Assembly: GCA_009930305.1 (NCBI GenBank)
Contig: RZYM01000003.1
Span: forward strand, 109,772 to 173,771
DNA: 64,000 nucleotides
Reading direction: 5' to 3'
Source: Bacteroidia bacterium
Lineage (GTDB): Bacteria; Bacteroidota; Bacteroidia; Bacteroidales; Paludibacteraceae
Of the stretch, positions 1-64,000 are shown piece after piece; position 1 is the stretch's first letter; the number at the start of each line of letters is the position of its first letter. Below the pieces are notes generated by a model. That model searched no databases and had not been told where the DNA came from. It saw nothing but the letters and a program-made list of their open reading frames with translations. The translations under genes were made by a program, and so were the position numbers.

Positions 1-972
1 TGTAAAACGATCAGCTTCTGATACATTGGCTAATTTTGCCCAACGTTGTGAACCTAATTTTGTAATTTGTTGTGGAGTACGAATACCAGCTACAACATCT
101 TCGCCTTGAGCATTAATTAAATACTCACCTACGAATTGATCTTCACCGGTTGCTGCATCACGTGAGAAGCAAACACCTGTTGCTGACGTTTCGCCCATGT
201 TTCCGAATACCATGGCTTGTACACTAACTGCTGTACCCCATTCTGCAGGTATTCCTTCCATTTTACGATATAATATGGCACGCTCGTTCATCCAGCTATC
301 AAATACAGCACAGATCGCGCCCCATAATTGCTCATATGCATCTTCCGGGAAATCTTTGCCTGTTTGTTTCTTAACAGCTGCCTTAAAACGTGTAACTAAT
401 TGTTTTAAATCTTCTACGCTTAATTCCGTATCCAACTTAACACCTTTTGCAGATTTTACGCTTTCAATAATTTCTTCAAATGGATCTATGTCTGTTTTAT
501 TTACCGGTTTCATACCTAAAACAACATCACCGAACATTTGAACAAAACGACGATATGAATCCCATACAAAACGAGGATTACCTGTTTTGCGTACCATACC
601 TTCAACTACTTTATCATTCAAACCTAAGTTTAAGATGGTATCCATCATACCAGGCATAGATGCGCGAGCACCTGAACGTACTGAAACTAATAAAGGATTT
701 TCAATGTCACCAAATTTTGATTTCATTAAACCTTCAATATGAGCCACAGCTTTAATAACATCATCTTTAAGAAATGCTACTACTTTGTCCTTACCTATTT
801 CATAATATTCGTTACAAACTTCAGTAGTAATTGTAAAACCCGGAGGTACCGGTACTCCTATTAAATTCATTTCAGCAAGGTTAGCACCTTTACCGCCAAG
901 CAGATTTTTCATATCTGCCTTTCCTTCAGCTTTTCCGTTTCCGAAGATGTAAACGCGTTTTTTGTTATCCAT
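1..972 (-). CDS. ppdK: Pyruvate, phosphate dikinase, N-terminal part (cut by the window edge)
   Basis: Reverse translation of bases 972 to 1 gives one open frame of 324 codons with no stop, so the C-terminal part lies before base 1. The start reads [17 protein letters not shown] and is followed by a [10 protein letters not shown] segment and [17 protein letters not shown], the typical N-terminal ATP-grasp nucleotide-binding domain of PPDK. The segment [16 protein letters not shown] is the conserved substrate-binding loop. The enzyme interconverts pyruvate, ATP and phosphate with phosphoenolpyruvate, AMP and pyrophosphate in the cytoplasm. A TAnnTTTG box at 1032-1039 lies 60 bp before the start. 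The family identification is firm; only the missing end is unknown. Confidence 0.95.
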
Positions 973-1031
973 AAACTATTTAAATAAATTATATTATCTA
1001 GATTTTACCAAACATTTGGAATAAGAGGGCG

Positions 1032-1039
1032 CAAAGGTA
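1032..1039 (-). promoter_or_regulatory. -7 promoter box of ppdK (TACCTTTG)
   Basis: The minus strand reads TACCTTTG, a perfect match to the Bacteroidota -7 element TAnnTTTG, 60 bp upstream of the ppdK start and after the 3' end of yggS. No clear -33 TTTG is seen. Confidence 0.6.
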
Positions 1040-1103
1040 GACAATTTTATTGAAATACTAAAGCTAAATATAAAAAATATTCGCACACGTTTGAAATTTG
1101 TTT

Positions 1104-1799
1104 CTATGACAGATTTCCGTACATTCTTTCTCCAAAAATCCCACTACCGACACGAACTATTGTAGAGCCCTCTTCAATCGCTATTTTGTAATCGTGCGTC
1201 ATACCCATTGAAATCTCCGAAAACTTATCATCATTTGCAAAAAAATCGGATTTAAGTTTGGTATAAATTTGCTTAACTTGACGAAATTCTTTACGTATAT
1301 AATCTGTATCAGTTGTAATAGACGCCATGCCCATTACTCCTATTATTGAAACATTACAAAATTCTTTGTAGACATCTGACAATAACATCTGTTTGCATTC
1401 TTCTATATTGAATCCGAACTTAGTTTCTTCAACAGCTACATGGAATTGCAATAAACAAGGTATCACTCTATTTATTTTCTGAGCTTGCTTATTAATTTCC
1501 GATAATAAATGAAATGAATCGACCGATTCTATACATGATACATAAGGTACTATGTACTTCACTTTGTTCGTTTGTAGATGTCCAATAAAATGCCAACGTA
1601 TATCTTTTGGTAAAGTTTGTGCTTTAGGTACGAGTTCTTGTGCGCGACTTTCTCCAAATAAACGCTGACCCACTGAATATGCTGCCTCTATTCTATCATT
1701 AGAATTATACTTAGATACGGCAACTAAACGTACTCCTTTGGGTATTTCATCTATTATACGTTTAATATTCGATTGGATTTCTTGTTGGATTTCGTTCAT
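1104..1799 (-). CDS. yggS: YggS-family pyridoxal phosphate homeostasis protein
   Basis: This 231-residue protein belongs to the COG0325 (YggS/PROSC) family, a single TIM-barrel domain that binds PLP without known catalysis and buffers the free PLP pool. Family landmarks are RLVAVSKYN near the N terminus with the PLP lysine, FGESRAQEL, WHFIGHLQTNK, the long central segment, SMGMTHDYKIAIEEGST and VRVGSGIFGER at the C terminus. Length is normal. Its start overlaps the stop of the upstream DUF721 gene by four bases, so the two are translationally coupled in one operon with recF. Confidence 0.93.
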   Translation of the reverse strand: MNEIQQEIQSNIKRIIDEIPKGVRLVAVSKYNSNDRIEAAYSVGQRLFGESRAQELVPKAQTLPKDIRWHFIGHLQTNKVKYIVPYVSCIESVDSFHLLSEINKQAQKINRVIPCLLQFHVAVEETKFGFNIEECKQMLLSDVYKEFCNVSIIGVMGMASITTDTDYIRKEFRQVKQIYTKLKSDFFANDDKFSEISMGMTHDYKIAIEEGSTIVRVGSGIFGERMYGNLS

Positions 1800-2086
1800 C
1801 TAAATTTTATGTCTTCAATTACATCTGTTCCGACTACATCATTCAACTCTTTTATTAAACGAGTACGCATCAACATAAGTTCATTACGCAAAGCTGAAGA
1901 CGTTAAACTAACATACAAAATTTTATTCTTAATAGACAAATCGCGAGTATAGGAATTAATAGAGGGGCCAAGCACCTGTTTCCAAGATGCAATTAAAGTA
2001 GTTTCATTTATTTTTGACTGTAAACGAAAAACTTTTAAATACTCTTTTAATATGTCACCTATTGGCTGAATATGTTCTTTTCTCAC
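1796..2086 (-). CDS. DUF721 protein (DciA-like)
   Basis: This 96-residue basic protein lies directly downstream of recF, a very common arrangement for DUF721 proteins. Features are the N-terminal IGDILKEYLKVF helix, a central W (IASWKQVLGP) and the KNKILYVSLTSSALRNELMLMR core typical of the family. Some DUF721 members (DciA) load the replicative helicase; others are uncharacterised. That role here is an inference from family and from the recF neighbourhood. It overlaps yggS by four bases and follows recF after eight bases. Confidence 0.85.
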   Translation of the reverse strand: MRKEHIQPIGDILKEYLKVFRLQSKINETTLIASWKQVLGPSINSYTRDLSIKNKILYVSLTSSALRNELMLMRTRLIKELNDVVGTDVIEDIKFR

Positions 2087-2094
2087 GTGCTTGC

Positions 2095-3183
2095 TTATTG
2101 AATTTTTCCAGATTCAACTCTATAAATTTTATAATTACGAACAGTCTCACTTAATAATTTATCCAAATGTTCGCGATTTGTATCTGTAATAAATATTTGA
2201 CCGAATTCGTCTCCTGACACTATTTTAATAATTTGTGTCACTCTTCCGGCATCCAATTTATCAAAAATATCATCCAATAATAATAGTGGAGTTTCGCCTC
2301 CATTAGCTTCTTTCAAAAAGTCAAATTGAGCCAACCTAAGCGATATCACAAAACTTTTTCCTTGTCCTTGCGAACCAACCATTTTAATAGGATAATCTCC
2401 TAAAGTCAGCTCCAATTCGTCTTTATGAATACCTTTTGAAGTATATCCTAAAATAATATCACGACGTCTGCTAAACTCTAACTGTGATTTCAATTCTCCG
2501 TCTTGTAAATGAGATCGATAATTTATTCCTACTTTTTCTTTCTCTTGTGATATTAAATTATAGTATCGATTAAAAATAGGCACAAATTCTTTTATAAAAC
2601 TAAGTCGTTTTTGATATAAATAAACTGCCAGTTCTTCCATTTGTAGTTCGCACACATCATATAAAGAGTCTTCGCTATCTTGACTTTTTAGCAATGTATT
2701 GCGCTGAAGCAGTAATCTATTATAACGCAGTAATTTGTATAAATATTCGCGATCGTATTGCGAAATCACACCATCCATAAATTTTCTGCGTATTTCGCTA
2801 CCGTCAGCAATTAGAGATGCATCCTCAGGTGATACAATAACCAAAGGTACCAAACCTATATGGTCAGACAAACGCTCATATTCTTTACCATTACGTTTAA
2901 AAGACTTCCTCTGCCCTCTTTTTAGTCCAATTCCTATTTCCTCTAAAACACCTGCTCTATCAAAATTACCTTGAACCATCATAAACTGTTCATCGTGCCT
3001 AATATTTTGCAAATCAACAGGAGTTAGACGACTCTTGCAACATGCCAAATAATATATGGCATCCAACAAATTCGTTTTACCTACACCATTGTCACCTATC
3101 AAGCAATTAACACCTTTTTCGAAGTCAATTTCTAACTCGGCAAGGTTCTTGTAATTTAATATTGAAAGATGATTCAAATACAT
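2095..3183 (-). CDS. recF: DNA replication/repair protein RecF
   Basis: The 362-residue ABC-type ATPase has the Walker A motif GDNGVGKTN at about residues 30-38, the signature region GSQGQGKSFVISLRLAQ and the Walker B/D-loop LLLLDDIFDKLDAGR near the C terminus, all typical of RecF. The length matches the family. RecF loads RecA at gapped DNA with RecO and RecR. The gene lies 19 bp after the SPFH gene and 8 bp before the DUF721 gene in a minus-strand run. Confidence 0.96.
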   Translation of the reverse strand: MYLNHLSILNYKNLAELEIDFEKGVNCLIGDNGVGKTNLLDAIYYLACCKSRLTPVDLQNIRHDEQFMMVQGNFDRAGVLEEIGIGLKRGQRKSFKRNGKEYERLSDHIGLVPLVIVSPEDASLIADGSEIRRKFMDGVISQYDREYLYKLLRYNRLLLQRNTLLKSQDSEDSLYDVCELQMEELAVYLYQKRLSFIKEFVPIFNRYYNLISQEKEKVGINYRSHLQDGELKSQLEFSRRRDIILGYTSKGIHKDELELTLGDYPIKMVGSQGQGKSFVISLRLAQFDFLKEANGGETPLLLLDDIFDKLDAGRVTQIIKIVSGDEFGQIFITDTNREHLDKLLSETVRNYKIYRVESGKIQ

Positions 3184-3202
3184 GGATTTCTTTTACCATC
3201 AA

Positions 3203-3946
3203 CTATTTAATTGTAATAAATGGTAATTGAGCTCCTGAAAAATATTGAGGCATTTTACCATCCCATTTGTTTATTGCCATTTCTTGCAATACCATTGGTG
3301 ATAATGATGCTTGTTTTACTTTTTGCGCTTCAGCTTCAAGTTTCATACGTTCTAGGGTAAATTTAGCAGTAAGTGCTCCTTGTTCTGCAATTTTCTTATC
3401 CTCAATTGCTTTATTGAAATCATCACTAAAATCATGATTAGTGATTAGTAAACTTTTTACCTTAATACCGCTACCTGCTACTTGATTTGCGAATGTAGAA
3501 TTAATTCTATTTGAAATCTCAGCACGTTTTTCAACGAATGTTTCGATTGGATACTCGGCTATCACAGCATTAATTTTTTCAGATAATGTCGGACGAATCA
3601 AGGTGTTTTCTATATCCATTCCATAAGTTTGAAATATTTTATCAACTTGTTTTGCATCCAAAGAATATACTAAACTTACATCAACTGCAATTGTTTGTAT
3701 GTCACTTGATGAAACTTCTGTATGAAGTGATAGATTATGGTCGCGTATTGACAGCTTCTTTACCTCATCAACAAAAGGAACTTTTGCATTCAAACCTTCG
3801 TCAGCTATTGTTGTAAGACGTCCAAAACGTAATATAACTCCCCTTTCACCGGTGTCAATTGTATAAAAACTTGAGGCAGTTAAAATAATTAGTATTATAA
3901 CTGAAACAGCAATTAATACGTACTTGATAATGTCTTTTTGTGCCAT
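3203..3946 (-). CDS. SPFH/prohibitin (HflC-like) membrane protein
   Basis: The 247-residue form starts MAQKDIIKYVLIAVSV, giving an N-terminal membrane anchor (about residues 7-27) followed by an SPFH/band-7 domain (DTGERGVILRFGRLTTIADEG, then a long coiled segment ending KIAEQGALTAKFTLERMKLEAEAQK). SPFH proteins form large membrane-associated oligomers often linked to FtsH-type proteolysis; the partner here is unknown. A longer frame extends upstream to 4048, but a TAAATTTG promoter box at 3992-3999 lies inside that extension, so I chose the start at 3946. It is the first gene of the recF run. Confidence 0.88.
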   Translation of the reverse strand: MAQKDIIKYVLIAVSVIILIILTASSFYTIDTGERGVILRFGRLTTIADEGLNAKVPFVDEVKKLSIRDHNLSLHTEVSSSDIQTIAVDVSLVYSLDAKQVDKIFQTYGMDIENTLIRPTLSEKINAVIAEYPIETFVEKRAEISNRINSTFANQVAGSGIKVKSLLITNHDFSDDFNKAIEDKKIAEQGALTAKFTLERMKLEAEAQKVKQASLSPMVLQEMAINKWDGKMPQYFSGAQLPFITIK

Positions 3947-3991
3947 GGTGTTTTGTTGTTGATAAATCATAATTATTATAATATTAGTTGG

Positions 3992-3999
3992 CAAATTTA
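3992..3999 (-). promoter_or_regulatory. -7 promoter box of the SPFH-recF run (TAAATTTG)
   Basis: The minus strand reads TAAATTTG, matching TAnnTTTG, 46 bases before the chosen start of the SPFH gene. Its position argues against the longer upstream start. Confidence 0.5.
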
Positions 4000-4094
4000 C
4001 AAAAAATACTTGATACTTTAATGTACATAAAACAAAATAGAGCATCAAGATTTAATCATCAGCTAAACAAGGCATAAAAACGACAAAAAAAATG

Positions 4095-4102
4095 TACCTT
4101 TG
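4095..4102 (+). promoter_or_regulatory. -7 promoter box of leuS (TACCTTTG)
   Basis: TACCTTTG matches the Bacteroidota -7 consensus and lies 58 bases before the leuS ATG. The divergent SPFH promoter is about 100 bases away. Confidence 0.6.
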
Positions 4103-4160
4103 CAGCCTATAATTAAAATTTCTGTTTATATCAGAGTAAATTTAGTCTATACAGAGCATT

Positions 4161-6917
4161 ATGGAGTATAATTTTAAAGAAATTGAACAAAAATGGCAAT
4201 CATATTGGAAAAACAATGCCATTTATCATGTTGAAATCGACAACAATCGTCCTAAATATTATGTTTTAGATATGTTCCCTTACCCATCGGGTGCGGGCTT
4301 ACATGTAGGGCATCCACTTGGATACATTGCTTCAGACATATTTAGTAGATATAAACGCTTACAAGGATTTAATGTTTTGCATCCAATGGGATATGATGCT
4401 TATGGATTACCTGCAGAACAATATGCTATTCAGACGGGACAACATCCGGAAATCACGACTTTTAATAATATTAATCGCTACAGAGAACAAATGGACAAAA
4501 TCGGTTTCTGTTACGATTGGAAAAGAGAAGTCCGTACTTGTGATCCGGAATACTATAAATGGACACAATGGGCTTTTATTCAGATGTTTGACCATTGGTA
4601 TAATAAAAAAGAAGATATAGCACGTCCTATTTCTCAATTAATAGAAATATTTAATGAGCAAGGAAATGCACAAGTTACAGCTGCATCAGCAGATACCACT
4701 ATCTTCACAGCCGACGAATGGAAGAATATGGGCGAAAAGAAGCAACGCGATATCTTAATGAATTACCGCATCGCTTACAAAGCCGATACCATGGTAAATT
4801 GGTGCCCTAAATTAGGTACTGTATTAGCAAATGACGAAGTAAGTGAAGGGCTTTCGATAAGAGGCGGATATCCTGTTGAACAAAAAGTAATGAGTCAATG
4901 GTGTTTGCGTGTATCTGCATATGCTCAACGTCTATTAGATGGCTTGGATAAAATTGATTGGACAGAATCTCTTAAAGAAACGCAACGTAATTGGATTGGT
5001 AGAAGTGAAGGTGCCGAAATGAAATTCAAGATTGCGAATTCTGACAAATATATGAACGTGTTTACCACACGTGCCGACACCACATTCGGTGTTACTTTTA
5101 TGGTTTTAGCTCCTGAAAGTGAATATGTAGCAGAAGTTACTACTGACGAGCAAAAAAATGCTGTGAATGAATACATTGATGCTGTTAAGCGTCGCACAGA
5201 GCGCGAACGTATCGCAGACAAAAAGGTTACAGGGGTATTCTCAGGAGCCTATGCAATTAATCCTTTTACAAATGAGCAAATACCTATCTTTATTTCCGAC
5301 TATGTTTTAGCAGGTTATGGAACAGGTGCCATTATGGCTGTACCGGCGCACGATAGTCGAGACTATGCATTTGCAAAACACTTTAATTTGCCTATAATCC
5401 CTTTGATTGAAGGTTGCGATGTAAGTAAAGAAAGTTATGATGCAAAAGAAGGTATCATGATGAATTCAGGATTTATGACAGGACTTTCTGTAAAAGATGC
5501 AATAACAACAGCAAAAAAATATATCACAGAAAAAGGTATTGGTAAAGTAAAAATCAACTACCGTTTACGTGATGCTATATTTAGTCGTCAGCGTTATTGG
5601 GGCGAGCCATTCCCTATTTATTATAAGGATGGACAACCATACACATTAGACGAAACTTGTTTGCCTCTTGAATTACCTGAGATTGACAAGTATCTTCCTA
5701 CCGAAACCGGTGAACCTCCACTAGGTCGTGCTAAAAATTGGCAAACAAAAGATGGTTATCCTTTGGAGTTGAACACAATGCCAGGTTTTGCTGGTTCATC
5801 AGCATACTATCTGCGATACATGGATCCTCACAACGATAAAGCATTGGTTAACAAGGATGTAAACTTATATTGGAAAAATGTTGATTTGTATATCGGAGGT
5901 ACAGAACATGCAACAGGACATCTTATATACAGCCGTTTCTGGAATAAATTTTTATTCGATTTGGGTTTAATATGTAAAGATGAACCATTCGAAAAATTAA
6001 TTAATCAGGGGATGATACAAGGACGTTCTAATTTTGTATATCGCATAATCGGAACAAACAAATATGTATCATATAATCTGAAAGATAAATACGAAACTCA
6101 AGGGATACATGTAAATGTAAACATAGTTTCAAATGATATACTTGATATCGAAGCATTTAAAAACTGGATGCCAGAGTACAAGGATGCGGAATTTGTTTTA
6201 GAAGACGGCAAATACATTTGCGGTTGGGCTGTAGAAAAAATGAGCAAATCAATGTTCAATGTTGTAAATCCTGATGATATTATAAAAAAGTATGGTGCCG
6301 ATACTTTACGTTTATATGAAATGTTTTTAGGACCACTAGAGCAATCTAAACCATGGGATACAAATGGTATTGATGGAGTCCATAGATTTCTGAAGAAATT
6401 CTGGGGATTATTCTTCAATGGTGAATCTGTAGCTATAAGTGATGTTGAACCTACTGCAGAAGAGCTGAAATCATTGCATAAAACAATTAAGAAGATTACA
6501 TCTGATATAGAACATTTCTCATATAATACTTCTGTATCGGCATTTATGATTTGCGTCAATGAGTTATCACAAATGAAATGCAATAAGAGAATGATTCTCG
6601 AACCGCTTACCATACTTATTGCTCCATTTGCTCCACATATAGCAGAAGAAATGTACTCTATGCTTGGACATAAGACAAGTGTGTGTGATGCAAAATATCC
6701 CGAATATGATGATAAGTTTTTGATTGAATCAAAGGTCAAATACCCTATCTCATTTAACGGGAAAGTTCGTTTTACCATAGAATTACCAGCTGACACAGAT
6801 AAAGCAGAAGTTGAAAGAATCGCATTATCTGATAGTCAAACAGAAAAATATACCGAAGGTAAAACTCCTAAAAAAGTAATCGTTGTTTCGGGAAAAATTG
6901 TCAATATAGTGTTATAA
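4161..6917 (+). CDS. leuS: Leucyl-tRNA synthetase
   Basis: This 918-residue class I aminoacyl-tRNA synthetase has the HIGH-type motif as [10 protein letters not shown] at about residue 48, the CP1 editing domain ([18 protein letters not shown], with the [12 protein letters not shown] segment) and the KMSKS motif as [10 protein letters not shown] at about residue 695, then an anticodon-binding domain. It charges tRNA-Leu and edits mischarged products. It is somewhat longer than the E. coli enzyme because of an insertion before the editing domain (about residues 150-200), which I believe is usual in Bacteroidota. The polysaccharide genes start only 14 bp downstream. Confidence 0.98.
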
Positions 6918-6931
6918 AAGGCTTTGCCAAT

Positions 6932-8374
6932 ATGAGCGACAATTTAAAAGAAAAAATGATAGGTGCTCTAACTTGGAGTTCAATTGATAGAATTGGACAA
7001 CAAGGAGTACAATTTATAATTGGAATTGTATTAGCTCGATTATTGTGTCCTGCCGATTATGGATTAATCGGTATGGTTATGATTTTTGCTCAATTTGCTT
7101 ATGCTATGGTCGAAAGTGGCCTGGGAGCTGCGCTTGTGCGTACTAAAGACCTAACTGAAACTCATTGTAACACAGTATTTTATACAAACTTAGGCATCTC
7201 TGTTTTTTTGTATGCAATACTATTTTTTTGCGCTCCATTAATTGCCGTTTTTTTTAACCAGCCTGCATTAACAGCCATTTCTCGTGTAACATTTATGGCT
7301 ATACTTTTTAATGCAATGTACCTCGTACCTTTTAATTTGGCTGGTCGCGAGTTAGATTACAAAACAGTTACTAAGGTAAATCTCAGCAGCACTCTTATAG
7401 CCGGTACGGCAGGTATCACGATGGCACTTTGCGATATGGGAGTATGGGCACTTGTTGTACAACAAACCGGTTATCATTTTGTAAGAATGTTATGCTTTCA
7501 TAAATGGACGCAGTGGAAACCGAAATTGCTCTTTTCTTTTAATATATTGCGCGGATATTTCAAATTTAGCGCACACATGCTTGGTACTTCTTTACTTACA
7601 GTTATTTTTAATAATATATACACGTTTTTGATAGGTAAATTTTACTCAATTAATCAAGTAGGATATTATACTCAGGGATATAAATTCAGCGATAGTGTAA
7701 ATTTTACATTTCTATCAATATTAGGAACTAGCTACAATCTTTTTGCAAAGATTCAGCATCAACAAGAAAGAATAAAACGCATACTTGGAGAATTGGTGAA
7801 ATATACCTCTATAATTACAATCCCTATCACAATGTTTTTGATAGCAAGTGCCAAGCCTTTGTTTTTTGTATTATTTGGAACAAAATGGCTTGATTCCGTT
7901 CCCTTTTTTCAACTAATATGCGCCGCGAATTTATTTGCTCCTATATATCAAATAAACATACACTCACTTAATTCGATGGGAAAATCGCACATAACATTTC
8001 GTATGGAATTATTTAAACGCGTGCTTATTTTAACATCCATATTAACATGCTTCACTTATGGCATAAATACTATGTTATACGGATACATCTTGTCTTGCTG
8101 GATTGCATTTATTTGTTCAGTATTGTGCGTATACAAATTTGTAGGAAACAATGGTAAACAACAATTTACGCAGGTATTACCGGGTATAATTATAGGATTG
8201 GCAGTAGCACTGCTGGTAATCGGCACTCGCTTTATATCAAACAATTTATACTTAACGCTGACATTACAAGTATTATTTACCTTTGCCTTATATATTATAA
8301 TTATCAGAGTGTTTTTCAAAGATCTGTTTTTGAGGCTTATAGCTTACGTAAAAACAAAAAAAATTAAACTTTAA
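6932..8374 (+). CDS. Oligosaccharide flippase (MATE/Wzx-like)
   Basis: The 480-residue integral membrane protein has about 12-14 hydrophobic segments. Its N terminus, MIGALTWSSIDRIGQQGVQFIIGIVLARLL, is characteristic of the lipopolysaccharide biosynthesis/polysaccharide flippase family (MOP superfamily, WzxC-like). Such proteins move lipid-linked sugar units across the inner membrane. Three glycosyltransferase genes lie nearby, the next one starting at the last base of this stop codon. The substrate cannot be read from the sequence. Confidence 0.9.
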   Translation: MSDNLKEKMIGALTWSSIDRIGQQGVQFIIGIVLARLLCPADYGLIGMVMIFAQFAYAMVESGLGAALVRTKDLTETHCNTVFYTNLGISVFLYAILFFCAPLIAVFFNQPALTAISRVTFMAILFNAMYLVPFNLAGRELDYKTVTKVNLSSTLIAGTAGITMALCDMGVWALVVQQTGYHFVRMLCFHKWTQWKPKLLFSFNILRGYFKFSAHMLGTSLLTVIFNNIYTFLIGKFYSINQVGYYTQGYKFSDSVNFTFLSILGTSYNLFAKIQHQQERIKRILGELVKYTSIITIPITMFLIASAKPLFFVLFGTKWLDSVPFFQLICAANLFAPIYQINIHSLNSMGKSHITFRMELFKRVLILTSILTCFTYGINTMLYGYILSCWIAFICSVLCVYKFVGNNGKQQFTQVLPGIIIGLAVALLVIGTRFISNNLYLTLTLQVLFTFALYIIIIRVFFKDLFLRLIAYVKTKKIKL

Positions 8375-9579
8375 TGACGAATCGCACATTATATTTATTT
8401 ACCGATTCGTGGCCTTACGGAAATAGTGAAAGTTTTTTGCAAGACGAGTCTCATTTCCTTAGTAAAACATTTTCTGTTGTAAGAGTTATTCCTTTACATA
8501 AAGATAATGGAATAATGCGCAACATTCCAGCAAACTTTGTTGTAATGAAAAGTCTTCTTAATGAAGATCCTAAGCATAAAATCGCATTGTTGAAATCAGG
8601 AGTTTTCAATTCGTCTCCATTGTTTTTCGCTTTTAAATTATTTTTTAAAGAAAAAGCATATAAAAGCAGAAAACGCATTTGGAATTTTGTAACCTCGCTA
8701 CTGGTATTTCGCAGCGCATACAAATCGTTTAAATTGCTTCCTTCAAGCAACGATTTACTTTATTTTTATTGGGGAGACAAATCAATAAACATCCTACCCT
8801 TTTTAAAACAAAAATTTAAAACCAAAGCTATAGCTCGATTTCACGGATCTGATTTATACGAAGAAGTTAAAGGCGGATACATTCCTTTTAGAAAACGGGT
8901 TTTACCTTATTTAGATATGGCAGCTCCAATATCTGAATACGGACATCAATATTTGAAAAAATATGGATTTCTATGCCCAAACCGCATAGAAACATCGCGT
9001 CTTGGGGTTCTTGACAATGGTCTGAATCCAACTGCATCAAACGATAATACACTTAATTTACTCACTTGTTCAAACATAATTAAAATTAAACGCTTGTCGT
9101 TACTGCTCGAAGCTGTAATGTATTTGCCGTTTAATGTTAAATGGACACATATAGGTAGCGGACCATTACTTAAGGATTTAAAAGAACAATCGAAGCAATG
9201 TCCTGACAATATTAAAATCAATTGGATGGGGCAACAAAATCACGAATTTGTTATGCAACTATACGCCAAACAGCATTTTGATATCTTTGTTAATGTTAGC
9301 GAAACAGAAGGCATTCCCGTTTCTATTATGGAAGCATTGTCGTTTGGTATTCCGGTTTTAGCTACAAAAGTTGGTGGTGTTGCAGAAATTATTGATGAGA
9401 ATGTGGGGTATTTGGTATCAAAAGACATTAAATCTGATGAGTTAGCATCACTGCTTACTAATTTTTATGCAAACAAAGCAAACGCAGAACTACGAAACAA
9501 TGCCAGAAAAAGATTTGAAACAATGTGTGATGCCAACGAAAATTATTCACATTTTTGTTCAACGATAGAGAATTTATAA
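8374..9579 (+). CDS. Glycosyltransferase family 4 (GT-B)
   Basis: The 401-residue protein has a GT-B layout: N-terminal acceptor domain with RFHGSDLYEE and a C-terminal donor domain containing the GT4 signature (SETEGIPVSIMEALSFGIPV, then ATKVGGVAEII). The motif E-x7-E fits a retaining glycosyltransferase using a nucleotide sugar. It overlaps the flippase by one base (TAATG), so coupling is expected. The sugar and acceptor are unknown. Confidence 0.88.
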   Translation: MTNRTLYLFTDSWPYGNSESFLQDESHFLSKTFSVVRVIPLHKDNGIMRNIPANFVVMKSLLNEDPKHKIALLKSGVFNSSPLFFAFKLFFKEKAYKSRKRIWNFVTSLLVFRSAYKSFKLLPSSNDLLYFYWGDKSINILPFLKQKFKTKAIARFHGSDLYEEVKGGYIPFRKRVLPYLDMAAPISEYGHQYLKKYGFLCPNRIETSRLGVLDNGLNPTASNDNTLNLLTCSNIIKIKRLSLLLEAVMYLPFNVKWTHIGSGPLLKDLKEQSKQCPDNIKINWMGQQNHEFVMQLYAKQHFDIFVNVSETEGIPVSIMEALSFGIPVLATKVGGVAEIIDENVGYLVSKDIKSDELASLLTNFYANKANAELRNNARKRFETMCDANENYSHFCSTIENL

Positions 9580-9581
9580 CC

Positions 9582-10520
9582 ATGGATTTACGCATATCCA
9601 TACTTATACCTACCTACAATCAGCCCTTATATATTAAGAGATCTGTTGACAGTGCATTAGCTCAAGATTATCCTAATATAGAAGTAATTGTATCTGACGA
9701 CAGTTCGTCTGACGATACAAAAAATATTCTTAAAGAAATAACAGACAAGCGTTTTATATACATTCGCAACAATCCGCGATTAGGACGTGTAGCAAATTAT
9801 AAAACTTGCTTATATAAATACAGCACAGGCTCGTGGGCATTAAATCTTGATGGAGATGACTATTTAACAGATTCCCATTTTATATCTGATGCAGTAAATT
9901 TAATTAAAAGCTACAATGATAAAAATTTAGTTTTTGTTCAGGCAGGAGGTTATTTGATTGATATAGATGGGAACAAAAAGGGCCAAAGAATGCCCGAAAT
10001 CAAAACTGAACATTGTATAGTAAGTGGCAAGCAATATATTTACGATTTTGCTAAAAAACGTAGATTCTTGCATCTTACAAGTTTATATAATACAGCCACT
10101 GCTAAAAACATTGATTTTTATAGATATGATATTTTATCTACCGACTTAGAATCATTCTTACGCCTTGCTTTGCTAGGTAATGTGGCATTACTTAATAAAA
10201 ATGTTGGAGTATGGTTTCAACATGGCAAAAATACATCGTCATCTTCATCAATAAAGAAAAAATTAGAAAACACGCTATGGATAGATTCTGTTCGCAACTT
10301 TGCTTTACAAACAAAAACGCTGACAAAATTTAAAGCAAACATTTGGTGTTATATTGTAAAGCAACAGGAATTAACAGGCTACTTTATGGTTGAAATAAGC
10401 GGAAGTAAAAACAGACTGAAAACACTATGGTGGATTTTTGTTCACTATCCGGCTACTTTTTTCTTCCCTGTTTTTGTAAAAAAACTAATCGACTATAATT
10501 TCAGACAATTGCTCGGTTAA
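9582..10520 (+). CDS. Glycosyltransferase family 2 (GT-A)
   Basis: From MDLRISILIPTYNQP the protein has 312 residues. It has the GT2 N-terminal fold: ISILIPTYNQ, VIVSDDSSSDDT and NLDGDDYL as the metal-binding DxD motif at about residue 88. I chose the start at 9582, just after the previous stop; a start at 9555 would overlap that gene and adds nothing conserved. Its last 36 bases overlap the convergent gene on the other strand. Confidence 0.87.
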   Translation: MDLRISILIPTYNQPLYIKRSVDSALAQDYPNIEVIVSDDSSSDDTKNILKEITDKRFIYIRNNPRLGRVANYKTCLYKYSTGSWALNLDGDDYLTDSHFISDAVNLIKSYNDKNLVFVQAGGYLIDIDGNKKGQRMPEIKTEHCIVSGKQYIYDFAKKRRFLHLTSLYNTATAKNIDFYRYDILSTDLESFLRLALLGNVALLNKNVGVWFQHGKNTSSSSSIKKKLENTLWIDSVRNFALQTKTLTKFKANIWCYIVKQQELTGYFMVEISGSKNRLKTLWWIFVHYPATFFFPVFVKKLIDYNFRQLLG

Positions 10521-11759
10521 AAATTTGCGGGAATAATACTTTGAATTATAATTTAAGCAGCAAATTTCATTGTTATATACTTTTTCAATAAAATTTGATA
10601 AAGACAAGCTATCACCATATGCGAATACACCATTCATTCCGCATTTATTAATTATATTCGCAGCGTCGCCATTGACGGGTCCAACTAAAGCTATTTGTTG
10701 TTTTGCCGCAATGTATTCAAATAATTTACCGGTTAAAATTCCCTTGTTATCACTTATATTCGGAATTATAAGCAACAAAATATCAGATGATAACATATAA
10801 GAAACAGCCGTTTTATGTGGAACATAATCTACATATTCAATCTTTAAACCTAAATTGTCTAACTTGTCTTTACTACCCTGATAAACTTGTCCTACAAAAC
10901 GTATCAATAATTTTTGTTTAATTGTTTTAGATAATTGTTTTACGGCAGCAATAAATGTATCAATTTCGTACTGCGGACTTAAAACTCCTATATAAGAAAT
11001 CACAAAATTTGAATTGTCTTTATTCGTTTCTACATTAGAAAAATCGTCTTCGTCATATCCGTTTGATATTACATTTATCTTGCCTTTTACATCAACTTTT
11101 TTTTCGAACATGCTTTTGCATGATTCGCTAACTGTAATTATCTTATCGGCAGTTTTCAAAACTTGAATTTCGTAATGTTTGTTGATATAACGAGCAAGTT
11201 TTGTTTGATACAAATCTTTATTATAATAGATTTCAGTCCAAGGGTCACGTAAATCAGCAATCCATTTAATTGCAGGAAAACGTTTCTTCAATTTTAAACC
11301 TATAAGCTGTGTTGAATGCGGTGGACTTGTTGTTATAAATGTTTGAATATTCTCTTGCTCTATTATCTCGCAAGCCTTTTTATATGCATATCTGTTCCAT
11401 CCTCTCCTAGGGTCAGGCAAGAAGAAATTTCCTCGTACAAAACGTGATATTTTTTGAAAAAGATTAGGTTTCTTCTCGTTCGAAAAGCCCCCATAGGGTA
11501 CTTCTTTTGTAGGAGATATTTTTTTATATAAAGATAGAATTTCGCGAGTTTTTGTTTTTTCGACTCTTAAATCTTTGGCTACATCCACCATCAAAGAATC
11601 ATCATATTGGGGATACGAAGCATAATGTTCATCAACAGTAAGCACTATTGGTTCAACATTGAATTCTGGCAGATACTTAACGAATTTAAGCCATCTTTGG
11701 ACTCCTGATCCACCACTTGGAGGAAAATAATATGTAATGATTAATATCTTTTTTTCCAT
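10485..11759 (-). CDS. Glycosyltransferase (GT4-like)
   Basis: The 424-residue protein begins MEKKILIITYYFPPSGGSGV, a strongly conserved opening of a family of Bacteroidota GT-B glycosyltransferases, followed by WIADLRDPWTEIY and a C-terminal donor domain (SYIGVLSPQYEIDTFI, GKLFEYIAAKQQIALVGP). It converges with the GT2 gene and overlaps it tail to tail by 36 bp. Its promoter box TACCTTTG is only four bases from the ATG, which suggests a leaderless mRNA. Confidence 0.86.
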   Translation of the reverse strand: MEKKILIITYYFPPSGGSGVQRWLKFVKYLPEFNVEPIVLTVDEHYASYPQYDDSLMVDVAKDLRVEKTKTREILSLYKKISPTKEVPYGGFSNEKKPNLFQKISRFVRGNFFLPDPRRGWNRYAYKKACEIIEQENIQTFITTSPPHSTQLIGLKLKKRFPAIKWIADLRDPWTEIYYNKDLYQTKLARYINKHYEIQVLKTADKIITVSESCKSMFEKKVDVKGKINVISNGYDEDDFSNVETNKDNSNFVISYIGVLSPQYEIDTFIAAVKQLSKTIKQKLLIRFVGQVYQGSKDKLDNLGLKIEYVDYVPHKTAVSYMLSSDILLLIIPNISDNKGILTGKLFEYIAAKQQIALVGPVNGDAANIINKCGMNGVFAYGDSLSLSNFIEKVYNNEICCLNYNSKYYSRKFLTEQLSEIIVD

Positions 11760-11763
11760 AATG

Positions 11764-11771
11764 CAAAGGTA
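11764..11771 (-). promoter_or_regulatory. -7 promoter box directly abutting a start codon (TACCTTTG-N4-ATG)
   Basis: The minus strand reads TACCTTTG, then CATT, then the ATG of the glycosyltransferase at 11759. Transcription in this phylum starts a few bases after the box (compare the SRP RNA at 30463, six bases after its box), so the mRNA would have almost no 5' leader. Confidence 0.55.
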
Positions 11772-11844
11772 ACAAAAAAATAATACTGCTCTTCATTTCG
11801 CTATTATTAAGCATCATAACATTGTGTTTTCTGTTTATTTTTTG

Positions 11845-11852
11845 TATTTTTG
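11845..11852 (+). promoter_or_regulatory. -7 promoter box of cdd (TATTTTTG)
   Basis: TATTTTTG matches TAnnTTTG and lies 13 bases before the ATG at 11866. It decides the start of cdd, because an upstream in-frame start at 11824 would precede the promoter. Confidence 0.5.
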
Positions 11853-11865
11853 CAATCTTAAATTT

Positions 11866-12333
11866 ATGGACAAAACTTTGCAACATATTAATAGTGAAAA
11901 TTTAACAGGATACCGCAAAGAACTTGTTGAAAAAGCAAAAAGCGCAGCTCTTAAAGCATACGCTCCATATTCTAATTTTAAAATTGGCGCTGCCGTACTA
12001 ATGTCTGATGGACAAATATATACAGCATCCAATCAAGAAAATGCCGCATTTGGAGAATGTATATGCGCAGAACGTGTTACCCTACTATATGCTACTGCAA
12101 ATAATCCGGATGTTGCACCCAAAGCAATGGCAATTGCTGCAATTAACAATGGTAGTTTTACAGAGCAAATTATCACTCCTTGCGGTGCTTGCAGACAAGT
12201 GTTTGCAGAAATGGAGAAACGCTATAAATCCCCTATTGAACTAATCTTGTATAGTACAAACGAATCTGTTCTTGTTAATTCTGCTGCAGATTTACTTCCG
12301 CTTTCATTTTCATACGGAATAATGGAACAATAA
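11866..12333 (+). CDS. cdd: Cytidine deaminase
   Basis: The 155-residue protein has the zinc-dependent deaminase motifs CAERVTLLYA (ligand Cys and catalytic Glu, about residue 67) and PCGACRQVFAEM (two ligand Cys, about residue 107), and the NQENAAFGECICAE substrate segment. It converts cytidine or deoxycytidine to the uridine form in pyrimidine salvage. The start at 11866 follows the promoter box at 11845. The LptF/G permease gene starts three bases after the stop. Confidence 0.95.
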   Translation: MDKTLQHINSENLTGYRKELVEKAKSAALKAYAPYSNFKIGAAVLMSDGQIYTASNQENAAFGECICAERVTLLYATANNPDVAPKAMAIAAINNGSFTEQIITPCGACRQVFAEMEKRYKSPIELILYSTNESVLVNSAADLLPLSFSYGIMEQ

Positions 12334-12336
12334 ATC

Positions 12337-13830
12337 ATGCCGTTGATAAAGCAAATACATAAATACGTAATAAATAGTTTTTTAAGAACATTTGCCATAA
12401 CGTTTTTAGGCAGTATTTTTGTATTGGTCATGCAGTTTATGTTCAGATATGTTGACGACTTGGTTGGTAAAGGCGTAGGCATAGGCGTTTTGGCAGAATT
12501 TTTCTTGTATGCTGCATTATCAATTATTCCAATAGCACTACCTCTATCAATATTATTAGGTTCTCTAATGACTTATGGAAATTTAGGCGAAAGATTTGAG
12601 TTATTAGCTATGAAGGCTGCAGGAGTTTCATTATTTCATAGTATGCGTTCATTAATTATACTCATTTCATTCATCTCTGTAGCTAGTTTCTTTTTTGCTG
12701 ATAATGTCTTGCCTAAAACGCAAGTCCGAATGTGGACACTACTATTCTCTATACGCGAAAAATCGCCGGAATTGGATATACCTGAAGGTTCATTTTATAA
12801 CGGAATATCAGGAAGAAACCTGTACGTTGGTGATAAAGAAGGCCACTTTCTAAAAGATATTATAATATACGATTATTCTCGCGGATTCAACAATACAAGT
12901 ATCATTATTGCAGATACAGGAACAATTCAATTATCTAAAGACAAACAATATTTAATGTTAAACCTAACAAACGGCGAAACATTTGAAAATATGCAGCAAG
13001 GAAATTCTTCAGGCGACACTAAAATAATTCCATACAGAAGAGAAACCTTTAAACAAAAAAATATCGTTATTGATTTTGATGCCAATTTTAAAGAAATGAG
13101 TTCCGAATTTTTGGAAGGTCAATATGTTAGTAAAAACACAACTCAGCTACAATATACCATAGACTCAATTAGCAATAGATTGGATTCTACTTCAACTGTA
13201 TACAAAAACAAGAATGTTAATCGTAACTACTTTGAAAATGGCGGTAATGCAAAAATGATTGTAAAAGCAATAGATACAACCGATATCCAAAAATATGATT
13301 ATAAAATTGCATATTATCAACTTGATAGTTTACAAAAGATAAAATTAATTGAAAATGCTATGTCAAGAGTAGCTAGTGTTAACAGTGAAATTTTGTATAG
13401 GGCATCAACATATGATTGGGACATGGGAGAGATTAGAAAGCATGCAATAGAATGGTATAAAAGGTTTACCCTATCTTTTGCCTGTTTAATCTTTTTATTT
13501 ATCGGTGCGCCACTTGGAGCCATCATACGTAAAGGCGGTATGGGAATTCCAATTGTTATATCAACAATTCTATTTATTGTATATTACATCATAGACAATG
13601 CCGGTTATAAAATGGCACGAGAAGGTATCTGGCCGGTACCTGCGGGTATGTGGCTAAGTGCTGCGGTCTTGCTTCCATTCGGAATATTACTAACATATAT
13701 GGCAGCAACGGATTCAACTTTTATGTCGGGTGAAGCTATGATGATTTCAATTAAAAAGTTTTTTCGCAAAGAAAATATTATCTTTGTATATTATAAGAAA
13801 ATCAAACAAAAACTTAGATTATGCCGTTAA
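12337..13830 (+). CDS. LptF/LptG (YjgP/YjgQ) family permease
   Basis: The 497-residue protein has the LptF/LptG layout: three N-terminal membrane segments (residues about 15-110), a large periplasmic domain (about 130-360) and three C-terminal membrane segments ([23 protein letters not shown] and following). The opening [32 protein letters not shown] is typical. The family forms the inner-membrane part of the lipopolysaccharide export complex with LptB. It overlaps ribBA by 10 bases. Whether it is LptF or LptG is not decidable here. Confidence 0.9.
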
Positions 13831-15023
13831 ACACCATTAAAGAAGCCATTGAAGACTTCAAAAAAGGTAATTTTTTAATTGTTGTAGATGATGAAGATCG
13901 CGAAAATGAAGGTGATTTTATAATTGCAGCTGAAAAAATAACACCTGAAAAAGTTAATTTTATGCTCAAGAACGGGCGTGGTGTCTTATGCGCACCAATC
14001 ACTGAAGAGCGCTGTCAAGAATTAGAATTAGACCGTCAGGTTAGTAACAACACATCTATATTAGGGACTCCATTTACTATTACCATTGATAAGCTTGATG
14101 GATGTACAACAGGTGTTTCTGCAGCAGATCGTGCAGCAACAATCAAAGCTCTAGCCGATCCTAATTCAACACCTAATACATTTGGTCGTCCCGGTCATAT
14201 TAACCCTTTATATGCAAAAATTAAAGGTGTGTTACGCAGACCCGGACATACTGAGGCTGCAATAGATTTAGCTCGTTTAGCAGGTATGTATCCGGCTGCA
14301 GCTTTAATTGAGATTATGAACGAAGATGGCACGATGGCTCGTATGCCTGACTTACAGAAAGTTGCTGAAAAGTTCAACATAAAAATAATCACCATTAAAA
14401 ATTTAATTGCATACAGAATTCAATTAGAATCAATCGTAGAAAAAGGAACTGAAGTTCACTTACCTACTCAATATGGAGATTTTCATTTAATTCCATTTCG
14501 TCAAAAATCAAATGGTCAGGAACATATAGTGCTTAAAAAAGGTACATGGACCGAAGATGAAGCCGTATTAGTTAGAGTTCACTCATCATGTGCTACAGGT
14601 GATATATTCGGGTCATTAAAATGCGAATGTGGTGAACAATTACACAAAGCAATGCAAATGATAGAGAAAGAAGGGAAAGGTGTTATTGTGTATATGAATC
14701 AAGAAGGGCGTGGCATCGGTCTAATGAATAAAATTAAAGCTTACGCTCTACAAGAGCAAGGAATGGACACTGTTGATGCAAATATACATTTAGGATTTGA
14801 TGCTGATGAACGCGATTATGGAGTTGGTGCAAGTATACTCCATGAAATTGGTATCAAAAAGATGCGACTAATTACCAACAACCCTGTAAAACGTATCGGA
14901 CTTGAGGGCTATGGATTACAAATTGTAGAAAACATTCCTATTGAAGTAGGTATAAATAAATACAACGAGAAATACATGCGCACCAAGAAAGAAAGGATGG
15001 GACACACATTAAAATCAGTTTAG
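13821..15023 (+). CDS. ribBA: Bifunctional 3,4-dihydroxy-2-butanone 4-phosphate synthase / GTP cyclohydrolase II
   Basis: The 400-residue protein combines two riboflavin pathway enzymes. Residues 1-200 are the RibB domain ([14 protein letters not shown], with the acidic metal-binding residues; [16 protein letters not shown]). Residues about 205-400 are GTP cyclohydrolase II with the zinc ligands in [17 protein letters not shown] and the substrate motif [19 protein letters not shown]. Both sets of motifs look intact, so both activities are expected. A strong terminator follows at 15100-15136. Confidence 0.96.
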
Positions 15024-15099
15024 TAAAAAAAATATTTGTTTAGTAATAATTTTTTTTGTAACATTGCAGCCGGAACGCAACATTACAAAATATAAAAAA

Positions 15100-15136
15100 C
15101 AATCATAGCAAAATTCTGCTGTGATTGTTTTTTTTT
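15100..15136 (+). terminator. Rho-independent terminator after ribBA
   Basis: An 11-bp stem (15100-15110 with 15117-15127, one G-T pair) closes a 6-base loop and is followed by nine T residues. Confidence 0.85.
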
Positions 15137-15210
15137 GTATTGTTATTACAAGAAATTCAGCTATTAGTAACATATATAAGTGAAGTTGATATTTTAAACT
15201 TCTAATAATT

Positions 15211-16725
15211 ATGAAAAAAAATATACTCATTTTATGCATCATCACATTGTTCTCTTCTTGTAATCACACTTACAAAGATGGTGATACATGTGATATGTCA
15301 ATATCTGAATTGCAAGACAAAATTAAAGGCGGTTGGGCTGGACAAACTATTGGATGTACATACGGAGGACACACCGAATTTCAATACAATGGAACCATTA
15401 TTAATGATTATGTGCCCATTCCATGGACTCAAGGTTATATAAAATGGTGGTACGACAATGCTCCCGGTTTATACGATGATGTTTATATGGATTTGACATT
15501 TGTGTCTGTTATTGATAAATTAGGATTAGATGCTCCGATTGACTCTTTTGCCGTTAAATTTGCGAACTCTCCATATCCTTTATGGCATGCAAATCAGGCA
15601 GCAAGATATAATATATTAAATGGTATTATGCCACCATCTTCTGGTTATTGGAAGAACAATCCTCATGCAGATGATATTGATTATCAAATCGAAGCAGATT
15701 TTGCTGGATTAATGTCTCCATGTATGCCTAATTACGCTTCTGAGATATCAAACAAAGTTGGTCACATTATGAATTATGGTAATGGATGGTATGGTGGCGT
15801 ATTTATTGGTGCCATGTATTCATTGGCTTTTGTTTCGGATGATGTTAATGAAATTGTTAAAGAAGCTCTTAAAACAATCCCAACACAAAGCACTTTTTAC
15901 AAATGCATTTCAGATGTAATAAAATGGAAAAAGAAGTACCCTACTGATTGGAAAGCTACATGGTTCGAAGTTGAAAGGAAATGGACTGCAGACATATCTT
16001 GTCCGGATGGTGTATATAAACCTTTTAACATTGATGCAATGGTTAATAGTGCATACGTAGTTATTGGATTACTATATGGTAATGGTGATTTTGCAAAAAC
16101 TATTGACATTGCCACACGCTGCGGACAAGACTCTGATTGTAATCCAGCATCAGCCGCCGGAATTTTAGGAGTTATGATAGGATATGATGCGATTCCTGAT
16201 TATTGGAAAACGAATCTTAAAGAAGTCGAAAACACAGCATTTGTATATACAAATATATCATTACAAGATGTATATAAAATGAGTCTAAAACACGCTCTAT
16301 GGTCAATACAAAGAAACAGAGGAAGTGTCACAGACGACTCTGTTAGAATAGTTTATCAGACACCCCACCCTGTCAAATACGAGCAATCATTTGAAAATTT
16401 ACGTCCTATTGAAAGAAACAAAATTTCAAATATGTCGTTAAAGGATTCGACATGTAGTGTTGCTTTTAACGGAGTTGGATTTGTCTTATACTCTCCAAAC
16501 ATAACATGCAATGACGATAAGTACACAGCCGAAATTGAGGTATATGTTGATGGCAAAATACTAGAAACAGTTAGTTTACCAATGAATTTTACTGTACGTA
16601 AGCATGAAATGTGTTGGAACTACGATTTATCAAAAGGGAATCATACATTGACATTTGTATGGAAAAATCCGCAAAAAGATATAGAATGTAGGTTAACAGA
16701 AATCTTGATATATGATAACATATAA
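15211..16725 (+). CDS. ADP-ribosylglycohydrolase-family lipoprotein
   Basis: The 504-residue protein begins with a lipoprotein signal (lipobox LFSSC, Cys about residue 17). Residues about 28-370 match the ADP-ribosylglycohydrolase/DraG fold: GGWAGQTIGCTYGG, GLYDDVYMDLTF (metal-binding acidic cluster) and CGQDSDCNPASAAGILG (second metal site). The last 130 residues look like a beta-rich add-on. Family members remove ADP-ribose or act on related glycosides; the exported location makes a glycosidase-like role plausible, but the substrate is unknown. The next gene follows after 35 bases, so the two may be cotranscribed. Confidence 0.8.
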   Translation: MKKNILILCIITLFSSCNHTYKDGDTCDMSISELQDKIKGGWAGQTIGCTYGGHTEFQYNGTIINDYVPIPWTQGYIKWWYDNAPGLYDDVYMDLTFVSVIDKLGLDAPIDSFAVKFANSPYPLWHANQAARYNILNGIMPPSSGYWKNNPHADDIDYQIEADFAGLMSPCMPNYASEISNKVGHIMNYGNGWYGGVFIGAMYSLAFVSDDVNEIVKEALKTIPTQSTFYKCISDVIKWKKKYPTDWKATWFEVERKWTADISCPDGVYKPFNIDAMVNSAYVVIGLLYGNGDFAKTIDIATRCGQDSDCNPASAAGILGVMIGYDAIPDYWKTNLKEVENTAFVYTNISLQDVYKMSLKHALWSIQRNRGSVTDDSVRIVYQTPHPVKYEQSFENLRPIERNKISNMSLKDSTCSVAFNGVGFVLYSPNITCNDDKYTAEIEVYVDGKILETVSLPMNFTVRKHEMCWNYDLSKGNHTLTFVWKNPQKDIECRLTEILIYDNI

Positions 16726-16760
16726 AAATTAAACAATTTATAAATTAAAAAACTTCGAAC

Positions 16761-18620
16761 ATGAACAAATTATTTGCTAAAAGTGCATTATTTGCATTAG
16801 GAGTGATGCTATCGGTCGTCACTTATGCTGATGTTAGTCTTAAAATTATGTCGTTTAACATTCAGCAACCGTACAATACTAATTGGGATGGACGTAAAGG
16901 ATCTGTAACGTCTATCATCAATACAGAGAAACCTGACGTAATAGGAAGTCAGGAAGCACATGCTTATATGCGCGATTACATTGTACAACAAACAGGTTAT
17001 GTAGCATTCGGTTGTGGTCGTGACGGCGGTGATAATGGCGAAGCAAGTTTTATTTTTTATAAAGGAGACAAATATACTCTAGATAATAGTAAATCAGGAA
17101 ATTTCTGGTTATCATATAATCCTGGTTCACCATCAAAAATCGGAGGTGATTACAATCGTATTTGCTCATATGTACGTTTAATTGAAAAATCGACAAATCA
17201 AGCCTTCTATTTGTTCAATATTCATAACTATATGCCGGCGGAAAGCAGCTATAGATTGCAAGCCGCAAAAATATTGGCTCAACGCATCAAAGATACTGTA
17301 GGAGATGATCCGGTATTCTTAACAGGTGACTTTAATTCTGCAGAGGATGATGCTGTAACACAGTGGTTAAAATCTGGTTCTGATAACCCTTTAAAATTCA
17401 GAGATAGCTATCGCGATATAGATCCAAATGGTAGTGTAACTACGGGATTCGGCGTTAAATTCGATTATATTTACTATCCAAATAGTAATAAATATAGTTG
17501 CTCATCTTCTTGGGTTGTAACAAATCCTGCAGGAGCATCAGACCACATGCCAATAGTTGCTAATGTAAAATATTCAGGTTCATCAAATCCTGTTGTAGTA
17601 GAATCTGTATCATTTAAGGATGTTAAAACGACATACGAATCAGATGACACATATACAATTGATGTTGATTATGTTGCAAAAGAAAATCGTGATGTATATT
17701 TATGTATGTACGACAATACAGGAACATGGAACGTTATTGGAGAAGTTCACAAAGCAGTTTCCGAAGGTTCAAGCAGTATTAGTTTCGTAATGCCTGTAGC
17801 ACCCAGACCGACTGTTGGTGATGGATATATATTCAAATGCGATATACGTCCAACAGGAGGAGCTTGGGATTCTTTTATTGACATGAAACTAGTTGAAGAT
17901 ATTACAATCACACCTAACGAAGGCGAATTAGACTTTTCAGGATGTAATATGATGAATCAGATAGATGCAGAAATATCATACTACGCTCCCGGTTGGAACG
18001 AAATACATACAGGTTCTGCATCTGTTGAAAATGATGTTGTAGAACTTTCGTTTCCAACAGCAACTACCGACCTTTGGATGAGTCAAGCAAAAATAACAAC
18101 TCCTAATGGAATTAATCTAACAGAAGGAGTTCAATACACTCTTTCCTGCACTATTACCTCAAATGTAAATATCGCTGATTTTGAGATAAAAGTAGAAGAA
18201 AAGGTAAACTCATTTTTTGGAAGAGCTAATGTAGCTTTACAAGCAGGAGTCCCATGTAAAATAAAAGTAAGCGAAACAGCAGCTGCATTGGCAAATGCCT
18301 ATATCATAATCGGTACCGGAGGGCATGGAGACAATACAAACATGAGTATAAGTAAACTTATAATAAGAGAATCATCTTGCCAAGGCGTAAATACTGATAT
18401 TAACGAGGAAGAATCAGGAAATATTTCAATATATCCAAACCCGGTAATGGATGTTTTACACATTATATCATCTAACGAAGAAGAAAAACACAGCGTAATA
18501 AACACAAACGGAATTCAAGTGTTACAGGCTAAAGGGAATGATATAAATGTATCAGGATTATCCAGCGGATTATATTTCATAAACGTACAAGAAAAATATT
18601 ATCGTTTTATTAAACAGTAA
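16761..18620 (+). CDS. Secreted endonuclease/exonuclease/phosphatase-fold protein with T9SS sorting domain
   Basis: The 619-residue protein has a signal peptide (residues 1-23, cleavage after TYA), then an EEP domain (about 25-275: IMSFNIQQPYNTNWDGRKG, IGSQEAH, FLTGDFNS, SDHMPIVANV with the catalytic Asp/His). Two beta-sandwich domains follow (about 285-390 and 395-545), the second resembling a carbohydrate-binding module. The end (ISIYPNPVMDVLHI ... GLYFINV) is a type A T9SS sorting domain, so it should be exported across the outer membrane. Substrate could be DNA, phospholipid or a phospho-sugar. Confidence 0.85.
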   Translation: MNKLFAKSALFALGVMLSVVTYADVSLKIMSFNIQQPYNTNWDGRKGSVTSIINTEKPDVIGSQEAHAYMRDYIVQQTGYVAFGCGRDGGDNGEASFIFYKGDKYTLDNSKSGNFWLSYNPGSPSKIGGDYNRICSYVRLIEKSTNQAFYLFNIHNYMPAESSYRLQAAKILAQRIKDTVGDDPVFLTGDFNSAEDDAVTQWLKSGSDNPLKFRDSYRDIDPNGSVTTGFGVKFDYIYYPNSNKYSCSSSWVVTNPAGASDHMPIVANVKYSGSSNPVVVESVSFKDVKTTYESDDTYTIDVDYVAKENRDVYLCMYDNTGTWNVIGEVHKAVSEGSSSISFVMPVAPRPTVGDGYIFKCDIRPTGGAWDSFIDMKLVEDITITPNEGELDFSGCNMMNQIDAEISYYAPGWNEIHTGSASVENDVVELSFPTATTDLWMSQAKITTPNGINLTEGVQYTLSCTITSNVNIADFEIKVEEKVNSFFGRANVALQAGVPCKIKVSETAAALANAYIIIGTGGHGDNTNMSISKLIIRESSCQGVNTDINEEESGNISIYPNPVMDVLHIISSNEEEKHSVINTNGIQVLQAKGNDINVSGLSSGLYFINVQEKYYRFIKQ

Positions 18621-18635
18621 TATCTGTCGGTTAAC

Positions 18636-18674
18636 AAATAGAAAAGAGAGACGCAGTGCCTTTCTTTTCTATTT
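18636..18674 (+). terminator. Stem-loop terminator between convergent genes
   Basis: A perfect 12-bp stem (18636-18647 with 18663-18674) with a T-rich 3' arm lies between the secreted EEP gene and murB, which converge here. It lacks a separate long T run. Confidence 0.6.
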
Positions 18675-18701
18675 AATAAACCTTGTTATATGATACAATT
18701 A

Positions 18702-19721
18702 CTAGCCAAATATAAAGTTAACTTCCGGAATTAAATCTATTCCAAAACGTTCTCGTACCGATTGTCGAATCGAATCTGATAAGTTAATTATATCCAGGCC
18801 ATTAGCTCCTCCTTTATTGATTAATACTAATGCCTGACTTCCGTGAACTGCTACATTACCTATAGATTTACCTTTCCATCCACATTGTTCAATAAGCCAA
18901 CCGGCAGGCACTTTCACCTCATTTTTGGATAAATTGTAAAACGGCATGTCCGGATATGTTTTAAGTAAGTTTTCGAATGCTTTCAATGATATTATGGGAT
19001 TCGTATAGAAACTTCCGGCATTACCCCATACTTTAGGTTCAGGTAATTTCTTTTTACGTATATCTAACACAGCCTTTCTTATATTCTGAATTGAAATCTC
19101 ATCGTATTTTTTTATTTCATCAGCCAAACTACCATAGTTTACATTCAAATCCCAATTCTTTTTACGTAACTTATAATGAACTGCCGTAACAATATATTTA
19201 TTTTTAAATTCTCTTTTAAATATGCTATCACGGTACCCAAATTTACATTCCGCATTAGTAAAGATGCGCTCTTCACCCGAACTAACATTCACACATTCAA
19301 CCTTATCAATAACATCTTTTACTTCTGTGCCATAAGCACCGATATTTTGTACAGGAGTTGCCCCTACTTCACCAGGTATACCTGATAGGTTCTCGATACC
19401 ACCATAGTTTTTTTGAGCACAATATGCCACTAAATCATCCCACACTTCACCTGCACCTGCACGAACTACAACCATGTCACGTGTGCCTTCAACAGCATCT
19501 ATACCTTTAATCTGAGAATGCAACACAACTCCTTGGTAATTATTGATAAATAACAAATTACTTCCACCACCAATTTGTAAAAACTTATTTTCAGACAGCA
19601 AATCACTATGTAGTAATTGCTGTAGTTCTTCTACCGAATCATATTCAATAAAATAATTAGCTTTAACGTCAATACCAAAGGTGTTGTTCTTTAATAAAGA
19701 ATAATTCTCGTAAGTTTTCAT
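18702..19721 (-). CDS. murB: UDP-N-acetylmuramate dehydrogenase MurB
   Basis: The 339-residue flavoprotein has the FAD-binding motif GGGSNLLF (about residue 52), LSGIPGEVGATPVQNIGAYG, FGYRDSIFK and WGNAGSFYTNP with the catalytic Ser, then GWLIEQCGWKG and a C-terminal PEVNFIF. It reduces UDP-GlcNAc-enolpyruvate to UDP-MurNAc in peptidoglycan synthesis. Length and motif order fit type I MurB. It is the last gene of a three-gene minus-strand run with a glycosyltransferase and a polysaccharide deacetylase. Confidence 0.97.
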   Translation of the reverse strand: MKTYENYSLLKNNTFGIDVKANYFIEYDSVEELQQLLHSDLLSENKFLQIGGGSNLLFINNYQGVVLHSQIKGIDAVEGTRDMVVVRAGAGEVWDDLVAYCAQKNYGGIENLSGIPGEVGATPVQNIGAYGTEVKDVIDKVECVNVSSGEERIFTNAECKFGYRDSIFKREFKNKYIVTAVHYKLRKKNWDLNVNYGSLADEIKKYDEISIQNIRKAVLDIRKKKLPEPKVWGNAGSFYTNPIISLKAFENLLKTYPDMPFYNLSKNEVKVPAGWLIEQCGWKGKSIGNVAVHGSQALVLINKGGANGLDIINLSDSIRQSVRERFGIDLIPEVNFIFG

Positions 19722-19746
19722 ATATAGCTTGTATTACGCCCTAAAA

Positions 19747-20982
19747 TTAAACGTTTTTAATCAGTTTGTCAAACAAATCTGAGAATTGTTTTGCTTGTAA
19801 CTTTCTTGAGTACACACTAATCTTATCCGAATCTTGTTCTAATATTGTATAAGAGTTCGTTTTCCAATACTCCTGCCACTTAGCTATAAAATCACAGACT
19901 TCATTTGTTGTAGTTGCGGCAATTCCACAATTCGTTTCTTTTATAATATCAGATAGACCGGCTTCATCACTACGTACACAAAGTATTGGCTTACATGTAG
20001 CTAATGCTTCAAAAAATTTAGTAGTCATTATGCCTTTAGGTCCACAAACTGTTTGTTTATTTGTAAGTACCAAAATAATTGAACTTGATTTTAAGACAGA
20101 TGGTATTTCAGACACAGGTATGTATGTTTTGATATCCATGTAAGATTTTACTCCATATTTATCAGCAAATTGTTTAATTATATTTGCCGATGCATCATCA
20201 ACATACCAACGCACAACCAATGTTTTCGGATTAATTATATTTAAATCATTCATTTTCTTTAATGATTCAAATAACAAAGTCGGATCTTGCATGTCAGTAC
20301 CTATAATTCGACCTGTATAACATATTACAAAATGCTCTGTAGTAATTTTTTCAGGATAAAACAACTCAGGATCATAACCATTATAAATAATTCTAACATT
20401 ATCATTAAATGCCGATAATAATTTCTTATGCCATGTAGACACTGTAGTGATTGCATCAGCCTTTTTTAATATTGCATTGCGGCGTTTTAAAATAAAGATT
20501 TTTCTTATATCGTGCAATCTGTCATTCAACCATGGGAAAGAATATATTTTGTGCTTAGCAAACTCATAATGAACATATTGCTCTATCACATCGCGTACAT
20601 CAACTACTAATGGAACTTTTAATTCTGATGCTATACGTGATGCTGTAGACAAAGGGAATTGCATAAATGTACTGCATAGTACTAAATCAAATTTCTTATT
20701 TTTGTAAGTCCTTTGATACAATTTGTACAAAGCTTTATCTTTAGTTGCGAATAAAACATCAGCTACAGACTTAAACAACCACTCTATTTTCGTTCCTTTT
20801 TTATAATATGATAAACATTTGGTTTCTGGCATTTTAACCAGTAAATCACACCCCACAGACAAATGTTCTTCTGTTAAAACGGAAATTTGCCAGCCATAAT
20901 CTGCAAGATATTTACATAAATATCCCATTCTAGGAGCAAATGCCGGAACAAAAGAGTCACAAACTAGCAATACTGATTTCAT
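19747..20982 (-). CDS. Glycosyltransferase (GT4-like)
   Basis: The 411-residue protein has a GT-B layout: N-terminal LLVCDSFVPAFAPRMGYLCKYL, a linking ITTVSTWHKKLLSAF segment and a C-terminal donor domain (VICYTGRIIG, KFFEALATCKPILCVRSDEAG). The N-terminal pattern resembles the glycosyltransferase at 10485-11759. The start overlaps the stop of the upstream deacetylase gene by four bases. The sugar and acceptor are unknown. Confidence 0.82.
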   Translation of the reverse strand: MKSVLLVCDSFVPAFAPRMGYLCKYLADYGWQISVLTEEHLSVGCDLLVKMPETKCLSYYKKGTKIEWLFKSVADVLFATKDKALYKLYQRTYKNKKFDLVLCSTFMQFPLSTASRIASELKVPLVVDVRDVIEQYVHYEFAKHKIYSFPWLNDRLHDIRKIFILKRRNAILKKADAITTVSTWHKKLLSAFNDNVRIIYNGYDPELFYPEKITTEHFVICYTGRIIGTDMQDPTLLFESLKKMNDLNIINPKTLVVRWYVDDASANIIKQFADKYGVKSYMDIKTYIPVSEIPSVLKSSSIILVLTNKQTVCGPKGIMTTKFFEALATCKPILCVRSDEAGLSDIIKETNCGIAATTTNEVCDFIAKWQEYWKTNSYTILEQDSDKISVYSRKLQAKQFSDLFDKLIKNV

Positions 20983-22226
20983 GCCAAAGATTGAATAATA
21001 TTTTTAAACAATTCTCGTTGATATCCACCGGACAATACCGATACCGAACTATTATGCCACAGTCCTACCCATTCACCATTATGCCTACGCACAGTATTGA
21101 TTAGTTTTAAACAATATTGATACGCATCATCATAGTTAAAATTCATATATTCAGAACGATCAAGGGTACAATCCATAACTACTAAAGAATGTAAGCTTAA
21201 AGTTGTTAGAAAACAAGTACGAGGATTAATCCATTTTACGGGCTTACAAGTTCCCAATCTAAAACCGGCAACATCAGCATAACCCATAGTATAATCATCT
21301 GTTATACCACAATCCACTAAAGCCATCATATCCTCCGGCTCACGCGATGTTAAATAGTGGTTTCTACACTGGGTTATCTTACAAGCTCCTGCAAGTTCTA
21401 ATTTTTGCTTTTCGCCGGCTATCAATTCGGGGTTTAAACCTGCTTCGTAGCTTATATGTAAGCCATAATTCGGATATAGCTCAAATAAACGTTTTATGCC
21501 ATTTGATGAAAGCGAATAATATGGTTTATCATATATAGAAGTAGTATTCGGAACTCTTATAAATACTTTTGACAATAAATTAGGAACCTCATTTTCAATT
21601 GATTTCATCCATGGGAATGTATACAACAAATCCTTTTCGATTCCGCCGAATAAAGAAACAAAAGCATCTTTAAAATGATTATGAACGATTCCTCCTACAA
21701 ATCCTCTTAAATTTTGATATTGCTCTATTTTGTCAGCATCGTGTGTCATTACACACGAAAATTTATGATCCAAGTTTTTTACTTCTACTCCTGTAAGATT
21801 TAAACATGAGCGCAACAACTCTCCATATTCATCAACCACACATCTGTCAATAAAACCTGCTCGATATGGTAAAGAATCTTTTCCTATAAAACGTCCGTGT
21901 ATATCTCTTTTTTTATTTATTGTCTCTTCGTATCGAGTCAATAAAAAGAAACTTGAAGCAATAATATCCGCCTTAACTATTACAATATCATTTTGTTTTG
22001 CAATTACCGGTTCTCCAAATAAAATAGGAATTCCATTAATTTCTTGCAATGGTAATTTCGGCATTGAATTGCTAGTTCCAAATACACCTTCATTAAAAAA
22101 ATCAGATGGGACAATAACTACTTTGTATTTACTCCATAAAGACCTATCACCCGTATATCCAATCATATTGGCATATTCAGGCGCTCCTATCAAAAATTCT
22201 ATGATATAATGAATTGCTTTTTCCAA
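20979..22226 (-). CDS. Polysaccharide deacetylase family protein
   Basis: This 415-residue protein resembles a Bacteroidota family of long polysaccharide deacetylase-like proteins. A roughly 130-residue N-terminal domain precedes a core containing SCVMTHDADKIEQYQN (the first Asp/His motif, about residue 155). The later segments TDDYTMGYADVAGFRLGTCKP and GEWVGLWHNSSV would supply the remaining conserved residues. Such enzymes remove acetyl groups from sugars in cell-surface polymers. It is the first gene of the run leading to murB and has a good promoter upstream. Confidence 0.8.
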   Translation of the reverse strand: MEKAIHYIIEFLIGAPEYANMIGYTGDRSLWSKYKVVIVPSDFFNEGVFGTSNSMPKLPLQEINGIPILFGEPVIAKQNDIVIVKADIIASSFFLLTRYEETINKKRDIHGRFIGKDSLPYRAGFIDRCVVDEYGELLRSCLNLTGVEVKNLDHKFSCVMTHDADKIEQYQNLRGFVGGIVHNHFKDAFVSLFGGIEKDLLYTFPWMKSIENEVPNLLSKVFIRVPNTTSIYDKPYYSLSSNGIKRLFELYPNYGLHISYEAGLNPELIAGEKQKLELAGACKITQCRNHYLTSREPEDMMALVDCGITDDYTMGYADVAGFRLGTCKPVKWINPRTCFLTTLSLHSLVVMDCTLDRSEYMNFNYDDAYQYCLKLINTVRRHNGEWVGLWHNSSVSVLSGGYQRELFKNIIQSLA

Positions 22227-22256
22227 AATTAATGTAGTTTTTCCGTCTTGTGATTA

Positions 22257-22288
22257 CAAATATAACACTTTTTAATTAGTTTGACAAA
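22257..22288 (-). promoter_or_regulatory. Promoter with -33 TTTG and -7 TATATTTG
   Basis: On the minus strand TTTG (22288-22285) is followed, after 20 bases, by TATATTTG (22264-22257). This is the full two-part Bacteroidota promoter, about 30 bases before the deacetylase start. Confidence 0.7.
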
Positions 22289-22318
22289 AATAAATTTTCT
22301 AGTTTAAATAAAAACATT

Positions 22319-22326
22319 TACCTTTG
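22319..22326 (+). promoter_or_regulatory. -7 promoter box of tRNA-Ser (TACCTTTG)
   Basis: TACCTTTG lies 34 bases before the mature tRNA 5' end. Confidence 0.55.
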
Positions 22327-22360
22327 TCGCGGTTTAAGAAAAGCGAACACAAAAACCATT

Positions 22361-22445
22361 GGAAAGGTGGTAGAGTGGTCGATTACAGCGGTCTTGAAAA
22401 CCGCCGTACCGCAAGGTACCGGGGGTTCGAATCCCTCCCTTTCCG
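22361..22445 (+). tRNA. tRNA-Ser (anticodon TGA)
   Basis: An 85-base sequence folds as a class II tRNA. The acceptor stem pairs GGAAAGG with CCTTTCC, the anticodon loop is CTTGAAA giving TGA, there is a long variable arm, and the T loop is TTCGAAT. The 3' CCA is not encoded. A terminator follows at 22482. Confidence 0.95.
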
Positions 22446-22481
22446 CTTAAGATGAAGCCTAAATGCAACATCAAAAGAGTC

Positions 22482-22515
22482 AAACCCTGCAAATTTTGTT
22501 TGTAGGGTTTTTCTT
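22482..22515 (+). terminator. Rho-independent terminator after tRNA-Ser
   Basis: A 12-bp stem (22482-22493 with 22499-22510, one G-T pair) is followed by a T-rich run. Confidence 0.8.
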
Positions 22516-22547
22516 TTACTACAAGCATCTTCTATCAAAGCTTTTTG

Positions 22548-22555
22548 TAACTTTG
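22548..22555 (+). promoter_or_regulatory. -7 promoter box of the nitroreductase gene (TAACTTTG)
   Basis: TAACTTTG matches TAnnTTTG, 19 bases before the ATG at 22575. Confidence 0.5.
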
Positions 22556-22574
22556 CCAAAATCATATTTCAACT

Positions 22575-23207
22575 ATGGCTGACAATTATTTAGAAAACAA
22601 ATACGACAATCTTTTGAAAAACAAGACAAGTATGAGTGCAAAAAAAGCTACTGCCGTATCAAGTTTGATGCTCAAAAATAGAAGTTATAGAGGATACGAC
22701 CAACGTTGTATAGTTACATTCGAGCATCTAAAACATATAGTTTCTGTTAACGATAAAATTCCATCAGCCAGGAATCAACAAGTATTACGTTTTAAGTTAG
22801 TTGATTCGGATAATGCAGATAAGGTATTAAATCTTATAAAATTAGGCAGTGCACTACCCGATTTACATCTTCCGATAAAAGGTACAGAGCCACGTGCTTT
22901 TATCATAGTATGCAGTATTATTGATGCTGACAAATGGACTTATACTGATTTGGGCATTTCTTGTCAAAGTATGCTATTACAAGCTGTTGAAATGGGATTA
23001 AATGGTATATGCATCGGTGCATTTAATAAAGAAAAGATCAAAGAAGAATTTAATTTGGATGCTGAACCTCTTTTGATTTTGGCTATAGGCAAGGGTGCTG
23101 AAAAAATACGTATCAAGTCAATTCAAGCAGACAAAGATCACAACTATTACAGAGAAAACGGGGAACATATTGTTCCTAAAGTAAAAATCGATGAGTTAAT
23201 CTTTTAG
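22575..23207 (+). CDS. Nitroreductase-family flavoprotein
   Basis: The 210-residue protein fits the FMN-dependent nitroreductase fold: RSYRGYDQRCI near the N terminus (phosphate-binding Arg), PSARNQQVLRFKLV, a central helix DLGISCQSMLLQAVEMGLNGICIGAF and LLILAIGKGAEK. Such enzymes use NAD(P)H to reduce quinones, nitro compounds or flavins; the physiological substrate is unknown. Its last 12 bases overlap the convergent miaA gene. Confidence 0.88.
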   Translation: MADNYLENKYDNLLKNKTSMSAKKATAVSSLMLKNRSYRGYDQRCIVTFEHLKHIVSVNDKIPSARNQQVLRFKLVDSDNADKVLNLIKLGSALPDLHLPIKGTEPRAFIIVCSIIDADKWTYTDLGISCQSMLLQAVEMGLNGICIGAFNKEKIKEEFNLDAEPLLILAIGKGAEKIRIKSIQADKDHNYYRENGEHIVPKVKIDELIF

Positions 23208-24113
23208 TAAATCCATCACAATAGCGACTTTTTCGGCATTTGGTAACATTGCGTCAATCCAATGAATTTTAAATCCACGTTTTTCCATACCGCGAAACCA
23301 AGTCATTTGCCTCTTTGCAAATTGATGTATTGCTATTTCCAATTGTGACACCATTTCGTTATAACTCAACTCGCCTATTATGTATTGTGTTAGATATTTA
23401 TATTCCAAACCGTAATATATAAGATCCTCAGATTTAATACCCTTTGCCAATAAATCCTTAACTTCATCAATCATTCCGTTTTGTAAGCGCTCATTAAGTC
23501 TTTCAGTAATACGTTTACGTCTAATATCTCTATCAATATCTAAACCTATTATTAAGCTATTAATAGGGTTAAACTCTTGTTTGTCAGGAGTTTGTTGTTT
23601 ATAATATTCTTCTATTTCTATAGCTCTAATGGCACGTTGAGCAATATCTACGTCAGTTCTATTGTGAAGAGTTTTATATGATTCCAGAATTTTCACTAAT
23701 TCCGGCAATGACTTTTTCTGTAATTCGTTGCGCAAATCCGGATTCTGGGGTACATCAAGTAATTTATATGCTTTTAAAACCGATTCGATGTATAAACCTG
23801 TACCTCCACACAATATAGGCAATTTACCTTGTTCTTTTATCTTATTGTATGCAATATGAAAATCGTGCTGATATTGAAATAGATTATACTTAGTTCCTGC
23901 TTCGCAGATATCTATCAAATGGTAATTAATATGTCTTCCATTAATATCATAATCGGATAAATCTTTGCCGGTACCTATATCCATACACCTATATACTTGG
24001 CGCGAATCAGCGCTGATGATTTCTGTATTTAATCTATCTGCAAGAAATGTAGCAAAAGAAGTCTTGCCACAAGCTGTTGGACCTAATATTGTTATAAGTT
24101 CTATCTGTTTCAT
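23196..24113 (-). CDS. miaA: tRNA dimethylallyltransferase MiaA
   Basis: From MKQIELITILGPTACGKT the protein has 305 residues. It has the P-loop GPTACGKTS, SADSRQVYRCMDIGTGK, CGGTGLYIESVL and the C-terminal FAKRQMTWFRG motif. It adds the dimethylallyl group to A37 of tRNAs that read codons starting with U. A longer frame reaches 24218 but would run through a terminator hairpin and the promoter box, so I chose 24113. The box TATTTTTG is four bases from the ATG, suggesting a leaderless message. Confidence 0.96.
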   Translation of the reverse strand: MKQIELITILGPTACGKTSFATFLADRLNTEIISADSRQVYRCMDIGTGKDLSDYDINGRHINYHLIDICEAGTKYNLFQYQHDFHIAYNKIKEQGKLPILCGGTGLYIESVLKAYKLLDVPQNPDLRNELQKKSLPELVKILESYKTLHNRTDVDIAQRAIRAIEIEEYYKQQTPDKQEFNPINSLIIGLDIDRDIRRKRITERLNERLQNGMIDEVKDLLAKGIKSEDLIYYGLEYKYLTQYIIGELSYNEMVSQLEIAIHQFAKRQMTWFRGMEKRGFKIHWIDAMLPNAEKVAIVMDLLKD

Positions 24114-24117
24114 CTTG

Positions 24118-24125
24118 CAAAAATA
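24118..24125 (-). promoter_or_regulatory. -7 promoter box abutting the miaA start (TATTTTTG-N4-ATG)
   Basis: On the minus strand TATTTTTG is followed by CAAG and the ATG of miaA, the same spacing as at 11764. Confidence 0.5.
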
Positions 24126-24135
24126 AAGAAATAAA

Positions 24136-24162
24136 AAATACGCTATTAAAAATAGCGTATTT
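24136..24162 (-). terminator. Terminator hairpin after tRNA-Lys
   Basis: A perfect 12-bp inverted repeat (24136-24147 with 24151-24162) with a 3-base loop lies between tRNA-Lys and miaA; the minus strand is T-rich just beyond it. Confidence 0.8.
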
Positions 24163-24186
24163 AATAATTGGAAAAATTCCAAACTG

Positions 24187-24259
24187 TGACCTCGGAGGGG
24201 CTCGAACCCTCGACCCATTGATTAAGAGTCAATTGCTCTACCAACTGAGCTACGAAGTC
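24187..24259 (-). tRNA. tRNA-Lys (anticodon CTT)
   Basis: A 73-base cloverleaf on the minus strand: acceptor GACTTCG pairs with CGAGGTC allowing one G-T pair and one mismatch, D loop AGCTCAGTTGGTAGAGC, anticodon loop CTCTTAA giving CTT, T loop TTCGAGC. CCA is not encoded. A TACCTTTG box lies 12 bases upstream and a hairpin terminator downstream. Confidence 0.95.
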
Positions 24260-24271
24260 TTTTAACGGCGA

Positions 24272-24279
24272 CAAAGGTA
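24272..24279 (-). promoter_or_regulatory. -7 promoter box of tRNA-Lys (TACCTTTG)
   Basis: The minus strand reads TACCTTTG 12 bases before the mature tRNA 5' end, between mntP and the tRNA. Confidence 0.6.
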
Positions 24280-24288
24280 GTACTTTTT

Positions 24289-24858
24289 TTACAAACAACA
24301 ATGTTGTATTACTATTTTTACGCCAATACCTATTAAAATTATTCCACCTACTATACCAAATTTGAAAGAAAATTTCTTTCCAAAAAACAAACCTAGCATT
24401 GAACCCCCAAATGAGAAGACAAAACTTACTATTGCAATGATCGAAATAGCTATCCACAACCATTCTTTATATGGAATGAAGACAAAACCTGTTGCAAGTG
24501 CATCAATACTTGTTGCTATCGATAAAAGTATTAATGTATGTATCGAATAAGGATTTTTCTCAGGAGTCTCTTCTTTGGTATTTTTAGGCTTTACATCTTC
24601 AAAAATCATTTTGCCACCAATTATTGATAAAATCAATAAAGCAAGCCAATGATCTACACTTTCGATATATGCAGCAAAATTATATCCAAGCAAGTAACCT
24701 ATTAAAGGCATAAGGCCTTGGAATGCGCCGAATAAGAGAGCCATTGCAAAAAACTTACCAAAATCAAACTTATTTAATGTACCCGCTTTTGCAATAGATA
24801 CTGCAAAACAATCCATAGACAAGCCGATGGCAATTAATACAATGGTTATTATGTCCAT
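24289..24858 (-). CDS. mntP: Putative manganese efflux pump MntP
   Basis: The 189-residue protein has six hydrophobic segments and two repeated motifs with membrane acidic residues, LSMDCFAVSIAKAG (about residue 14) and ATSIDALATGF (about residue 115), diagnostic of the MntP family. It likely exports Mn(II) from the cytoplasm. The start overlaps the last base of the transketolase stop codon, so the two are coupled. No yybP-ykoY-type riboswitch fits between the genes. Confidence 0.92.
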   Translation of the reverse strand: MDIITIVLIAIGLSMDCFAVSIAKAGTLNKFDFGKFFAMALLFGAFQGLMPLIGYLLGYNFAAYIESVDHWLALLILSIIGGKMIFEDVKPKNTKEETPEKNPYSIHTLILLSIATSIDALATGFVFIPYKEWLWIAISIIAIVSFVFSFGGSMLGLFFGKKFSFKFGIVGGIILIGIGVKIVIQHCCL

Positions 24859-26894
24859 TAGTAGTTAGCTAAATAATCACAAACATGATTATAAATATTT
24901 TCAGCTGTAAAGCCGAATTTTTCGTCTAACACATTATATGGAGCAGAATATCCGAAATGATCTAATCCGAATACGCATCCTTTTAAGCCTGCAATACGTT
25001 GCAATGTCATAGGTAGTCCTGCGGTCAAACCAAAAATAGGAATATCACAGTCTACAACAGTGCTACGATAGCTTTCAGGTTGTGTAAAGAATAAGCCTTC
25101 GCTAGGAACTGATACGATTTTAACCTTCAAGTTTTTCTTATCTTCCAACAAACCAGCAGCCTCGAATAATGTTGCAACTTCAGAACCGCTTGCTAATAAT
25201 ATTACATCCGGTTTGTTTACATTTTTAACAACGTAAGCACCTTTCTTCATATTTAAAGCATTTGCATAACGATCTGCAGGACGAGGTAAACTCTTTATAT
25301 TTTGTCTGGATAATATTAGTCCTGTTGGAGAATCAGTATTTTCCAATGCCATTTGCCATGCAACAGTCGTTTCACTTTCGTCTGCAGGACGCAATACCAA
25401 CATTGAATTTTTACCTTTGTGGTTCTTTAAAGCTTCCATCAAACGAACTTGTAGTTCTTGTTCAACAGGTTGATGTGTAGGGCCATCCTCACCTACTCTA
25501 AATGCATCATGCGACCATACATAAATAACTTGTAAACGCATAAGAGCAGACATTCTGAATGCAGGTTTCATGTAATCAGAGAAAACAAAGAAAGTACCAC
25601 ATACCGGAATAATACCTCCATGTAATGCCAATCCGTTCATAATACAAGCCATTGTAAGCTCGCTTACACCTGCATTTAAGAAACCTCCTGAAAAATCGCC
25701 CTTAACTAAAGGTTTGCTGTTTTTCAAGAATCCGTCTGTTTTATCTGAATTAGATAAATCGGCAGATGCAACAATCATGTTTTCAATTTTACCCGAAAAC
25801 AATGATAACATAGAGCCCGAAGCTGAACGTGTTGATTGATCTAATTTATTTTGAATTTCAGAGAAGTTGATTTTACAGAATGATTTATCATAGAATTTAG
25901 AATATTTCTCACTCAATTCCGGATTTTCTTTCTTCCAAATTGCAGCTTCAGCCTTACGTTTTGCAACAATTTCGGCTAATTCAGTCTTTCTTTTTTCGTA
26001 TAAAGCAGCAACCTCGGGGAATATACAAAATGGATTTTGAGGATCACCGCCCAAGTTGCTTATTGTATTTTCGATTGATGCACCTGCATTTGTAAGCGGT
26101 TGTCCGTGAGTAGAAACTTTATTTTCAAAGCTTTGACCATCAGGACCTTTTGCACCTTTTCCCATTAATGTTTTACCAATAATTAATGTAGGTTTTTCTG
26201 TTTCTGCATTAGCAGCTTGCAATGCTTTACGTATTTGAGAAGCATCATTACCATTTATTGTAATAACATTCCAGCCCCATGATTCATATTTTTTAGCTGT
26301 ATCTTCATTTGTTACTTGATTAACAAATGTTGAAAGCTGTATATCATTTGAATCATAGAACATAATCAAGTTTGATAAACCTAACGAACCGGCTATACGT
26401 CCGGCTCCTTGTGATATTTCCTCTTGAATACCACCATCAGAAATAAATGTATAGATTTTATGTTTTGTCCATTCTCCAAACCTAGCAGCAATAAAACGCT
26501 CTGCAATAGCAGCACCTACTGCCATTGTATGTCCTTGACCAAGTGGACCTGATGTGTTTTCTATACCATGTATGGGATCTACTTCAGGATGTCCCGGAGT
26601 TATACTTCCCCACTGACGAAATGATTTCAAATCATCCATCGTATATTTACCTGCCAAAGATAAAACAGAATACAACATAGGCGACATATGACCCGGATCT
26701 AGAAAGAAGCGGTCTCTATTCTCCCAGTTTGGATCGGAATAATCATATACCAAGAACTCGGAGTATAACACATTAATGAAATCAGCACCACCCATGGCTC
26801 CACCAGGATGTCCGGACTTTGCTTTTTCAACCATTGATGCCGCAAGAATGCGAATGTTGTCTGCAGCTCTGTTTAGTAAGGATATTTCGTTCAT
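24858..26894 (-). CDS. tkt: Transketolase
   Basis: From MNEISLLNRAADNIRIL the protein has 678 residues, normal for transketolase. It has KSGHPGGAMG near the N terminus, the thiamine diphosphate region FISDGGIQEEISQGAGRI (the usual GDG appears as SDGG) and the pyrimidine domain with RVGEDGPTHQPVEQ (about residue 465). It transfers two-carbon units in the pentose phosphate pathway. A TACCTTTG box at 26924-26931 rules out the start at 26924. Confidence 0.96.
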   Translation of the reverse strand: MNEISLLNRAADNIRILAASMVEKAKSGHPGGAMGGADFINVLYSEFLVYDYSDPNWENRDRFFLDPGHMSPMLYSVLSLAGKYTMDDLKSFRQWGSITPGHPEVDPIHGIENTSGPLGQGHTMAVGAAIAERFIAARFGEWTKHKIYTFISDGGIQEEISQGAGRIAGSLGLSNLIMFYDSNDIQLSTFVNQVTNEDTAKKYESWGWNVITINGNDASQIRKALQAANAETEKPTLIIGKTLMGKGAKGPDGQSFENKVSTHGQPLTNAGASIENTISNLGGDPQNPFCIFPEVAALYEKRKTELAEIVAKRKAEAAIWKKENPELSEKYSKFYDKSFCKINFSEIQNKLDQSTRSASGSMLSLFSGKIENMIVASADLSNSDKTDGFLKNSKPLVKGDFSGGFLNAGVSELTMACIMNGLALHGGIIPVCGTFFVFSDYMKPAFRMSALMRLQVIYVWSHDAFRVGEDGPTHQPVEQELQVRLMEALKNHKGKNSMLVLRPADESETTVAWQMALENTDSPTGLILSRQNIKSLPRPADRYANALNMKKGAYVVKNVNKPDVILLASGSEVATLFEAAGLLEDKKNLKVKIVSVPSEGLFFTQPESYRSTVVDCDIPIFGLTAGLPMTLQRIAGLKGCVFGLDHFGYSAPYNVLDEKFGFTAENIYNHVCDYLANY

Positions 26895-26923
26895 GAAACT
26901 AAAATTGTAATCTTTGGATTGCA

Positions 26924-26931
26924 CAAAGGTA
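26924..26931 (-). promoter_or_regulatory. -7 promoter box of tkt (TACCTTTG)
   Basis: The minus strand reads TACCTTTG 29 bases before the tkt ATG at 26894. Confidence 0.6.
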
Positions 26932-27096
26932 CAAAAATACGATGAGCCAACCTCATATCATAGCAAGATATATGTTATAATACAGAAAAAGATTTCAACA
27001 ATTTTAAGTAATTGGTTAAAAATGAAGACATAAAAAAAATACAAATGCACATTATGCATCTATCAAAAAAAAATAGATTATATCAACCGAAAAAAA

Positions 27097-27849
27097 TTAC
27101 TGTGTAGGTTTCTTTTTGTAAGGAAACTGATAGCATAGATTAAAATCAACTCCCCAATTAGTGGCAGAAGAACCATAAACACCATATCCCGGTATATATG
27201 TAGGATATTCAGGAGATGCCTGATAGAAATGTTGAAATGTTTGAACTCTTACCGTCAAGCCCATAAAAAAGCTCTTATATATTTGAACACGAACTGTTGC
27301 CAAAAATTCGACCCAACCTGTATCTACCGATTTCCATTCTGTTGCGGCAGATGTACTTTCATTCCAATACGTATTATTACAAACAGCATCAGATAATTTA
27401 TAACCAAGATGTGCATAACCATATCGTACTCCAATAGCTAAAATATGATCATAACGCCTTGTGTCTTTATAATTGATAAAATTGTAATTAGCTCCGGCAC
27501 GGAAGAAAAATCCATTAGATTCATAACGATAATCAGTGTTTTTTTGATCCATAAACATCATTCCGAAATCTATTGCGGGAAATAAACGTTGCCATAATGA
27601 GACGTCTGCCGAAACTTCAAATTGGAATCGTCCTCCATTGAACATAGTTGCTATTGGGTCATAAATATCCAGATTCAGATATGCACCTTGATATATATAT
27701 TTGTTTTTATTTACTTTATTCATGACTTCCAATTGCACACGCCTCTGTGCAGCAGAATCATCCACAGCGGTTTGCGATGATTGCGCGTAAATTGAAGTAG
27801 CCCAAAGAAACAATGAGAAACTAAAAAAATATTTTAAGATGGACACCAT
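27097..27849 (-). CDS. DUF6048-like outer-membrane beta-barrel protein
   Basis: The 250-residue protein has a signal peptide (cleavage after SIYAQ, about residue 23) followed by alternating aromatic/polar strands with Tyr/Phe-rich ends (FFFRAGANYNFI, GVRYGYAHLGYKL, NWGVDFNLCYQFPY). The pattern is that of a small outer-membrane beta-barrel. It resembles the Bacteroidota family DUF6048, which commonly follows a DUF6452 gene as here. Its start overlaps that gene by 29 bases. Function is unknown; an envelope role is inferred. Confidence 0.75.
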   Translation of the reverse strand: MVSILKYFFSFSLFLWATSIYAQSSQTAVDDSAAQRRVQLEVMNKVNKNKYIYQGAYLNLDIYDPIATMFNGGRFQFEVSADVSLWQRLFPAIDFGMMFMDQKNTDYRYESNGFFFRAGANYNFINYKDTRRYDHILAIGVRYGYAHLGYKLSDAVCNNTYWNESTSAATEWKSVDTGWVEFLATVRVQIYKSFFMGLTVRVQTFQHFYQASPEYPTYIPGYGVYGSSATNWGVDFNLCYQFPYKKKPTQ

Positions 27850-28303
27850 TTTCTAAGTTTTTAACTTCAGCATTATAAATTTCTATAGGAGAATTACTCA
27901 TCGTGGGTGATACATCAACAGATATTATTGTCTGAAACATAACACAACCGCATTCCGGACTTATCAATTGAGGTCTTGGAGTATGATCAATATGCATGAT
28001 ATACTCTTTGTCTAATTCACCTTCAACTGTTGATGCTATCGTAATTTTAAAATCAGTCTTTTCTGCATTATCATGTAATGGCAGATATATAACAGAAGTA
28101 TTCACTTTGTTATATAGAATAGAATCGGATCCAACACCTTGCACCGTCAATCCATTAAGGGTGTATGGCTTAAGTGTAGTTGAATCCATAAATGCGACCC
28201 CCATTCTTGCTTTGGTAGGGACATAGCAATCTCCACTGCAAGAAACCATGCAGATAACAATTATTATTGCAGAAAATATACAATATATTGGTTTGCGTTT
28301 CAT
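27821..28303 (-). CDS. DUF6452-like lipoprotein
   Basis: From MKRKPIYCIFSAII the protein has 160 residues with a lipoprotein signal (lipobox VSC, Cys about residue 22, then SGDC). The rest is a beta-rich domain: VAFMDSTTLKPYTLNGLTVQGVGSDS, then a C-terminal cysteine pair (CGCVMFQT). This matches my memory of family DUF6452. A start four codons upstream at 28315 is possible. It lies between a membrane gene and the DUF6048 barrel gene in one operon. Confidence 0.72.
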   Translation of the reverse strand: MKRKPIYCIFSAIIIVICMVSCSGDCYVPTKARMGVAFMDSTTLKPYTLNGLTVQGVGSDSILYNKVNTSVIYLPLHDNAEKTDFKITIASTVEGELDKEYIMHIDHTPRPQLISPECGCVMFQTIISVDVSPTMSNSPIEIYNAEVKNLENGVHLKIFF

Positions 28304-28307
28304 CAAT

Positions 28308-28832
28308 CTATGCAAAATAATTCTTTATCTCATTTTTAAGAAATGCTATAGCAGCCATAGTTGGAGAATCGGAATTTTGCTCGTATGTTGAAAGTATCAA
28401 TTTTGCAAGATCGTATGAAGAATCTTGTGGAGATACCTGAGCTGCACATGCATTAATCAATTGAACAATGTTTTCTTTTGCATTTTTAACTACATTCCAA
28501 GCTTCTTCGCTAATATAAACCTGCTGCGCTACATTATGCTCATATTCAGAGCGTATTGCAGTAAGCAAAGCTGAATGAAATTGCAAACTATTCATTGAAC
28601 CATCTTGAATACGTACAAGTAAAGAATCAGGACTGATTCGTTCTAGAAACAAAACAATTCTTTCGTACGCAGTAAGACGTATTGGCAAAGTCGTTTTTTG
28701 AGATTCCTTATATAGCAAATATTTGCGTCTGGAATATTCTACTTGCATATATTTGCGTAACATCAAATATACAACAGCAAAAACAATTAGTGCAGGAATC
28801 GTATATTTCAATATTTCAAAAAAAGCATCCAT
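28308..28832 (-). CDS. Single-pass membrane protein of unknown function
   Basis: The 174-residue protein has one N-terminal membrane segment (residues about 8-26, YTIPALIVFAVVYLMLRKYM) and a helical cytoplasmic domain with TAYERIVLFLERISPDSLLVRIQ. I associate this with a conserved Bacteroidota family without known function (possibly DUF7935). It starts three bases after the GT2 gene and is in the DUF4199-GT2 operon. Confidence 0.65.
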   Translation of the reverse strand: MDAFFEILKYTIPALIVFAVVYLMLRKYMQVEYSRRKYLLYKESQKTTLPIRLTAYERIVLFLERISPDSLLVRIQDGSMNSLQFHSALLTAIRSEYEHNVAQQVYISEEAWNVVKNAKENIVQLINACAAQVSPQDSSYDLAKLILSTYEQNSDSPTMAAIAFLKNEIKNYFA

Positions 28833-28835
28833 CTA

Positions 28836-29792
28836 CTATAAATTTAAGTTTTCAGCAATTTGATAATTATTTCGCTCTTGAGATGATCTACTTATTAATT
28901 CTCCTAAAAATCCGGTCATGAAGAATTGTGTTCCAAGTATCATTGCTAATATAGCTAAATAAAAATAAGGGCTACTTGTAACAAGTGGGGCTCTAAATCC
29001 TTGTATTATTGCATTTAATTTCATTGCACCTACAATAATTACCGAAATTAAACCGAATAAGAACATTATCGATCCCCATACTCCAAAAAAATGCATCGGC
29101 TTAACCCCGAATTTTGATAAAAACCAAAGCGTTATTAAATCTAAGTAACCATTTACGAAACGACTAAAACCAAACTTACTTTTGCCGAATTTACGCATTT
29201 GATGATTTACTTCCTTCTCGCCTATTCTCGAAAATCCGGCGTTTTTTGCAAGATATGGAATGTACCTGTGCATTTCTCCATACACCTCGATACTCTTAAC
29301 AACCTCAGATCTATATGCTTTTAAACCGCAATTAAAATCATGTAAATAAATACCTGAAACTTTTCTTGCAGTTGCATTAAATAACTTACTAGGTAAATTC
29401 TTAGTTAACTTTGGATCATATCTTTTCTTTTTCCAGCCTGATACTAAATCATAGCCTTCATTTTTAATCATATTGTACAATCCGGGGATTTCTTCAGGAC
29501 TATCCTGCAAATCAGCATCCATTGTGATAACAACATCACCCAAAGCTTTTTTAAACCCGCAATACAAAGCCGGAGATTTTCCATAATTGCGTCTAAATCT
29601 TATACCTTTAGCTTCCTTATGTTTTGCAGTAATTTCCGATATCACATGCCAAGAGGCATCATTACTTCCATCGTCAACAAAAATCACTTCGTATGTATAT
29701 TTATTTGCATCCATAACTCTTTTAATCCATGCAAACAATTCAGGCAAAGATTCTTCCTCATTATACAAAGGAATTATTACAGATATATCCAT
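28836..29792 (-). CDS. Membrane glycosyltransferase family 2 (DPM1/GtrB-like)
   Basis: The 318-residue protein has a GT-A domain (ISVIIPLYNEEESLPELF, EVIFVDDGSNDAS, VITMDADLQDSPEE as DxD, DFNCGLKAYR) and two C-terminal membrane segments (about residues 230-255 and 272-300). That layout matches dolichyl/undecaprenyl-phosphate sugar transferases, which load a sugar onto a lipid carrier. It lies eight bases after DUF4199 in one operon. Confidence 0.9.
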   Translation of the reverse strand: MDISVIIPLYNEEESLPELFAWIKRVMDANKYTYEVIFVDDGSNDASWHVISEITAKHKEAKGIRFRRNYGKSPALYCGFKKALGDVVITMDADLQDSPEEIPGLYNMIKNEGYDLVSGWKKKRYDPKLTKNLPSKLFNATARKVSGIYLHDFNCGLKAYRSEVVKSIEVYGEMHRYIPYLAKNAGFSRIGEKEVNHQMRKFGKSKFGFSRFVNGYLDLITLWFLSKFGVKPMHFFGVWGSIMFLFGLISVIIVGAMKLNAIIQGFRAPLVTSSPYFYLAILAMILGTQFFMTGFLGELISRSSQERNNYQIAENLNL

Positions 29793-29800
29793 GATTGAAT

Positions 29801-30337
29801 TTAATAATTTTTTTTATGTATAGACTTTACAATACCTGCAATAGGCAATCCAAATAATACACCTACAACAGAATATATCCATATCGATTGTACTGCAATT
29901 TGCGATGCTGTAGGCGTTCCAAATTCAACAATCATTTCTTTATATGGAGCAATCTGTGGCATTTCTGCCAAAATTGCATCTATATTTGTAATAAGTTCAG
30001 CAAACTGTAAAGATAAATAGTCAGGTTGTATAAAGCGATAAAAAATGTATTGTACTACAACTAAGAATAATGATGCGAAAAAAAACATAAAGAAACAGAA
30101 ACGGAATAATGTGCCAAATGTTATATCTTCAATTTTAGATTGTCTTGTAAATCGAAGAGTAAATATATAGGCTATTACTGGAAGTAACATAAATAAAAAC
30201 GACACTACAAATGATCCGGCTACCGAATCAATAGTTAAAACCTCAACTAAAAAACGCACAATTAGGAAAATACCTAAAAAAGCACCATAATACATGGCAG
30301 CGCGATTCGTAATAGCTCGTATCTGTATTTTTTCCAT
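29801..30337 (-). CDS. DUF4199 membrane protein
   Basis: The 178-residue protein has four hydrophobic segments and the family pattern (AMYYGAFLGIFLIVRFLVEVL, YIFTLRFTRQSKIEDITFGTLFRF, WIYSVVGVLFGLPIAGIVKS). DUF4199 is widespread in Bacteroidota and often precedes a GT2 gene. Function unknown. It is the first gene of a five-gene operon and has a full two-part promoter. Confidence 0.85.
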   Translation of the reverse strand: MEKIQIRAITNRAAMYYGAFLGIFLIVRFLVEVLTIDSVAGSFVVSFLFMLLPVIAYIFTLRFTRQSKIEDITFGTLFRFCFFMFFFASLFLVVVQYIFYRFIQPDYLSLQFAELITNIDAILAEMPQIAPYKEMIVEFGTPTASQIAVQSIWIYSVVGVLFGLPIAGIVKSIHKKNY

Positions 30338-30357
30338 CTATCTATCTAATTATCCTA

Positions 30358-30388
30358 CAAAAGTAGCGAATATCGCTTACCTGACAAA
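30358..30388 (-). promoter_or_regulatory. Promoter with -33 TTTG and -7 TACTTTTG
   Basis: On the minus strand TTTG (30388-30385) is followed after 19 bases by TACTTTTG (30365-30358), about 20 bases before the DUF4199 start. This is one of the clearest Bacteroidota promoters in the window. Confidence 0.72.
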
Positions 30389-30449
30389 ACTCTTGTCAAA
30401 AGTTTTAAACAAAAACATTAAGATATTATGTTTTTTGAATTAAATACAC

Positions 30450-30457
30450 TACATTTG
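30450..30457 (+). promoter_or_regulatory. -7 promoter box of the SRP RNA (TACATTTG)
   Basis: TACATTTG ends six bases before the first base of the RNA stem, the expected distance from box to transcription start. Confidence 0.65.
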
Positions 30458-30462
30458 CAAAC

Positions 30463-30558
30463 GGAAAGGTTCTACACGACCAGCTCCCTTCTAATCCCCC
30501 AGGGCTTGACCGCAGCAAGGGTGTGTTGGTTGAGCGGTGCGATGTAGATCGCCTTTCC
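30463..30558 (+). ncRNA. ffs: Signal recognition particle RNA (small bacterial type)
   Basis: A roughly 96-base transcript forms one long hairpin: GGAAAGG (30463-30469) pairs with CCTTTCC (30552-30558) and TCTACA pairs with TGTAGA further in. The tip contains the SRP Ffh-binding pattern CCCCCAGGGC ... GCAGCAAGGG. A T run follows the last stem. The tip loop reads TTGACC between GC and GC rather than the usual GGAA-type loop. Size, fold and conserved bases fit the short SRP RNA. Confidence 0.82.
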
Positions 30559-30592
30559 TTTTTTATATAAAATATTCAAAACCTTATACATC

Positions 30593-31015
30593 ATGGCAAA
30601 ACCGGAAGAATTAAACTACACTCCATCGCACAATATTATTGCAGGTGGTACTTTGATTAAAGGTGAAATTACCACAGAAGGCGATTTTAGAATAGACGGA
30701 ACAATAGATGGTATTATCACTTCAAAGGGTAAAATAATTATCGGCGATAAAGGCAAATTTATAGGCAAAATCAAAGCTGCAAATGTTGATGTAATGGGAG
30801 TTGTTAAAGGCGAGATTTTCGCAGATAACACACTTTCTCTAAAATCAACCGGTAAAATTGAAGGAGATATCCAAACCAATATTTTGATTATTGAACAGAA
30901 TGCCGAATTCAATGGTAGCTGCAGCATGAGTAAGGAACCTCAGAAAGTACAAAATCAGGTTAATACTACTACAAAACCTGATATGATTAACATCACTAAA
31001 CCAGAAAAGAAATAA
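30593..31015 (+). CDS. Bactofilin (polymer-forming cytoskeletal protein)
   Basis: The 140-residue protein has a central bactofilin beta-helix (about residues 12-110) with repeated short strands (NIIAGGTLIKGEITTEGDFR, GIITSKGKIIIGDKGKFIG, DVMGVVKGEIFADNTLSL) and a flexible C terminus. Bactofilins self-assemble into filaments near the membrane and help shape cells. The stop codon TAA overlaps the presumed ATA start of the metallophosphoesterase gene. Confidence 0.92.
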   Translation: MAKPEELNYTPSHNIIAGGTLIKGEITTEGDFRIDGTIDGIITSKGKIIIGDKGKFIGKIKAANVDVMGVVKGEIFADNTLSLKSTGKIEGDIQTNILIIEQNAEFNGSCSMSKEPQKVQNQVNTTTKPDMINITKPEKK

Positions 31016-31509
31016 AACGGATCGGTTTATTATCGGATACGCACGGGTATTGGGATGACCGATACCTGAATTTTTTTGCAGATTGCGATGAAATATGGCA
31101 TGCCGGAGATATTGGCACTGCTGAAGTTTACGAGAAACTTTTATTATCAAAACCTGTAAAGGCTGTTTATGGAAATGCAGATGGACAGTACTTCAGACAA
31201 AGAATTAAACAGGATGCAATTTTCGAAATTGAGAATGTAAAAGTTCTAATTACCCACATCGGAGGATATCCTGACAAATATGCGCCTGGCATTACTGAAA
31301 AATTGAGAACAAACAAAATAAAGCTATTTATTTCAGGCCATTCGCACATACTCAAAGTAAAGTATGATCCTAAATTTGATTTAATACACATCAACCCCGG
31401 AGCTGCCGGAAGACAAGGATTCCAATTAGTCAGAACACTAGTTAGATTTACGATTGATGGAGATAAACTAAAAGATCTTGAGGTAATGGAGATCCCATTG
31501 TCTAATTAG
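31012..31509 (+). CDS. YfcE/MJ0936-family metallophosphoesterase with an ATA start
   Basis: The frame from 31012 reads (I/M)KRIGLLSDTHGYWDD, then WHAGDIG, VYGNADG, THIGGY and SGHSHI, the complete set of metal-binding motifs of a small (165-residue) calcineurin-like phosphoesterase. No ATG, GTG or TTG occurs in this frame between the upstream stop at 30997 and the TTG at 31303, which lies after most of the domain. The natural start position carries ATA, in the overlap ATAA with the bactofilin stop; an ancestral ATGA overlap with one G-to-A change would explain it. Either ATA is used, or the copy is poorly translated, or the base is an error. Confidence 0.75.
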   Translation: MKRIGLLSDTHGYWDDRYLNFFADCDEIWHAGDIGTAEVYEKLLLSKPVKAVYGNADGQYFRQRIKQDAIFEIENVKVLITHIGGYPDKYAPGITEKLRTNKIKLFISGHSHILKVKYDPKFDLIHINPGAAGRQGFQLVRTLVRFTIDGDKLKDLEVMEIPLSN

Positions 31510-31642
31510 TTCATAACTAACTATTCTTTAAACCTCCATTTGTTGCAATATCTTGTTCAAATTCAAGCAGATTTAGTGATGTTTCAAAATCAGATTTTTA
31601 AGGTTAAACATTAAGTGAAATTTAATAATTATTGTCGCTTTG

Positions 31643-32326
31643 CTAATTGCCAAACCTGTATCCAATACCAGATTCAGTATTTAGCAATCTGGGGGTTGTC
31701 GGATCGTCTTCAATTTTTTTTCGCAACTGTGCAATAAATACCCTTAAATACTGGGTTTGTTCAATATAACCCATTCCCCAGACTTCTTTTAAAATATATT
31801 GATGTGTTAAAACCCTTCCTTCGTTTTTTGTCAATAAGGCTAAAAGAGTATATTCGGTTGAAGTTAGTTTAATCAATTCATTATTTTTTCGTACTGTATG
31901 ATTTGCTAAATCTATGGAAAGTGTTCCAAATTCTACAACTGGATTTTCTGCAATATTCTGGCTTTGACGAATGGCAACCCTAATACGGGCAAGAAGTTCT
32001 CCTGTTCGGAATGGTTTGGTTAGATAATCGTTTGCACCGTTATCAAGGGCTTTAACAATATCCTCTTCCGAATTACGGACAGAAAGTATAATGATTGGTT
32101 TCAGATACCATTCCCGAAGTTTATTAATCACTTCAAGCCCATCTATATCAGGTAAGCCCAGATCGAGGATTATTAGATTGGGTTGGTTGGAAGCAGCAAG
32201 TATTACACCTTCCTTTCCCGTAGAGGCTGCGACGATTTTGAATCCATTAGCAGAGAGTGTTATCTCAAGCAAACGGCGTATTTGTACTTCATCGTCAATT
32301 ATCAAAATGGTATCCTTAACAGTCAT
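31643..32326 (-). CDS. kdpE: Response regulator KdpE
   Basis: The 227-residue OmpR-family regulator has a receiver domain (IIDDEVQIRRLLEITL, phospho-acceptor Asp in LIILDLGLPDIDG, YLTKPF with the conserved Lys) and a winged-helix DNA-binding domain (LTSTEYTLLALLTKNEGRVLTHQYILKEVWG, YLRVFIAQLRKKIEDDP). It abuts kdpD directly and should activate the kdp operon under potassium limitation. A candidate site is at 39793-39809. Confidence 0.95.
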   Translation of the reverse strand: MTVKDTILIIDDEVQIRRLLEITLSANGFKIVAASTGKEGVILAASNQPNLIILDLGLPDIDGLEVINKLREWYLKPIIILSVRNSEEDIVKALDNGANDYLTKPFRTGELLARIRVAIRQSQNIAENPVVEFGTLSIDLANHTVRKNNELIKLTSTEYTLLALLTKNEGRVLTHQYILKEVWGMGYIEQTQYLRVFIAQLRKKIEDDPTTPRLLNTESGIGYRFGN

Positions 32327-35014
32327 TTAATCATGTTTTTTATTTAAAGTGTTAATATCGGAAATTTCTACCGGAATTTTTATTGTAAACAAAGCACCTC
32401 CATTTTGGCGGTTTTCTACAACTACAGTGCCTTTATGTGCTTCAACAAAACCCTTTACAATAGACAATCCTAAACCTGTACCCCCCGCTTTTGCATCTTT
32501 GCCACGATAGAACTTATTGAACACCGAATGAATATCGGTTATAGAAAAACCTGTTCCCCTATCCATCACCTGGATTGTAAGAAAACCGTTATCGCAAAAG
32601 AACTTCACCCTTATCTGACTTCCGGCAGGAGAATGTTGGGTAGCGTTAAGTATAAGGTTATGAATTACCTGTTCCATTAGTTCAAAATCTATGTTAACCA
32701 TAGGCATATTGGATGGAATGATTACAGAAAGTTTAAATGGTTTTAATTCGGTTTGCAAAGAATCGGAAACTATGTTTATGAGGTCGTGAATATCGCACCA
32801 ATCAAGACGTGGAGAAATAAGACCTGATTCGAGCCGTGACATATTCAAAAGGTTTTCGATTAACCTGTTGAGTCGGATTGATGCGGTATTAATTTCATTA
32901 TATAATTTCTTGCGTACTTCTTCTGTATATTCCTGCAAGAGCAAGGTATCGGAAGCACCTAAAATGGTTGCTACCGGGATGCGTAGTTCGTGTGAAAGAG
33001 AATTAAACAGAATTTTATATAATTTTTCGGATTCACTTATGATGTAAGTCTTTTTTGCAGCCTCACGTAACATCTCACGTTCATATTTACTAGTGATTTG
33101 AGGTAAACAAGCCTCCCAAAATTGTTCTTCACCAAAAGTAAATACCCTGTATTGTTTAAAAGCTATGACCCCAATCGTACTGTTATTGCCCATCAACGGG
33201 AAAAATGTATAATCGCTTGAAGGAAGGGTATCGGTATTTTTACCAGCTTTAGTTGAGTTTTTAAATACCCAATTGGCAATACTCCTGTCGTTTTCAGAAA
33301 AGTTATTTGCCGAACTATGTATAGATTGGTATTCGAGTAAACCCGTATCGTTCTTAATGAAAATAAAACAATCGAGTTTAAAGTATTTTTGAATATAATT
33401 TGAAGCAACTTTAGTTACTTCATCTAAGCCATTGATTATGGTAAGGTCTTTAGTGAGTTGATATAAGGCATTTGTCCTTTCTTCACGTAGCCTTATTTTG
33501 AGTTCCTGCCGCCTAACCCGTGAGGTTAAAATCCCATTTAAGAGTGCGATGATAAAAAACATAAGCAACATAAGCACATCTAAGGGGTTATCGATGTGCA
33601 AGGCAAACTGGGGCGGAATAAAGAAAACATCCCAAATAAGAGCACTTAATACAGCAGCAAGTAAAATAGGCCCTGTTCCAAAAAAAAATGCCAAAATCGA
33701 AACAATAAAAAGTAATGCAAACGAAACAGCCTGATAACCTATTAAGTCTTTTACAAAATAACAAAGGATTGAAGAAATAATAACAAAAACACTTACAGTG
33801 AAATACTGTTTGTAACCAGATGTAAACGAAGGTAAAGAAACCTTCTTTTTCAAATTATCTTTTGATTCAATTTCTGCACCAAGAATATAAACATCTATTT
33901 TGCCGCTTAGTCGGATAATCCGATTGACAAAAATATTTTGTCTAAACCTCGAAAAGATATTTTTTCCTCCAGGCTTCCCAATTATAATATGGGTTACATT
34001 TTCATTATATGCAAAATTAACAATTGCTTTTATTAAATCAATATTTGAAATGATTCGCACTTTTATTCCAAGTTGCTTTGCGAGTTTAATATTCTTATCG
34101 AGCTGCTCCCTTTCTTTTTCGCAAAGGATATGATCTGTTTCAACATACAATGCCTGAATCTGGGCACCCATTGAATATGACAGATTTTTTGCCCAACGCA
34201 ACAACCTAGCAGAATAAGGACTAAACCCGATTGCAACCAGTAAATGTAAGCCCGATTTCCAAGGGCCACGTATTCGCTTTTGCTGCATGTAATCATGCAA
34301 TTGCTTATCAACCCTATCGGCTACAATACGCAACGCCATTTCACGCAAAGCGGTTATGTTACCCCTCCTGAAAAAGTTTTCAACAGCTTCTCTTGAACGT
34401 TCGGAGGTGTATACTTTACCTTTGGAAAGTCGTTCCAATAATTCATCGGGAGAAAGGTCAACTAACTCAACTTCATCAGCACTTTCAAAAATTTCATCGG
34501 GCAAAGTTTCACGTACAATTACTCCTGTAATTTGCGCTACGGTTTCGGAGCGACTTTCGAGGTGCTGTACATTTAAGGTTGTATAAACATTGATACCACT
34601 TTCAAGGATTTCTTGAACATCTTGAAATCGTTTTGCATGACGGCTGCCTGGGGCATTTGTATGAGCTAATTCATCGACTAAAACAGTTTGCGGTTTACGA
34701 GCAATAATCGCATCCAAATCCATTTCCTGCAACAGAGTAGATTTGTACTCATACGATTTCCGAGAAATCAATTCAAACCCTTCGACCAGTTTGGCGGTTT
34801 CTATTCGATTATGGGTTTCAATATAGCCAATAATAATTTCGTTGCCTTTAACTTTTTCGGCATGGGCAGTTTGTAACATGGTGTAGGTTTTACCCACACC
34901 GGCACACATACCAAAAAATATTTTCAGCTTACCCCGTTTGCTTTTTTCTTCTTCGTTTATGAGCGAAGCTAAAAGTTCATCGGGATTTGGGCGGTTATCA
35001 TCGAAATTATTCAT
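32327..35014 (-). CDS. kdpD: Sensor histidine kinase KdpD
   Basis: The 895-residue protein has the full KdpD layout: N-terminal sensor domain with Walker A GMCAGVGKTYTML and DELAHTNAPGSRH (about residues 20-230), a universal-stress-protein-like domain (about 250-370), four membrane segments (about 400-500), a GAF-like domain (about 515-640), then the phospho-acceptor His in SHELRIPVATILGAS and an ATPase domain (LILNATQHSPAG, DRGTGFS, GGTGLGLSIVKG). It senses potassium supply and turgor. It overlaps kdpC by four bases and touches kdpE. Confidence 0.96.
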   Translation of the reverse strand: MNNFDDNRPNPDELLASLINEEEKSKRGKLKIFFGMCAGVGKTYTMLQTAHAEKVKGNEIIIGYIETHNRIETAKLVEGFELISRKSYEYKSTLLQEMDLDAIIARKPQTVLVDELAHTNAPGSRHAKRFQDVQEILESGINVYTTLNVQHLESRSETVAQITGVIVRETLPDEIFESADEVELVDLSPDELLERLSKGKVYTSERSREAVENFFRRGNITALREMALRIVADRVDKQLHDYMQQKRIRGPWKSGLHLLVAIGFSPYSARLLRWAKNLSYSMGAQIQALYVETDHILCEKEREQLDKNIKLAKQLGIKVRIISNIDLIKAIVNFAYNENVTHIIIGKPGGKNIFSRFRQNIFVNRIIRLSGKIDVYILGAEIESKDNLKKKVSLPSFTSGYKQYFTVSVFVIISSILCYFVKDLIGYQAVSFALLFIVSILAFFFGTGPILLAAVLSALIWDVFFIPPQFALHIDNPLDVLMLLMFFIIALLNGILTSRVRRQELKIRLREERTNALYQLTKDLTIINGLDEVTKVASNYIQKYFKLDCFIFIKNDTGLLEYQSIHSSANNFSENDRSIANWVFKNSTKAGKNTDTLPSSDYTFFPLMGNNSTIGVIAFKQYRVFTFGEEQFWEACLPQITSKYEREMLREAAKKTYIISESEKLYKILFNSLSHELRIPVATILGASDTLLLQEYTEEVRKKLYNEINTASIRLNRLIENLLNMSRLESGLISPRLDWCDIHDLINIVSDSLQTELKPFKLSVIIPSNMPMVNIDFELMEQVIHNLILNATQHSPAGSQIRVKFFCDNGFLTIQVMDRGTGFSITDIHSVFNKFYRGKDAKAGGTGLGLSIVKGFVEAHKGTVVVENRQNGGALFTIKIPVEISDINTLNKKHD

Positions 35015-35592
35015 TTTATTTTATCAGCCTCAAAATTAAGCAATAAAACATTTACTCGTTCTTCACCAAGTATTAAAAATTGAGGTGATTCAGTTAGACT
35101 ATTCACACATTCAATCAAATTCAGTTTTTCACTACCATTAAAGTTTCGAGCCTTGGCTATCCTGTTTATTTGCAATAGTGCCGCTTGCTTTGAGATATGA
35201 GGGTCGAGACCGCTTGCCGATGCAAAAAGCATTTCAGCCGGAATTTGAGTTAAACTATTCAATTGATTGAACTCAATGAAATACTGTCTCCTTTCATCTA
35301 CTTGTTGTTTTAATTTTGAATTTGTTAAACCATAATTTGAACCACCAGAATGCAGCGGATTATATGAAATTGCAGAAGGACGGGAAGTAAAATAGATTGT
35401 TGAGTCAAATTGTTGCCCGATAAGTTCACTCCCGATTATTTTATTATCTTTTATTAACATGCTCCCGTTTGCTTTTGAGGGGAACACAAGTTGAGCAAAC
35501 CCTGTAATAAAAAGCGGATAAATGACACCTGTTAAAACAGTAAAAAACAGGAAAATTTTTAGAGATGTTATAATTGTTTTCATTCTTTTCAT
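35011..35592 (-). CDS. kdpC: Potassium-transporting ATPase subunit KdpC
   Basis: The 193-residue protein has one N-terminal membrane segment (about residues 10-30), PLFITGFAQLVFPSKANGSM, the serine-rich substrate region with IYFTSRPSAISYNPLHSGGSN and the family signature ASGLDPHISKQAALLQINRIA. KdpC stabilises the KdpFABC complex and aids ATP binding by KdpB. A 204-bp gap without a recognisable gene separates it from kdpB. Confidence 0.95.
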   Translation of the reverse strand: MKRMKTIITSLKIFLFFTVLTGVIYPLFITGFAQLVFPSKANGSMLIKDNKIIGSELIGQQFDSTIYFTSRPSAISYNPLHSGGSNYGLTNSKLKQQVDERRQYFIEFNQLNSLTQIPAEMLFASASGLDPHISKQAALLQINRIAKARNFNGSEKLNLIECVNSLTESPQFLILGEERVNVLLLNFEADKIK

Positions 35593-35796
35593 TCTTTTAT
35601 TCTTTTATTCTTTTAGTGGAATTGAAATATTGTATCATATCATTCAAACTTTTAATTAAAAAATCGAGTTCGAAAATTTTACCTAATTAAATTAGTATCA
35701 AATCCCTGTCAACTTCTTTGTTTAAGGTCTCTACTTATCTCATTTACCTTTCTGTGGATGAGATTTTCCTTTAGATTAATTATAAGATGTTCCATA
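35593..35796. other. Gene-free gap between kdpB and kdpC
   Basis: This 204-bp stretch interrupts an otherwise tight operon. It starts with four near-tandem copies of ATTCTTTT (35594-35625). The minus strand has short open stretches (one begins MEHLIINLKENLIHRK at about 35793) broken by stops. It may be the remains of a small gene, but I could not identify one. Confidence 0.4.
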
Positions 35797-37875
35797 CTAT
35801 AAATTAATTAAAAGGTCAATGATTTTAATTCCAACGAATGGTGCAATTAGACCACCTAATCCAAAAATCAATAAATTACGGGTTAAAGCGGTATTAGCTG
35901 AAACAGGACGATAACGGACACCTTTTAAAGCCAAAGGGACTAAAAAAATAATGATAATAGCATTAAAAATTACTGCACTTAGGATTGCGCTTTGAGGCGA
36001 ACCAAGGTTCATTACATTTAGTGCCGAAAGAGGTCCTATTCCTGAACTATTTGAATAGAGTGCAATAGCAATGGCCGGAATTATAGCAAAATACTTGGCA
36101 ACATCGTTGGCAATACTAAAAGTAGTGAGCGAGCCACGGGTCATAAGTAACTGTTTGCCAACCTCTACCACTTCAATTAATTTGGTTGGGTTACTATCAA
36201 GGTCAACCATATTTCCGGCTTCACGGGCTGCCTGAGTACCTGAGTTCATAGCAATTCCTATATCGGCTTGAGCAAGTGCAGGTGCATCGTTGGTGCCATC
36301 ACCAATCATACCAACCAAATGTCCGTTTGCCTGTTCTTCCCGGATGCGACGCAATTTATCTTCGGGTTTTGCCTCAGCCATAAAATCATCAACACCAGCT
36401 TCTGCGGCAATGGCAGCAGCAGTTAAAGCATTATCGCCAGTAATCATTACGGTTTTAATACCCATTTTGCGCAACTCTGAAAAACGTTGTTTAATACCTC
36501 CTTTTACAATATCTTTAAGATGAATAACTCCCAACACTTTATTGTCTTCCGCAACTACAAGGGGCGTAGCCCCTTGGCGTGCTAATTCGGCAACTATATC
36601 CTGAACTTTTTGAGGGTAAAAACCATTGTTATTTTGTACAAATGAGCGCATGGCTTCCGATGAACCTTTCCGAATTTGATGCATCTTTCCATCATCGATT
36701 TTTATGTCAACTCCACTCATTCGTGATTGTGCAGTAAAGGGAATAAAAGTAGCATTCATTTCATGCACTTCTCTACCACGAATATTAAATTTTTCTTTTG
36801 CAAGTATCACTATTGAGCGACCTTCAGGTGTTTCGTCCGATAATGAAGACAACTGTGCGGCATTGGCAAGTTCCTCAACCGATACACCTTCGGCTGGTAT
36901 AAAATCGGTTGCCATACGGTTACCAAGTGTGATAGTCCCCGTTTTGTCGAGTAAAAGTACATCCACATCTCCGGCAGCTTCAATAGCACGCCCACTTGTA
37001 GCAATTACATTACGTTGTAAAAGCCTGTCCATTCCGCTAATACCAATTGCACTAAGTAAACCACCAATTGTTGTAGGAATCAAACATACCAACAAAGCTA
37101 TTAGTACAGGAATAGTTAAGTTTTGAGACATTGGTAAACCCGAAGATTTAAGGCTGTAAGAAAAAAATGCAGGAAGTGTAACAACTACAAGAAGAAATAT
37201 GATTGATAAACCAGAAAGTAAAATTGAAAGAGCTATTTCATTGGGTGTTTTTTGTCGTTTTGCACCTTCAACCAAAGCAATCATACGATCGATAAAAGTA
37301 TTGCCCGGTTCTGTGGTAATGCGAATTAAAATTCGATCACTAATTACTTTTGTACCACCGGTAACTGCAGAACGGTCGCCACCACTCTCGCGGATAACTG
37401 GGGCTGATTCGCCCGTAATTGCCGATTCGTCAACACTTGCAACTCCTTCAATAACTTCACCATCAGAAGGAATAACATCTCCGGCTTCGCAAATAACGAT
37501 GTCGCCTTTTTTAAGTTCGGTTGCAAATACTGAAACTTCTTGTTTACCCTCCAATTTACGAGCTTTCGTTTGTGTACGGTTTTTTCGTAAGCTATCGGCT
37601 TGAGCTTTACCTCTGCCTTCGGCTATTGCCTCAGAAAAATTGGCAAACAACACGGTAAACCAAAGCCATATTGCTATTTGAAAATTGAATAATGAAAAAC
37701 AACCCTGAAAAATCTCGATAAAAACTATAATGGTTGTAAGAAGCGAACCAATTGCCACAATAAAAATGACAGGATTTTTAACTAATAAAGCAGGGTTTAA
37801 TTTTATAAAACTGTCCTTGACAGCCTGTAACAATATTGCTTTATTGAAAATTCTTGTATTATGTTTCACACTCAT
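35797..37875 (-). CDS. kdpB: Potassium-transporting ATPase subunit KdpB
   Basis: The 692-residue P-type ATPase has all core motifs: TGES in [10 protein letters not shown] (A domain), the phosphorylation site [11 protein letters not shown] (about residue 312), and the hinge [21 protein letters not shown] (about residue 520), with seven or so membrane segments. It hydrolyses ATP to drive potassium uptake through KdpA. It follows kdpA after 12 bases. Confidence 0.97.
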
Positions 37876-37887
37876 TGTTTTTAGAAA

Positions 37888-39579
37888 TTAAAATGTTATT
37901 CCTCTACTCATTAGTAAATGCTCAATTACAGGACCAAGCGATAAGGCTGGAAAAAATGTTAGCCCTCCAACAATAAGGATTATCGCTATCAATAAGCCAA
38001 TGAACAACCAATTATCAGTACGAAAAGTTCCTGCCGATGGTGGCGTAATTTTCTTTTTTGCCATGTTTCCGGCAATTGCAAGCACTGGAATGATAACACC
38101 AAAACGACCGATTAACATACCCAAACCTAAGGTTAGGTTATAAAAAAGCGTGTTGGCATTTAATCCGGCAAATGCACTGCCGTTGTTTCCGGCGGCAGAA
38201 CTGTATGCATAAAGAATTTCGGAAAAACCATGTGCGCCAGAATTATTAAGGCTTGACAGTCCGACATTACTTACCGAAGCCCAAGCAGTGAAGATTAGTA
38301 TTACAAAGCTTGGAGCAAGAATGGCTATGATTGCCATTTTTACCTCAAAAGCTTCTATCTTTTTACCTAAATACTCGGGTGAACGACCAACCATGAGTCC
38401 GGCAATAAATACGGTAAGGATTATAAATATTATCATTCCGTATAATCCGGCACCTACACCACCGAAAATAATTTCGCCCAACATAATATTAATCATTGCT
38501 ACCATTCCGGCTAATGGAGACAGACTGTCGTGCATAGCATTTACTGAACCGTTTGATGCTGCACTGGTTAAGGTTGACCAAAGAACGCTGTTTGTAATCC
38601 CGAAACGGGTTTCCTTGCCCTCCATCAACGACAAATGCCCGAAAATATGAGTTGAAGAATACTCGGCGTATAGCGAAATGCTTAATCCGGTAATTAGTAA
38701 AATAATCATAACCGAAAAAATTGTCCACCCTTGACGAACTGAACCAACCATTTTGCCATAGGTATAGGTCAATGCAGCCGGAATAAGCAGAATAAATAAC
38801 ATTTCAAGAAAATTACTGAATGGCGTTGGGTTTTCGAAAGGATGTGCGCTGTTTGAATTAAAAAAACCACCTCCATTTGTTCCAATTTGCTTAATTGCAA
38901 TTTGCGAAGCAACTGGCCCCATTGGTATAATCTGTTGAGTTCCTTGCAATGTCTGCACGGTTTCATAGGTTTTGAAATTTTGTACTACACCCTGACCTAC
39001 TAACACAATTGCTAAAAGGATTGACAAAGGTAAAAGCACATACAAAATCGAACGTGTTATATCTGTCCAAAAATTCCCAAGCTTATCTGTGGTTTTGCGT
39101 GAAATACCTCTGATAACAGCTAATAAAACGGCTATGCCCGTTGCTGCACTTACAAAGTTCTGCACGGTTAGCCCAATCATTTGTACAAAATAACTTAGCG
39201 TTGTTTCTCCTGCGTAACCTTGCCAATTGGTATTGGTTACAAAACTTACTGAGGTATTAAAGGCTGAATGCCAAGAAACATTATCTAAATTGGCGGGGTT
39301 TAAAGGTAAATAAGCCTGAAATAGTTGGATTAGTAATACAAAAACGAATCCAACGAAATTAAACATGAGCAAACTAAAAGCGAATGACTTCCAGTTTGTT
39401 TCTTCATCGGGGTTTACACCTATGAAACGGTAAGTCAACCTTTCAAGCCAACCGAAAACAGGGAGCATAAAATGCTTGCTACCAGTAAATACCTTGCTCA
39501 TATATTTGCCTAAGATGGGCGTAAATCCAATTAATAGGGCAAAGAACAAAATTACCTGAATTACATCGAGTGTTGTCAT
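37888..39579 (-). CDS. kdpA: Potassium-transporting ATPase subunit KdpA
   Basis: The 563-residue membrane protein has about ten membrane segments and four selectivity-filter-like loops: FVTNTNWQGYAGE, IGTNGGGFFNSNSAHPFENP, TSAASNGSVNAMHDS and SSAAGNNGSAFAGL, the expected fourfold arrangement of the KdpA channel. It binds and passes K+ for the KdpB ATPase. It lies three bases after kdpF. Confidence 0.97.
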   Translation of the reverse strand: MTTLDVIQVILFFALLIGFTPILGKYMSKVFTGSKHFMLPVFGWLERLTYRFIGVNPDEETNWKSFAFSLLMFNFVGFVFVLLIQLFQAYLPLNPANLDNVSWHSAFNTSVSFVTNTNWQGYAGETTLSYFVQMIGLTVQNFVSAATGIAVLLAVIRGISRKTTDKLGNFWTDITRSILYVLLPLSILLAIVLVGQGVVQNFKTYETVQTLQGTQQIIPMGPVASQIAIKQIGTNGGGFFNSNSAHPFENPTPFSNFLEMLFILLIPAALTYTYGKMVGSVRQGWTIFSVMIILLITGLSISLYAEYSSTHIFGHLSLMEGKETRFGITNSVLWSTLTSAASNGSVNAMHDSLSPLAGMVAMINIMLGEIIFGGVGAGLYGMIIFIILTVFIAGLMVGRSPEYLGKKIEAFEVKMAIIAILAPSFVILIFTAWASVSNVGLSSLNNSGAHGFSEILYAYSSAAGNNGSAFAGLNANTLFYNLTLGLGMLIGRFGVIIPVLAIAGNMAKKKITPPSAGTFRTDNWLFIGLLIAIILIVGGLTFFPALSLGPVIEHLLMSRGITF

Positions 39580-39582
39580 CGT

Positions 39583-39720
39583 TTAAAATTTTTCAGGTTT
39601 AACAAGCGAAAAAAGAAGGTAACCCAAAATAAACAGAGCGATTACAGCCCCAACCACATAACTTGTCGAGTTATTCATCTCAAGAGTTTTGGTTACTACC
39701 AATAAAATTGTTGCGTTCAT
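39583..39720 (-). CDS. kdpF: Small subunit KdpF
   Basis: A 45-residue frame, MNATILLVVTKTLEMNNSTS then YVVGAVIALFILGYLLFSLV and KPEKF, lies three bases upstream of kdpA. A single membrane helix ending in a basic Lys-Pro segment is typical of KdpF, and an internal start at 39678 would give a 31-residue form close to the usual size. KdpF stabilises the complex. The ATG at 39720 is also possible. The gene is easily missed because of its size. Confidence 0.85.
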   Translation of the reverse strand: MNATILLVVTKTLEMNNSTSYVVGAVIALFILGYLLFSLVKPEKF

Positions 39721-39792
39721 ATCTAATCATTTTACCACGATACAAAGTTGCAACGAAACTTATAAGAGTTTTGTAATGATTTATCGGATGGG

Positions 39793-39809
39793 TGTAAAGA
39801 ATTTATAAA
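39793..39809 (-). promoter_or_regulatory. Candidate KdpE-binding site upstream of kdpF
   Basis: The minus strand reads TTTATA-N5-TTTACA and then CCC, about 75 bases before kdpF. From memory the E. coli kdp operator has the same two half-sites with the same spacing and also continues CCC. A weak -7-like CAACTTTG lies downstream at 39743-39750 with no good -33 box, as expected for an activator-dependent promoter. Confidence 0.6.
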
Positions 39810-39820
39810 GATTGTAAGAA

Positions 39821-40177
39821 ATTAGCTACGAAGCAGGCGAATGGGAAGATTACTCACAATTTTAATTATTGAAAAAGGTGTTCGTGAGCTCCCGTGCGGT
39901 CGGTTGCAGCTCTTTTGTAATCCTTTGGTTTCAGCGTTGACTTGTGGGGCCTTGGCAATGTGTGCAATGTGGATGGGCTGTTGAAGTTACGAATCCTAAT
40001 GCGCCCTTAAAGGCGCAAAAAAACATACTATCCCAGCAATTTTTTATACCGCGTGTTGGACACTGGTTTTAGAGCGTGCTGGAGTTCGTGGCCACTTCAT
40101 TATTCACCGTTACTGCCCTTGCCAGCGAGCTCAGAACTTTCAATTTGCTCTGAAACACGCATGATGTATACACTGTG
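39821..40177. other. Gene-free junction between the kdp operon and the cassette array
   Basis: No gene is seen. The stretch holds a small hairpin (40000-40005 with 40012-40017), an isolated cassette-type right core (TATACCGCGTGTTGGACA, 40046-40063) whose left partner I could not define, and then a clearer cassette repeat from 40071. This looks like the old, degenerate end of the array. Confidence 0.55.
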
Positions 40178-40183
40178 TTAGCG
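40071..40183. repeat. attC-like element 1
   Basis: The right part (CCGTTACTGCCCTTGCCAGC ... TTTGCTCTGAAAC ... GTATACACTGTGTTAGCGGC) is closely similar to the element at 61710-61845. The right core GTTAGCG is at 40177-40183 and supplies the TAA stop of the neighbouring gene. The left end is truncated or eroded. Confidence 0.7.
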
Positions 40184-41023
40184 GCTAATAATTTTTTCTA
40201 AATATTTTATTGTTATTCCGTTTGTTTCTTCTGCTTTAAATTCTCTGTAGCCAAGTTTATTATATAGAAAAAGATTCTTTTCACTTTTAAATCCGGTAAA
40301 CAACTCGAATCTTGTTGTTTTATTGAATTCTCTCTCTACAGTTTCTAAGAGAAGTCTACCAAATCCTTTGTTTTGATAATCTTTATCAACAATCAGTTTG
40401 CCAATGTAACAGGAATCGTTTTGTACAAATGCTCTAACCGAGCCTATAATTTTACCTTTAAATTCTAGTTTAAAAATGATCTGGTTGAGAAAGTCATTTT
40501 TTATACTTTCAAAGTTCTGTGTTAACGGTGCAATTGCATAATCATTATAAATTTCGGCCTCAGATAAATAACAACACTTTTGCAAATAAAGAATCTGTGC
40601 TAAATCACTTTCATTCGCCTTTGTTATAGTATAATCTAAAACTGCTGTCAACTCAATTTTATTATTATCAGGATCCCTAATCACACTTTCATAGTATCCA
40701 TCTCCAGTAGTTCTTGGATAACTATCAATGGTAACCCCTGAAATTTCAAATCTTTTTGTCAAGTTATTCACTTGTTCCTTTGTCCCAACGCTAATTGCAA
40801 AATGAGCAAGACCAATCCTTTCATTATTATCTCTATCACCTATATCCGGCCGTTGCATTATTTCAATTCTTGTATCGCAACCAGTAAAGGATAAGAAATA
40901 CGAAGAAAAACTATTTTTTATATTATCGTATCGGACGGACACTTTACAATCAAAGAACCTTAAATAAAAGTCCTTCAATTTATCCAAATTCCTAGTCCAT
41001 ATAGCTATGTGATCTATTTTCAT
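40178..41023 (-). CDS. VOC-GNAT two-domain protein
   Basis: The 281-residue protein fuses two known folds. Residues 1-130 form a glyoxalase/bleomycin-resistance (VOC) domain (MKIDHIAIWTRNLDKLKDFY, GLAHFAISVGT, RDPDNNKIEL with candidate metal ligands His and Glu). Residues about 133-281 form a GNAT acetyltransferase (IGKLIVDKDYQNKGFGRLLL is the acetyl-CoA loop, LYNKLGYREF near the end). A drug or toxin detoxification role is a reasonable guess. The stop codon lies inside the attC-like core at 40177-40183. Confidence 0.8.
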   Translation of the reverse strand: MKIDHIAIWTRNLDKLKDFYLRFFDCKVSVRYDNIKNSFSSYFLSFTGCDTRIEIMQRPDIGDRDNNERIGLAHFAISVGTKEQVNNLTKRFEISGVTIDSYPRTTGDGYYESVIRDPDNNKIELTAVLDYTITKANESDLAQILYLQKCCYLSEAEIYNDYAIAPLTQNFESIKNDFLNQIIFKLEFKGKIIGSVRAFVQNDSCYIGKLIVDKDYQNKGFGRLLLETVEREFNKTTRFELFTGFKSEKNLFLYNKLGYREFKAEETNGITIKYLEKIISR

Positions 41024-41043
41024 GAGATTTTATTGTGTTTTAT

Positions 41044-41084
41044 GACCGCGGCCGAGGTTATGGGCATTGGCGTGTGTTAGCGGT
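41044..41084. repeat. attC-like element 2 (short form)
   Basis: A short form, GGCCGAGGTTATGGGCATTG then GCGTGTGTTAGCGGT, related to the short elements at 49092 and 53633. The right core GTTAGCGGT (41076-41084) is the exact reverse complement of the core ACCGCTAAC at the far side of the same cassette (42237-42245). Confidence 0.75.
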
Positions 41085-41091
41085 TCGGTAT

Positions 41092-42213
41092 TTATTTTAC
41101 AGTTCTCTCGTGTTCTTTTCTATTTTTGTGAAATGTACTAATCCGTCCATTTGCGTCAATGTGAAATGTGTAATAGTCTCCTTGAAAATATATGCTTTGG
41201 GTTCCATATTTACTATATCTAGAATCAGGATTTTCTTCTCTGAACTTTTGATAAGCATCCTCTATTTCTCTAATTATATTTTCCATTACCAAAAAAACAT
41301 CACCTTCATTCCATTGAAAATTGTCTTTGTGTTCGAAATGTTGATTGACTTTAAATTCTTCAACATGTCTCATGTATATATGTAGGAAACTGTCAATATC
41401 CATATAAATTGGGTATTTTCCCATTACATTTAATCTTTTCTCATTAAATATTTTAACTTTCATAAATAATTCAGTTGCTTGTTCTAAATTTTCCTGAAAA
41501 AGCTTTTCGAAACTACTTCCTGCTTGTTTAAGATAAGAGTCAAGAATCATTAATCTTTTGTTAGCCTCATGCTCTTTGAGAATTTTTAATTTTTGTTCTT
41601 CCTCTTTTCCAATTTCTTCTCGCATTCTTTTCATATCTAAGAACTCCATTTCAATGGGAGCTCTCATTAAACCTGCCTCATCAAATATTTCTTGTCTTTC
41701 TTGCTTAGTCAAATTCTGTGGCTCAAAATAGAGTTTCCCTGCTAAATAAAAGTCTCTTTCATGAGGAGACAATTTAATTCCTTGTTCTACAAGTCTGTTA
41801 TGAAAACCGTACATCCACCCTAAATCACCACCTTTTAGTTGTGGCTCAAATTCAATTATATGCTTGTTTAAAACTTTCTTTTCAGTGTTATGAAATGTGT
41901 TTTTGTGAATGTTATGTAAGAAAAACATATCAACAATATCTTGAGATTCTATGCCATTTTCTAAAAGATCTTTATTCTCGGCTTCACTTAGTTTAGACAA
42001 TAAGTCTTTTGCTCTAACTCGACCATGAGTTGAGAAATTTTCATTTTGGATTCTTTTATCCAATTCTTCACGTTCAGACTGAGTGTAAACAAATTGAACA
42101 GTCAACATGTCTCCATATTTACTGAATGCTTCACTTCCTTTTTTAAAAGTCAGATTAGCCACACAATCGTCTTTTCCGACCAGTTTGTAAATCTTTTCAA
42201 TTGAATAATCCAT
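41092..42213 (-). CDS. Cassette protein of unknown function, 373 residues
   Basis: I do not recognise this 373-residue soluble protein. It is rich in charged helices, with a likely coiled coil at about residues 195-245 (FLDMKRMREEIGKEEEQKLK). The C-terminal part has GKYPIYMDIDSFLHIYMRHVEEF and a terminal beta segment, IYFQGDYYTFHIDANGRIST. It has no signal peptide or membrane segment. It is alone between two attC-like elements in the same orientation as all other array genes. Confidence 0.7.
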   Translation of the reverse strand: MDYSIEKIYKLVGKDDCVANLTFKKGSEAFSKYGDMLTVQFVYTQSEREELDKRIQNENFSTHGRVRAKDLLSKLSEAENKDLLENGIESQDIVDMFFLHNIHKNTFHNTEKKVLNKHIIEFEPQLKGGDLGWMYGFHNRLVEQGIKLSPHERDFYLAGKLYFEPQNLTKQERQEIFDEAGLMRAPIEMEFLDMKRMREEIGKEEEQKLKILKEHEANKRLMILDSYLKQAGSSFEKLFQENLEQATELFMKVKIFNEKRLNVMGKYPIYMDIDSFLHIYMRHVEEFKVNQHFEHKDNFQWNEGDVFLVMENIIREIEDAYQKFREENPDSRYSKYGTQSIYFQGDYYTFHIDANGRISTFHKNRKEHERTVK

Positions 42214-42236
42214 ATTTTTATCTTTTTTGTATGCTG

Positions 42237-42372
42237 ACCGCTAACGTTTGGCGGTATGAAATATTGAGGATTGCGGGCTTTTTACCTGTCAATTTACAGT
42301 TAAATTTGGTGCGGACTACTACGCCCCGAAAACCACTGAAACCCTTATTAACTATACCGCATGTTAGCAGTA
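42237..42372. repeat. attC-like element 3 (136 bp)
   Basis: The outer arms pair as GCTAAC ... GCGGTAT with ATACCGC ... GTTAGC. The interior has GAGGATTGCGGGCTT, shared with other elements. Left core ACCGCTAAC at 42237-42245; right core GTTAGCAGTA at 42363-42372. Confidence 0.85.
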
Positions 42373-42429
42373 GCTGTTTATTATTCGATCATTTGTTTTA
42401 TATGTTACTGTCAGCTCTTTATTCATTTT

Positions 42430-42978
42430 TTATTTTGTTTCTTGTGCTATTCTCAAAAGTTCATTCATTGTTTTCCAATTTCTTGTTGTTGCCCCAACTT
42501 TTAATTTTAGCTCTAAAAAGCTGTTGGTCAGTTTTGTTTTTCCGTAACCGTTTGGACAATACAAATAAACTGCCTTGTCATAAAAAAATATTTCTTCTCC
42601 GCTAAGTTTCTTTTCTTCTATTGTGCTATATTCAGTTTTTTGAGGTTTTGAAGATAAAAAAGTAATGTGTAAAAAAGTTTTATCCTTATCGGTTTGTTTT
42701 AAAAATGGATTGCTGTCAATTATTTGTTTCAATTTATCTATGGTCAAAACGATTACGGGAAGGTCAAAACCAAAGTCTTTTTCAATTTGTCGTGTTATCG
42801 TTTTTGCAAGTTCATCTGGTTTTGCTTTGTCTCCTATAAAAATAACATTTCCACTTTGTACATAAGTTGCAACGCTTCGAAAACCTAAATTTTCATATGA
42901 CTTCCGTAAAGCATCCATTTTGATAAGTTTTTGTCCGCTTACGTTAATTCCTCTTAGTATTGAAATGTAAGTTGTCAT
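42430..42978 (-). CDS. DUF1697 family protein
   Basis: The 182-residue protein has the DUF1697 opening TYISILRGINVSGQKLIKMD, then NLGFRSVATYVQSGNVIF and a C-terminal LTNSFLELKLKVGATTRNWK. The family is widespread and small, with no established function. It is the only gene between elements 3 and 4; the cores at the two ends of this cassette match over ten bases. Confidence 0.88.
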   Translation of the reverse strand: MTTYISILRGINVSGQKLIKMDALRKSYENLGFRSVATYVQSGNVIFIGDKAKPDELAKTITRQIEKDFGFDLPVIVLTIDKLKQIIDSNPFLKQTDKDKTFLHITFLSSKPQKTEYSTIEEKKLSGEEIFFYDKAVYLYCPNGYGKTKLTNSFLELKLKVGATTRNWKTMNELLRIAQETK

Positions 42979-43016
42979 TCGTGTTCTATTTGCTTGTTAC
43001 ATGGTCTTCCTACGGT

Positions 43017-43146
43017 TACTGCTAACGGCTCATGGTATGGTCTTGTGAGGATTATGGATTTCCTATCAGTTTACACTGACCTTTTTTACGAGCCACAAAC
43101 GCTCGCATACCGCTGAGACCCGCATGCACTATATCATGTGTTACCT
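43017..43146. repeat. attC-like element 4 (130 bp)
   Basis: Left core TACTGCTAAC (43017-43026) is the reverse complement of the right core of element 3. Right core GTTACCT (43140-43146) differs from it but matches the left core of element 5. Inner arms GGTATGG and GCATACCGC are visible. Confidence 0.83.
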
Positions 43147-45240
43147 AATGGCATTTTTATCTAAGTTATTTTTCAATTCAAATTCTTTATAAAAGTCAAG
43201 TGTTCCGAAGGTTACAAACTTATTAGATTTTAATTTTTCATAAAAAGAATCATTATCAATTGATAAATTAATTATTTCTAAAAGTTGTCCCAAATTTAAA
43301 AAGCTACAATTAAAAAATGGAAAATGGTCGAATCCCTTGTCCAAGGTTTTAAGTTTTGTGTATTGTTCTCCCCAAGTTTGTTGTTTCTCTTTTAAAATAT
43401 CAAACTTTTTAATAATTTTTTCTTCCTCTGAATAAGTTCCGTAAGAATGAGTTAACAATGCATTAAAAAATTGATTAATTATAGTCCTGTCATGAAACCC
43501 TCCAAAATCAAGTTGTGTTAATGATATTCTTTCAATTGTTCTATTTTTCCAATTAACTGTTTTAGAATCATTTGTTTTAAGGTCTGTAAGTGTTATTTCT
43601 CCTTTTTCCCTTAAGACTAATTCTGTTCTTCCTGCTTGCAATTGGGAAAATAATATGCTATCTGACAAATCAATTAATATATCAATATCAATCCCTGATT
43701 TTGCTTTTCTTGTTAAAACTTTCTTTTTAAATTCAACTAAAATGATAGCTTCATTTGTTTCAATAAGAAGGTCGCATTCACCGTCAATCGAATCAACAGT
43801 ATAATTTCCATGACAGAATGTGATATTATGAATTTGCAACCTATTATAAATTAAGCCCTCAAGTGCATAACCAATATTTGAGTCAAAATTTTTCACTTTG
43901 GCCAATCTAAATTTTGTTGCTAAAGATTCAAATAATGAAGGGGAACACCATGATTTATCCATCAACAGGTATTTTGTTTCTCCTAGCTTTATTAATGGAT
44001 TAAACTGAAAGTCAACTTCTGTAAAATCAGATGGCAATAAATAATTTGAATTTGGATTAGAAGAATGAGACATTAAGTCAAGAACCCTTTTAATCTCCTG
44101 TTTATCAATATCTCTAAGAACTTTGCTGATTGCTGACAAATAAATAATTTTTACACCATTTATATTTTTAACAGAATTTAAAATTTCTCTTATTATGGAA
44201 TAGCAATTTTCTTTGTTTACGCCTATTATTTGAAGAAATATTTCATCTTTTATCTCGCTAAATAATTCTTGTAATATTTCTAATGAAAGTTGTGGTCGAA
44301 TCTGAATTAGTGAGTAAATTGAATCCCAAAGAGCAATCTCAGTACAAAATTTAATTATTGTTTCTCCTGTTTGGAAAAAATTTGTCCATTGATTATAATG
44401 CTGCACATTATAACATCCAGTTACAATAGCTATAGATAAGTTCTGTATTTCGGTTAGTTGACGGTGAATATTTTTATTAGATGAATTCTCATATGGATAT
44501 TTCACACAAAGATTTAATAAATAACCAAAAGGTATTTGAGGCTTCTGGTGCATACTTAAACCATTACCTTGTCGTGTAAGATGATATCTTTCGAAGTAAC
44601 TCGAATAATTATTTTGCTTCAGGAGAATAAATATTCCATTTGCCAATGTGATACCACCAATTTCTTTTATTAAATCATCTAATCTATTTATTGCAAGTTC
44701 AGTATCTTTAATCTCAATGTCATCATTAACAATCGAAACCTTGCATCCTACTGAAATTAATTTCTTTAATTGAGTTACTCGGTCATATTCTTGTGGATAA
44801 TGTTCTCTCAATCTATCTGGCGACAAATCATATGAATTCTTTGAGACTAATTTATAATCTTTCAAATTTGAAATTATTCGATTCCATGATTCGGTATCAT
44901 CTAGTAGAGGTACTCTTTTAATCCTTGCATCCTTAATTGCAAAAAGAGTTTGTAGTATATTTAAATATTTAAGTACAGGCTCATCAAATAATAAGAACTT
45001 ATAAATCAAATTTTCTGCAATTTCTTCAAGTTTATTAACAGAAATGCTATCATTCTCTGTTGCTCCATTTCTATCAAAGTCTGCTTCGAAACGTTTTATT
45101 ATCTCATCTTGAAAAAGTCTCGGTGAATAATGATATGTAATGTCAATACCAAGTCTTTCTGCTAGCAATCTATAATCATCCTTAACATCATCAAGTGTAG
45201 AATTGTTGCTGTCGATTAATTTGATAAGTCTATCTGTCAT
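43141..45240 (-). CDS. Large cassette protein with a PD-(D/E)XK-like nuclease region
   Basis: The 699-residue protein has no signal peptide. At about residues 460-507 it has YALEGLIYNRL, then GECDLLIETNEAIILVEFKK, the E ... D-x(n)-E-x-K pattern of PD-(D/E)XK nucleases. The N-terminal two thirds is helical and unrecognised. A nuclease flanked by a large helical region in a defence-rich array could be an anti-phage effector, but that is inference. The stop codon lies within the core GTTACCT. Confidence 0.65.
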   Translation of the reverse strand: MTDRLIKLIDSNNSTLDDVKDDYRLLAERLGIDITYHYSPRLFQDEIIKRFEADFDRNGATENDSISVNKLEEIAENLIYKFLLFDEPVLKYLNILQTLFAIKDARIKRVPLLDDTESWNRIISNLKDYKLVSKNSYDLSPDRLREHYPQEYDRVTQLKKLISVGCKVSIVNDDIEIKDTELAINRLDDLIKEIGGITLANGIFILLKQNNYSSYFERYHLTRQGNGLSMHQKPQIPFGYLLNLCVKYPYENSSNKNIHRQLTEIQNLSIAIVTGCYNVQHYNQWTNFFQTGETIIKFCTEIALWDSIYSLIQIRPQLSLEILQELFSEIKDEIFLQIIGVNKENCYSIIREILNSVKNINGVKIIYLSAISKVLRDIDKQEIKRVLDLMSHSSNPNSNYLLPSDFTEVDFQFNPLIKLGETKYLLMDKSWCSPSLFESLATKFRLAKVKNFDSNIGYALEGLIYNRLQIHNITFCHGNYTVDSIDGECDLLIETNEAIILVEFKKKVLTRKAKSGIDIDILIDLSDSILFSQLQAGRTELVLREKGEITLTDLKTNDSKTVNWKNRTIERISLTQLDFGGFHDRTIINQFFNALLTHSYGTYSEEEKIIKKFDILKEKQQTWGEQYTKLKTLDKGFDHFPFFNCSFLNLGQLLEIINLSIDNDSFYEKLKSNKFVTFGTLDFYKEFELKNNLDKNAIR

Positions 45241-45271
45241 TTCGGTTATGTAGTATGTTTCTTATGCTTGC

Positions 45272-45411
45272 AGGTAACGGTTCGGCTATGGGCAGTGGCG
45301 GATTGCGTGCGACTTTCTATCAAGGTACACATAAAGTTGAAGCGTGACAGAATACTTTAATAACCACTTAGCCCCCAATTGGGTTTGAGCCTTTGTTGTA
45401 CACTGTTATTT
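45272..45411. repeat. attC-like element 5 (140 bp)
   Basis: Left core AGGTAAC (45272-45278) matches the right core of element 4 as its reverse complement. The interior GGATTGCGTGCGACTTTCT is almost identical to one in element 14 (60727). Right core GTTATTT (45405-45411) overlaps the stop codon of the next gene. Confidence 0.8.
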
Positions 45412-46167
45412 TTTTGTCTTTATATACACAAGTTTTATTGAAGCCCTTTCTGTTAATCTCTCATCAATATTAAATTTATCCTTTAAAGACTTTATCAATG
45501 GAGTAAGTTTTTCGAAGCCATAATTTCTTGGATCAAAATCTGGTTTTTTCTTAATCAGTAGATTACCTACATCCCCCAAAAAAGCCCATCCATCTTCATC
45601 CGCAATATCATCAACTGTCATTGATATTAGAGTTACAATTTCAGCATCAATTTTCTGAATGGTCTCTTGTTCACTAATCTGAGAATTTGCTTGTTTATTA
45701 ACCTCATGTGAATCAGACATAACAGAACTCTTTAAGATTTCAAGGTATATAAACTTATCACATGCAACAATAAATGGATTAGGTGTCTTTTTCTCACCGA
45801 ACCCAAAAACCTTCATTCCCGATTCTCTAAGTCTAGTTGCTAGTTTTGTAAAATCACTATCACTCGATACAATGCAAAATCCATCAACTTTATCGGTATA
45901 TAAAATATCCATAGCATCTATAATCATAGCAGAATCTGTTGAATTCTTACCGGTTGTATATCCATATTGTTGAATTGGTGTTATAGCATTTTCTAATAAT
46001 ACATTTTTCCAACCAGACAAATTTGGTTTTGTCCAATCACCATATATTCTCTTAAAAGTCGGTATACCATATTTAGCAATTTCTTCCATCACTCCTTTGA
46101 CATTAGAAGATGGTACATTGTCTGCATCAATTAATACAGCAAGTTTTAAATCATTTTTTATTTCCAT
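45406..46167 (-). CDS. NYN (LabA/DUF88) domain protein with C-terminal OST-HTH-like domain
   Basis: The 253-residue protein has a PIN-like NYN domain at about residues 8-145: LAVLIDADNVPSS, NSTDSAMIIDAMDILY and GFCIVSSDSDFTKLATRLRE carry the expected acidic metal-binding residues. Residues about 175-250 look like an OST-HTH/LOTUS RNA-binding domain (DEDGWAFLGDVGNLLIKKKPDFDPRNYGF). The family is predicted to cleave or bind RNA. The stop codon TAA lies in the core at 45405-45411. Confidence 0.85.
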   Translation of the reverse strand: MEIKNDLKLAVLIDADNVPSSNVKGVMEEIAKYGIPTFKRIYGDWTKPNLSGWKNVLLENAITPIQQYGYTTGKNSTDSAMIIDAMDILYTDKVDGFCIVSSDSDFTKLATRLRESGMKVFGFGEKKTPNPFIVACDKFIYLEILKSSVMSDSHEVNKQANSQISEQETIQKIDAEIVTLISMTVDDIADEDGWAFLGDVGNLLIKKKPDFDPRNYGFEKLTPLIKSLKDKFNIDERLTERASIKLVYIKTKK

Positions 46168-46204
46168 AGTTATTTATTATTAGATGGTTTCTGTTTTTAT
46201 AATT

Positions 46205-46340
46205 TTGCCAAAAGGTGATGGTATAGTTTGTTGACGATTTCGAAGCGATTTCTTATCAAGTTACAATGAACTTTAATAGAAGTAAAAACCTTGTAACATG
46301 CACTGCAACGGCAATTTTATATACCGTGTGTTGGGCGCTG
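46205..46340. repeat. attC-like element 6 (about 136 bp)
   Basis: Right core GTTGGGC at 46330-46336 is preceded by TATACCGTGT; the facing inner arm is GATGGTATAG (46218-46227). The left core is eroded (TTTTGCCAAAAGG). Confidence 0.65.
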
Positions 46341-46409
46341 GCGATTTTTTAATAAATTCAATCATCTCGTTACTATTAAAAATCTCTTCAATTATTTCAA
46401 TCACAGTTA

Positions 46410-47357
46410 TTACTTCTTATAATCCTCAATTTTTACACCTGCTTTATTTATATAAAATTTTTCTTCTCCGAGTTGCACATGGGCTTTGTTATCGTTAAAA
46501 GAATTTGCATCATCATAAACAAAAGGAATCACAATTTTTCCGGTTTTATCAATATAGCCGTATTTTCCATTTAATTCCACCACAGCTAATCCGTTTTTAA
46601 ACCCTATCAAACCCATATTATCATTTTCATTATATAGAAACGGAACAACAACCTTTCCTGTTTTATCAATAAAACCCCATTTCCCATTTAATTGGACGGC
46701 GGCTAACCCTTCTTGAAAAACATTGGCAAATTTATATTCCGGTTGAATTATCATTTTTCCGGATTTATCAATGTATCCCCATTTCCCGTATAATTTTATG
46801 GCAGCTAATCCTTCTATATAGTCCTTGGCATCTTCATATATAATGGAAACAACAATTTTCCCGGTTTTATCTATAAACCCGTATTTGTTATCTAAAGTCA
46901 CCATTGCCAATCCGTCTCGAAAGTTACCACATCCTGTTCGAAACCAACTAAATCCATCGTATTTCATCGGGATCACAACGTTTCCGGTTTTATCAACATA
47001 GCCCCATTTCCCATTTAATTTCACCAATGCCAATCCTTCATGAAAATCCTTGACACGTTCATATATCATGGGAACAACAAGCTTTCCGGTTTTATCAATA
47101 AACCCACATTGTTCGTATGATTCTACGGAGGCTAATCCTTCTTTATAATCAGAAACATAATCATATCCCTTTAGAGGAGCAAGAATTTTATCTGTTATTG
47201 CATCTGCTATATAATAACCGGGAAGTGTTTCGCCCTGATTGGTTGACAAATGTACAATCTTAACAGAATCAGTCGATTGTATGGTAGTTTGTGCCTGAAT
47301 GGTTTGTGGCAGTATGCCTGTAAGGCAAAGTGCGATAGTTAGAATTTTTGTTTTCAT
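46410..47357 (-). CDS. WG-repeat protein (exported)
   Basis: The 315-residue protein has a signal peptide (cleavage after IQAQ, about residue 23) followed by about seven WG repeats of 30-40 residues built on the unit KWGYVDKTGNVVIP-x-YD-x-F-x-EGLA. The repeats are thought to form a beta structure for binding, but their role is unknown. No attC-like element separates it from the FISUMP gene 47 bp upstream, so both belong to one cassette. The following right core is GTTGGGC. Confidence 0.88.
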   Translation of the reverse strand: MKTKILTIALCLTGILPQTIQAQTTIQSTDSVKIVHLSTNQGETLPGYYIADAITDKILAPLKGYDYVSDYKEGLASVESYEQCGFIDKTGKLVVPMIYERVKDFHEGLALVKLNGKWGYVDKTGNVVIPMKYDGFSWFRTGCGNFRDGLAMVTLDNKYGFIDKTGKIVVSIIYEDAKDYIEGLAAIKLYGKWGYIDKSGKMIIQPEYKFANVFQEGLAAVQLNGKWGFIDKTGKVVVPFLYNENDNMGLIGFKNGLAVVELNGKYGYIDKTGKIVIPFVYDDANSFNDNKAHVQLGEEKFYINKAGVKIEDYKK

Positions 47358-47404
47358 TTCTTTTATAGGTTAATATAATTATTTATAAAATTGATTGTAA
47401 GATA

Positions 47405-48103
47405 TTATTCATTTTTTACGCATCGTACAGAATACCCGGCTCGTTTTTCCTCGCTGCCTTTAAAAATATCTCCATAGGAAGTTATTTTTCTATAGATAGC
47501 AAAAGATAAGTTGTCGGTTATAGCTGCCCACCATCCTGTATATCCTCCCATCCCGTCAAACCCGCCATTTATACCGCGAATACCGCTTGGCAGGGCTTTA
47601 AAACCACTCATGGCAAACGAGGTGCTGTCGCCCAATATACCGTTTAACCATAAAGCAGTATCGGCTTTTAGCATATTGCCCTGATTTGTCCCTCTCCAAT
47701 TGTTTTTTTGTACATCAATTGTATCTATGCCTAATGCCATTTCAAGGTTTGCCCAATTTTTTTCGGTAGCAACATGCCACCCAGCCGGACACAAATTGCC
47801 GGTATTCACCGCGTACCAATTATATAAGCAACCGTACTTTTCCAAATTGCTTGAGTCATTTTCAAACCAACATAAAGCCGGAGTTATAAGAAACTTCCAT
47901 TCCACATCATTTGCAACTATGGGAATGGATATTCCATCATTGTATTTCGTTGTTTTCAGGTTTTCAGCGAGCCACTCTTTGTTGCCTATATTTATCGTTG
48001 TGTAAATATTCCCGTCTGCATCGGTTACCATGTTGTTTTTATGAGCTTGTAGTGTTATACACAAGCAACTTAAAAGGATGATGATCTGTATTTTTAATTT
48101 CAT
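47405..48103 (-). CDS. FISUMP-domain exported protein
   Basis: The 232-residue protein has a signal peptide (residues 1-20) and a FISUMP (Fibrobacter succinogenes major paralogue) domain: TDADGNIYTTINIGNKEWLA, YGCLYNWYAVNTGNLCPAGW, GFKALPSGIRGINGGFDGMG and the final AGYSVRCVKNE. Such proteins are usually surface-located in Bacteroidota; function is not established. It shares a cassette with the WG-repeat gene. Confidence 0.88.
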   Translation of the reverse strand: MKLKIQIIILLSCLCITLQAHKNNMVTDADGNIYTTINIGNKEWLAENLKTTKYNDGISIPIVANDVEWKFLITPALCWFENDSSNLEKYGCLYNWYAVNTGNLCPAGWHVATEKNWANLEMALGIDTIDVQKNNWRGTNQGNMLKADTALWLNGILGDSTSFAMSGFKALPSGIRGINGGFDGMGGYTGWWAAITDNLSFAIYRKITSYGDIFKGSEEKRAGYSVRCVKNE

Positions 48104-48125
48104 TTGGGTATTTTTCTTCTAAAGA

Positions 48126-48372
48126 ACGCCAACGTAGCGAGGCTATGTGCAGTGGCGAAATTTTGCACGTCGTTTGCACTAAGTGTCACGCTACAAAAAT
48201 ACAAAAAAATTGATACGAGAACTTCCCCTGCCATTGTATATAGCGTTTGGCTGTATGCACTGTAGGGGCGATCGGAATTCGACAGTTTCAAACTTCTCGA
48301 AAGTTGATGCGAGACGAACAGCTTAAACTCCCACTTAAACCCCTATGGCGTATGACAGATTGTTGGCAGCCG
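48126..48372. repeat. Compound attC-like element 7 (247 bp)
   Basis: It appears to be two elements in tandem with no gene between them: a first part from ACGCCAAC (48126) with the GCGAGGCTATG segment to about 48246, and a second from GCGTTTGGCTGTATG to the right core GTTGGCAGCC (48363-48372). That last core is the exact reverse complement of the core at the other end of the same cassette (49092-49101). Confidence 0.7.
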
Positions 48373-48378
48373 TGTATT

Positions 48379-49071
48379 TTATATATCTTTAAATAATTCC
48401 ATAAATCTACCATTTTCGCTAAAATCTGGTTTTGCAACTTCTTTCAGGTATTTATCAAAGAAATCTACTTTATTAACCCATTTACCAAAAGTTATATTGT
48501 CATGCTTCCATGTGTATATTAATTTGTCATTAAGTGGATTGAAATCTAAATATAGATATGTATCATTTGTTATCGCCATCTCTTCAACCCATTTCCATGC
48601 ATATTTCCATTTAATAATAAAGCGTCCATCTTTTGCAGAAGAATCAAGAGAGGTTGATATTCTTTTATTCTTCCATGCATCTTCTACATTTACTATCCAT
48701 ATAAGTCTTTGTCCTGTCAGTTCCTTATAAAATCTATTTCGTTCAATAACTGCCCACCCATCAATTCTACATTTTTGAATCTCGATAACAAATCCATTTG
48801 TTTTTATATCTGCTCTATGCTCTCTATTTGCTCCGCAAATTACCTCACAAGCATCATCAATCAATGACCCTTTCCATGCAGCATGCCAATCTGTTTCAGG
48901 CTCGTAACCATTAGGCAAATCAGGCTTATCTCCTATATATTTCCAATATTGTCTGTATTTACCAACACATGCAATAACATCATAGTCTCTAAACCATAAA
49001 TCTTTTCCGATAGCTCCGGAAACTACATCCTTGGCTTTAGTTTTCTTATTATTAAATGATGCATATTTCAT
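48379..49071 (-). CDS. CoiA-like (competence protein/nuclease family) protein
   Basis: From MKYASFNNKKTKAKDV the protein has 230 residues. DIKTNGFVIEIQKCRIDGWAVIERNRFYKELTGQRLIWIVN has the pattern of the CoiA family, in which an E-x-Q-type motif belongs to a restriction-endonuclease-like fold. HADIKTNGFVIEIQ supplies the candidate H/D/E/Q residues. The start at 49119 would place the first 16 codons inside the attC-like element, so I chose 49071. Function is inferred from a partial match only. Confidence 0.65.
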   Translation of the reverse strand: MKYASFNNKKTKAKDVVSGAIGKDLWFRDYDVIACVGKYRQYWKYIGDKPDLPNGYEPETDWHAAWKGSLIDDACEVICGANREHRADIKTNGFVIEIQKCRIDGWAVIERNRFYKELTGQRLIWIVNVEDAWKNKRISTSLDSSAKDGRFIIKWKYAWKWVEEMAITNDTYLYLDFNPLNDKLIYTWKHDNITFGKWVNKVDFFDKYLKEVAKPDFSENGRFMELFKDI

Positions 49072-49091
49072 TGCTGTTCGTTTTTTTACAT

Positions 49092-49135
49092 GGCTGCCAA
49101 CGCCCGAGGCTATGGGCATTTGGCGGTTTGCGGTT
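49092..49135. repeat. attC-like element 8 (short form)
   Basis: Left core GGCTGCCAAC (49092-49101) followed by GCCCGAGGCTATGGGCATTT and a degenerate right core GGTTTGCGG. The left core matches the right core of element 7 exactly in reverse complement. Confidence 0.75.
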
Positions 49136-49140
49136 TCTTT

Positions 49141-49545
49141 TTATTTATGTTTCTTCTCTTTTTTTGTTGGTTTTAGAATAAACAGGAACCCCCCAAATGC
49201 TAAATACAAAACAAAAAAAGTCATTAATATTAAGTATGATTCAAAGTTGTAATTGTCGCTATATTGAATTATACCTTGATAAACTGAAATTCCTAACCGA
49301 ATAAAATAAACAAAATATAAAAACAAGAAAAAAAGCCATCCAATTAAATTATTGTATATAATTTGATATAATAAAATAGCTGTCGGAATTATTAATATAT
49401 AGTAATTCGGTATTCCAATCGAACTATTTACATTCAAATATTTTATCATGTTTGTCAAAAAAAGAATGTCGTAAAGTAATAACATTACAATATAAAATCC
49501 TTTTTGAAATTTACTTGTTTTTAAAAGTATGCCGATTTTCTTCAT
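49141..49545 (-). CDS. Small four-helix membrane protein, possible immunity protein
   Basis: The 134-residue protein has about four hydrophobic segments (GFYIVMLLLYDILFL, IPNYYILIIPTAILLYQIIY, WLFFLFLYFVYFIRL, LILMTFFVLYLAFGGFLFIL) and a Lys-rich C terminus. I do not recognise the family. It starts two bases after the Rhs-like gene in the same cassette. A small membrane protein directly behind a polymorphic-toxin-like gene is often its immunity partner; this is inference. Confidence 0.6.
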   Translation of the reverse strand: MKKIGILLKTSKFQKGFYIVMLLLYDILFLTNMIKYLNVNSSIGIPNYYILIIPTAILLYQIIYNNLIGWLFFLFLYFVYFIRLGISVYQGIIQYSDNYNFESYLILMTFFVLYLAFGGFLFILKPTKKEKKHK

Positions 49546-49547
49546 GA

Positions 49548-50546
49548 TTAAAATGCATTAAATCTCCAACGTCTTATATTAATATGCTTTGCAGTACTAT
49601 AATTGTTAATCACATTGCCTGTGCTTAGATTCTTATAATAATCTGTTTTTGTGAAATAGATTGCGCTTTCAATTGGTTGTCCTGTGTAGAAAGCAGAATT
49701 GGGATTTCCAGCCCCCAAAATACTACTTGCACCAGGTATAATATTCATTGCTCCAGAGTTGCCCTGAACAATACTTGCAATACCATATTTAGGATTAAAA
49801 CTATATAGAACTTGTGTATGGTGTGCATTACCTTCATTATTAACATTCAAAATTATGTCTCCCGATTTTGCATTGTTCATCGTAATACCAGTAGTATTAT
49901 TCGTGTTTTGAAGGTCTCTTGCACCAGTGGTAGTTAATACATCATTTTTAAATGTTGCAACATCTGTGTAATTATCATAACGGGCATCAAAAGTGCCTGA
50001 ACCATTGACTATCGTGACAGGTAAACCATTTTGACTTGCATAATCCACTAATAGAGATAAATCTAAGTCTTCGCATGTGAATTCCTTACCGTCTTTAATA
50101 TATTGTTGCGTCTGAGATTGAACAAAACTTTGATAACCTTGAATATAATCCTTATTCCACTGATTATTTATTGTCCATGCACTATCTCCATTCATATCAA
50201 TAAACCTTACAGGGTTATTTGCAGCATAACAATATGGTGATTGTGAAGAATATTTTTCTGCAAATCTATCTACTGTCAGAAACTTTGATTCTAATGGTTT
50301 TATTGGTAGTGAACGGATTAGTTTGTTATTACTTGAATATAGAGAGAGAGTAAGATTATTTTCATCAAATGAAGCATATTTTACAGAATCTTTCAAATCA
50401 TTATTTAAAATTTGAAAATGACTATCAGGCAACTGTAGCATTTCTTTCTCACTCTGCTCAGGGGCAAAATTATCATAAGGTGTTTGAGCATTTGTGAAAC
50501 CACAGTACAAGACTATAAAAACTAAAACGGATAATAGCTTTTTCAT
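49548..50546 (-). CDS. Rhs-core-like exported protein with a putative papain/NlpC-like C-terminal domain
   Basis: The 332-residue protein has a signal peptide (cleavage after TNAQ, about residue 21). Residues about 85-118 contain FAEKYSSQSPYCYAANNPV and RFIDMNGDS, the hallmark of the Rhs/YD-repeat-associated core that precedes toxic tips. The remaining 210 residues are a variable tip with FTCEDLDLSLLVDYA (candidate Cys) and SGDIILN ... HHTQVLYS (candidate His), reminiscent of NlpC/P60-type amidases. The long repeat region of true Rhs proteins is missing. Confidence 0.65.
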   Translation of the reverse strand: MKKLLSVLVFIVLYCGFTNAQTPYDNFAPEQSEKEMLQLPDSHFQILNNDLKDSVKYASFDENNLTLSLYSSNNKLIRSLPIKPLESKFLTVDRFAEKYSSQSPYCYAANNPVRFIDMNGDSAWTINNQWNKDYIQGYQSFVQSQTQQYIKDGKEFTCEDLDLSLLVDYASQNGLPVTIVNGSGTFDARYDNYTDVATFKNDVLTTTGARDLQNTNNTTGITMNNAKSGDIILNVNNEGNAHHTQVLYSFNPKYGIASIVQGNSGAMNIIPGASSILGAGNPNSAFYTGQPIESAIYFTKTDYYKNLSTGNVINNYSTAKHINIRRWRFNAF

Positions 50547-50564
50547 ATTTGTTGGTTTATTAGG

Positions 50565-51680
50565 TTAATTTTTTTTTCTATAGTCAATTATTGACGAAGC
50601 TTTTTCTCTGTATTGCTCAGTCGTTATAGTCGAATATCCGATTTTCGTGATATACTTATTCGTTGTATCCATTTGATAAAACAAATTTTCAAGTTGTGGA
50701 TTGTCTACTATTTGACGGTAATTGTTCATCCCTAATTTTGCCATCTTTTTATCCAACTGATATTTCAAGTCTCCAAATTTCCAATTTTGTAATTGGCTAA
50801 CAGGAAAATATCTCAATCCAAGTTTGTAGCACTTCCTAACAAAATCATTGGAGTAGATGCCTGTTTTACTTTCATAAATATTCAGCAAATCATAAAGGCA
50901 AAGAGCTATTGACTCTTTCTCTGAGAGCCCCTTCATGAACAATCCGCTTTCAATCGCCTGCTCGGAGACATTAAATGACTCCATAATAAAGCTTGATCGT
51001 GAGAAAGTACCTGAAGTCAATTCCAAATTCCACCACTTGCCATTTTCGTCTTTATGTTTAACATATACATGCATAGGAGCTAACGCCAAGCATGCTTCCA
51101 CTTTCATATCGTTTGCTAGAATTTTGTACATATACGGTAATGAATGGCAATTCCCTTTCTTTGTTTTGAGTAAGCGTGTAACCATTCCAGCTTCTTGACC
51201 TCCGTCTTTCACAAATGTTTCATAATCATATTTATACGGGCAATTGTTGTTCTCTGCAATACTATCGGTCATAAAAGTAAAAATTGCATAGTTGCCTGCA
51301 GTTCTTTGACTTTGCAATCGTCTATCTACAATTACTCTATCCAAAACTTGCTTGATGCGCTTCAACTCTTTATCATAATCATTCCAGCTCAACTTTCCAC
51401 CGTAATATGCATTTTCAACAAGAAAAACTGCTTTTTTAAAACTGATCGGTTCTTTTCCTATTAGCATATTATTCAATCGATTATATACACGTTCAAAAAG
51501 ATAATGATTCTTGTATTGGGTCGTATCATTTTCATTTACATACGATTGAAATACTTCAGTCTGTCTAATGTTGGGATCATCATTATGTCGAACAGACTGC
51601 TTTTTTATAGCTGTTTGTGCTGATACCGACATTACAATAATCGTAAACGACAAAACAACCATCACAAACACTCTCATCAT
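50565..51680 (-). CDS. Transglutaminase-like exported protein
   Basis: The 371-residue protein has a signal peptide (cleavage after VSAQ, about residue 22). TRLLKTKKGNCHSLPYMYKI and MHVYVKHKDENGKWWNLEL contain the Cys and His of a transglutaminase/cysteine protease-like domain (about residues 165-230), followed by a helical C-terminal region. Family members act as proteases or are inactive scaffolds. It is the first gene of a three-gene cassette with the Rhs-like and small membrane proteins. Confidence 0.72.
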   Translation of the reverse strand: MMRVFVMVVLSFTIIVMSVSAQTAIKKQSVRHNDDPNIRQTEVFQSYVNENDTTQYKNHYLFERVYNRLNNMLIGKEPISFKKAVFLVENAYYGGKLSWNDYDKELKRIKQVLDRVIVDRRLQSQRTAGNYAIFTFMTDSIAENNNCPYKYDYETFVKDGGQEAGMVTRLLKTKKGNCHSLPYMYKILANDMKVEACLALAPMHVYVKHKDENGKWWNLELTSGTFSRSSFIMESFNVSEQAIESGLFMKGLSEKESIALCLYDLLNIYESKTGIYSNDFVRKCYKLGLRYFPVSQLQNWKFGDLKYQLDKKMAKLGMNNYRQIVDNPQLENLFYQMDTTNKYITKIGYSTITTEQYREKASSIIDYRKKN

Positions 51681-51755
51681 ATATTAATCTGATATATTTT
51701 ATTTCTTAATTTTACAAAAACAGCAAAAATATTTAAATACTGGTTCTAATATGAA

Positions 51756-51887
51756 GCATAACGGACGGCGGTATAAAAAGTTGACGATTGCAGGCGAGTA
51801 GCTTCTCAACATATCACTAATGCTCGTGCGGGTTACAAAGTTTGAATTTTGGAATTACACCGCCATTTCTTATAGCTTGTGTTAGGT
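51756..51887. repeat. attC-like element 9 (132 bp)
   Basis: Left core GCATAAC (51756-51762), inner arms GGCGGT and ACCGCC, right core GTTAGGT (51881-51887), which matches the integron consensus GTTRRRY. The stop codon of the next gene begins at the next base (51888). Confidence 0.82.
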
Positions 51888-52895
51888 TCAGGTGATTGTC
51901 TTCCTTATTTGTTCTTCGAGTTGTTTTATTCTGTCTATCAATTTGTTAAACATCAAAGAATCTCCATAAATCATCGTGTTTTGCATTGTTTCGTAATCTT
52001 GTCGCCAATCATCAATCACTTGTTCGGGTGGGACGAGACAAATATTTGAACGAATATCTTGTGAGTAATCAACGCCGTTGATATGCGTGAATTTTTCTCG
52101 ATGGTGGCGTATCGTATCCCAAAGTTCGTTGTTGGAAATTGCTTTTATGGCAAAATCTTTGTCCATCATTTTTTCCAAATCGTACAAATGACGGCTTTTT
52201 CTGTTTGCATGCATTAGTCCGTCATTAGTAAAAATTTCGTGCAACAAAAACGCCTTCTCAATAAATGTCTTCTCGGGAACTGCTGTGATAATCTGCGAAT
52301 TTACAAGCGAAGTTTCAATTTGTATATTCTCGGAAATCATACTTTTTACTTCGCTTTTTTCGATCGGTTCAATCAAAGAACGTGCGCCAATTTCCAATAC
52401 AATTTCTGAACTGACATAAGGCAAATTGTCAAACAATGACTGATAACGAATATATATTTTTCGAGGTTCGGGGTGGGTTTTATCGCCCTCTCCATCGGGT
52501 TGCGATTCAATGCTGCAAAGATTTTGCAAATCGTATTTTTCAATGGCATTTTGCAGTTCTGAACAAAAAGTTTCTTTTACAAATAAAGAAGATTGTTTGC
52601 GAAGTTTTTTAATTTGCTTAACAGTTAAATCGCCCTGTAAATCAAATAATTTTCTATCAATAGCCAAATCAATATCTTCCGAAAATCGCTCAATTACATT
52701 CCAAACTTTACTCAACGAAGTTCCACCCTTGAAAACTAATTTATCGGCAAAAGGCAATGAAAAAATCAGTTGTAAAATAGTAGTAACCCACAAATCCTTT
52801 TCAACGATTTGCGGGTATAAGTCATTTACGTTTGCACTTGTTTGTTCGATAACAAGTTTGCGTTGCTCTTCCGTAAATTTGAAAAAATTATTCAT
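51888..52895 (-). CDS. AbiEii-type nucleotidyltransferase toxin
   Basis: The 335-residue protein has the AbiEii/AbiGii toxin pattern: VFKGGTSLSKVWNVIERFSE (about residues 55-75) followed by DIDLAID, the G-[GS]-x-S ... DxD nucleotidyltransferase motif. The family adds nucleotides to tRNA or other targets and causes abortive infection or growth arrest. It overlaps the antitoxin-like gene by eight bases, the normal order of type IV AbiE pairs. Confidence 0.88.
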   Translation of the reverse strand: MNNFFKFTEEQRKLVIEQTSANVNDLYPQIVEKDLWVTTILQLIFSLPFADKLVFKGGTSLSKVWNVIERFSEDIDLAIDRKLFDLQGDLTVKQIKKLRKQSSLFVKETFCSELQNAIEKYDLQNLCSIESQPDGEGDKTHPEPRKIYIRYQSLFDNLPYVSSEIVLEIGARSLIEPIEKSEVKSMISENIQIETSLVNSQIITAVPEKTFIEKAFLLHEIFTNDGLMHANRKSRHLYDLEKMMDKDFAIKAISNNELWDTIRHHREKFTHINGVDYSQDIRSNICLVPPEQVIDDWRQDYETMQNTMIYGDSLMFNKLIDRIKQLEEQIRKTIT

Positions 52896-53496
52896 ATAGT
52901 TTGATTATCAGATTCTTAATCCACGCCGGCATTAGTTCTACGTCTTGCAAAATTTCTTCTTTTGGGGCTTGTTGCAATATATATTTTAACCTATCCATAT
53001 GTTCCTGCGTTACCCTTTCTTTCGTGATTTCTTTTAATGCAAAAACGATTAACATTGCCAAATCGCTTTTGAAAGAAAGATTTTTGGGCACGGTACGTTT
53101 AAATAAAATTCCCTTCCCTTTTCCAACTTTTATCCTGCGTGGCGAACCATCTGTCAAATAAACAGCGTTAGCTGGCACTTGCGTAGAAAGCCCCAAGCGA
53201 TTGAGTGCATAAATTCCTGTGGGTACAATTCTCGCTTTGTCTTTTTTTGCAATGGCTTTTGCAATGGTGTTTATGGACGGATACAATATACCTAATCCCA
53301 ATTCTTTATCTATTTTCGGATACAAATAAATCCCCTCTGCAAGACGCAAAATCAAGCCGCTTTTGCACAAGCGCGATAAAGTGTGTCGAACGGCAATATT
53401 TGTGCCGAAAGCCGAAAAATCGGAGGAGAAAAGTATCTTTCCTCTTCCTTTTTTCTTTATCAAACTTTCTATTTGACTATGAGTTGATTCTGTCAT
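52888..53496 (-). CDS. AbiEi-like (DUF6088) antitoxin
   Basis: The 202-residue protein begins with a winged-helix region (residues about 1-65: GRGKILFSSDFSAF, IAVRHTLSRLCKSGLILRLA, EGIYLYP) and continues with RIVPTGIYALNRLGLSTQVP and YLTDGSPRRIKVGKGKGILF, the DUF6088 pattern. Such proteins are the antitoxins of AbiEii toxins and repress their own operon. An inverted repeat with half-site TTTGGCA lies between promoter and start. Confidence 0.86.
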   Translation of the reverse strand: MTESTHSQIESLIKKKGRGKILFSSDFSAFGTNIAVRHTLSRLCKSGLILRLAEGIYLYPKIDKELGLGILYPSINTIAKAIAKKDKARIVPTGIYALNRLGLSTQVPANAVYLTDGSPRRIKVGKGKGILFKRTVPKNLSFKSDLAMLIVFALKEITKERVTQEHMDRLKYILQQAPKEEILQDVELMPAWIKNLIIKLYE

Positions 53497-53512
53497 ATTT
53501 TTTTTGTTCTAC

Positions 53513-53545
53513 TTTGGCATAATTTTATGATAAATGTGTGCCAAA
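53513..53545 (-). promoter_or_regulatory. Candidate operator of the AbiE pair (TTTGGCA inverted repeat)
   Basis: TTTGGCA (53513-53519) and TGCCAAA (53539-53545) form an inverted repeat with a 19-base spacer, placed where transcription should start. A third half-site, TTTGGCA, is at 53593-53599, upstream of the promoter box. AbiEi-family antitoxins are known to bind inverted repeats in their own promoters. Confidence 0.6.
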
Positions 53546-53554
53546 ATTACTTTG

Positions 53555-53562
53555 CAAAAGTA
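53555..53562 (-). promoter_or_regulatory. -7 promoter box of the AbiE pair (TACTTTTG)
   Basis: The minus strand reads TACTTTTG 58 bases before the antitoxin ATG, so this cassette carries its own promoter. Confidence 0.6.
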
Positions 53563-53632
53563 CAACTAATTTTTGAAATGGCAACAGATTAATTTGGCAA
53601 ACTAAATCTACGCCGCTTGTCGCCCGCCACTT

Positions 53633-53677
53633 GCACTCAACGACCGAGGCTATGGGAATTCGCGGTCGTTATGCACA
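53633..53677. repeat. attC-like element 10 (short form)
   Basis: A clean small palindrome: AACGACCG (53639-53646) pairs perfectly with CGGTCGTT (53663-53670) around AGGCTATGGGAATTCG. It shows the arm layout most simply. Confidence 0.8.
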
Positions 53678-53682
53678 GTAAT

Positions 53683-54246
53683 TTATTCGTTCAATGTTAT
53701 TTCAAAGTCTTTCTGTGGCATAAATTCTGTTTTGGACCACAAATATAGTTTTTTATCGTTGATAATTTTAACTGTGTCTGGCTGATAAGTGAATGACTTT
53801 ATCTTTAATCCTTTTTCTGTAGATAATGAATAAACAGCTTTGTTCAATGGTTTTCCCCACGATTGAGTTGAGGTTATGATATATTTATTTGTATAAGATT
53901 TCTTTTGACGATAAAATATATTTAAGTCAACTGTGTCATTAGCAGGAACAGTTATTTTGAAAAGTATAGAACTTCTTAGTTTAGTAAAACTCAGGTTGCT
54001 TAAAGTATTCAAATTAATAACCCTTATAGAGTCAATCGAATTAGTTTCATTCGCAAAGGGGAAGATAATTTGTTGCGTTTCAGGTTTATTGTTTGTGTTT
54101 GAAAATGAAAATATCCCATTTATTGTAAAATAGTCATTTTCCAAGGAAAAGTCTATATGCTCCTCAAAAAAGGATATTTTTGTTTGAGCTTCTGTGACGA
54201 ATACAAACAAATAAATGACAATAATTACAGATAAAAATCTTCTCAT
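53683..54246 (-). CDS. Exported protein of unknown function, 187 residues
   Basis: The protein has a signal peptide (cleavage after VTEAQ, about residue 21). The rest is beta-rich, starting FFEEHIDFSLENDYFTINGI then FSFSN, and lacks cysteines; a repeated strand pattern (VPANDTVDLNIFYRQK) suggests one or two Ig-like sheets. I do not recognise the family. It overlaps the upstream T9SS gene by one base and shares its cassette. Confidence 0.7.
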   Translation of the reverse strand: MRRFLSVIIVIYLFVFVTEAQTKISFFEEHIDFSLENDYFTINGIFSFSNTNNKPETQQIIFPFANETNSIDSIRVINLNTLSNLSFTKLRSSILFKITVPANDTVDLNIFYRQKKSYTNKYIITSTQSWGKPLNKAVYSLSTEKGLKIKSFTYQPDTVKIINDKKLYLWSKTEFMPQKDFEITLNE

Positions 54247-55292
54247 TAGTACGCAATAATTACTTTTAAATTTGCATAGTTTTTATTATTCACAAAGAGT
54301 CTGACAGTGTAATTACCAGCTTGCAATTTGTGCTGAAGATTAATTTTCCCTTTACTTTCATTAATATTATGTCTCTCAATCATTTGTCCGCTCATATTGA
54401 AAAGCTCAATATAACTGTTTGAGGATTTCACAGGAATAGCAACTTCATAATTAAATGAAGATTCTTTAATCGGATCTGGAGTAATTTTAAAAATATTTTC
54501 TTGATTACTTTTTATGCTCTCAACAGAAGATGTACTATAATAAATGTGAAAATCAACAGTCACAATTGTATCTGGTTCTGTAGTAAAAGTAACTGGTGTC
54601 ACCATCACATAATATTTTGAAGAAATTTCAGAATTCGCTGTGTAATAGTATAATTTGTCAATATTATGTTTTGCGGAAGTTATTCTTGCTGAATAATTTC
54701 CACTTTCATCGAATTTAAAATTATATAAGCCATCTCCTGCTAACAAAGTATACGCTGACAGAAAATTATTAGGATCATAAATTTTACCTTTAATTGTTCC
54801 AAACATTCCAATGGTATCATTCTCCATTCCGATTGTAGGAGATTTATCTTTAGTGTAATTTTCTCCAATTAAAGCAATTGATTGTCCTGCTCTCAAAGGA
54901 TTTATAGTTGAAGTCGTCAGGTCTCCAAATACTAAATTCGGGTAAAGTGGATCAGTATAATAATTTATTGAAACAGAAATACTGTCTCTTAATGGATTAA
55001 TACTCAAATTTGAAATCAAGCTATCATTTCTTACTTCCAATATGTTAGTTTGACTAACAATATCTCCATAAAAGTGCTTCAACTCCGAAGTGCCTGATAA
55101 AGATTCGATGTAAATTTTTTCAATATATTCAACAGACATAATATCTGGAAAAAACTTCAATTCAATCACCCAATTACCATTCGAGTCAAATGTCAATTCT
55201 GATATTGCTGCATTGCTCGGTGGAACAATAGGATTAGCATTTAAAAATTGTGTTGCTAAGATTATTAACCCTAATACTATAATTTTCTTCAT
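54246..55292 (-). CDS. Exported protein with a T9SS type A sorting domain
   Basis: From MKKIIVLGLIILATQFLNAN the protein has 348 residues with a signal peptide. The middle part has beta domains, one resembling a carboxypeptidase-regulatory fold (GTIKGKIYDPNNFLSAYTLL, GLYNFKFDESGNYS). The last 80 residues (FKITPDPIKESSFNYEVAIP, IELFNMSGQMI, LQAGNYTVRLFVNNKNYANL) form a T9SS sorting domain. The codons before 55292 run into the attC-like core (GTTAGGCGC at 55323-55315), so the inner ATG is preferred. Confidence 0.8.
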   Translation of the reverse strand: MKKIIVLGLIILATQFLNANPIVPPSNAAISELTFDSNGNWVIELKFFPDIMSVEYIEKIYIESLSGTSELKHFYGDIVSQTNILEVRNDSLISNLSINPLRDSISVSINYYTDPLYPNLVFGDLTTSTINPLRAGQSIALIGENYTKDKSPTIGMENDTIGMFGTIKGKIYDPNNFLSAYTLLAGDGLYNFKFDESGNYSARITSAKHNIDKLYYYTANSEISSKYYVMVTPVTFTTEPDTIVTVDFHIYYSTSSVESIKSNQENIFKITPDPIKESSFNYEVAIPVKSSNSYIELFNMSGQMIERHNINESKGKINLQHKLQAGNYTVRLFVNNKNYANLKVIIAY

Positions 55293-55314
55293 AATTGTCA
55301 GATTTTTTACCATT

Positions 55315-55449
55315 GCGCCTAACGGTTGCGTGTATGAAACATTGGGGATTGCGGGCTTCGTACCTATCCGCCGACATAAACGCCGATGCGGGGCAGAACG
55401 CTTGATTTAACCACTGAACCGACACTTTTGGGTAAGTACTATTATGGGC
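55315..55449. repeat. attC-like element 11 (135 bp)
   Basis: Left core GCGCCTAAC (55315-55323) is the textbook RYYYAAC core. The interior GGGGATTGCGGGCTT is shared with element 3. Right core ATTATGGGC (55441-55449). Confidence 0.82.
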
Positions 55450-55453
55450 TAGT

Positions 55454-55726
55454 TTACATTTTCAACAAATCATTTTTTTTTGCATTAAATTCGTCCTCAG
55501 ATAAAATTCCTTTTTCTTTTAATTCAGATAATTCAATCAATTGTTGAATGGTAGATTTTTCTGTTTTGTTTGACATAATAAGCCCAACGATTGAATAAGG
55601 AATTGCATAAAGCATTCCTAACATACCCCATCCTGCTGCTTCGTCATTCAGGCTATTTCTAAATGCTAAAACACAAATAAGACTTAGGCTAAACCAAACA
55701 ATACCGATAATTGACATTACTTTCAT
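55454..55726 (-). CDS. Small membrane protein with C-terminal SHOCT domain
   Basis: The 90-residue protein has two membrane segments (about residues 3-22 and 33-52) and ends with LIELSELKEKGILSEDEFNA then KKNDLL, a SHOCT (short C-terminal) domain. SHOCT domains occur in many bacterial proteins and are thought to mediate oligomerisation. It is alone in its cassette, followed upstream by a gene-free stretch. Confidence 0.82.
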   Translation of the reverse strand: MKVMSIIGIVWFSLSLICVLAFRNSLNDEAAGWGMLGMLYAIPYSIVGLIMSNKTEKSTIQQLIELSELKEKGILSEDEFNAKKNDLLKM

Positions 55727-55934
55727 GATTTTTCTTTTTTTGTTTTCCTACTCGTATGGCTTTTCGGTGCCGCCCCGTTTTTATATGGTCGCAGATCTCC
55801 AATTTTTAAATTTTTACTTTTTTCTTGTTTCTGGAAAATTAATTCCAAGGGTCAGTTCTTACAAACTGTCAAACTTCAATGTCCGTGATTCTCTTGGTTG
55901 TGTCATTCAGCTGTGTAGCTGTCTTTGTACACTT
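55727..55934. other. Gene-free stretch within a cassette
   Basis: No convincing gene on either strand. A segment near 55762-55808 (CTCGTATGGCTTTTCGGTGC then CGCCCCG) looks like a worn cassette element, so 55808-55934 may be the remains of a cassette whose gene is lost. Confidence 0.4.
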
Positions 55935-56067
55935 GGCGATAATGGTTGAGTGTATGAAACGTTTGTCATTTCGGAGCACTTTCCTGTCAAGTTAAAAGCA
56001 CATTTGATATTAGCCAAAATGCTTGATAATGCACTAATTGTCAAATATTTTATACACATTGTTAGTA
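55935..56067. repeat. attC-like element 12 (133 bp)
   Basis: Left core GGCGATAAT (55935-55943) with TGTATGAAACG following; right core GTTAGTA (56061-56067) preceded by TTTTATACACATT. The stop codon of mcrC lies in the right core. The left core shares ATAAT with the unusual right core of element 11 (ATTATGGGC). Confidence 0.75.
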
Positions 56068-57408
56068 GCTCTGGATTTTAAATTTATCAAGTTGTTTTTT
56101 CAATGTTGTTTCTAGTTTAGATTCTAATATTGTTATGTCTAAATCACTCTCTTTCCAAAATGGAATTTCCATTGCCGTTACTTTGATTTTGTCGTCTATA
56201 TTAAAACCTGATTCGATTTCAAAAATGTCAGGTTCGTTTATGTCATCTGTTATGTTTGGATACAATAGGAAAATATCTGTGCAACCCCTGCGAAAAGCAT
56301 AGCTTGTCATTTGATAGAGGTCAGTTTGTGCAATTCCCTTTTTAATGTCGTTTTTGAAGTCGGGTGAACGAAGTTTGTATTTCGTGTCAATAATAACTCT
56401 TCGCTTTTCTACTGTTTTGGAAGTCAAAAATATGTCGTGTTGCATATTGAATGCTTCCGGATTACTTGATAAATATTCGTTTGACTTTTGATATTCTACT
56501 TTCCAATCATTAGAAAATTTGTTGGCTAAAAAACCTGCAACAAAATCTTCAAAAATGTATTCCATTGGAAATAACAAGCACCATTGCGATAGATCGTATG
56601 TATTGCTTGAATAAAGTTGTTGATTCAAAACTAATTTACAACTGTCAAGAACTTTATTGTATTCCTCAAAAAAAGAATTGAGCGTAATATTTTCAACTTC
56701 GTAACTATTACAAGGAATATCTTCAACTTCATCTAAGATAAAAATAACTTCTTGAAGTTTTTGCAAGTTTTCCGCAAATTTAGTTTGATTCATTAAAAGT
56801 CTCGAGCAATATTTGATTACACGATTTACTTTATTATCAAATAAAAACGGTTCGTAGTCGCATTCTATATTTTGAAAGTTTCCACTTACCAAACTGTTTG
56901 CAATGTATCGTTTGAAATTTATTGAACCTCTTGGCGTTTGCATCGCTTCTTCAATAGGTTGATACATTGTTAAAGGTTGATTTGAAACGGTTTCTAAAAA
57001 TTGATTTGCTATTAGATTAATTATTAATTCGGGAAATTCGTCAACAGAAAATCTGTCAAGTTGTGCCTGGCTAAAAGGAAATTTCCATTTGTGACAATAG
57101 TTGAACCAAAAAAATATATGGCGAAGCATATCGTTTTTGTCTTTCTCTGGGCAATTACGAAATACTTTCGGATAAATTTCAACTAAGTCGTTTGCTGTTT
57201 GAATAAAGCCAACGTAGTTGTTTGCTCTAATTTCGTTGTTTGAAAAGCGTAAAAACGGTTGATAGTTTTTGTCCGTTTCGTTTTCTTCTGATTCTTCCGT
57301 TAAGTCTGTAAAATTACGTTGTCGCCAAATTGATTTTAGCGATTGAGACAAAGCTTCTGAATTTTCAACCTTTACCCATTTGTCATATTCAAACAATGTT
57401 TGTTTCAT
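56062..57408 (-). CDS. mcrC: McrC-like 5-methylcytosine restriction system component
   Basis: The 448-residue protein has the McrC layout: an N-terminal beta domain (FIQTANDLVEIYPKVFR), a helical middle and a C-terminal PD-(D/E)XK nuclease with FNMQHDIFLTSKTVEKRRVI then IDTKYK (about residues 325-350). With the GTP-driven McrB it cleaves modified DNA. It starts at the base after the mcrB stop. Its stop codon is the TAA of the attC-like core at 56061-56067. Confidence 0.92.
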   Translation of the reverse strand: MKQTLFEYDKWVKVENSEALSQSLKSIWRQRNFTDLTEESEENETDKNYQPFLRFSNNEIRANNYVGFIQTANDLVEIYPKVFRNCPEKDKNDMLRHIFFWFNYCHKWKFPFSQAQLDRFSVDEFPELIINLIANQFLETVSNQPLTMYQPIEEAMQTPRGSINFKRYIANSLVSGNFQNIECDYEPFLFDNKVNRVIKYCSRLLMNQTKFAENLQKLQEVIFILDEVEDIPCNSYEVENITLNSFFEEYNKVLDSCKLVLNQQLYSSNTYDLSQWCLLFPMEYIFEDFVAGFLANKFSNDWKVEYQKSNEYLSSNPEAFNMQHDIFLTSKTVEKRRVIIDTKYKLRSPDFKNDIKKGIAQTDLYQMTSYAFRRGCTDIFLLYPNITDDINEPDIFEIESGFNIDDKIKVTAMEIPFWKESDLDITILESKLETTLKKQLDKFKIQSY

Positions 57409-59595
57409 TTATCGTTGTGAAATTATCCAACCAAATTTAGTTGAGTCGTATTCTACTTTCCAAATCGTTTCATTGAAAATTTCTGAAACAATTTTTGTTT
57501 TTCCTGAAAAATACTCCATTAAAAGCGGAATAACTTTGTTTCTTAAAGTTGTTTCAATGGCTTCATCCTTCATAAAATAAGCATGCCCTATCAAGTAATC
57601 GGCAGATTCTTTCTTTTTGTAAATCGCTTCATTGATTTTTTTAAGTAAAGTTTTCGATTCTGGTTTCAAACTTTCATAATCTGGATAATAACCAATAAAT
57701 TCAAATCTTCTACGCAAAGCAATATCAATAAGAGCTATAGACTTGTCAGCCGTATTCATAGTTCCGATGATAAAAAGATTTGGCGGAACGCCAAATTCTT
57801 TTTCTCCATTTGGTAATGTAATTTTTAATTCATTTGGCATGCCAAGTCTTTTATCGTCTTCAAGCAACGTAATAAGTTCGCCAAACACTTTTGAAATGTT
57901 TGCACGGTTAATTTCGTCAATTATTAAAACAAAGTTTTTTAAGGGTTCTTTTTTTACTGTCGTAGATTGAAACTTGTAACCTTTTTTGTTTAGAAATTCT
58001 CTAAACTTTTCAACTAACTCAAAACTGTAAGTTGCGTGTTGCTTTTCTAACGCTGGAACATTTTCTAATAATTTTACGTCTTTGCGACTTTCAACATTTG
58101 CAAGGTAAATGTTGATTAATGCGTCATAGTGCATCCCTATTCGTTGATTATTCCACAACTCGCCATTTTCCTTTTCGCCAGTGTAAATGAAAACTTCGTT
58201 CTCAACTGCATAAATTGAAACTTTATTTTTTAGAGCATATTTGCCATTCTTTTCAATTTCTGCTTGAACATATTCTTGAAACTCTTCAAACTTTTCTTTA
58301 ACCCAATTTTCTTTTGAAATTGTTTGTTCGTCTTTTAATGAGTTTTCGTAGTTTTCTTTTGCACGTTTCGCTACTTCATAGAAAATGCCGTAATATTTTT
58401 TGAAACTTAATTCGCTTGTTGTTTCGCTAACATTCGGGCGAATACCAACCATAAAATCTTCATAAGAATAATTTTGATGAAACGTCACGAATTCAATTTG
58501 TCCTTTCTTTCGCAAATCATCAAAAACTATTTTATTGTCAATGTGACTTTCTGAATAACTTTCAATTGCTGCAATTTCAATAGCCTTGTCAATGCTGTTA
58601 TATGTTTTTCCCGTTCCGGGAGGTCCAAACAAAATAGAATTTAACGGCATATTTGTAATTGTTGGTGTTGTCATAATTTGAGTTTTGGGTAATTGAGCAA
58701 TAAATTCTGAATAACTTTTGATGGCTGCGGAATAAAATCTTGAAGTACCGTAAGACGGTGCTTGCATGTAATAATATTTCCCATCTGTTTTTTCCTGTTC
58801 GCTTAGTAAGTCTTCGTAAAGAGCGTTTAAAATTGTTAGGTTGTCTTCTTCAAAAATTTCTTTGTGTGTTACTTTTGTTAGAATATCAATTGCTCTCACA
58901 TAGGAATTTGCTTTCTGGCTACCTTCTTTGTTAGTGCTGTTTAACCAAGATGTGTATTGTTGTTTGTAATTTGTTTTAAAAAAATGGTTGAAAATATCAT
59001 TAACATCCTCGTCTGCAACTTTTTGGATTGTATTTCTATATCCACCCATTCCTTCTAAATCAAAAGCTTGGAAATTATTATTCCATTTAATTTTTAAAAT
59101 TCTTCCGTTGTTTTCGTTTTTTATTACTTCTCCAATTGCCTTTATTCTTAATATGCTTTTTCGGTCTTTTGTTGCATACGATGATTTAATAGCTACTTTG
59201 TCACCAATGTTTACTGCATTAACTACATTTAAAAATTTGTCTTCATAACCGTTTTCCCAAATACCATTTTGGATAAATCTATCAGTTTGGTCGTTCCCAT
59301 CCCATGAAGCGCCAAGTACGTAATACGAAATATTTACAGTTTTATTTTTTGTTTTTACTTCGAAGCCTAATTCTATCAAATATTTGTTAGTTGGTTCACC
59401 ACCGCTTAGTTCCCAAATATGTTCTCCGTTCAACAATTCGTGAGCATATCTCATAATTTCTTTTGGTGGGTATGCTTTACCATTTATTATTACGTCAAAC
59501 TTTGTTGATGGCTCAAGTTGAATATTTTCTTTTTCAATTTTTTCAACTGCTTTTTTAATTAAGTCTTGAGTTATTTTTTCTGGTTCAAATGCCAT
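57409..59595 (-). CDS. mcrB: McrB-like GTP-dependent restriction translocase with N-terminal EVE-like domain
   Basis: The 728-residue protein has an N-terminal region with NISYYVLGASWDGNDQTDRF and GDKVAIKSSYATKD (about residues 88-145) that looks like an EVE/PUA-type modified-base-recognition domain. The AAA+ motor follows: Walker A FGPPGTGKTYNS (about 323), Walker B VLIIDEINRANISKVFGEL (about 570) and MNTADKSIALIDIALRRRF, the McrB GTP-specificity motif. It recognises modified DNA and drives the McrC nuclease. This is the longest cargo in the array. Confidence 0.92.
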   Translation of the reverse strand: MAFEPEKITQDLIKKAVEKIEKENIQLEPSTKFDVIINGKAYPPKEIMRYAHELLNGEHIWELSGGEPTNKYLIELGFEVKTKNKTVNISYYVLGASWDGNDQTDRFIQNGIWENGYEDKFLNVVNAVNIGDKVAIKSSYATKDRKSILRIKAIGEVIKNENNGRILKIKWNNNFQAFDLEGMGGYRNTIQKVADEDVNDIFNHFFKTNYKQQYTSWLNSTNKEGSQKANSYVRAIDILTKVTHKEIFEEDNLTILNALYEDLLSEQEKTDGKYYYMQAPSYGTSRFYSAAIKSYSEFIAQLPKTQIMTTPTITNMPLNSILFGPPGTGKTYNSIDKAIEIAAIESYSESHIDNKIVFDDLRKKGQIEFVTFHQNYSYEDFMVGIRPNVSETTSELSFKKYYGIFYEVAKRAKENYENSLKDEQTISKENWVKEKFEEFQEYVQAEIEKNGKYALKNKVSIYAVENEVFIYTGEKENGELWNNQRIGMHYDALINIYLANVESRKDVKLLENVPALEKQHATYSFELVEKFREFLNKKGYKFQSTTVKKEPLKNFVLIIDEINRANISKVFGELITLLEDDKRLGMPNELKITLPNGEKEFGVPPNLFIIGTMNTADKSIALIDIALRRRFEFIGYYPDYESLKPESKTLLKKINEAIYKKKESADYLIGHAYFMKDEAIETTLRNKVIPLLMEYFSGKTKIVSEIFNETIWKVEYDSTKFGWIISQR

Positions 59596-59650
59596 TTTAT
59601 TCTTTTATTAATTTTTGAATATCAATTGTTGTATGTTGTTTTTAACCTGA

Positions 59651-59668
59651 TCGCTAATGTTTTAGCAA
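59651..59668. repeat. Collapsed attC-like element 13
   Basis: Only the two cores remain, GCTAA (59653-59657) and TTAGC (59662-59666), with four bases between them. It marks the boundary between mcrB and the peptidase gene and supplies that gene's stop codon. Confidence 0.5.
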
Positions 59669-60624
59669 TTGTTTTTTATTTCTTTTATTTTGTCAAGTGT
59701 TATTGTAAATAGTTCTTTGTAACTTTCAACTGTTTGAGGATATTCAATTTCAACATTATATTTTATTGCCCAAAATCTAAAAGTCAAACTTGCAATGCCC
59801 CACAAGTTGTCTATGTCTTCTAATTTTATTTTCTCAATCGCTTTTTTAAGTCTTTCATCAGTGTCTGGGTGAGTGTCACCACCGCTTAACGATTCGTCAA
59901 GCAATATGAGCGAACTGATACCTGCAATAATTCCACATTTAAATGTTATACCACGTTCAGAAGAAAAGTTCTGAGAAATTTTATCAATTGCATATTCGTC
60001 AGCTTTGTATTCCTCTGTTTTAAATTCTTCTGCATTTTCTGGATAGTAGGTTAAATGTTCATAATATTGGTGACCAAATTCGTGAAGTAAAATAAAGGTC
60101 ATTGCTGCCGTATAAATTCCATTTGTTTTTTCAATATAATATTTATCGTATTCATTATATTTTTCAGGATTTGGTAACTGAGAAAACTGCCAATCTTTAT
60201 ATGTTTGCAACAGGTCAAAGCCGTTATTTAAAACAGCTATTGCTTGTTTTACAAATGGATTTTCTAAGTCAAATTTCCCTGTATATTTTTTTTCAATAAT
60301 GGGTTTCTGTATGCTTTCGTCAAATACTACAACAAGTGAATAGCAAATGCACCATAAATATTGGTTGAAATTTTCATAAAGTTCAATTTGTTTTGAAGAG
60401 TTAATGTGAGCAATTTCCGTTATTTTTGTTCTGTTGGTGTGATATTGAATACCTGCTTTAAATCCATTATAGTATATTTCTGTTTTGACGTCTTCTTTAA
60501 AGTCAGGTGTTATATTTATAAACCAATCTAAAAAGTTAAACTTTAACACTCTTACTGGAAGATCGCCTTTATGTGTCATTGGATTATAAAAGTCGTATTG
60601 TATCATTTTTTCTTCTTTTATCAT
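59662..60624 (-). CDS. HExxH metallopeptidase (Lit/U49- or ImmA-like)
   Basis: The 320-residue protein has AMTFILLHEFGHQYYEHL with the zinc motif HEFGH at about residues 181-185 and EYKADEYAIDKISQ about 25 residues later, which would give the third ligand. The first 130 residues are unrecognised. The layout recalls phage-exclusion peptidases of the Lit (U49) type. The stop codon is in the collapsed element at 59651-59668. A start at 60606 is also possible. Confidence 0.72.
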   Translation of the reverse strand: MIKEEKMIQYDFYNPMTHKGDLPVRVLKFNFLDWFINITPDFKEDVKTEIYYNGFKAGIQYHTNRTKITEIAHINSSKQIELYENFNQYLWCICYSLVVVFDESIQKPIIEKKYTGKFDLENPFVKQAIAVLNNGFDLLQTYKDWQFSQLPNPEKYNEYDKYYIEKTNGIYTAAMTFILLHEFGHQYYEHLTYYPENAEEFKTEEYKADEYAIDKISQNFSSERGITFKCGIIAGISSLILLDESLSGGDTHPDTDERLKKAIEKIKLEDIDNLWGIASLTFRFWAIKYNVEIEYPQTVESYKELFTITLDKIKEIKNNC

Positions 60625-60726
60625 ATTTCAATCTGTTATTTTGTAATATTTATTATGAAAAAAAAAGTAAACATATGTGATATTTTTTCATTTTTTTTCT
60701 TGATACGTTGTTGTCCGTCAAAATAA

Positions 60727-60861
60727 GCGCTAACGGTAAGTTGTATGAGTAATGGCAAATTGCGTGCGACTTTCTGTCGGCACAACACGAAAGTCAGTAT
60801 GGAAATCAGACATTCCAAAATGAGCATTCACCCGCAATTGCCTATAGGTATTGTTATGGGC
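60727..60861. repeat. attC-like element 14 (135 bp)
   Basis: Left core GCGCTAAC (60727-60734), interior AAATTGCGTGCGACTTTCTG as in element 5, right core GTTATGGGC (60853-60861), the exact reverse complement of the left core of element 15 (GCCCATAAC). Confidence 0.83.
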
Positions 60862-60882
60862 TGGCATTTTTTATCTAGGTTT

Positions 60883-61665
60883 TTAATCAAATAAATCCGG
60901 TTCACTCTCATCCGGATAATTATTTACAATTTTGTATTTTACAATTTTGTCTCCAACTTTAAGCACTTCAACATCTACAATATATCCTCTTTGCTGCCAA
61001 TCAACACCATCTTTTGAGGTTGTCATTTCTTTCTTAGCAAGGGAATTATCATCCTCAAAAATTACAGATATAGGATAATTTGGTAAAATATTTTCAATAA
61101 TTCCCTTATTCCCTTTATTTACCTTGTCTTTGTCAAAACAAGTTTGATACCAATAAAATAAAACTTTATTTCTTAAATGATTTGTTTCTTGTTCTTCAAT
61201 AAAATTTTTGCTTTTTAATAATTCAGGAACTTTATCTGTTATTAATTTACCTTCTTGCTGAGTAAAACTTACAGTTTGATCGCCATAATTCACATTCACA
61301 TTGCAATTTGGTCCACAATTTATAATCGGTTGAATCAAATAAGATGTATTTTCTATACTTTTCTCTGTAATTGTCCTATCTTCTTTTTTATCTCTAAGTA
61401 TGTATTGTTTTACCTTATTTATATGCGTTAAGAAATCAAATAAAATATTAGTATCAGATAAAAAAGGCAATGAAGTAGAAACAACACCGACAATAAAATC
61501 AACAATATAGCTTCCTTCTCGTACTTTATCAATTTTTAATTCTCTATCTCCACCATTTAGTCTTTTAAACTCATCATTTAAAGCCATCAAAGATTTGGAA
61601 AAATCTTCAACAGAAATAGCATCATTAGTGTTAATAACAAAAGTTAGACTGTCTTCTTTTTTCAT
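60883..61665 (-). CDS. Cassette protein of unknown function, 260 residues
   Basis: I do not recognise this protein. It has no signal peptide; a hydrophobic patch at about residues 51-75 (YIVDFIVGVVSTSLPFLSDT) may be one membrane segment or a buried helix. The C-terminal half is beta-rich with PNYPISVIFEDDNSLAKKEM and ends in an acidic tail. It is alone between elements 14 and 15, whose facing cores match exactly over nine bases, so it is one of the best-defined cassettes. Confidence 0.7.
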   Translation of the reverse strand: MKKEDSLTFVINTNDAISVEDFSKSLMALNDEFKRLNGGDRELKIDKVREGSYIVDFIVGVVSTSLPFLSDTNILFDFLTHINKVKQYILRDKKEDRTITEKSIENTSYLIQPIINCGPNCNVNVNYGDQTVSFTQQEGKLITDKVPELLKSKNFIEEQETNHLRNKVLFYWYQTCFDKDKVNKGNKGIIENILPNYPISVIFEDDNSLAKKEMTTSKDGVDWQQRGYIVDVEVLKVGDKIVKYKIVNNYPDESEPDLFD

Positions 61666-61709
61666 AAGTATTTTATTTATTTCAAAATATCTGGTTGCTT
61701 TTTACACTT

Positions 61710-61845
61710 GCCCATAACGTTTGACGATATGAAATGCTGGGGAGTGCGTGTTTGCGAACCTATTACCCGTTACTGGCCTTGCCAGCGGGCGATGAACTTG
61801 CAAATTGCTCTGAAACCCGCATAATGTATATAATGTGTTCGCAGC
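61710..61845. repeat. attC-like element 15 (136 bp)
   Basis: Left core GCCCATAAC (61710-61718), right core GTTCGCA (61837-61843). The interior, including CCGTTACTGGCCTTGCCAGC and TTGCTCTGAAAC, is closely similar to that of element 1, 21 kb away. Confidence 0.82.
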
Positions 61846-61854
61846 TGGGCTTTT

Positions 61855-62073
61855 TTAATCTTTCGGTTTATTCAATTCAACGTTCAGAATATCGAAAGTT
61901 TTTATTATCTCATTTTTCATAAGCAGAAGATAGGAAGAATTTACTACCCGTCTGTCAGATAAAAATGTCCCATTTTTTAATGTAACATTTACAATTTGAT
62001 AACCCATTCCTTGTTCCGGCAGGTCAGCAAGAATGTCAATGTATTTTTGCGGCAATTTTACTTTTTCATTCAT
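61855..62073 (-). CDS. Small protein with the PE-x-GMGYQI motif
   Basis: The 72-residue protein contains LADLPEQGMGYQIVNVTLKN and DRRVVNSSYLLLM. It closely resembles the first 60 residues of the 228-residue protein encoded immediately upstream (LLPETGMGYQIIDAKRQGG, ERFVVYNSELIVEL). I do not recognise the family. It starts two bases after that gene's stop, so the two are cotranslated in one cassette. Confidence 0.7.
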   Translation of the reverse strand: MNEKVKLPQKYIDILADLPEQGMGYQIVNVTLKNGTFLSDRRVVNSSYLLLMKNEIIKTFDILNVELNKPKD

Positions 62074-62075
62074 TC

Positions 62076-62762
62076 TTAGTATGGTTTTCTCTCCAAATAA
62101 GTTCTATCAGAAGTCCCATTGTCAAATAATGCTTCTATTCCACCTCCATTATGATCATTTGCAAGCAGAACAACTCCTGGTCTATATTGGTCATTGGATT
62201 TAGGTCTGATGTAAAATGCCCATTTTATTGTTTCATCATTTGGTAAAGCATATCTATCAACAGGGTCGTCTAAATACCTTTTACAAGTCAGATAATCCGC
62301 TTCTGTTGTTGTATATGAACCACTTCTCAGTCTCATTTTAACAAAATCTATTCTTTTATCATAGGAATATGCAGAAAGGCGCACAAACATTTCTGAACCG
62401 CTTGCATATCTTGGAGGATTATCAATAGCCCCAGTGGTTCCAGAATGTCTACCTTTAGTATTCATACTACTTTCAGAAAATGTCCGAACATTTCTCACTG
62501 CTGATTGCTTAACTAAAATAGGACTTTCTAAGGATATAAAATCTGATTGGCTAAACATTTTTGTGTAACTCTCAAGAAGAATTTGGCGCTTAATAGTGTT
62601 GAAATCATTGTCAAGTTCGACAATTAATTCACTATTATAAACTACAAATCTTTCTGTTGAAAATCCGCCTTGTCTTTTTGCATCAATGATTTGATAACCC
62701 ATTCCTGTTTCTGGTAACAAAAGAAGAGATTGAGTAAATTGAGATTGCGCTTTGTAAATCAT
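62076..62762 (-). CDS. Protein of unknown function with PE-x-GMGYQI domain, 228 residues
   Basis: The N-terminal 60 residues carry the motif LPETGMGYQIIDA also found in the neighbouring 72-residue protein. The rest is unrecognised but has YASGSEMFVRLSAYSYDKRI and a C-terminal segment with NDQYRPGVVLLANDHNGGGI. No signal peptide or membrane segment. The pair may be a full-length protein and a partner sharing its N-terminal domain. Confidence 0.7.
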   Translation of the reverse strand: MIYKAQSQFTQSLLLLPETGMGYQIIDAKRQGGFSTERFVVYNSELIVELDNDFNTIKRQILLESYTKMFSQSDFISLESPILVKQSAVRNVRTFSESSMNTKGRHSGTTGAIDNPPRYASGSEMFVRLSAYSYDKRIDFVKMRLRSGSYTTTEADYLTCKRYLDDPVDRYALPNDETIKWAFYIRPKSNDQYRPGVVLLANDHNGGGIEALFDNGTSDRTYLERKPY

Positions 62763-62779
62763 TTTCTAAATTTTATTAG

Positions 62780-62834
62780 TTAGTACTTTATGTGTCGTAG
62801 TTTTCTTAGCTTTTCAGCATACAGCATGTTAGGC
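62780..62834. repeat. Degenerate attC-like element 16
   Basis: Right core GTTAGGC (62828-62834), matching the consensus exactly, preceded by CAGCATACAGCAT. The left half is eroded; I could not fix its border. Confidence 0.6.
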
Positions 62835-62841
62835 AAGGTAC

Positions 62842-63816
62842 TTATTTAATCATCATTCTTACAATCTCATTTAGTTCTTCCATATTTTTCCGTTGTACCT
62901 CACTTATTGGTTTCTTATAGTCTTCAAGTTTTTCAATGAAATTAGAAAGAGCACGTTTTGTTCCTAGAATATATTTAAAGGACGATTCTAATTGAGATGA
63001 ATTATTTGCAATCATTTTTGCCGCTGACATTCCTGCGCTTTCAATAGTTCTTGAAATTCTATGACTACCATCTGATTGCGAATGTGGCATAATTGTTAAA
63101 ATATGACTCGAATCCAACGGGAGCATTATCATATTTTCTGGGTCAAATGGTGCTATATGTCCAGGATTTATATTTGATAAAACAACAGGATTGTCACTTG
63201 TAAATAGTTCATTTCCTGATGTTATCTTGCTTACTAAAATTCCGTCAAATTTTCTAATATTTATTAGTTTAAAAGCAACTTTCAACTGTGTCAGAACTTG
63301 TACTTCTTTTTTCATCTTCCTAAATTCTTTCTTAATTTCATCAAGAGTTTTGCCTTTAATTGAATATCTGAGGTCCTCGTACATAAAGTAATCCTTTCCA
63401 GTCTGCTCACATAAAGAATACATTCTATCTAATACAGTATCAAAAAGGTCATTATGTAAGTGAATCCATTTAGAAGTGCGATACATCATTGTAATAATAG
63501 TCATTACAATTTTATAGTGCATTTCTTTATTAATTTCTCTAATTGACTCGTCTGTCAAAGTTTGGTAAACTTCATTATATACATTTTCAACATTATCTGA
63601 ATAAAATGTCTCAAGAGCTTGTCTTTGTTCTTCAGTCTGTCCTGTAAGTGTATAAATGTCTGTTTCCAAGCATACATTAGTAATATTAGGAAATATTATC
63701 TTTTCTAAATTATTTTTATCTATGGCATTAATATTATAGTTCTTCTTCCTTTTTATAGCAAACTTTTGCAAATAAGTTCTCGGAACATAATGCTGTCTTG
63801 TAGCTTCGTGGCTCAT
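62842..63816 (-). CDS. DUF4238 family protein
   Basis: The 324-residue protein begins MSHEATRQHYVPRTYLQKFA, the DUF4238 signature (HYVPxxYLxxF), followed by NVCLETDIYTL and SGNELFTSDNPVVLSNINPG. The family is common next to defence genes and mobile elements but has no proven function. It would be the first cassette of the visible array. Its 3' core GTTAGGC and the core TTCCTAAC at 63833-63840 agree except for one base. Confidence 0.85.
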   Translation of the reverse strand: MSHEATRQHYVPRTYLQKFAIKRKKNYNINAIDKNNLEKIIFPNITNVCLETDIYTLTGQTEEQRQALETFYSDNVENVYNEVYQTLTDESIREINKEMHYKIVMTIITMMYRTSKWIHLHNDLFDTVLDRMYSLCEQTGKDYFMYEDLRYSIKGKTLDEIKKEFRKMKKEVQVLTQLKVAFKLINIRKFDGILVSKITSGNELFTSDNPVVLSNINPGHIAPFDPENMIMLPLDSSHILTIMPHSQSDGSHRISRTIESAGMSAAKMIANNSSQLESSFKYILGTKRALSNFIEKLEDYKKPISEVQRKNMEELNEIVRMMIK

Positions 63817-63832
63817 CTCTTTCTTTGTATTT

Positions 63833-63885
63833 TTCCTAACTTCTGTGTATAGTTATTCATTTTTTATATAAGCTATAGCATGTCG
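63833..63885. repeat. attC-like element 17 at the right edge
   Basis: Core CCTAAC (63835-63840), then TGTGTATAG pairing in part with CTATAGCA (63873-63880). The right core appears changed (TGTCG instead of GTTAG), so this may be the point where the array meets other DNA. Confidence 0.5.
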
Positions 63886-63907
63886 TATATATTTGCATTA
63901 TTGACTA

Positions 63908-63952
63908 GTCCTAAATAAGCGTTACAGTTTTTACTGCTTATTTTAATAGGAC
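63908..63952. repeat. Inverted repeat near the right edge
   Basis: GTCCTAAATAAGC (63908-63920) is followed after 15 bases by its approximate reverse complement ending ATAGGAC (63936-63952), with a three-base bulge. Confidence 0.7.
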
Positions 63953-63974
63953 AAAGTTAATGTTTTTTAGAAGA

Positions 63975-64000
63975 TTGTTTCAGGACTAGTCCTGAAACAA
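63975..64000. repeat. Perfect 26-bp palindrome at the window edge
   Basis: Bases 63975-64000 are an exact palindrome with half-site TTGTTTCAGGACT and no spacer. Its centre GACTAGTCCT also occurs at 63903-63912. The arms may continue past the window. Confidence 0.85.

What the first reader, a model, noticed from the sequence alone, without database searches (positions are those of the whole stretch)
40000..63900. A 24-kb integron-like array of about 16 gene cassettes in a Bacteroidota chromosome
Seen directly: all 23 genes from 40178 to 63816 are on one strand, in units of one to three genes, and nearly every unit boundary carries an imperfect palindrome with outer cores RYYYAAC and GTTRRRY. 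Known: integron cassettes have exactly this plan, one gene per unit, common orientation, followed by an attC site. Chromosomal integrons are well described in Vibrio and other Proteobacteria but are, to my knowledge, little described in Bacteroidota. Inferred: this is an integron array or an integrase-less cassette cluster with a lineage-specific attC form.
Basis: partly seen in the sequence, partly recalled or inferred. Interest (0 to 1): 0.93.

Follow-up and report, generated by a model that had tools for sequence, protein, structure and literature searches.

The report
Integron-like array with I2-less recombinase
In this Bacteroidales genome 23 genes stand in one row, cut into about 16 units by paired-arm DNA sites like those of integrons, and a recombinase that lacks the protein part held essential in integrons likely moves them; sites and recombinase occur together in about a third of 393 sampled genomes of the same order.

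Summary
All 23 genes from 40178 to 63816 lie on the minus strand, and about 16 unit boundaries carry attC-like sites: 11 found by a covariance model (10 strong), 3 short ones and 2 relics read by eye. The arms covary. The unit logic is that of integron cassettes: a unit's end tends to match the start of the same unit (15 of 26 pairs perfect, 4 of 4 next to attI; 0 of 10,000 shuffles as high).

The array is cut off at the contig end, without a recombinase. Split copies of one (three N-terminal, three C-terminal pieces) lie elsewhere in the genome, divergent from arrays with the same sites and behind an attI-like boundary. Its best solved relative is an IntI, but it lacks IntI's insert (58-59 residues between two motifs against 100). 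Related recombinases occur in 102 of 198 genomes of the class (canonical IntI: 1 of 198). In the order, 127 of 147 recombinase-positive genomes also have the sites.

So it works like an integron but fails a defining feature of IntI; my searches of open papers found no such system described. Recombination itself is untested.

The parts
40089..40185 (-). terminal attC-like site; left arm kept, rest deviant
   Evidence: R1 22.5 bits, E 0.014; in the whole-genome search the hit spans window 40057-40185, E 0.059
40178..41023 (-). cassette gene: glyoxalase + GNAT acetyltransferase fusion
   Evidence: Pfam
41044..41086 (-). short site; outer six bases match its own unit start 6 of 6
   Evidence: read by eye; pair score 6
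41092..42213 (-). cassette gene, no Pfam hit
42238..42371 (-). attC-like site
   Evidence: R1 118 bits
42430..42978 (-). cassette gene: DUF1697
   Evidence: Pfam
43019..43148 (-). attC-like site
   Evidence: R1 91.5 bits
43141..45240 (-). cassette gene, 699 aa, no Pfam or PADLOC hit
45271..45403 (-). attC-like site
   Evidence: R1 93.5 bits
45406..46167 (-). cassette gene: NYN + OST-HTH/LOTUS domains
   Evidence: Pfam
46205..46338 (-). attC-like site
   Evidence: R1 103.6 bits
46410..48103 (-). two-gene unit: WG-repeat protein and Fib_succ_major protein
   Evidence: Pfam
48127..48370 (-). composite boundary: R1 hit 48237-48370 plus a second right end 48127-48155
   Evidence: R1 60.6 bits; second end by eye
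48379..49119 (-). cassette gene, no Pfam hit; its first codon lies inside the short site upstream
49092..49131 (-). short site; outer bases match the end at 48370, 6 of 6
   Evidence: by eye; pair score
49141..51680 (-). three-gene unit, no Pfam hits
51755..51889 (-). attC-like site
   Evidence: R1 89.8 bits
51888..53496 (-). two-gene unit: AbiEii and AbiEi/DUF6088 pair
   Evidence: Pfam, PADLOC
53633..53677 (-). short site
   Evidence: by eye; pair scores 4 and 3 of 6
53683..55313 (-). two-gene unit; the upstream gene has a weak Por secretion tail match (24.0 bits, cut-off 27)
   Evidence: Pfam
55316..55449 (-). attC-like site
   Evidence: R1 84.2 bits
55454..55726 (-). cassette gene: SHOCT protein
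   Evidence: Pfam
55936..56069 (-). attC-like site
   Evidence: R1 114.5 bits
56062..59595 (-). two-gene unit: McrBC-like restriction component and AAA ATPase
   Evidence: Pfam
59649..59668 (-). degenerate site, core only
   Evidence: by eye
59662..60624 (-). cassette gene: Lit-like / U49 peptidase
   Evidence: Pfam, PADLOC Lit
60727..60861 (-). attC-like site; outer bases match its own unit start 6 of 6
   Evidence: R1 73.8 bits
60883..61665 (-). cassette gene, no Pfam hit
61711..61845 (-). attC-like site
   Evidence: R1 77 bits
61855..62762 (-). two-gene unit, no Pfam hits
62815..62836 (-). left arm of a site only
   Evidence: by eye
62842..63816 (-). cassette gene: DUF4238
   Evidence: Pfam
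63902..64000 (.). 99-nt sequence ending the contig; contig C24 ends in the same 99 bases. The array may go on behind this repeat

Best explanation
The stretch is a row of about 16 gene units, most of them ending in an attC-like paired-arm site, and it is likely built and reshuffled as circular cassettes by an IntI-like tyrosine recombinase that lacks the IntI-specific domain. Shown: the sites, their covarying arms, the single orientation, the match between the start and end of the same unit, an attI-like boundary beside three N-terminal copies of the recombinase gene in the same genome, and the missing insert. Inferred: a unit is excised or captured as a circle through its site, the crossover falls at the GTT core, and new units enter at attI. 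Predicted, untested: the site acts as a folded single strand, and its recognition does not use the I2 helix. The N-terminal HARP-like repeats of many relatives may take that part; the N terminus of the recombinase in this genome shows none, so it cannot depend on them. The window's own array would be an older part of this system; no recombinase lies within its contig, so it would be served in trans or by one beyond the gap.
For: Sites: R1 hits in this genome fall in the window array and on seven other contigs, three of which carry recombinase pieces. Covariation 0.383 against 0.156 +- 0.022 in shuffles on the seed alignment. Cassette logic: outer six bases of a unit's end against its own start 4.55 of 6 on average, 12 of 22 pairs perfect, permuted 2.52, 0 of 10,000 as high, two arms of one site 2.5; with four pairs added and one replaced after inspection, 15 of 26 perfect and all four attI-next units perfect; 11 of 11 perfect in Flavobacterium difficile and 11 of 15 in genome G336. 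attI: about 280 bases from GTT into the start of the gene are 94-97.5% identical in three copies; the alignments end at GTT or within 14 bases of it. Linkage elsewhere: of 60 R1 hits in 22 of 80 loci with recombinase relatives, 56 of 56 on its strand lie downstream and 4 of 4 on the other strand lie upstream. Co-occurrence in 393 genomes: 127 of 147 against 93 of 246. Recombinase: best solved relative by profile IntI4, 2a3v, 208 bits, matched in two pieces; 58-59 residues between two motifs in 44 relatives against 100 in 27 IntI and 62-66 in 22 Xer.
Confidence: 0.82

Rival explanations
1. Same cassettes and same recombinase, but the reaction runs on double-stranded sites as in Xer/dif recombination; the paired arms are two ordinary binding sites plus a stem kept for another reason.
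For: The recombinase lacks I2, which in IntI docks the extrahelical bases of folded attC (PMC7790495, passages); solved archaeal XerA is nearly as close to its profile as IntI4 (199 against 208 bits) and higher in the structural second look; folding energies are unremarkable.
Against: Helix 2 alone has 17 pairs over 20 columns on each side, more than I would expect of two recombinase binding sites, with changes on both sides in 13 of the 17 on the seed alignment.
Confidence: 0.3
2. The array is served by a canonical IntI acting in trans or lost since, and the I2-less recombinase is a bystander.
For: The window array has no recombinase within its contig; canonical IntI exist elsewhere in the phylum (105 of 395 genomes over the cut-off).
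Against: No IntI over the cut-off in this genome; 1 of 198 in the class against 102 of 198 for the I2-less kind; strict strand and side rule of sites next to the I2-less gene; attI-like boundary beside it.
Confidence: 0.07
3. The palindromes are dispersed repeats (REP- or MITE-like) and the genes merely a genomic island.
For: Site sequences are up to 94% identical between genomes of different families.
Against: A dispersed repeat does not make the two ends of the same gene unit match while differing from its neighbours; sites follow gene direction and sit in arrays.
Confidence: 0.03

Closest known systems
Chromosomal (sedentary) integrons, as in Vibrio and Xanthomonas
   Same: One-way array of gene units, attC-like site at the end of most, attI-like boundary next to a tyrosine recombinase gene, start and end of a unit complementary, defence-like and toxin-antitoxin-like cargo.
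   Different: The recombinase lacks the IntI-specific insert; the site has a GTAT/ATAC inner box and six free outer bases in place of RYYYAAC; in 20 of the 22 named loci with sites the array follows the recombinase on the same strand, while in this genome it is divergent.
[quoted passage not shown]
   Same: The window's array as assembled has sites and cassettes but no recombinase.
   Different: The contig is cut, and arrays with the recombinase lie elsewhere in the same genome; IntegronFinder names IntI by the specific domain (PMC9668308, passages). Its attC model was not run here.
'Integron-like' subgroup of simple tyrosine recombinases (PMC8138268, passages)
   Same: That paper says the insertion is not fully conserved in its integron-like subgroup, so I2-less sequences of this kind had been noticed.
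   Different: It calls the insertion essential for integron function and, in the passages seen, does not link such proteins to cassette arrays.
NCBIfam NF040815, site-specific tyrosine recombinase/integron integrase (XerA-like)
   Same: 3 of 7 relatives pass its cut-off of 220 bits; the other four and two more lie at 199-219 bits.
   Different: A name only; no sites or arrays are part of that model.
Spirochaete integrons with reversed intI (PMC9668308, passage)
   Same: Recombinase reversed, as in the collinear relatives found here.
   Different: Not compared here in sequence; in that paper IntI are defined by the specific domain.

Membership tests
Integron | intI encodes a tyrosine recombinase beside the array | tested here: inconclusive
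   N-terminal pieces lie beside arrays on C142, C148 and C76 of the same genome; none within the contig of the window's array, which is cut
Integron | IntI-specific additional domain in the recombinase | tested here: not met
   TIGR02249 matched in separate pieces with the insert left out; 2a3v residues 183-242 face 17 profile positions; 58-59 residues against 100
Integron | attI with one insertion point next to intI | tested here: met
   Three copies 94-97.5% alike from GTT on, then unrelated; a fourth, with a recombinase remnant, at C76:19889. Insertion itself not tested
Integron | attC site at the 3' end of cassettes with conserved fold | tested here: met
   Covariation (on an alignment fitted to the model); strict RYYYAAC not kept; folding energy not below shuffles
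Integron | Cassette start complementary to its own end (circle logic, crossover at the GTT core) | tested here: met
   G258 alone not significant
Integron | Recombination of attC as a folded single strand | not testable with these tools
   Needs an assay
Integron | Pc promoter driving the first cassettes | not tested
   -
XerC/XerD | Placement among Xer of the same phylum | tested here: not met
   Quick tree of 58 rows: this family plus IntI on one side of a branch, ten Xer on the other, support 99.5; one Xer row has a flagged long branch, archaeal XerA not included
HARP (SMARCAL1) domain, for the N-terminal repeats of relatives | Sequence or fold match | tested here: inconclusive
   Pfam HARP in 3 of 17 at E <= 1, best E 0.013; Foldseek ranks 4o66 HARP first but with E 0.32

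The most novel reading that the evidence does not exclude
Bacteroidia hold a second, widespread class of integrons in which cassette capture works without the I2 helix. Recognition of folded sites there rests on another device (in many members perhaps the HARP-like N-terminal repeats), and the lineage may stand near the point from which classical IntI arose by gaining the insert.
Probability: 0.5. Interest if true: 0.94.

Novelty: new variant of a known kind. Interest (0 to 1): 0.87.

Why it matters
Integron surveys pick their integrases by the IntI-specific domain (PMC2426708 and PMC9668308, passages), so they would pass over this recombinase. If the system works as the sequence says, gene capture by cassettes is normal equipment in a large class of bacteria in which few integrons are on record (PMC9024848, passage: one complete integron, in Salinibacter ruber, newly named for Bacteroidetes besides those of Chlorobi and Ignavibacteriae; PMC8618304, passage, lists Bacteroidota among phyla with integrons). 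It would also make an open question testable: whether I2 is really what allows recombination of folded single-stranded sites, since the I2 deletion in IntI1 only kills the enzyme (PMC7790495, passages). Natural I2-less enzymes with their own sites are the missing experiment.

Tried and rejected

Rows dropped: I kept 5 window pairs and left out pairs with a boundary that R1 misses between them; one search adds four pairs (short sites, found by eye) and replaces one pair by the second attI of C76. In one search only rows in which both motifs were found are counted (44 of 89, 27 of 32, 22 of 23). Papers: PMC9024848, PMC2426708, PMC8618304, PMC9668308, PMC7790495 and PMC8138268 were seen as passages; all others in listings only.
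Full report
WHERE IT LIES. The window is G000:C116:109772-173771 of a 2.69-Mb draft in 197 contigs; the contig ends with the window. A Bacteroidales small SRP RNA at 30456 fits the order. Left of the array stand kdp genes (naming recalled). At the right the contig ends in 99 bases, with a palindrome, that also end contig C24; so the array may go on behind a collapsed repeat.

THE ARRAY. All 23 genes from 40178 to 63816 are on the minus strand. Cargo: AbiE pair, McrBC-like pair, Lit-like protease, NYN-LOTUS, DUF1697, glyoxalase-GNAT, WG repeats, DUF4238 and several genes without a Pfam match. I took nine sites from the window and five from other contigs of the genome, aligned them without structure and named one structure, read by eye off these sequences: an outer stem ending in AAC/GTT, an asymmetric spacer, then a stem with GTAT/ATAC, then more pairs. 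75.4% of cells pair against 61.0% in shuffles and at most 36.9% when the partner is slid; the covariation score is 0.383 against 0.156 +- 0.022 (0 of 500); 16 of 24 pairs have changes on both sides, which by itself is less striking (36 of 500 shuffles reach it). The middle of the site also holds a stretch that is much alike in most seeds, TTGACAGGAAA. Fifty hits in other genomes pair in 90.1% of cells, but they were fitted to the model. Against this, predicted energies of ten window sites are not below shuffles: the arms are bulged and AT-rich.

IN ARRAYS. Over the whole genome, R1 hits fall on C116 (11), C76 (7), C142 (3), C49 (3), C148 (2), C132 (2), C31 (2) and C14 (1), 31 in all at E <= 0.1; one of the C142 hits, at 3197, lies outside its array.

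THE RECOMBINASE. Contig ends break inside the same tyrosine recombinase gene: N-terminal pieces at the right ends of C142, C148 and C76, C-terminal pieces at the left ends of C76 and C148 and the right end of C111. Cassettes run away from its start, as in classical integrons. In all three copies about 280 bases from GTT into the start of the gene are 94-97.5% identical, and the likeness ends at GTT or within 14 bases of it: an attI-like boundary. C76 holds a fourth boundary at 19889, followed by a remnant of the gene. So the genome shows four platforms or remains of them, possibly in one chain; their order is not known.

NO IntI DOMAIN. NCBIfam's integron-integrase model matches seven relatives with 202-229 bits and two more with 190 and 209, under its cut-off of 265, in separate pieces with the insert left out. 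The profile of ten relatives finds IntI4 of Vibrio (2a3v) as the best solved chain, 208 bits, then archaeal XerA, 199 bits; 60 residues of IntI4 face 17 positions here. Between the GKxxKDR-type motif and HxxRH there are 58-59 residues in 44 relatives, exactly 100 in 27 canonical IntI and 62-66 in 22 Xer of the phylum; rows without both motifs were not counted. A predicted model of one relative (mean pLDDT 78.7, pTM 0.38) has 2a3v as first Foldseek match, while the second look ranks two archaeal Xer above it. In a quick tree these proteins and IntI form one side against ten Xer (99.5); IntI is a clade (100); the I2-less rows are not resolved against it. 71 of 89 relatives have more than 40 residues before the core domain, 4 of 32 IntI and 0 of 23 Xer; a rough pattern for a GARWSxTxxxWHxP-type motif is found in 35 of the 89 and in no IntI or Xer. 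The model of one relative shows three beta-beta-alpha-beta-beta-alpha repeats there. The likeness to the HARP domain of SMARCAL1 is a lead only. The N terminus seen in this genome starts directly with the core domain.

UNITS BEHAVE AS CASSETTES. In integrons the first bases of a cassette belong, in the circle, to the site at its own end (established knowledge). I tested that: the six bases before AAC at a unit's end against the six after GTT at its start. Own pairs: mean 4.55 of 6, 12 of 22 perfect; permuted 2.52, none of 10,000 as high; the two arms of one site: 2.5. With four further pairs read by eye and one pair replaced, 15 of 26 are perfect and all four units next to an attI are perfect. 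Flavobacterium difficile: 11 of 11; genome G336: 11 of 15; both 0 of 5,000. Arundinibacter 2 of 3, two MAG loci 2 of 4 and 1 of 2, G261 3 of 3, none significant by itself; G258 3 of 14, not significant. In G258 a unit of about 250 bases without a long reading frame starts seven times; in six of the seven the likeness runs to a short site that R1 misses, which accounts for six of its poor pairs after the fact. Window pairs alone: 4 of 9 perfect, which fits an older, partly decayed array.

ELSEWHERE. So both collinear and divergent layouts occur, and in all 60 cases the sites point away from the gene. In 393 genomes of the order, 220 have sites (E <= 1e-4) and 147 the recombinase (E <= 1e-60); 127 have both, Fisher p 3e-22, not corrected for kinship. 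In the class, 102 of 198 have the recombinase and 1 of 198 a canonical IntI; in the phylum sample 105 of 395 have IntI over the cut-off, and one of its listed carriers belongs to the class. The single-contig genome G258 shows recombinase and array together, 2249-2307 kb, with the longer genes minus apart from some that look like insertion-sequence genes (naming by eye). In the window's own family 15 of 61 have sites; both sampled members of its genus besides itself have none. Sites are up to 94% identical between families, while the genes mostly differ; one gene on C14 is shared with G258 at 71% of bases.

MEANING. The plan, sites, attI and unit logic are those of an integron; the recombinase fails the feature by which IntI are defined and found. 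PMC7790495 calls I2 necessary for cassette capture and reports that its deletion abolishes IntI1; PMC8138268 notes that the insertion is not fully conserved in its integron-like subgroup. Searches for integron with Bacteroidetes or Bacteroidota, attC, CALIN, Flavobacterium, HARP and integron-like showed me no paper in the held open library that describes such a system; I saw listings and passages, and subscription papers and preprints were not searched. I therefore file it as a new variant that works like an integron, not as a member, and leave open whether the sites act folded or double-stranded.

Noticed in passing
window 55741-55807 (-); L186:10289-10323 (-): Rfam DUF805 RNA lies just upstream of the SHOCT cassette gene; the related DUF805b motif lies in the G258 array. 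These cis-regulatory motifs may travel on cassettes.
   Followed up: partly
G000 C76:19889 onward (L019): Fourth attI-like boundary followed by a recombinase remnant that ends like the full gene: a fossil platform between two sub-arrays.
   Followed up: yes
G258:C1:2273878-2306485: Seven starts of a unit of about 250 bases without a long reading frame, GTT|AATGGGTC, six of them running to a short site.
   Followed up: partly
C76:35713-35944, C49:9709-9963, C76:11569-11798, G336 and G258: A non-coding module of about 240 bases at the start of several cassettes, up to 92% identical between families; perhaps a travelling promoter.
   Followed up: no
L232 and L233 (plasmids of Acinetobacter indicus and an uncultured bacterium): A short relative of the recombinase (56.5% identity) lies 189 bases upstream of tet(X3) on the same strand; R1 finds no site there. 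A lead only.
   Followed up: partly
G000 C14 (L092) 1705-3806: A site, a gene shared with G258 next to its recombinase, and an open reading frame that looks like a group II intron reverse transcriptase (by eye, not searched).
   Followed up: no
window 63902-64000 and C24 right end: 99-nt shared contig end with the palindrome TTTCAGGACTAGTCCTGAAA, perhaps an insertion-sequence end.
   Followed up: partly
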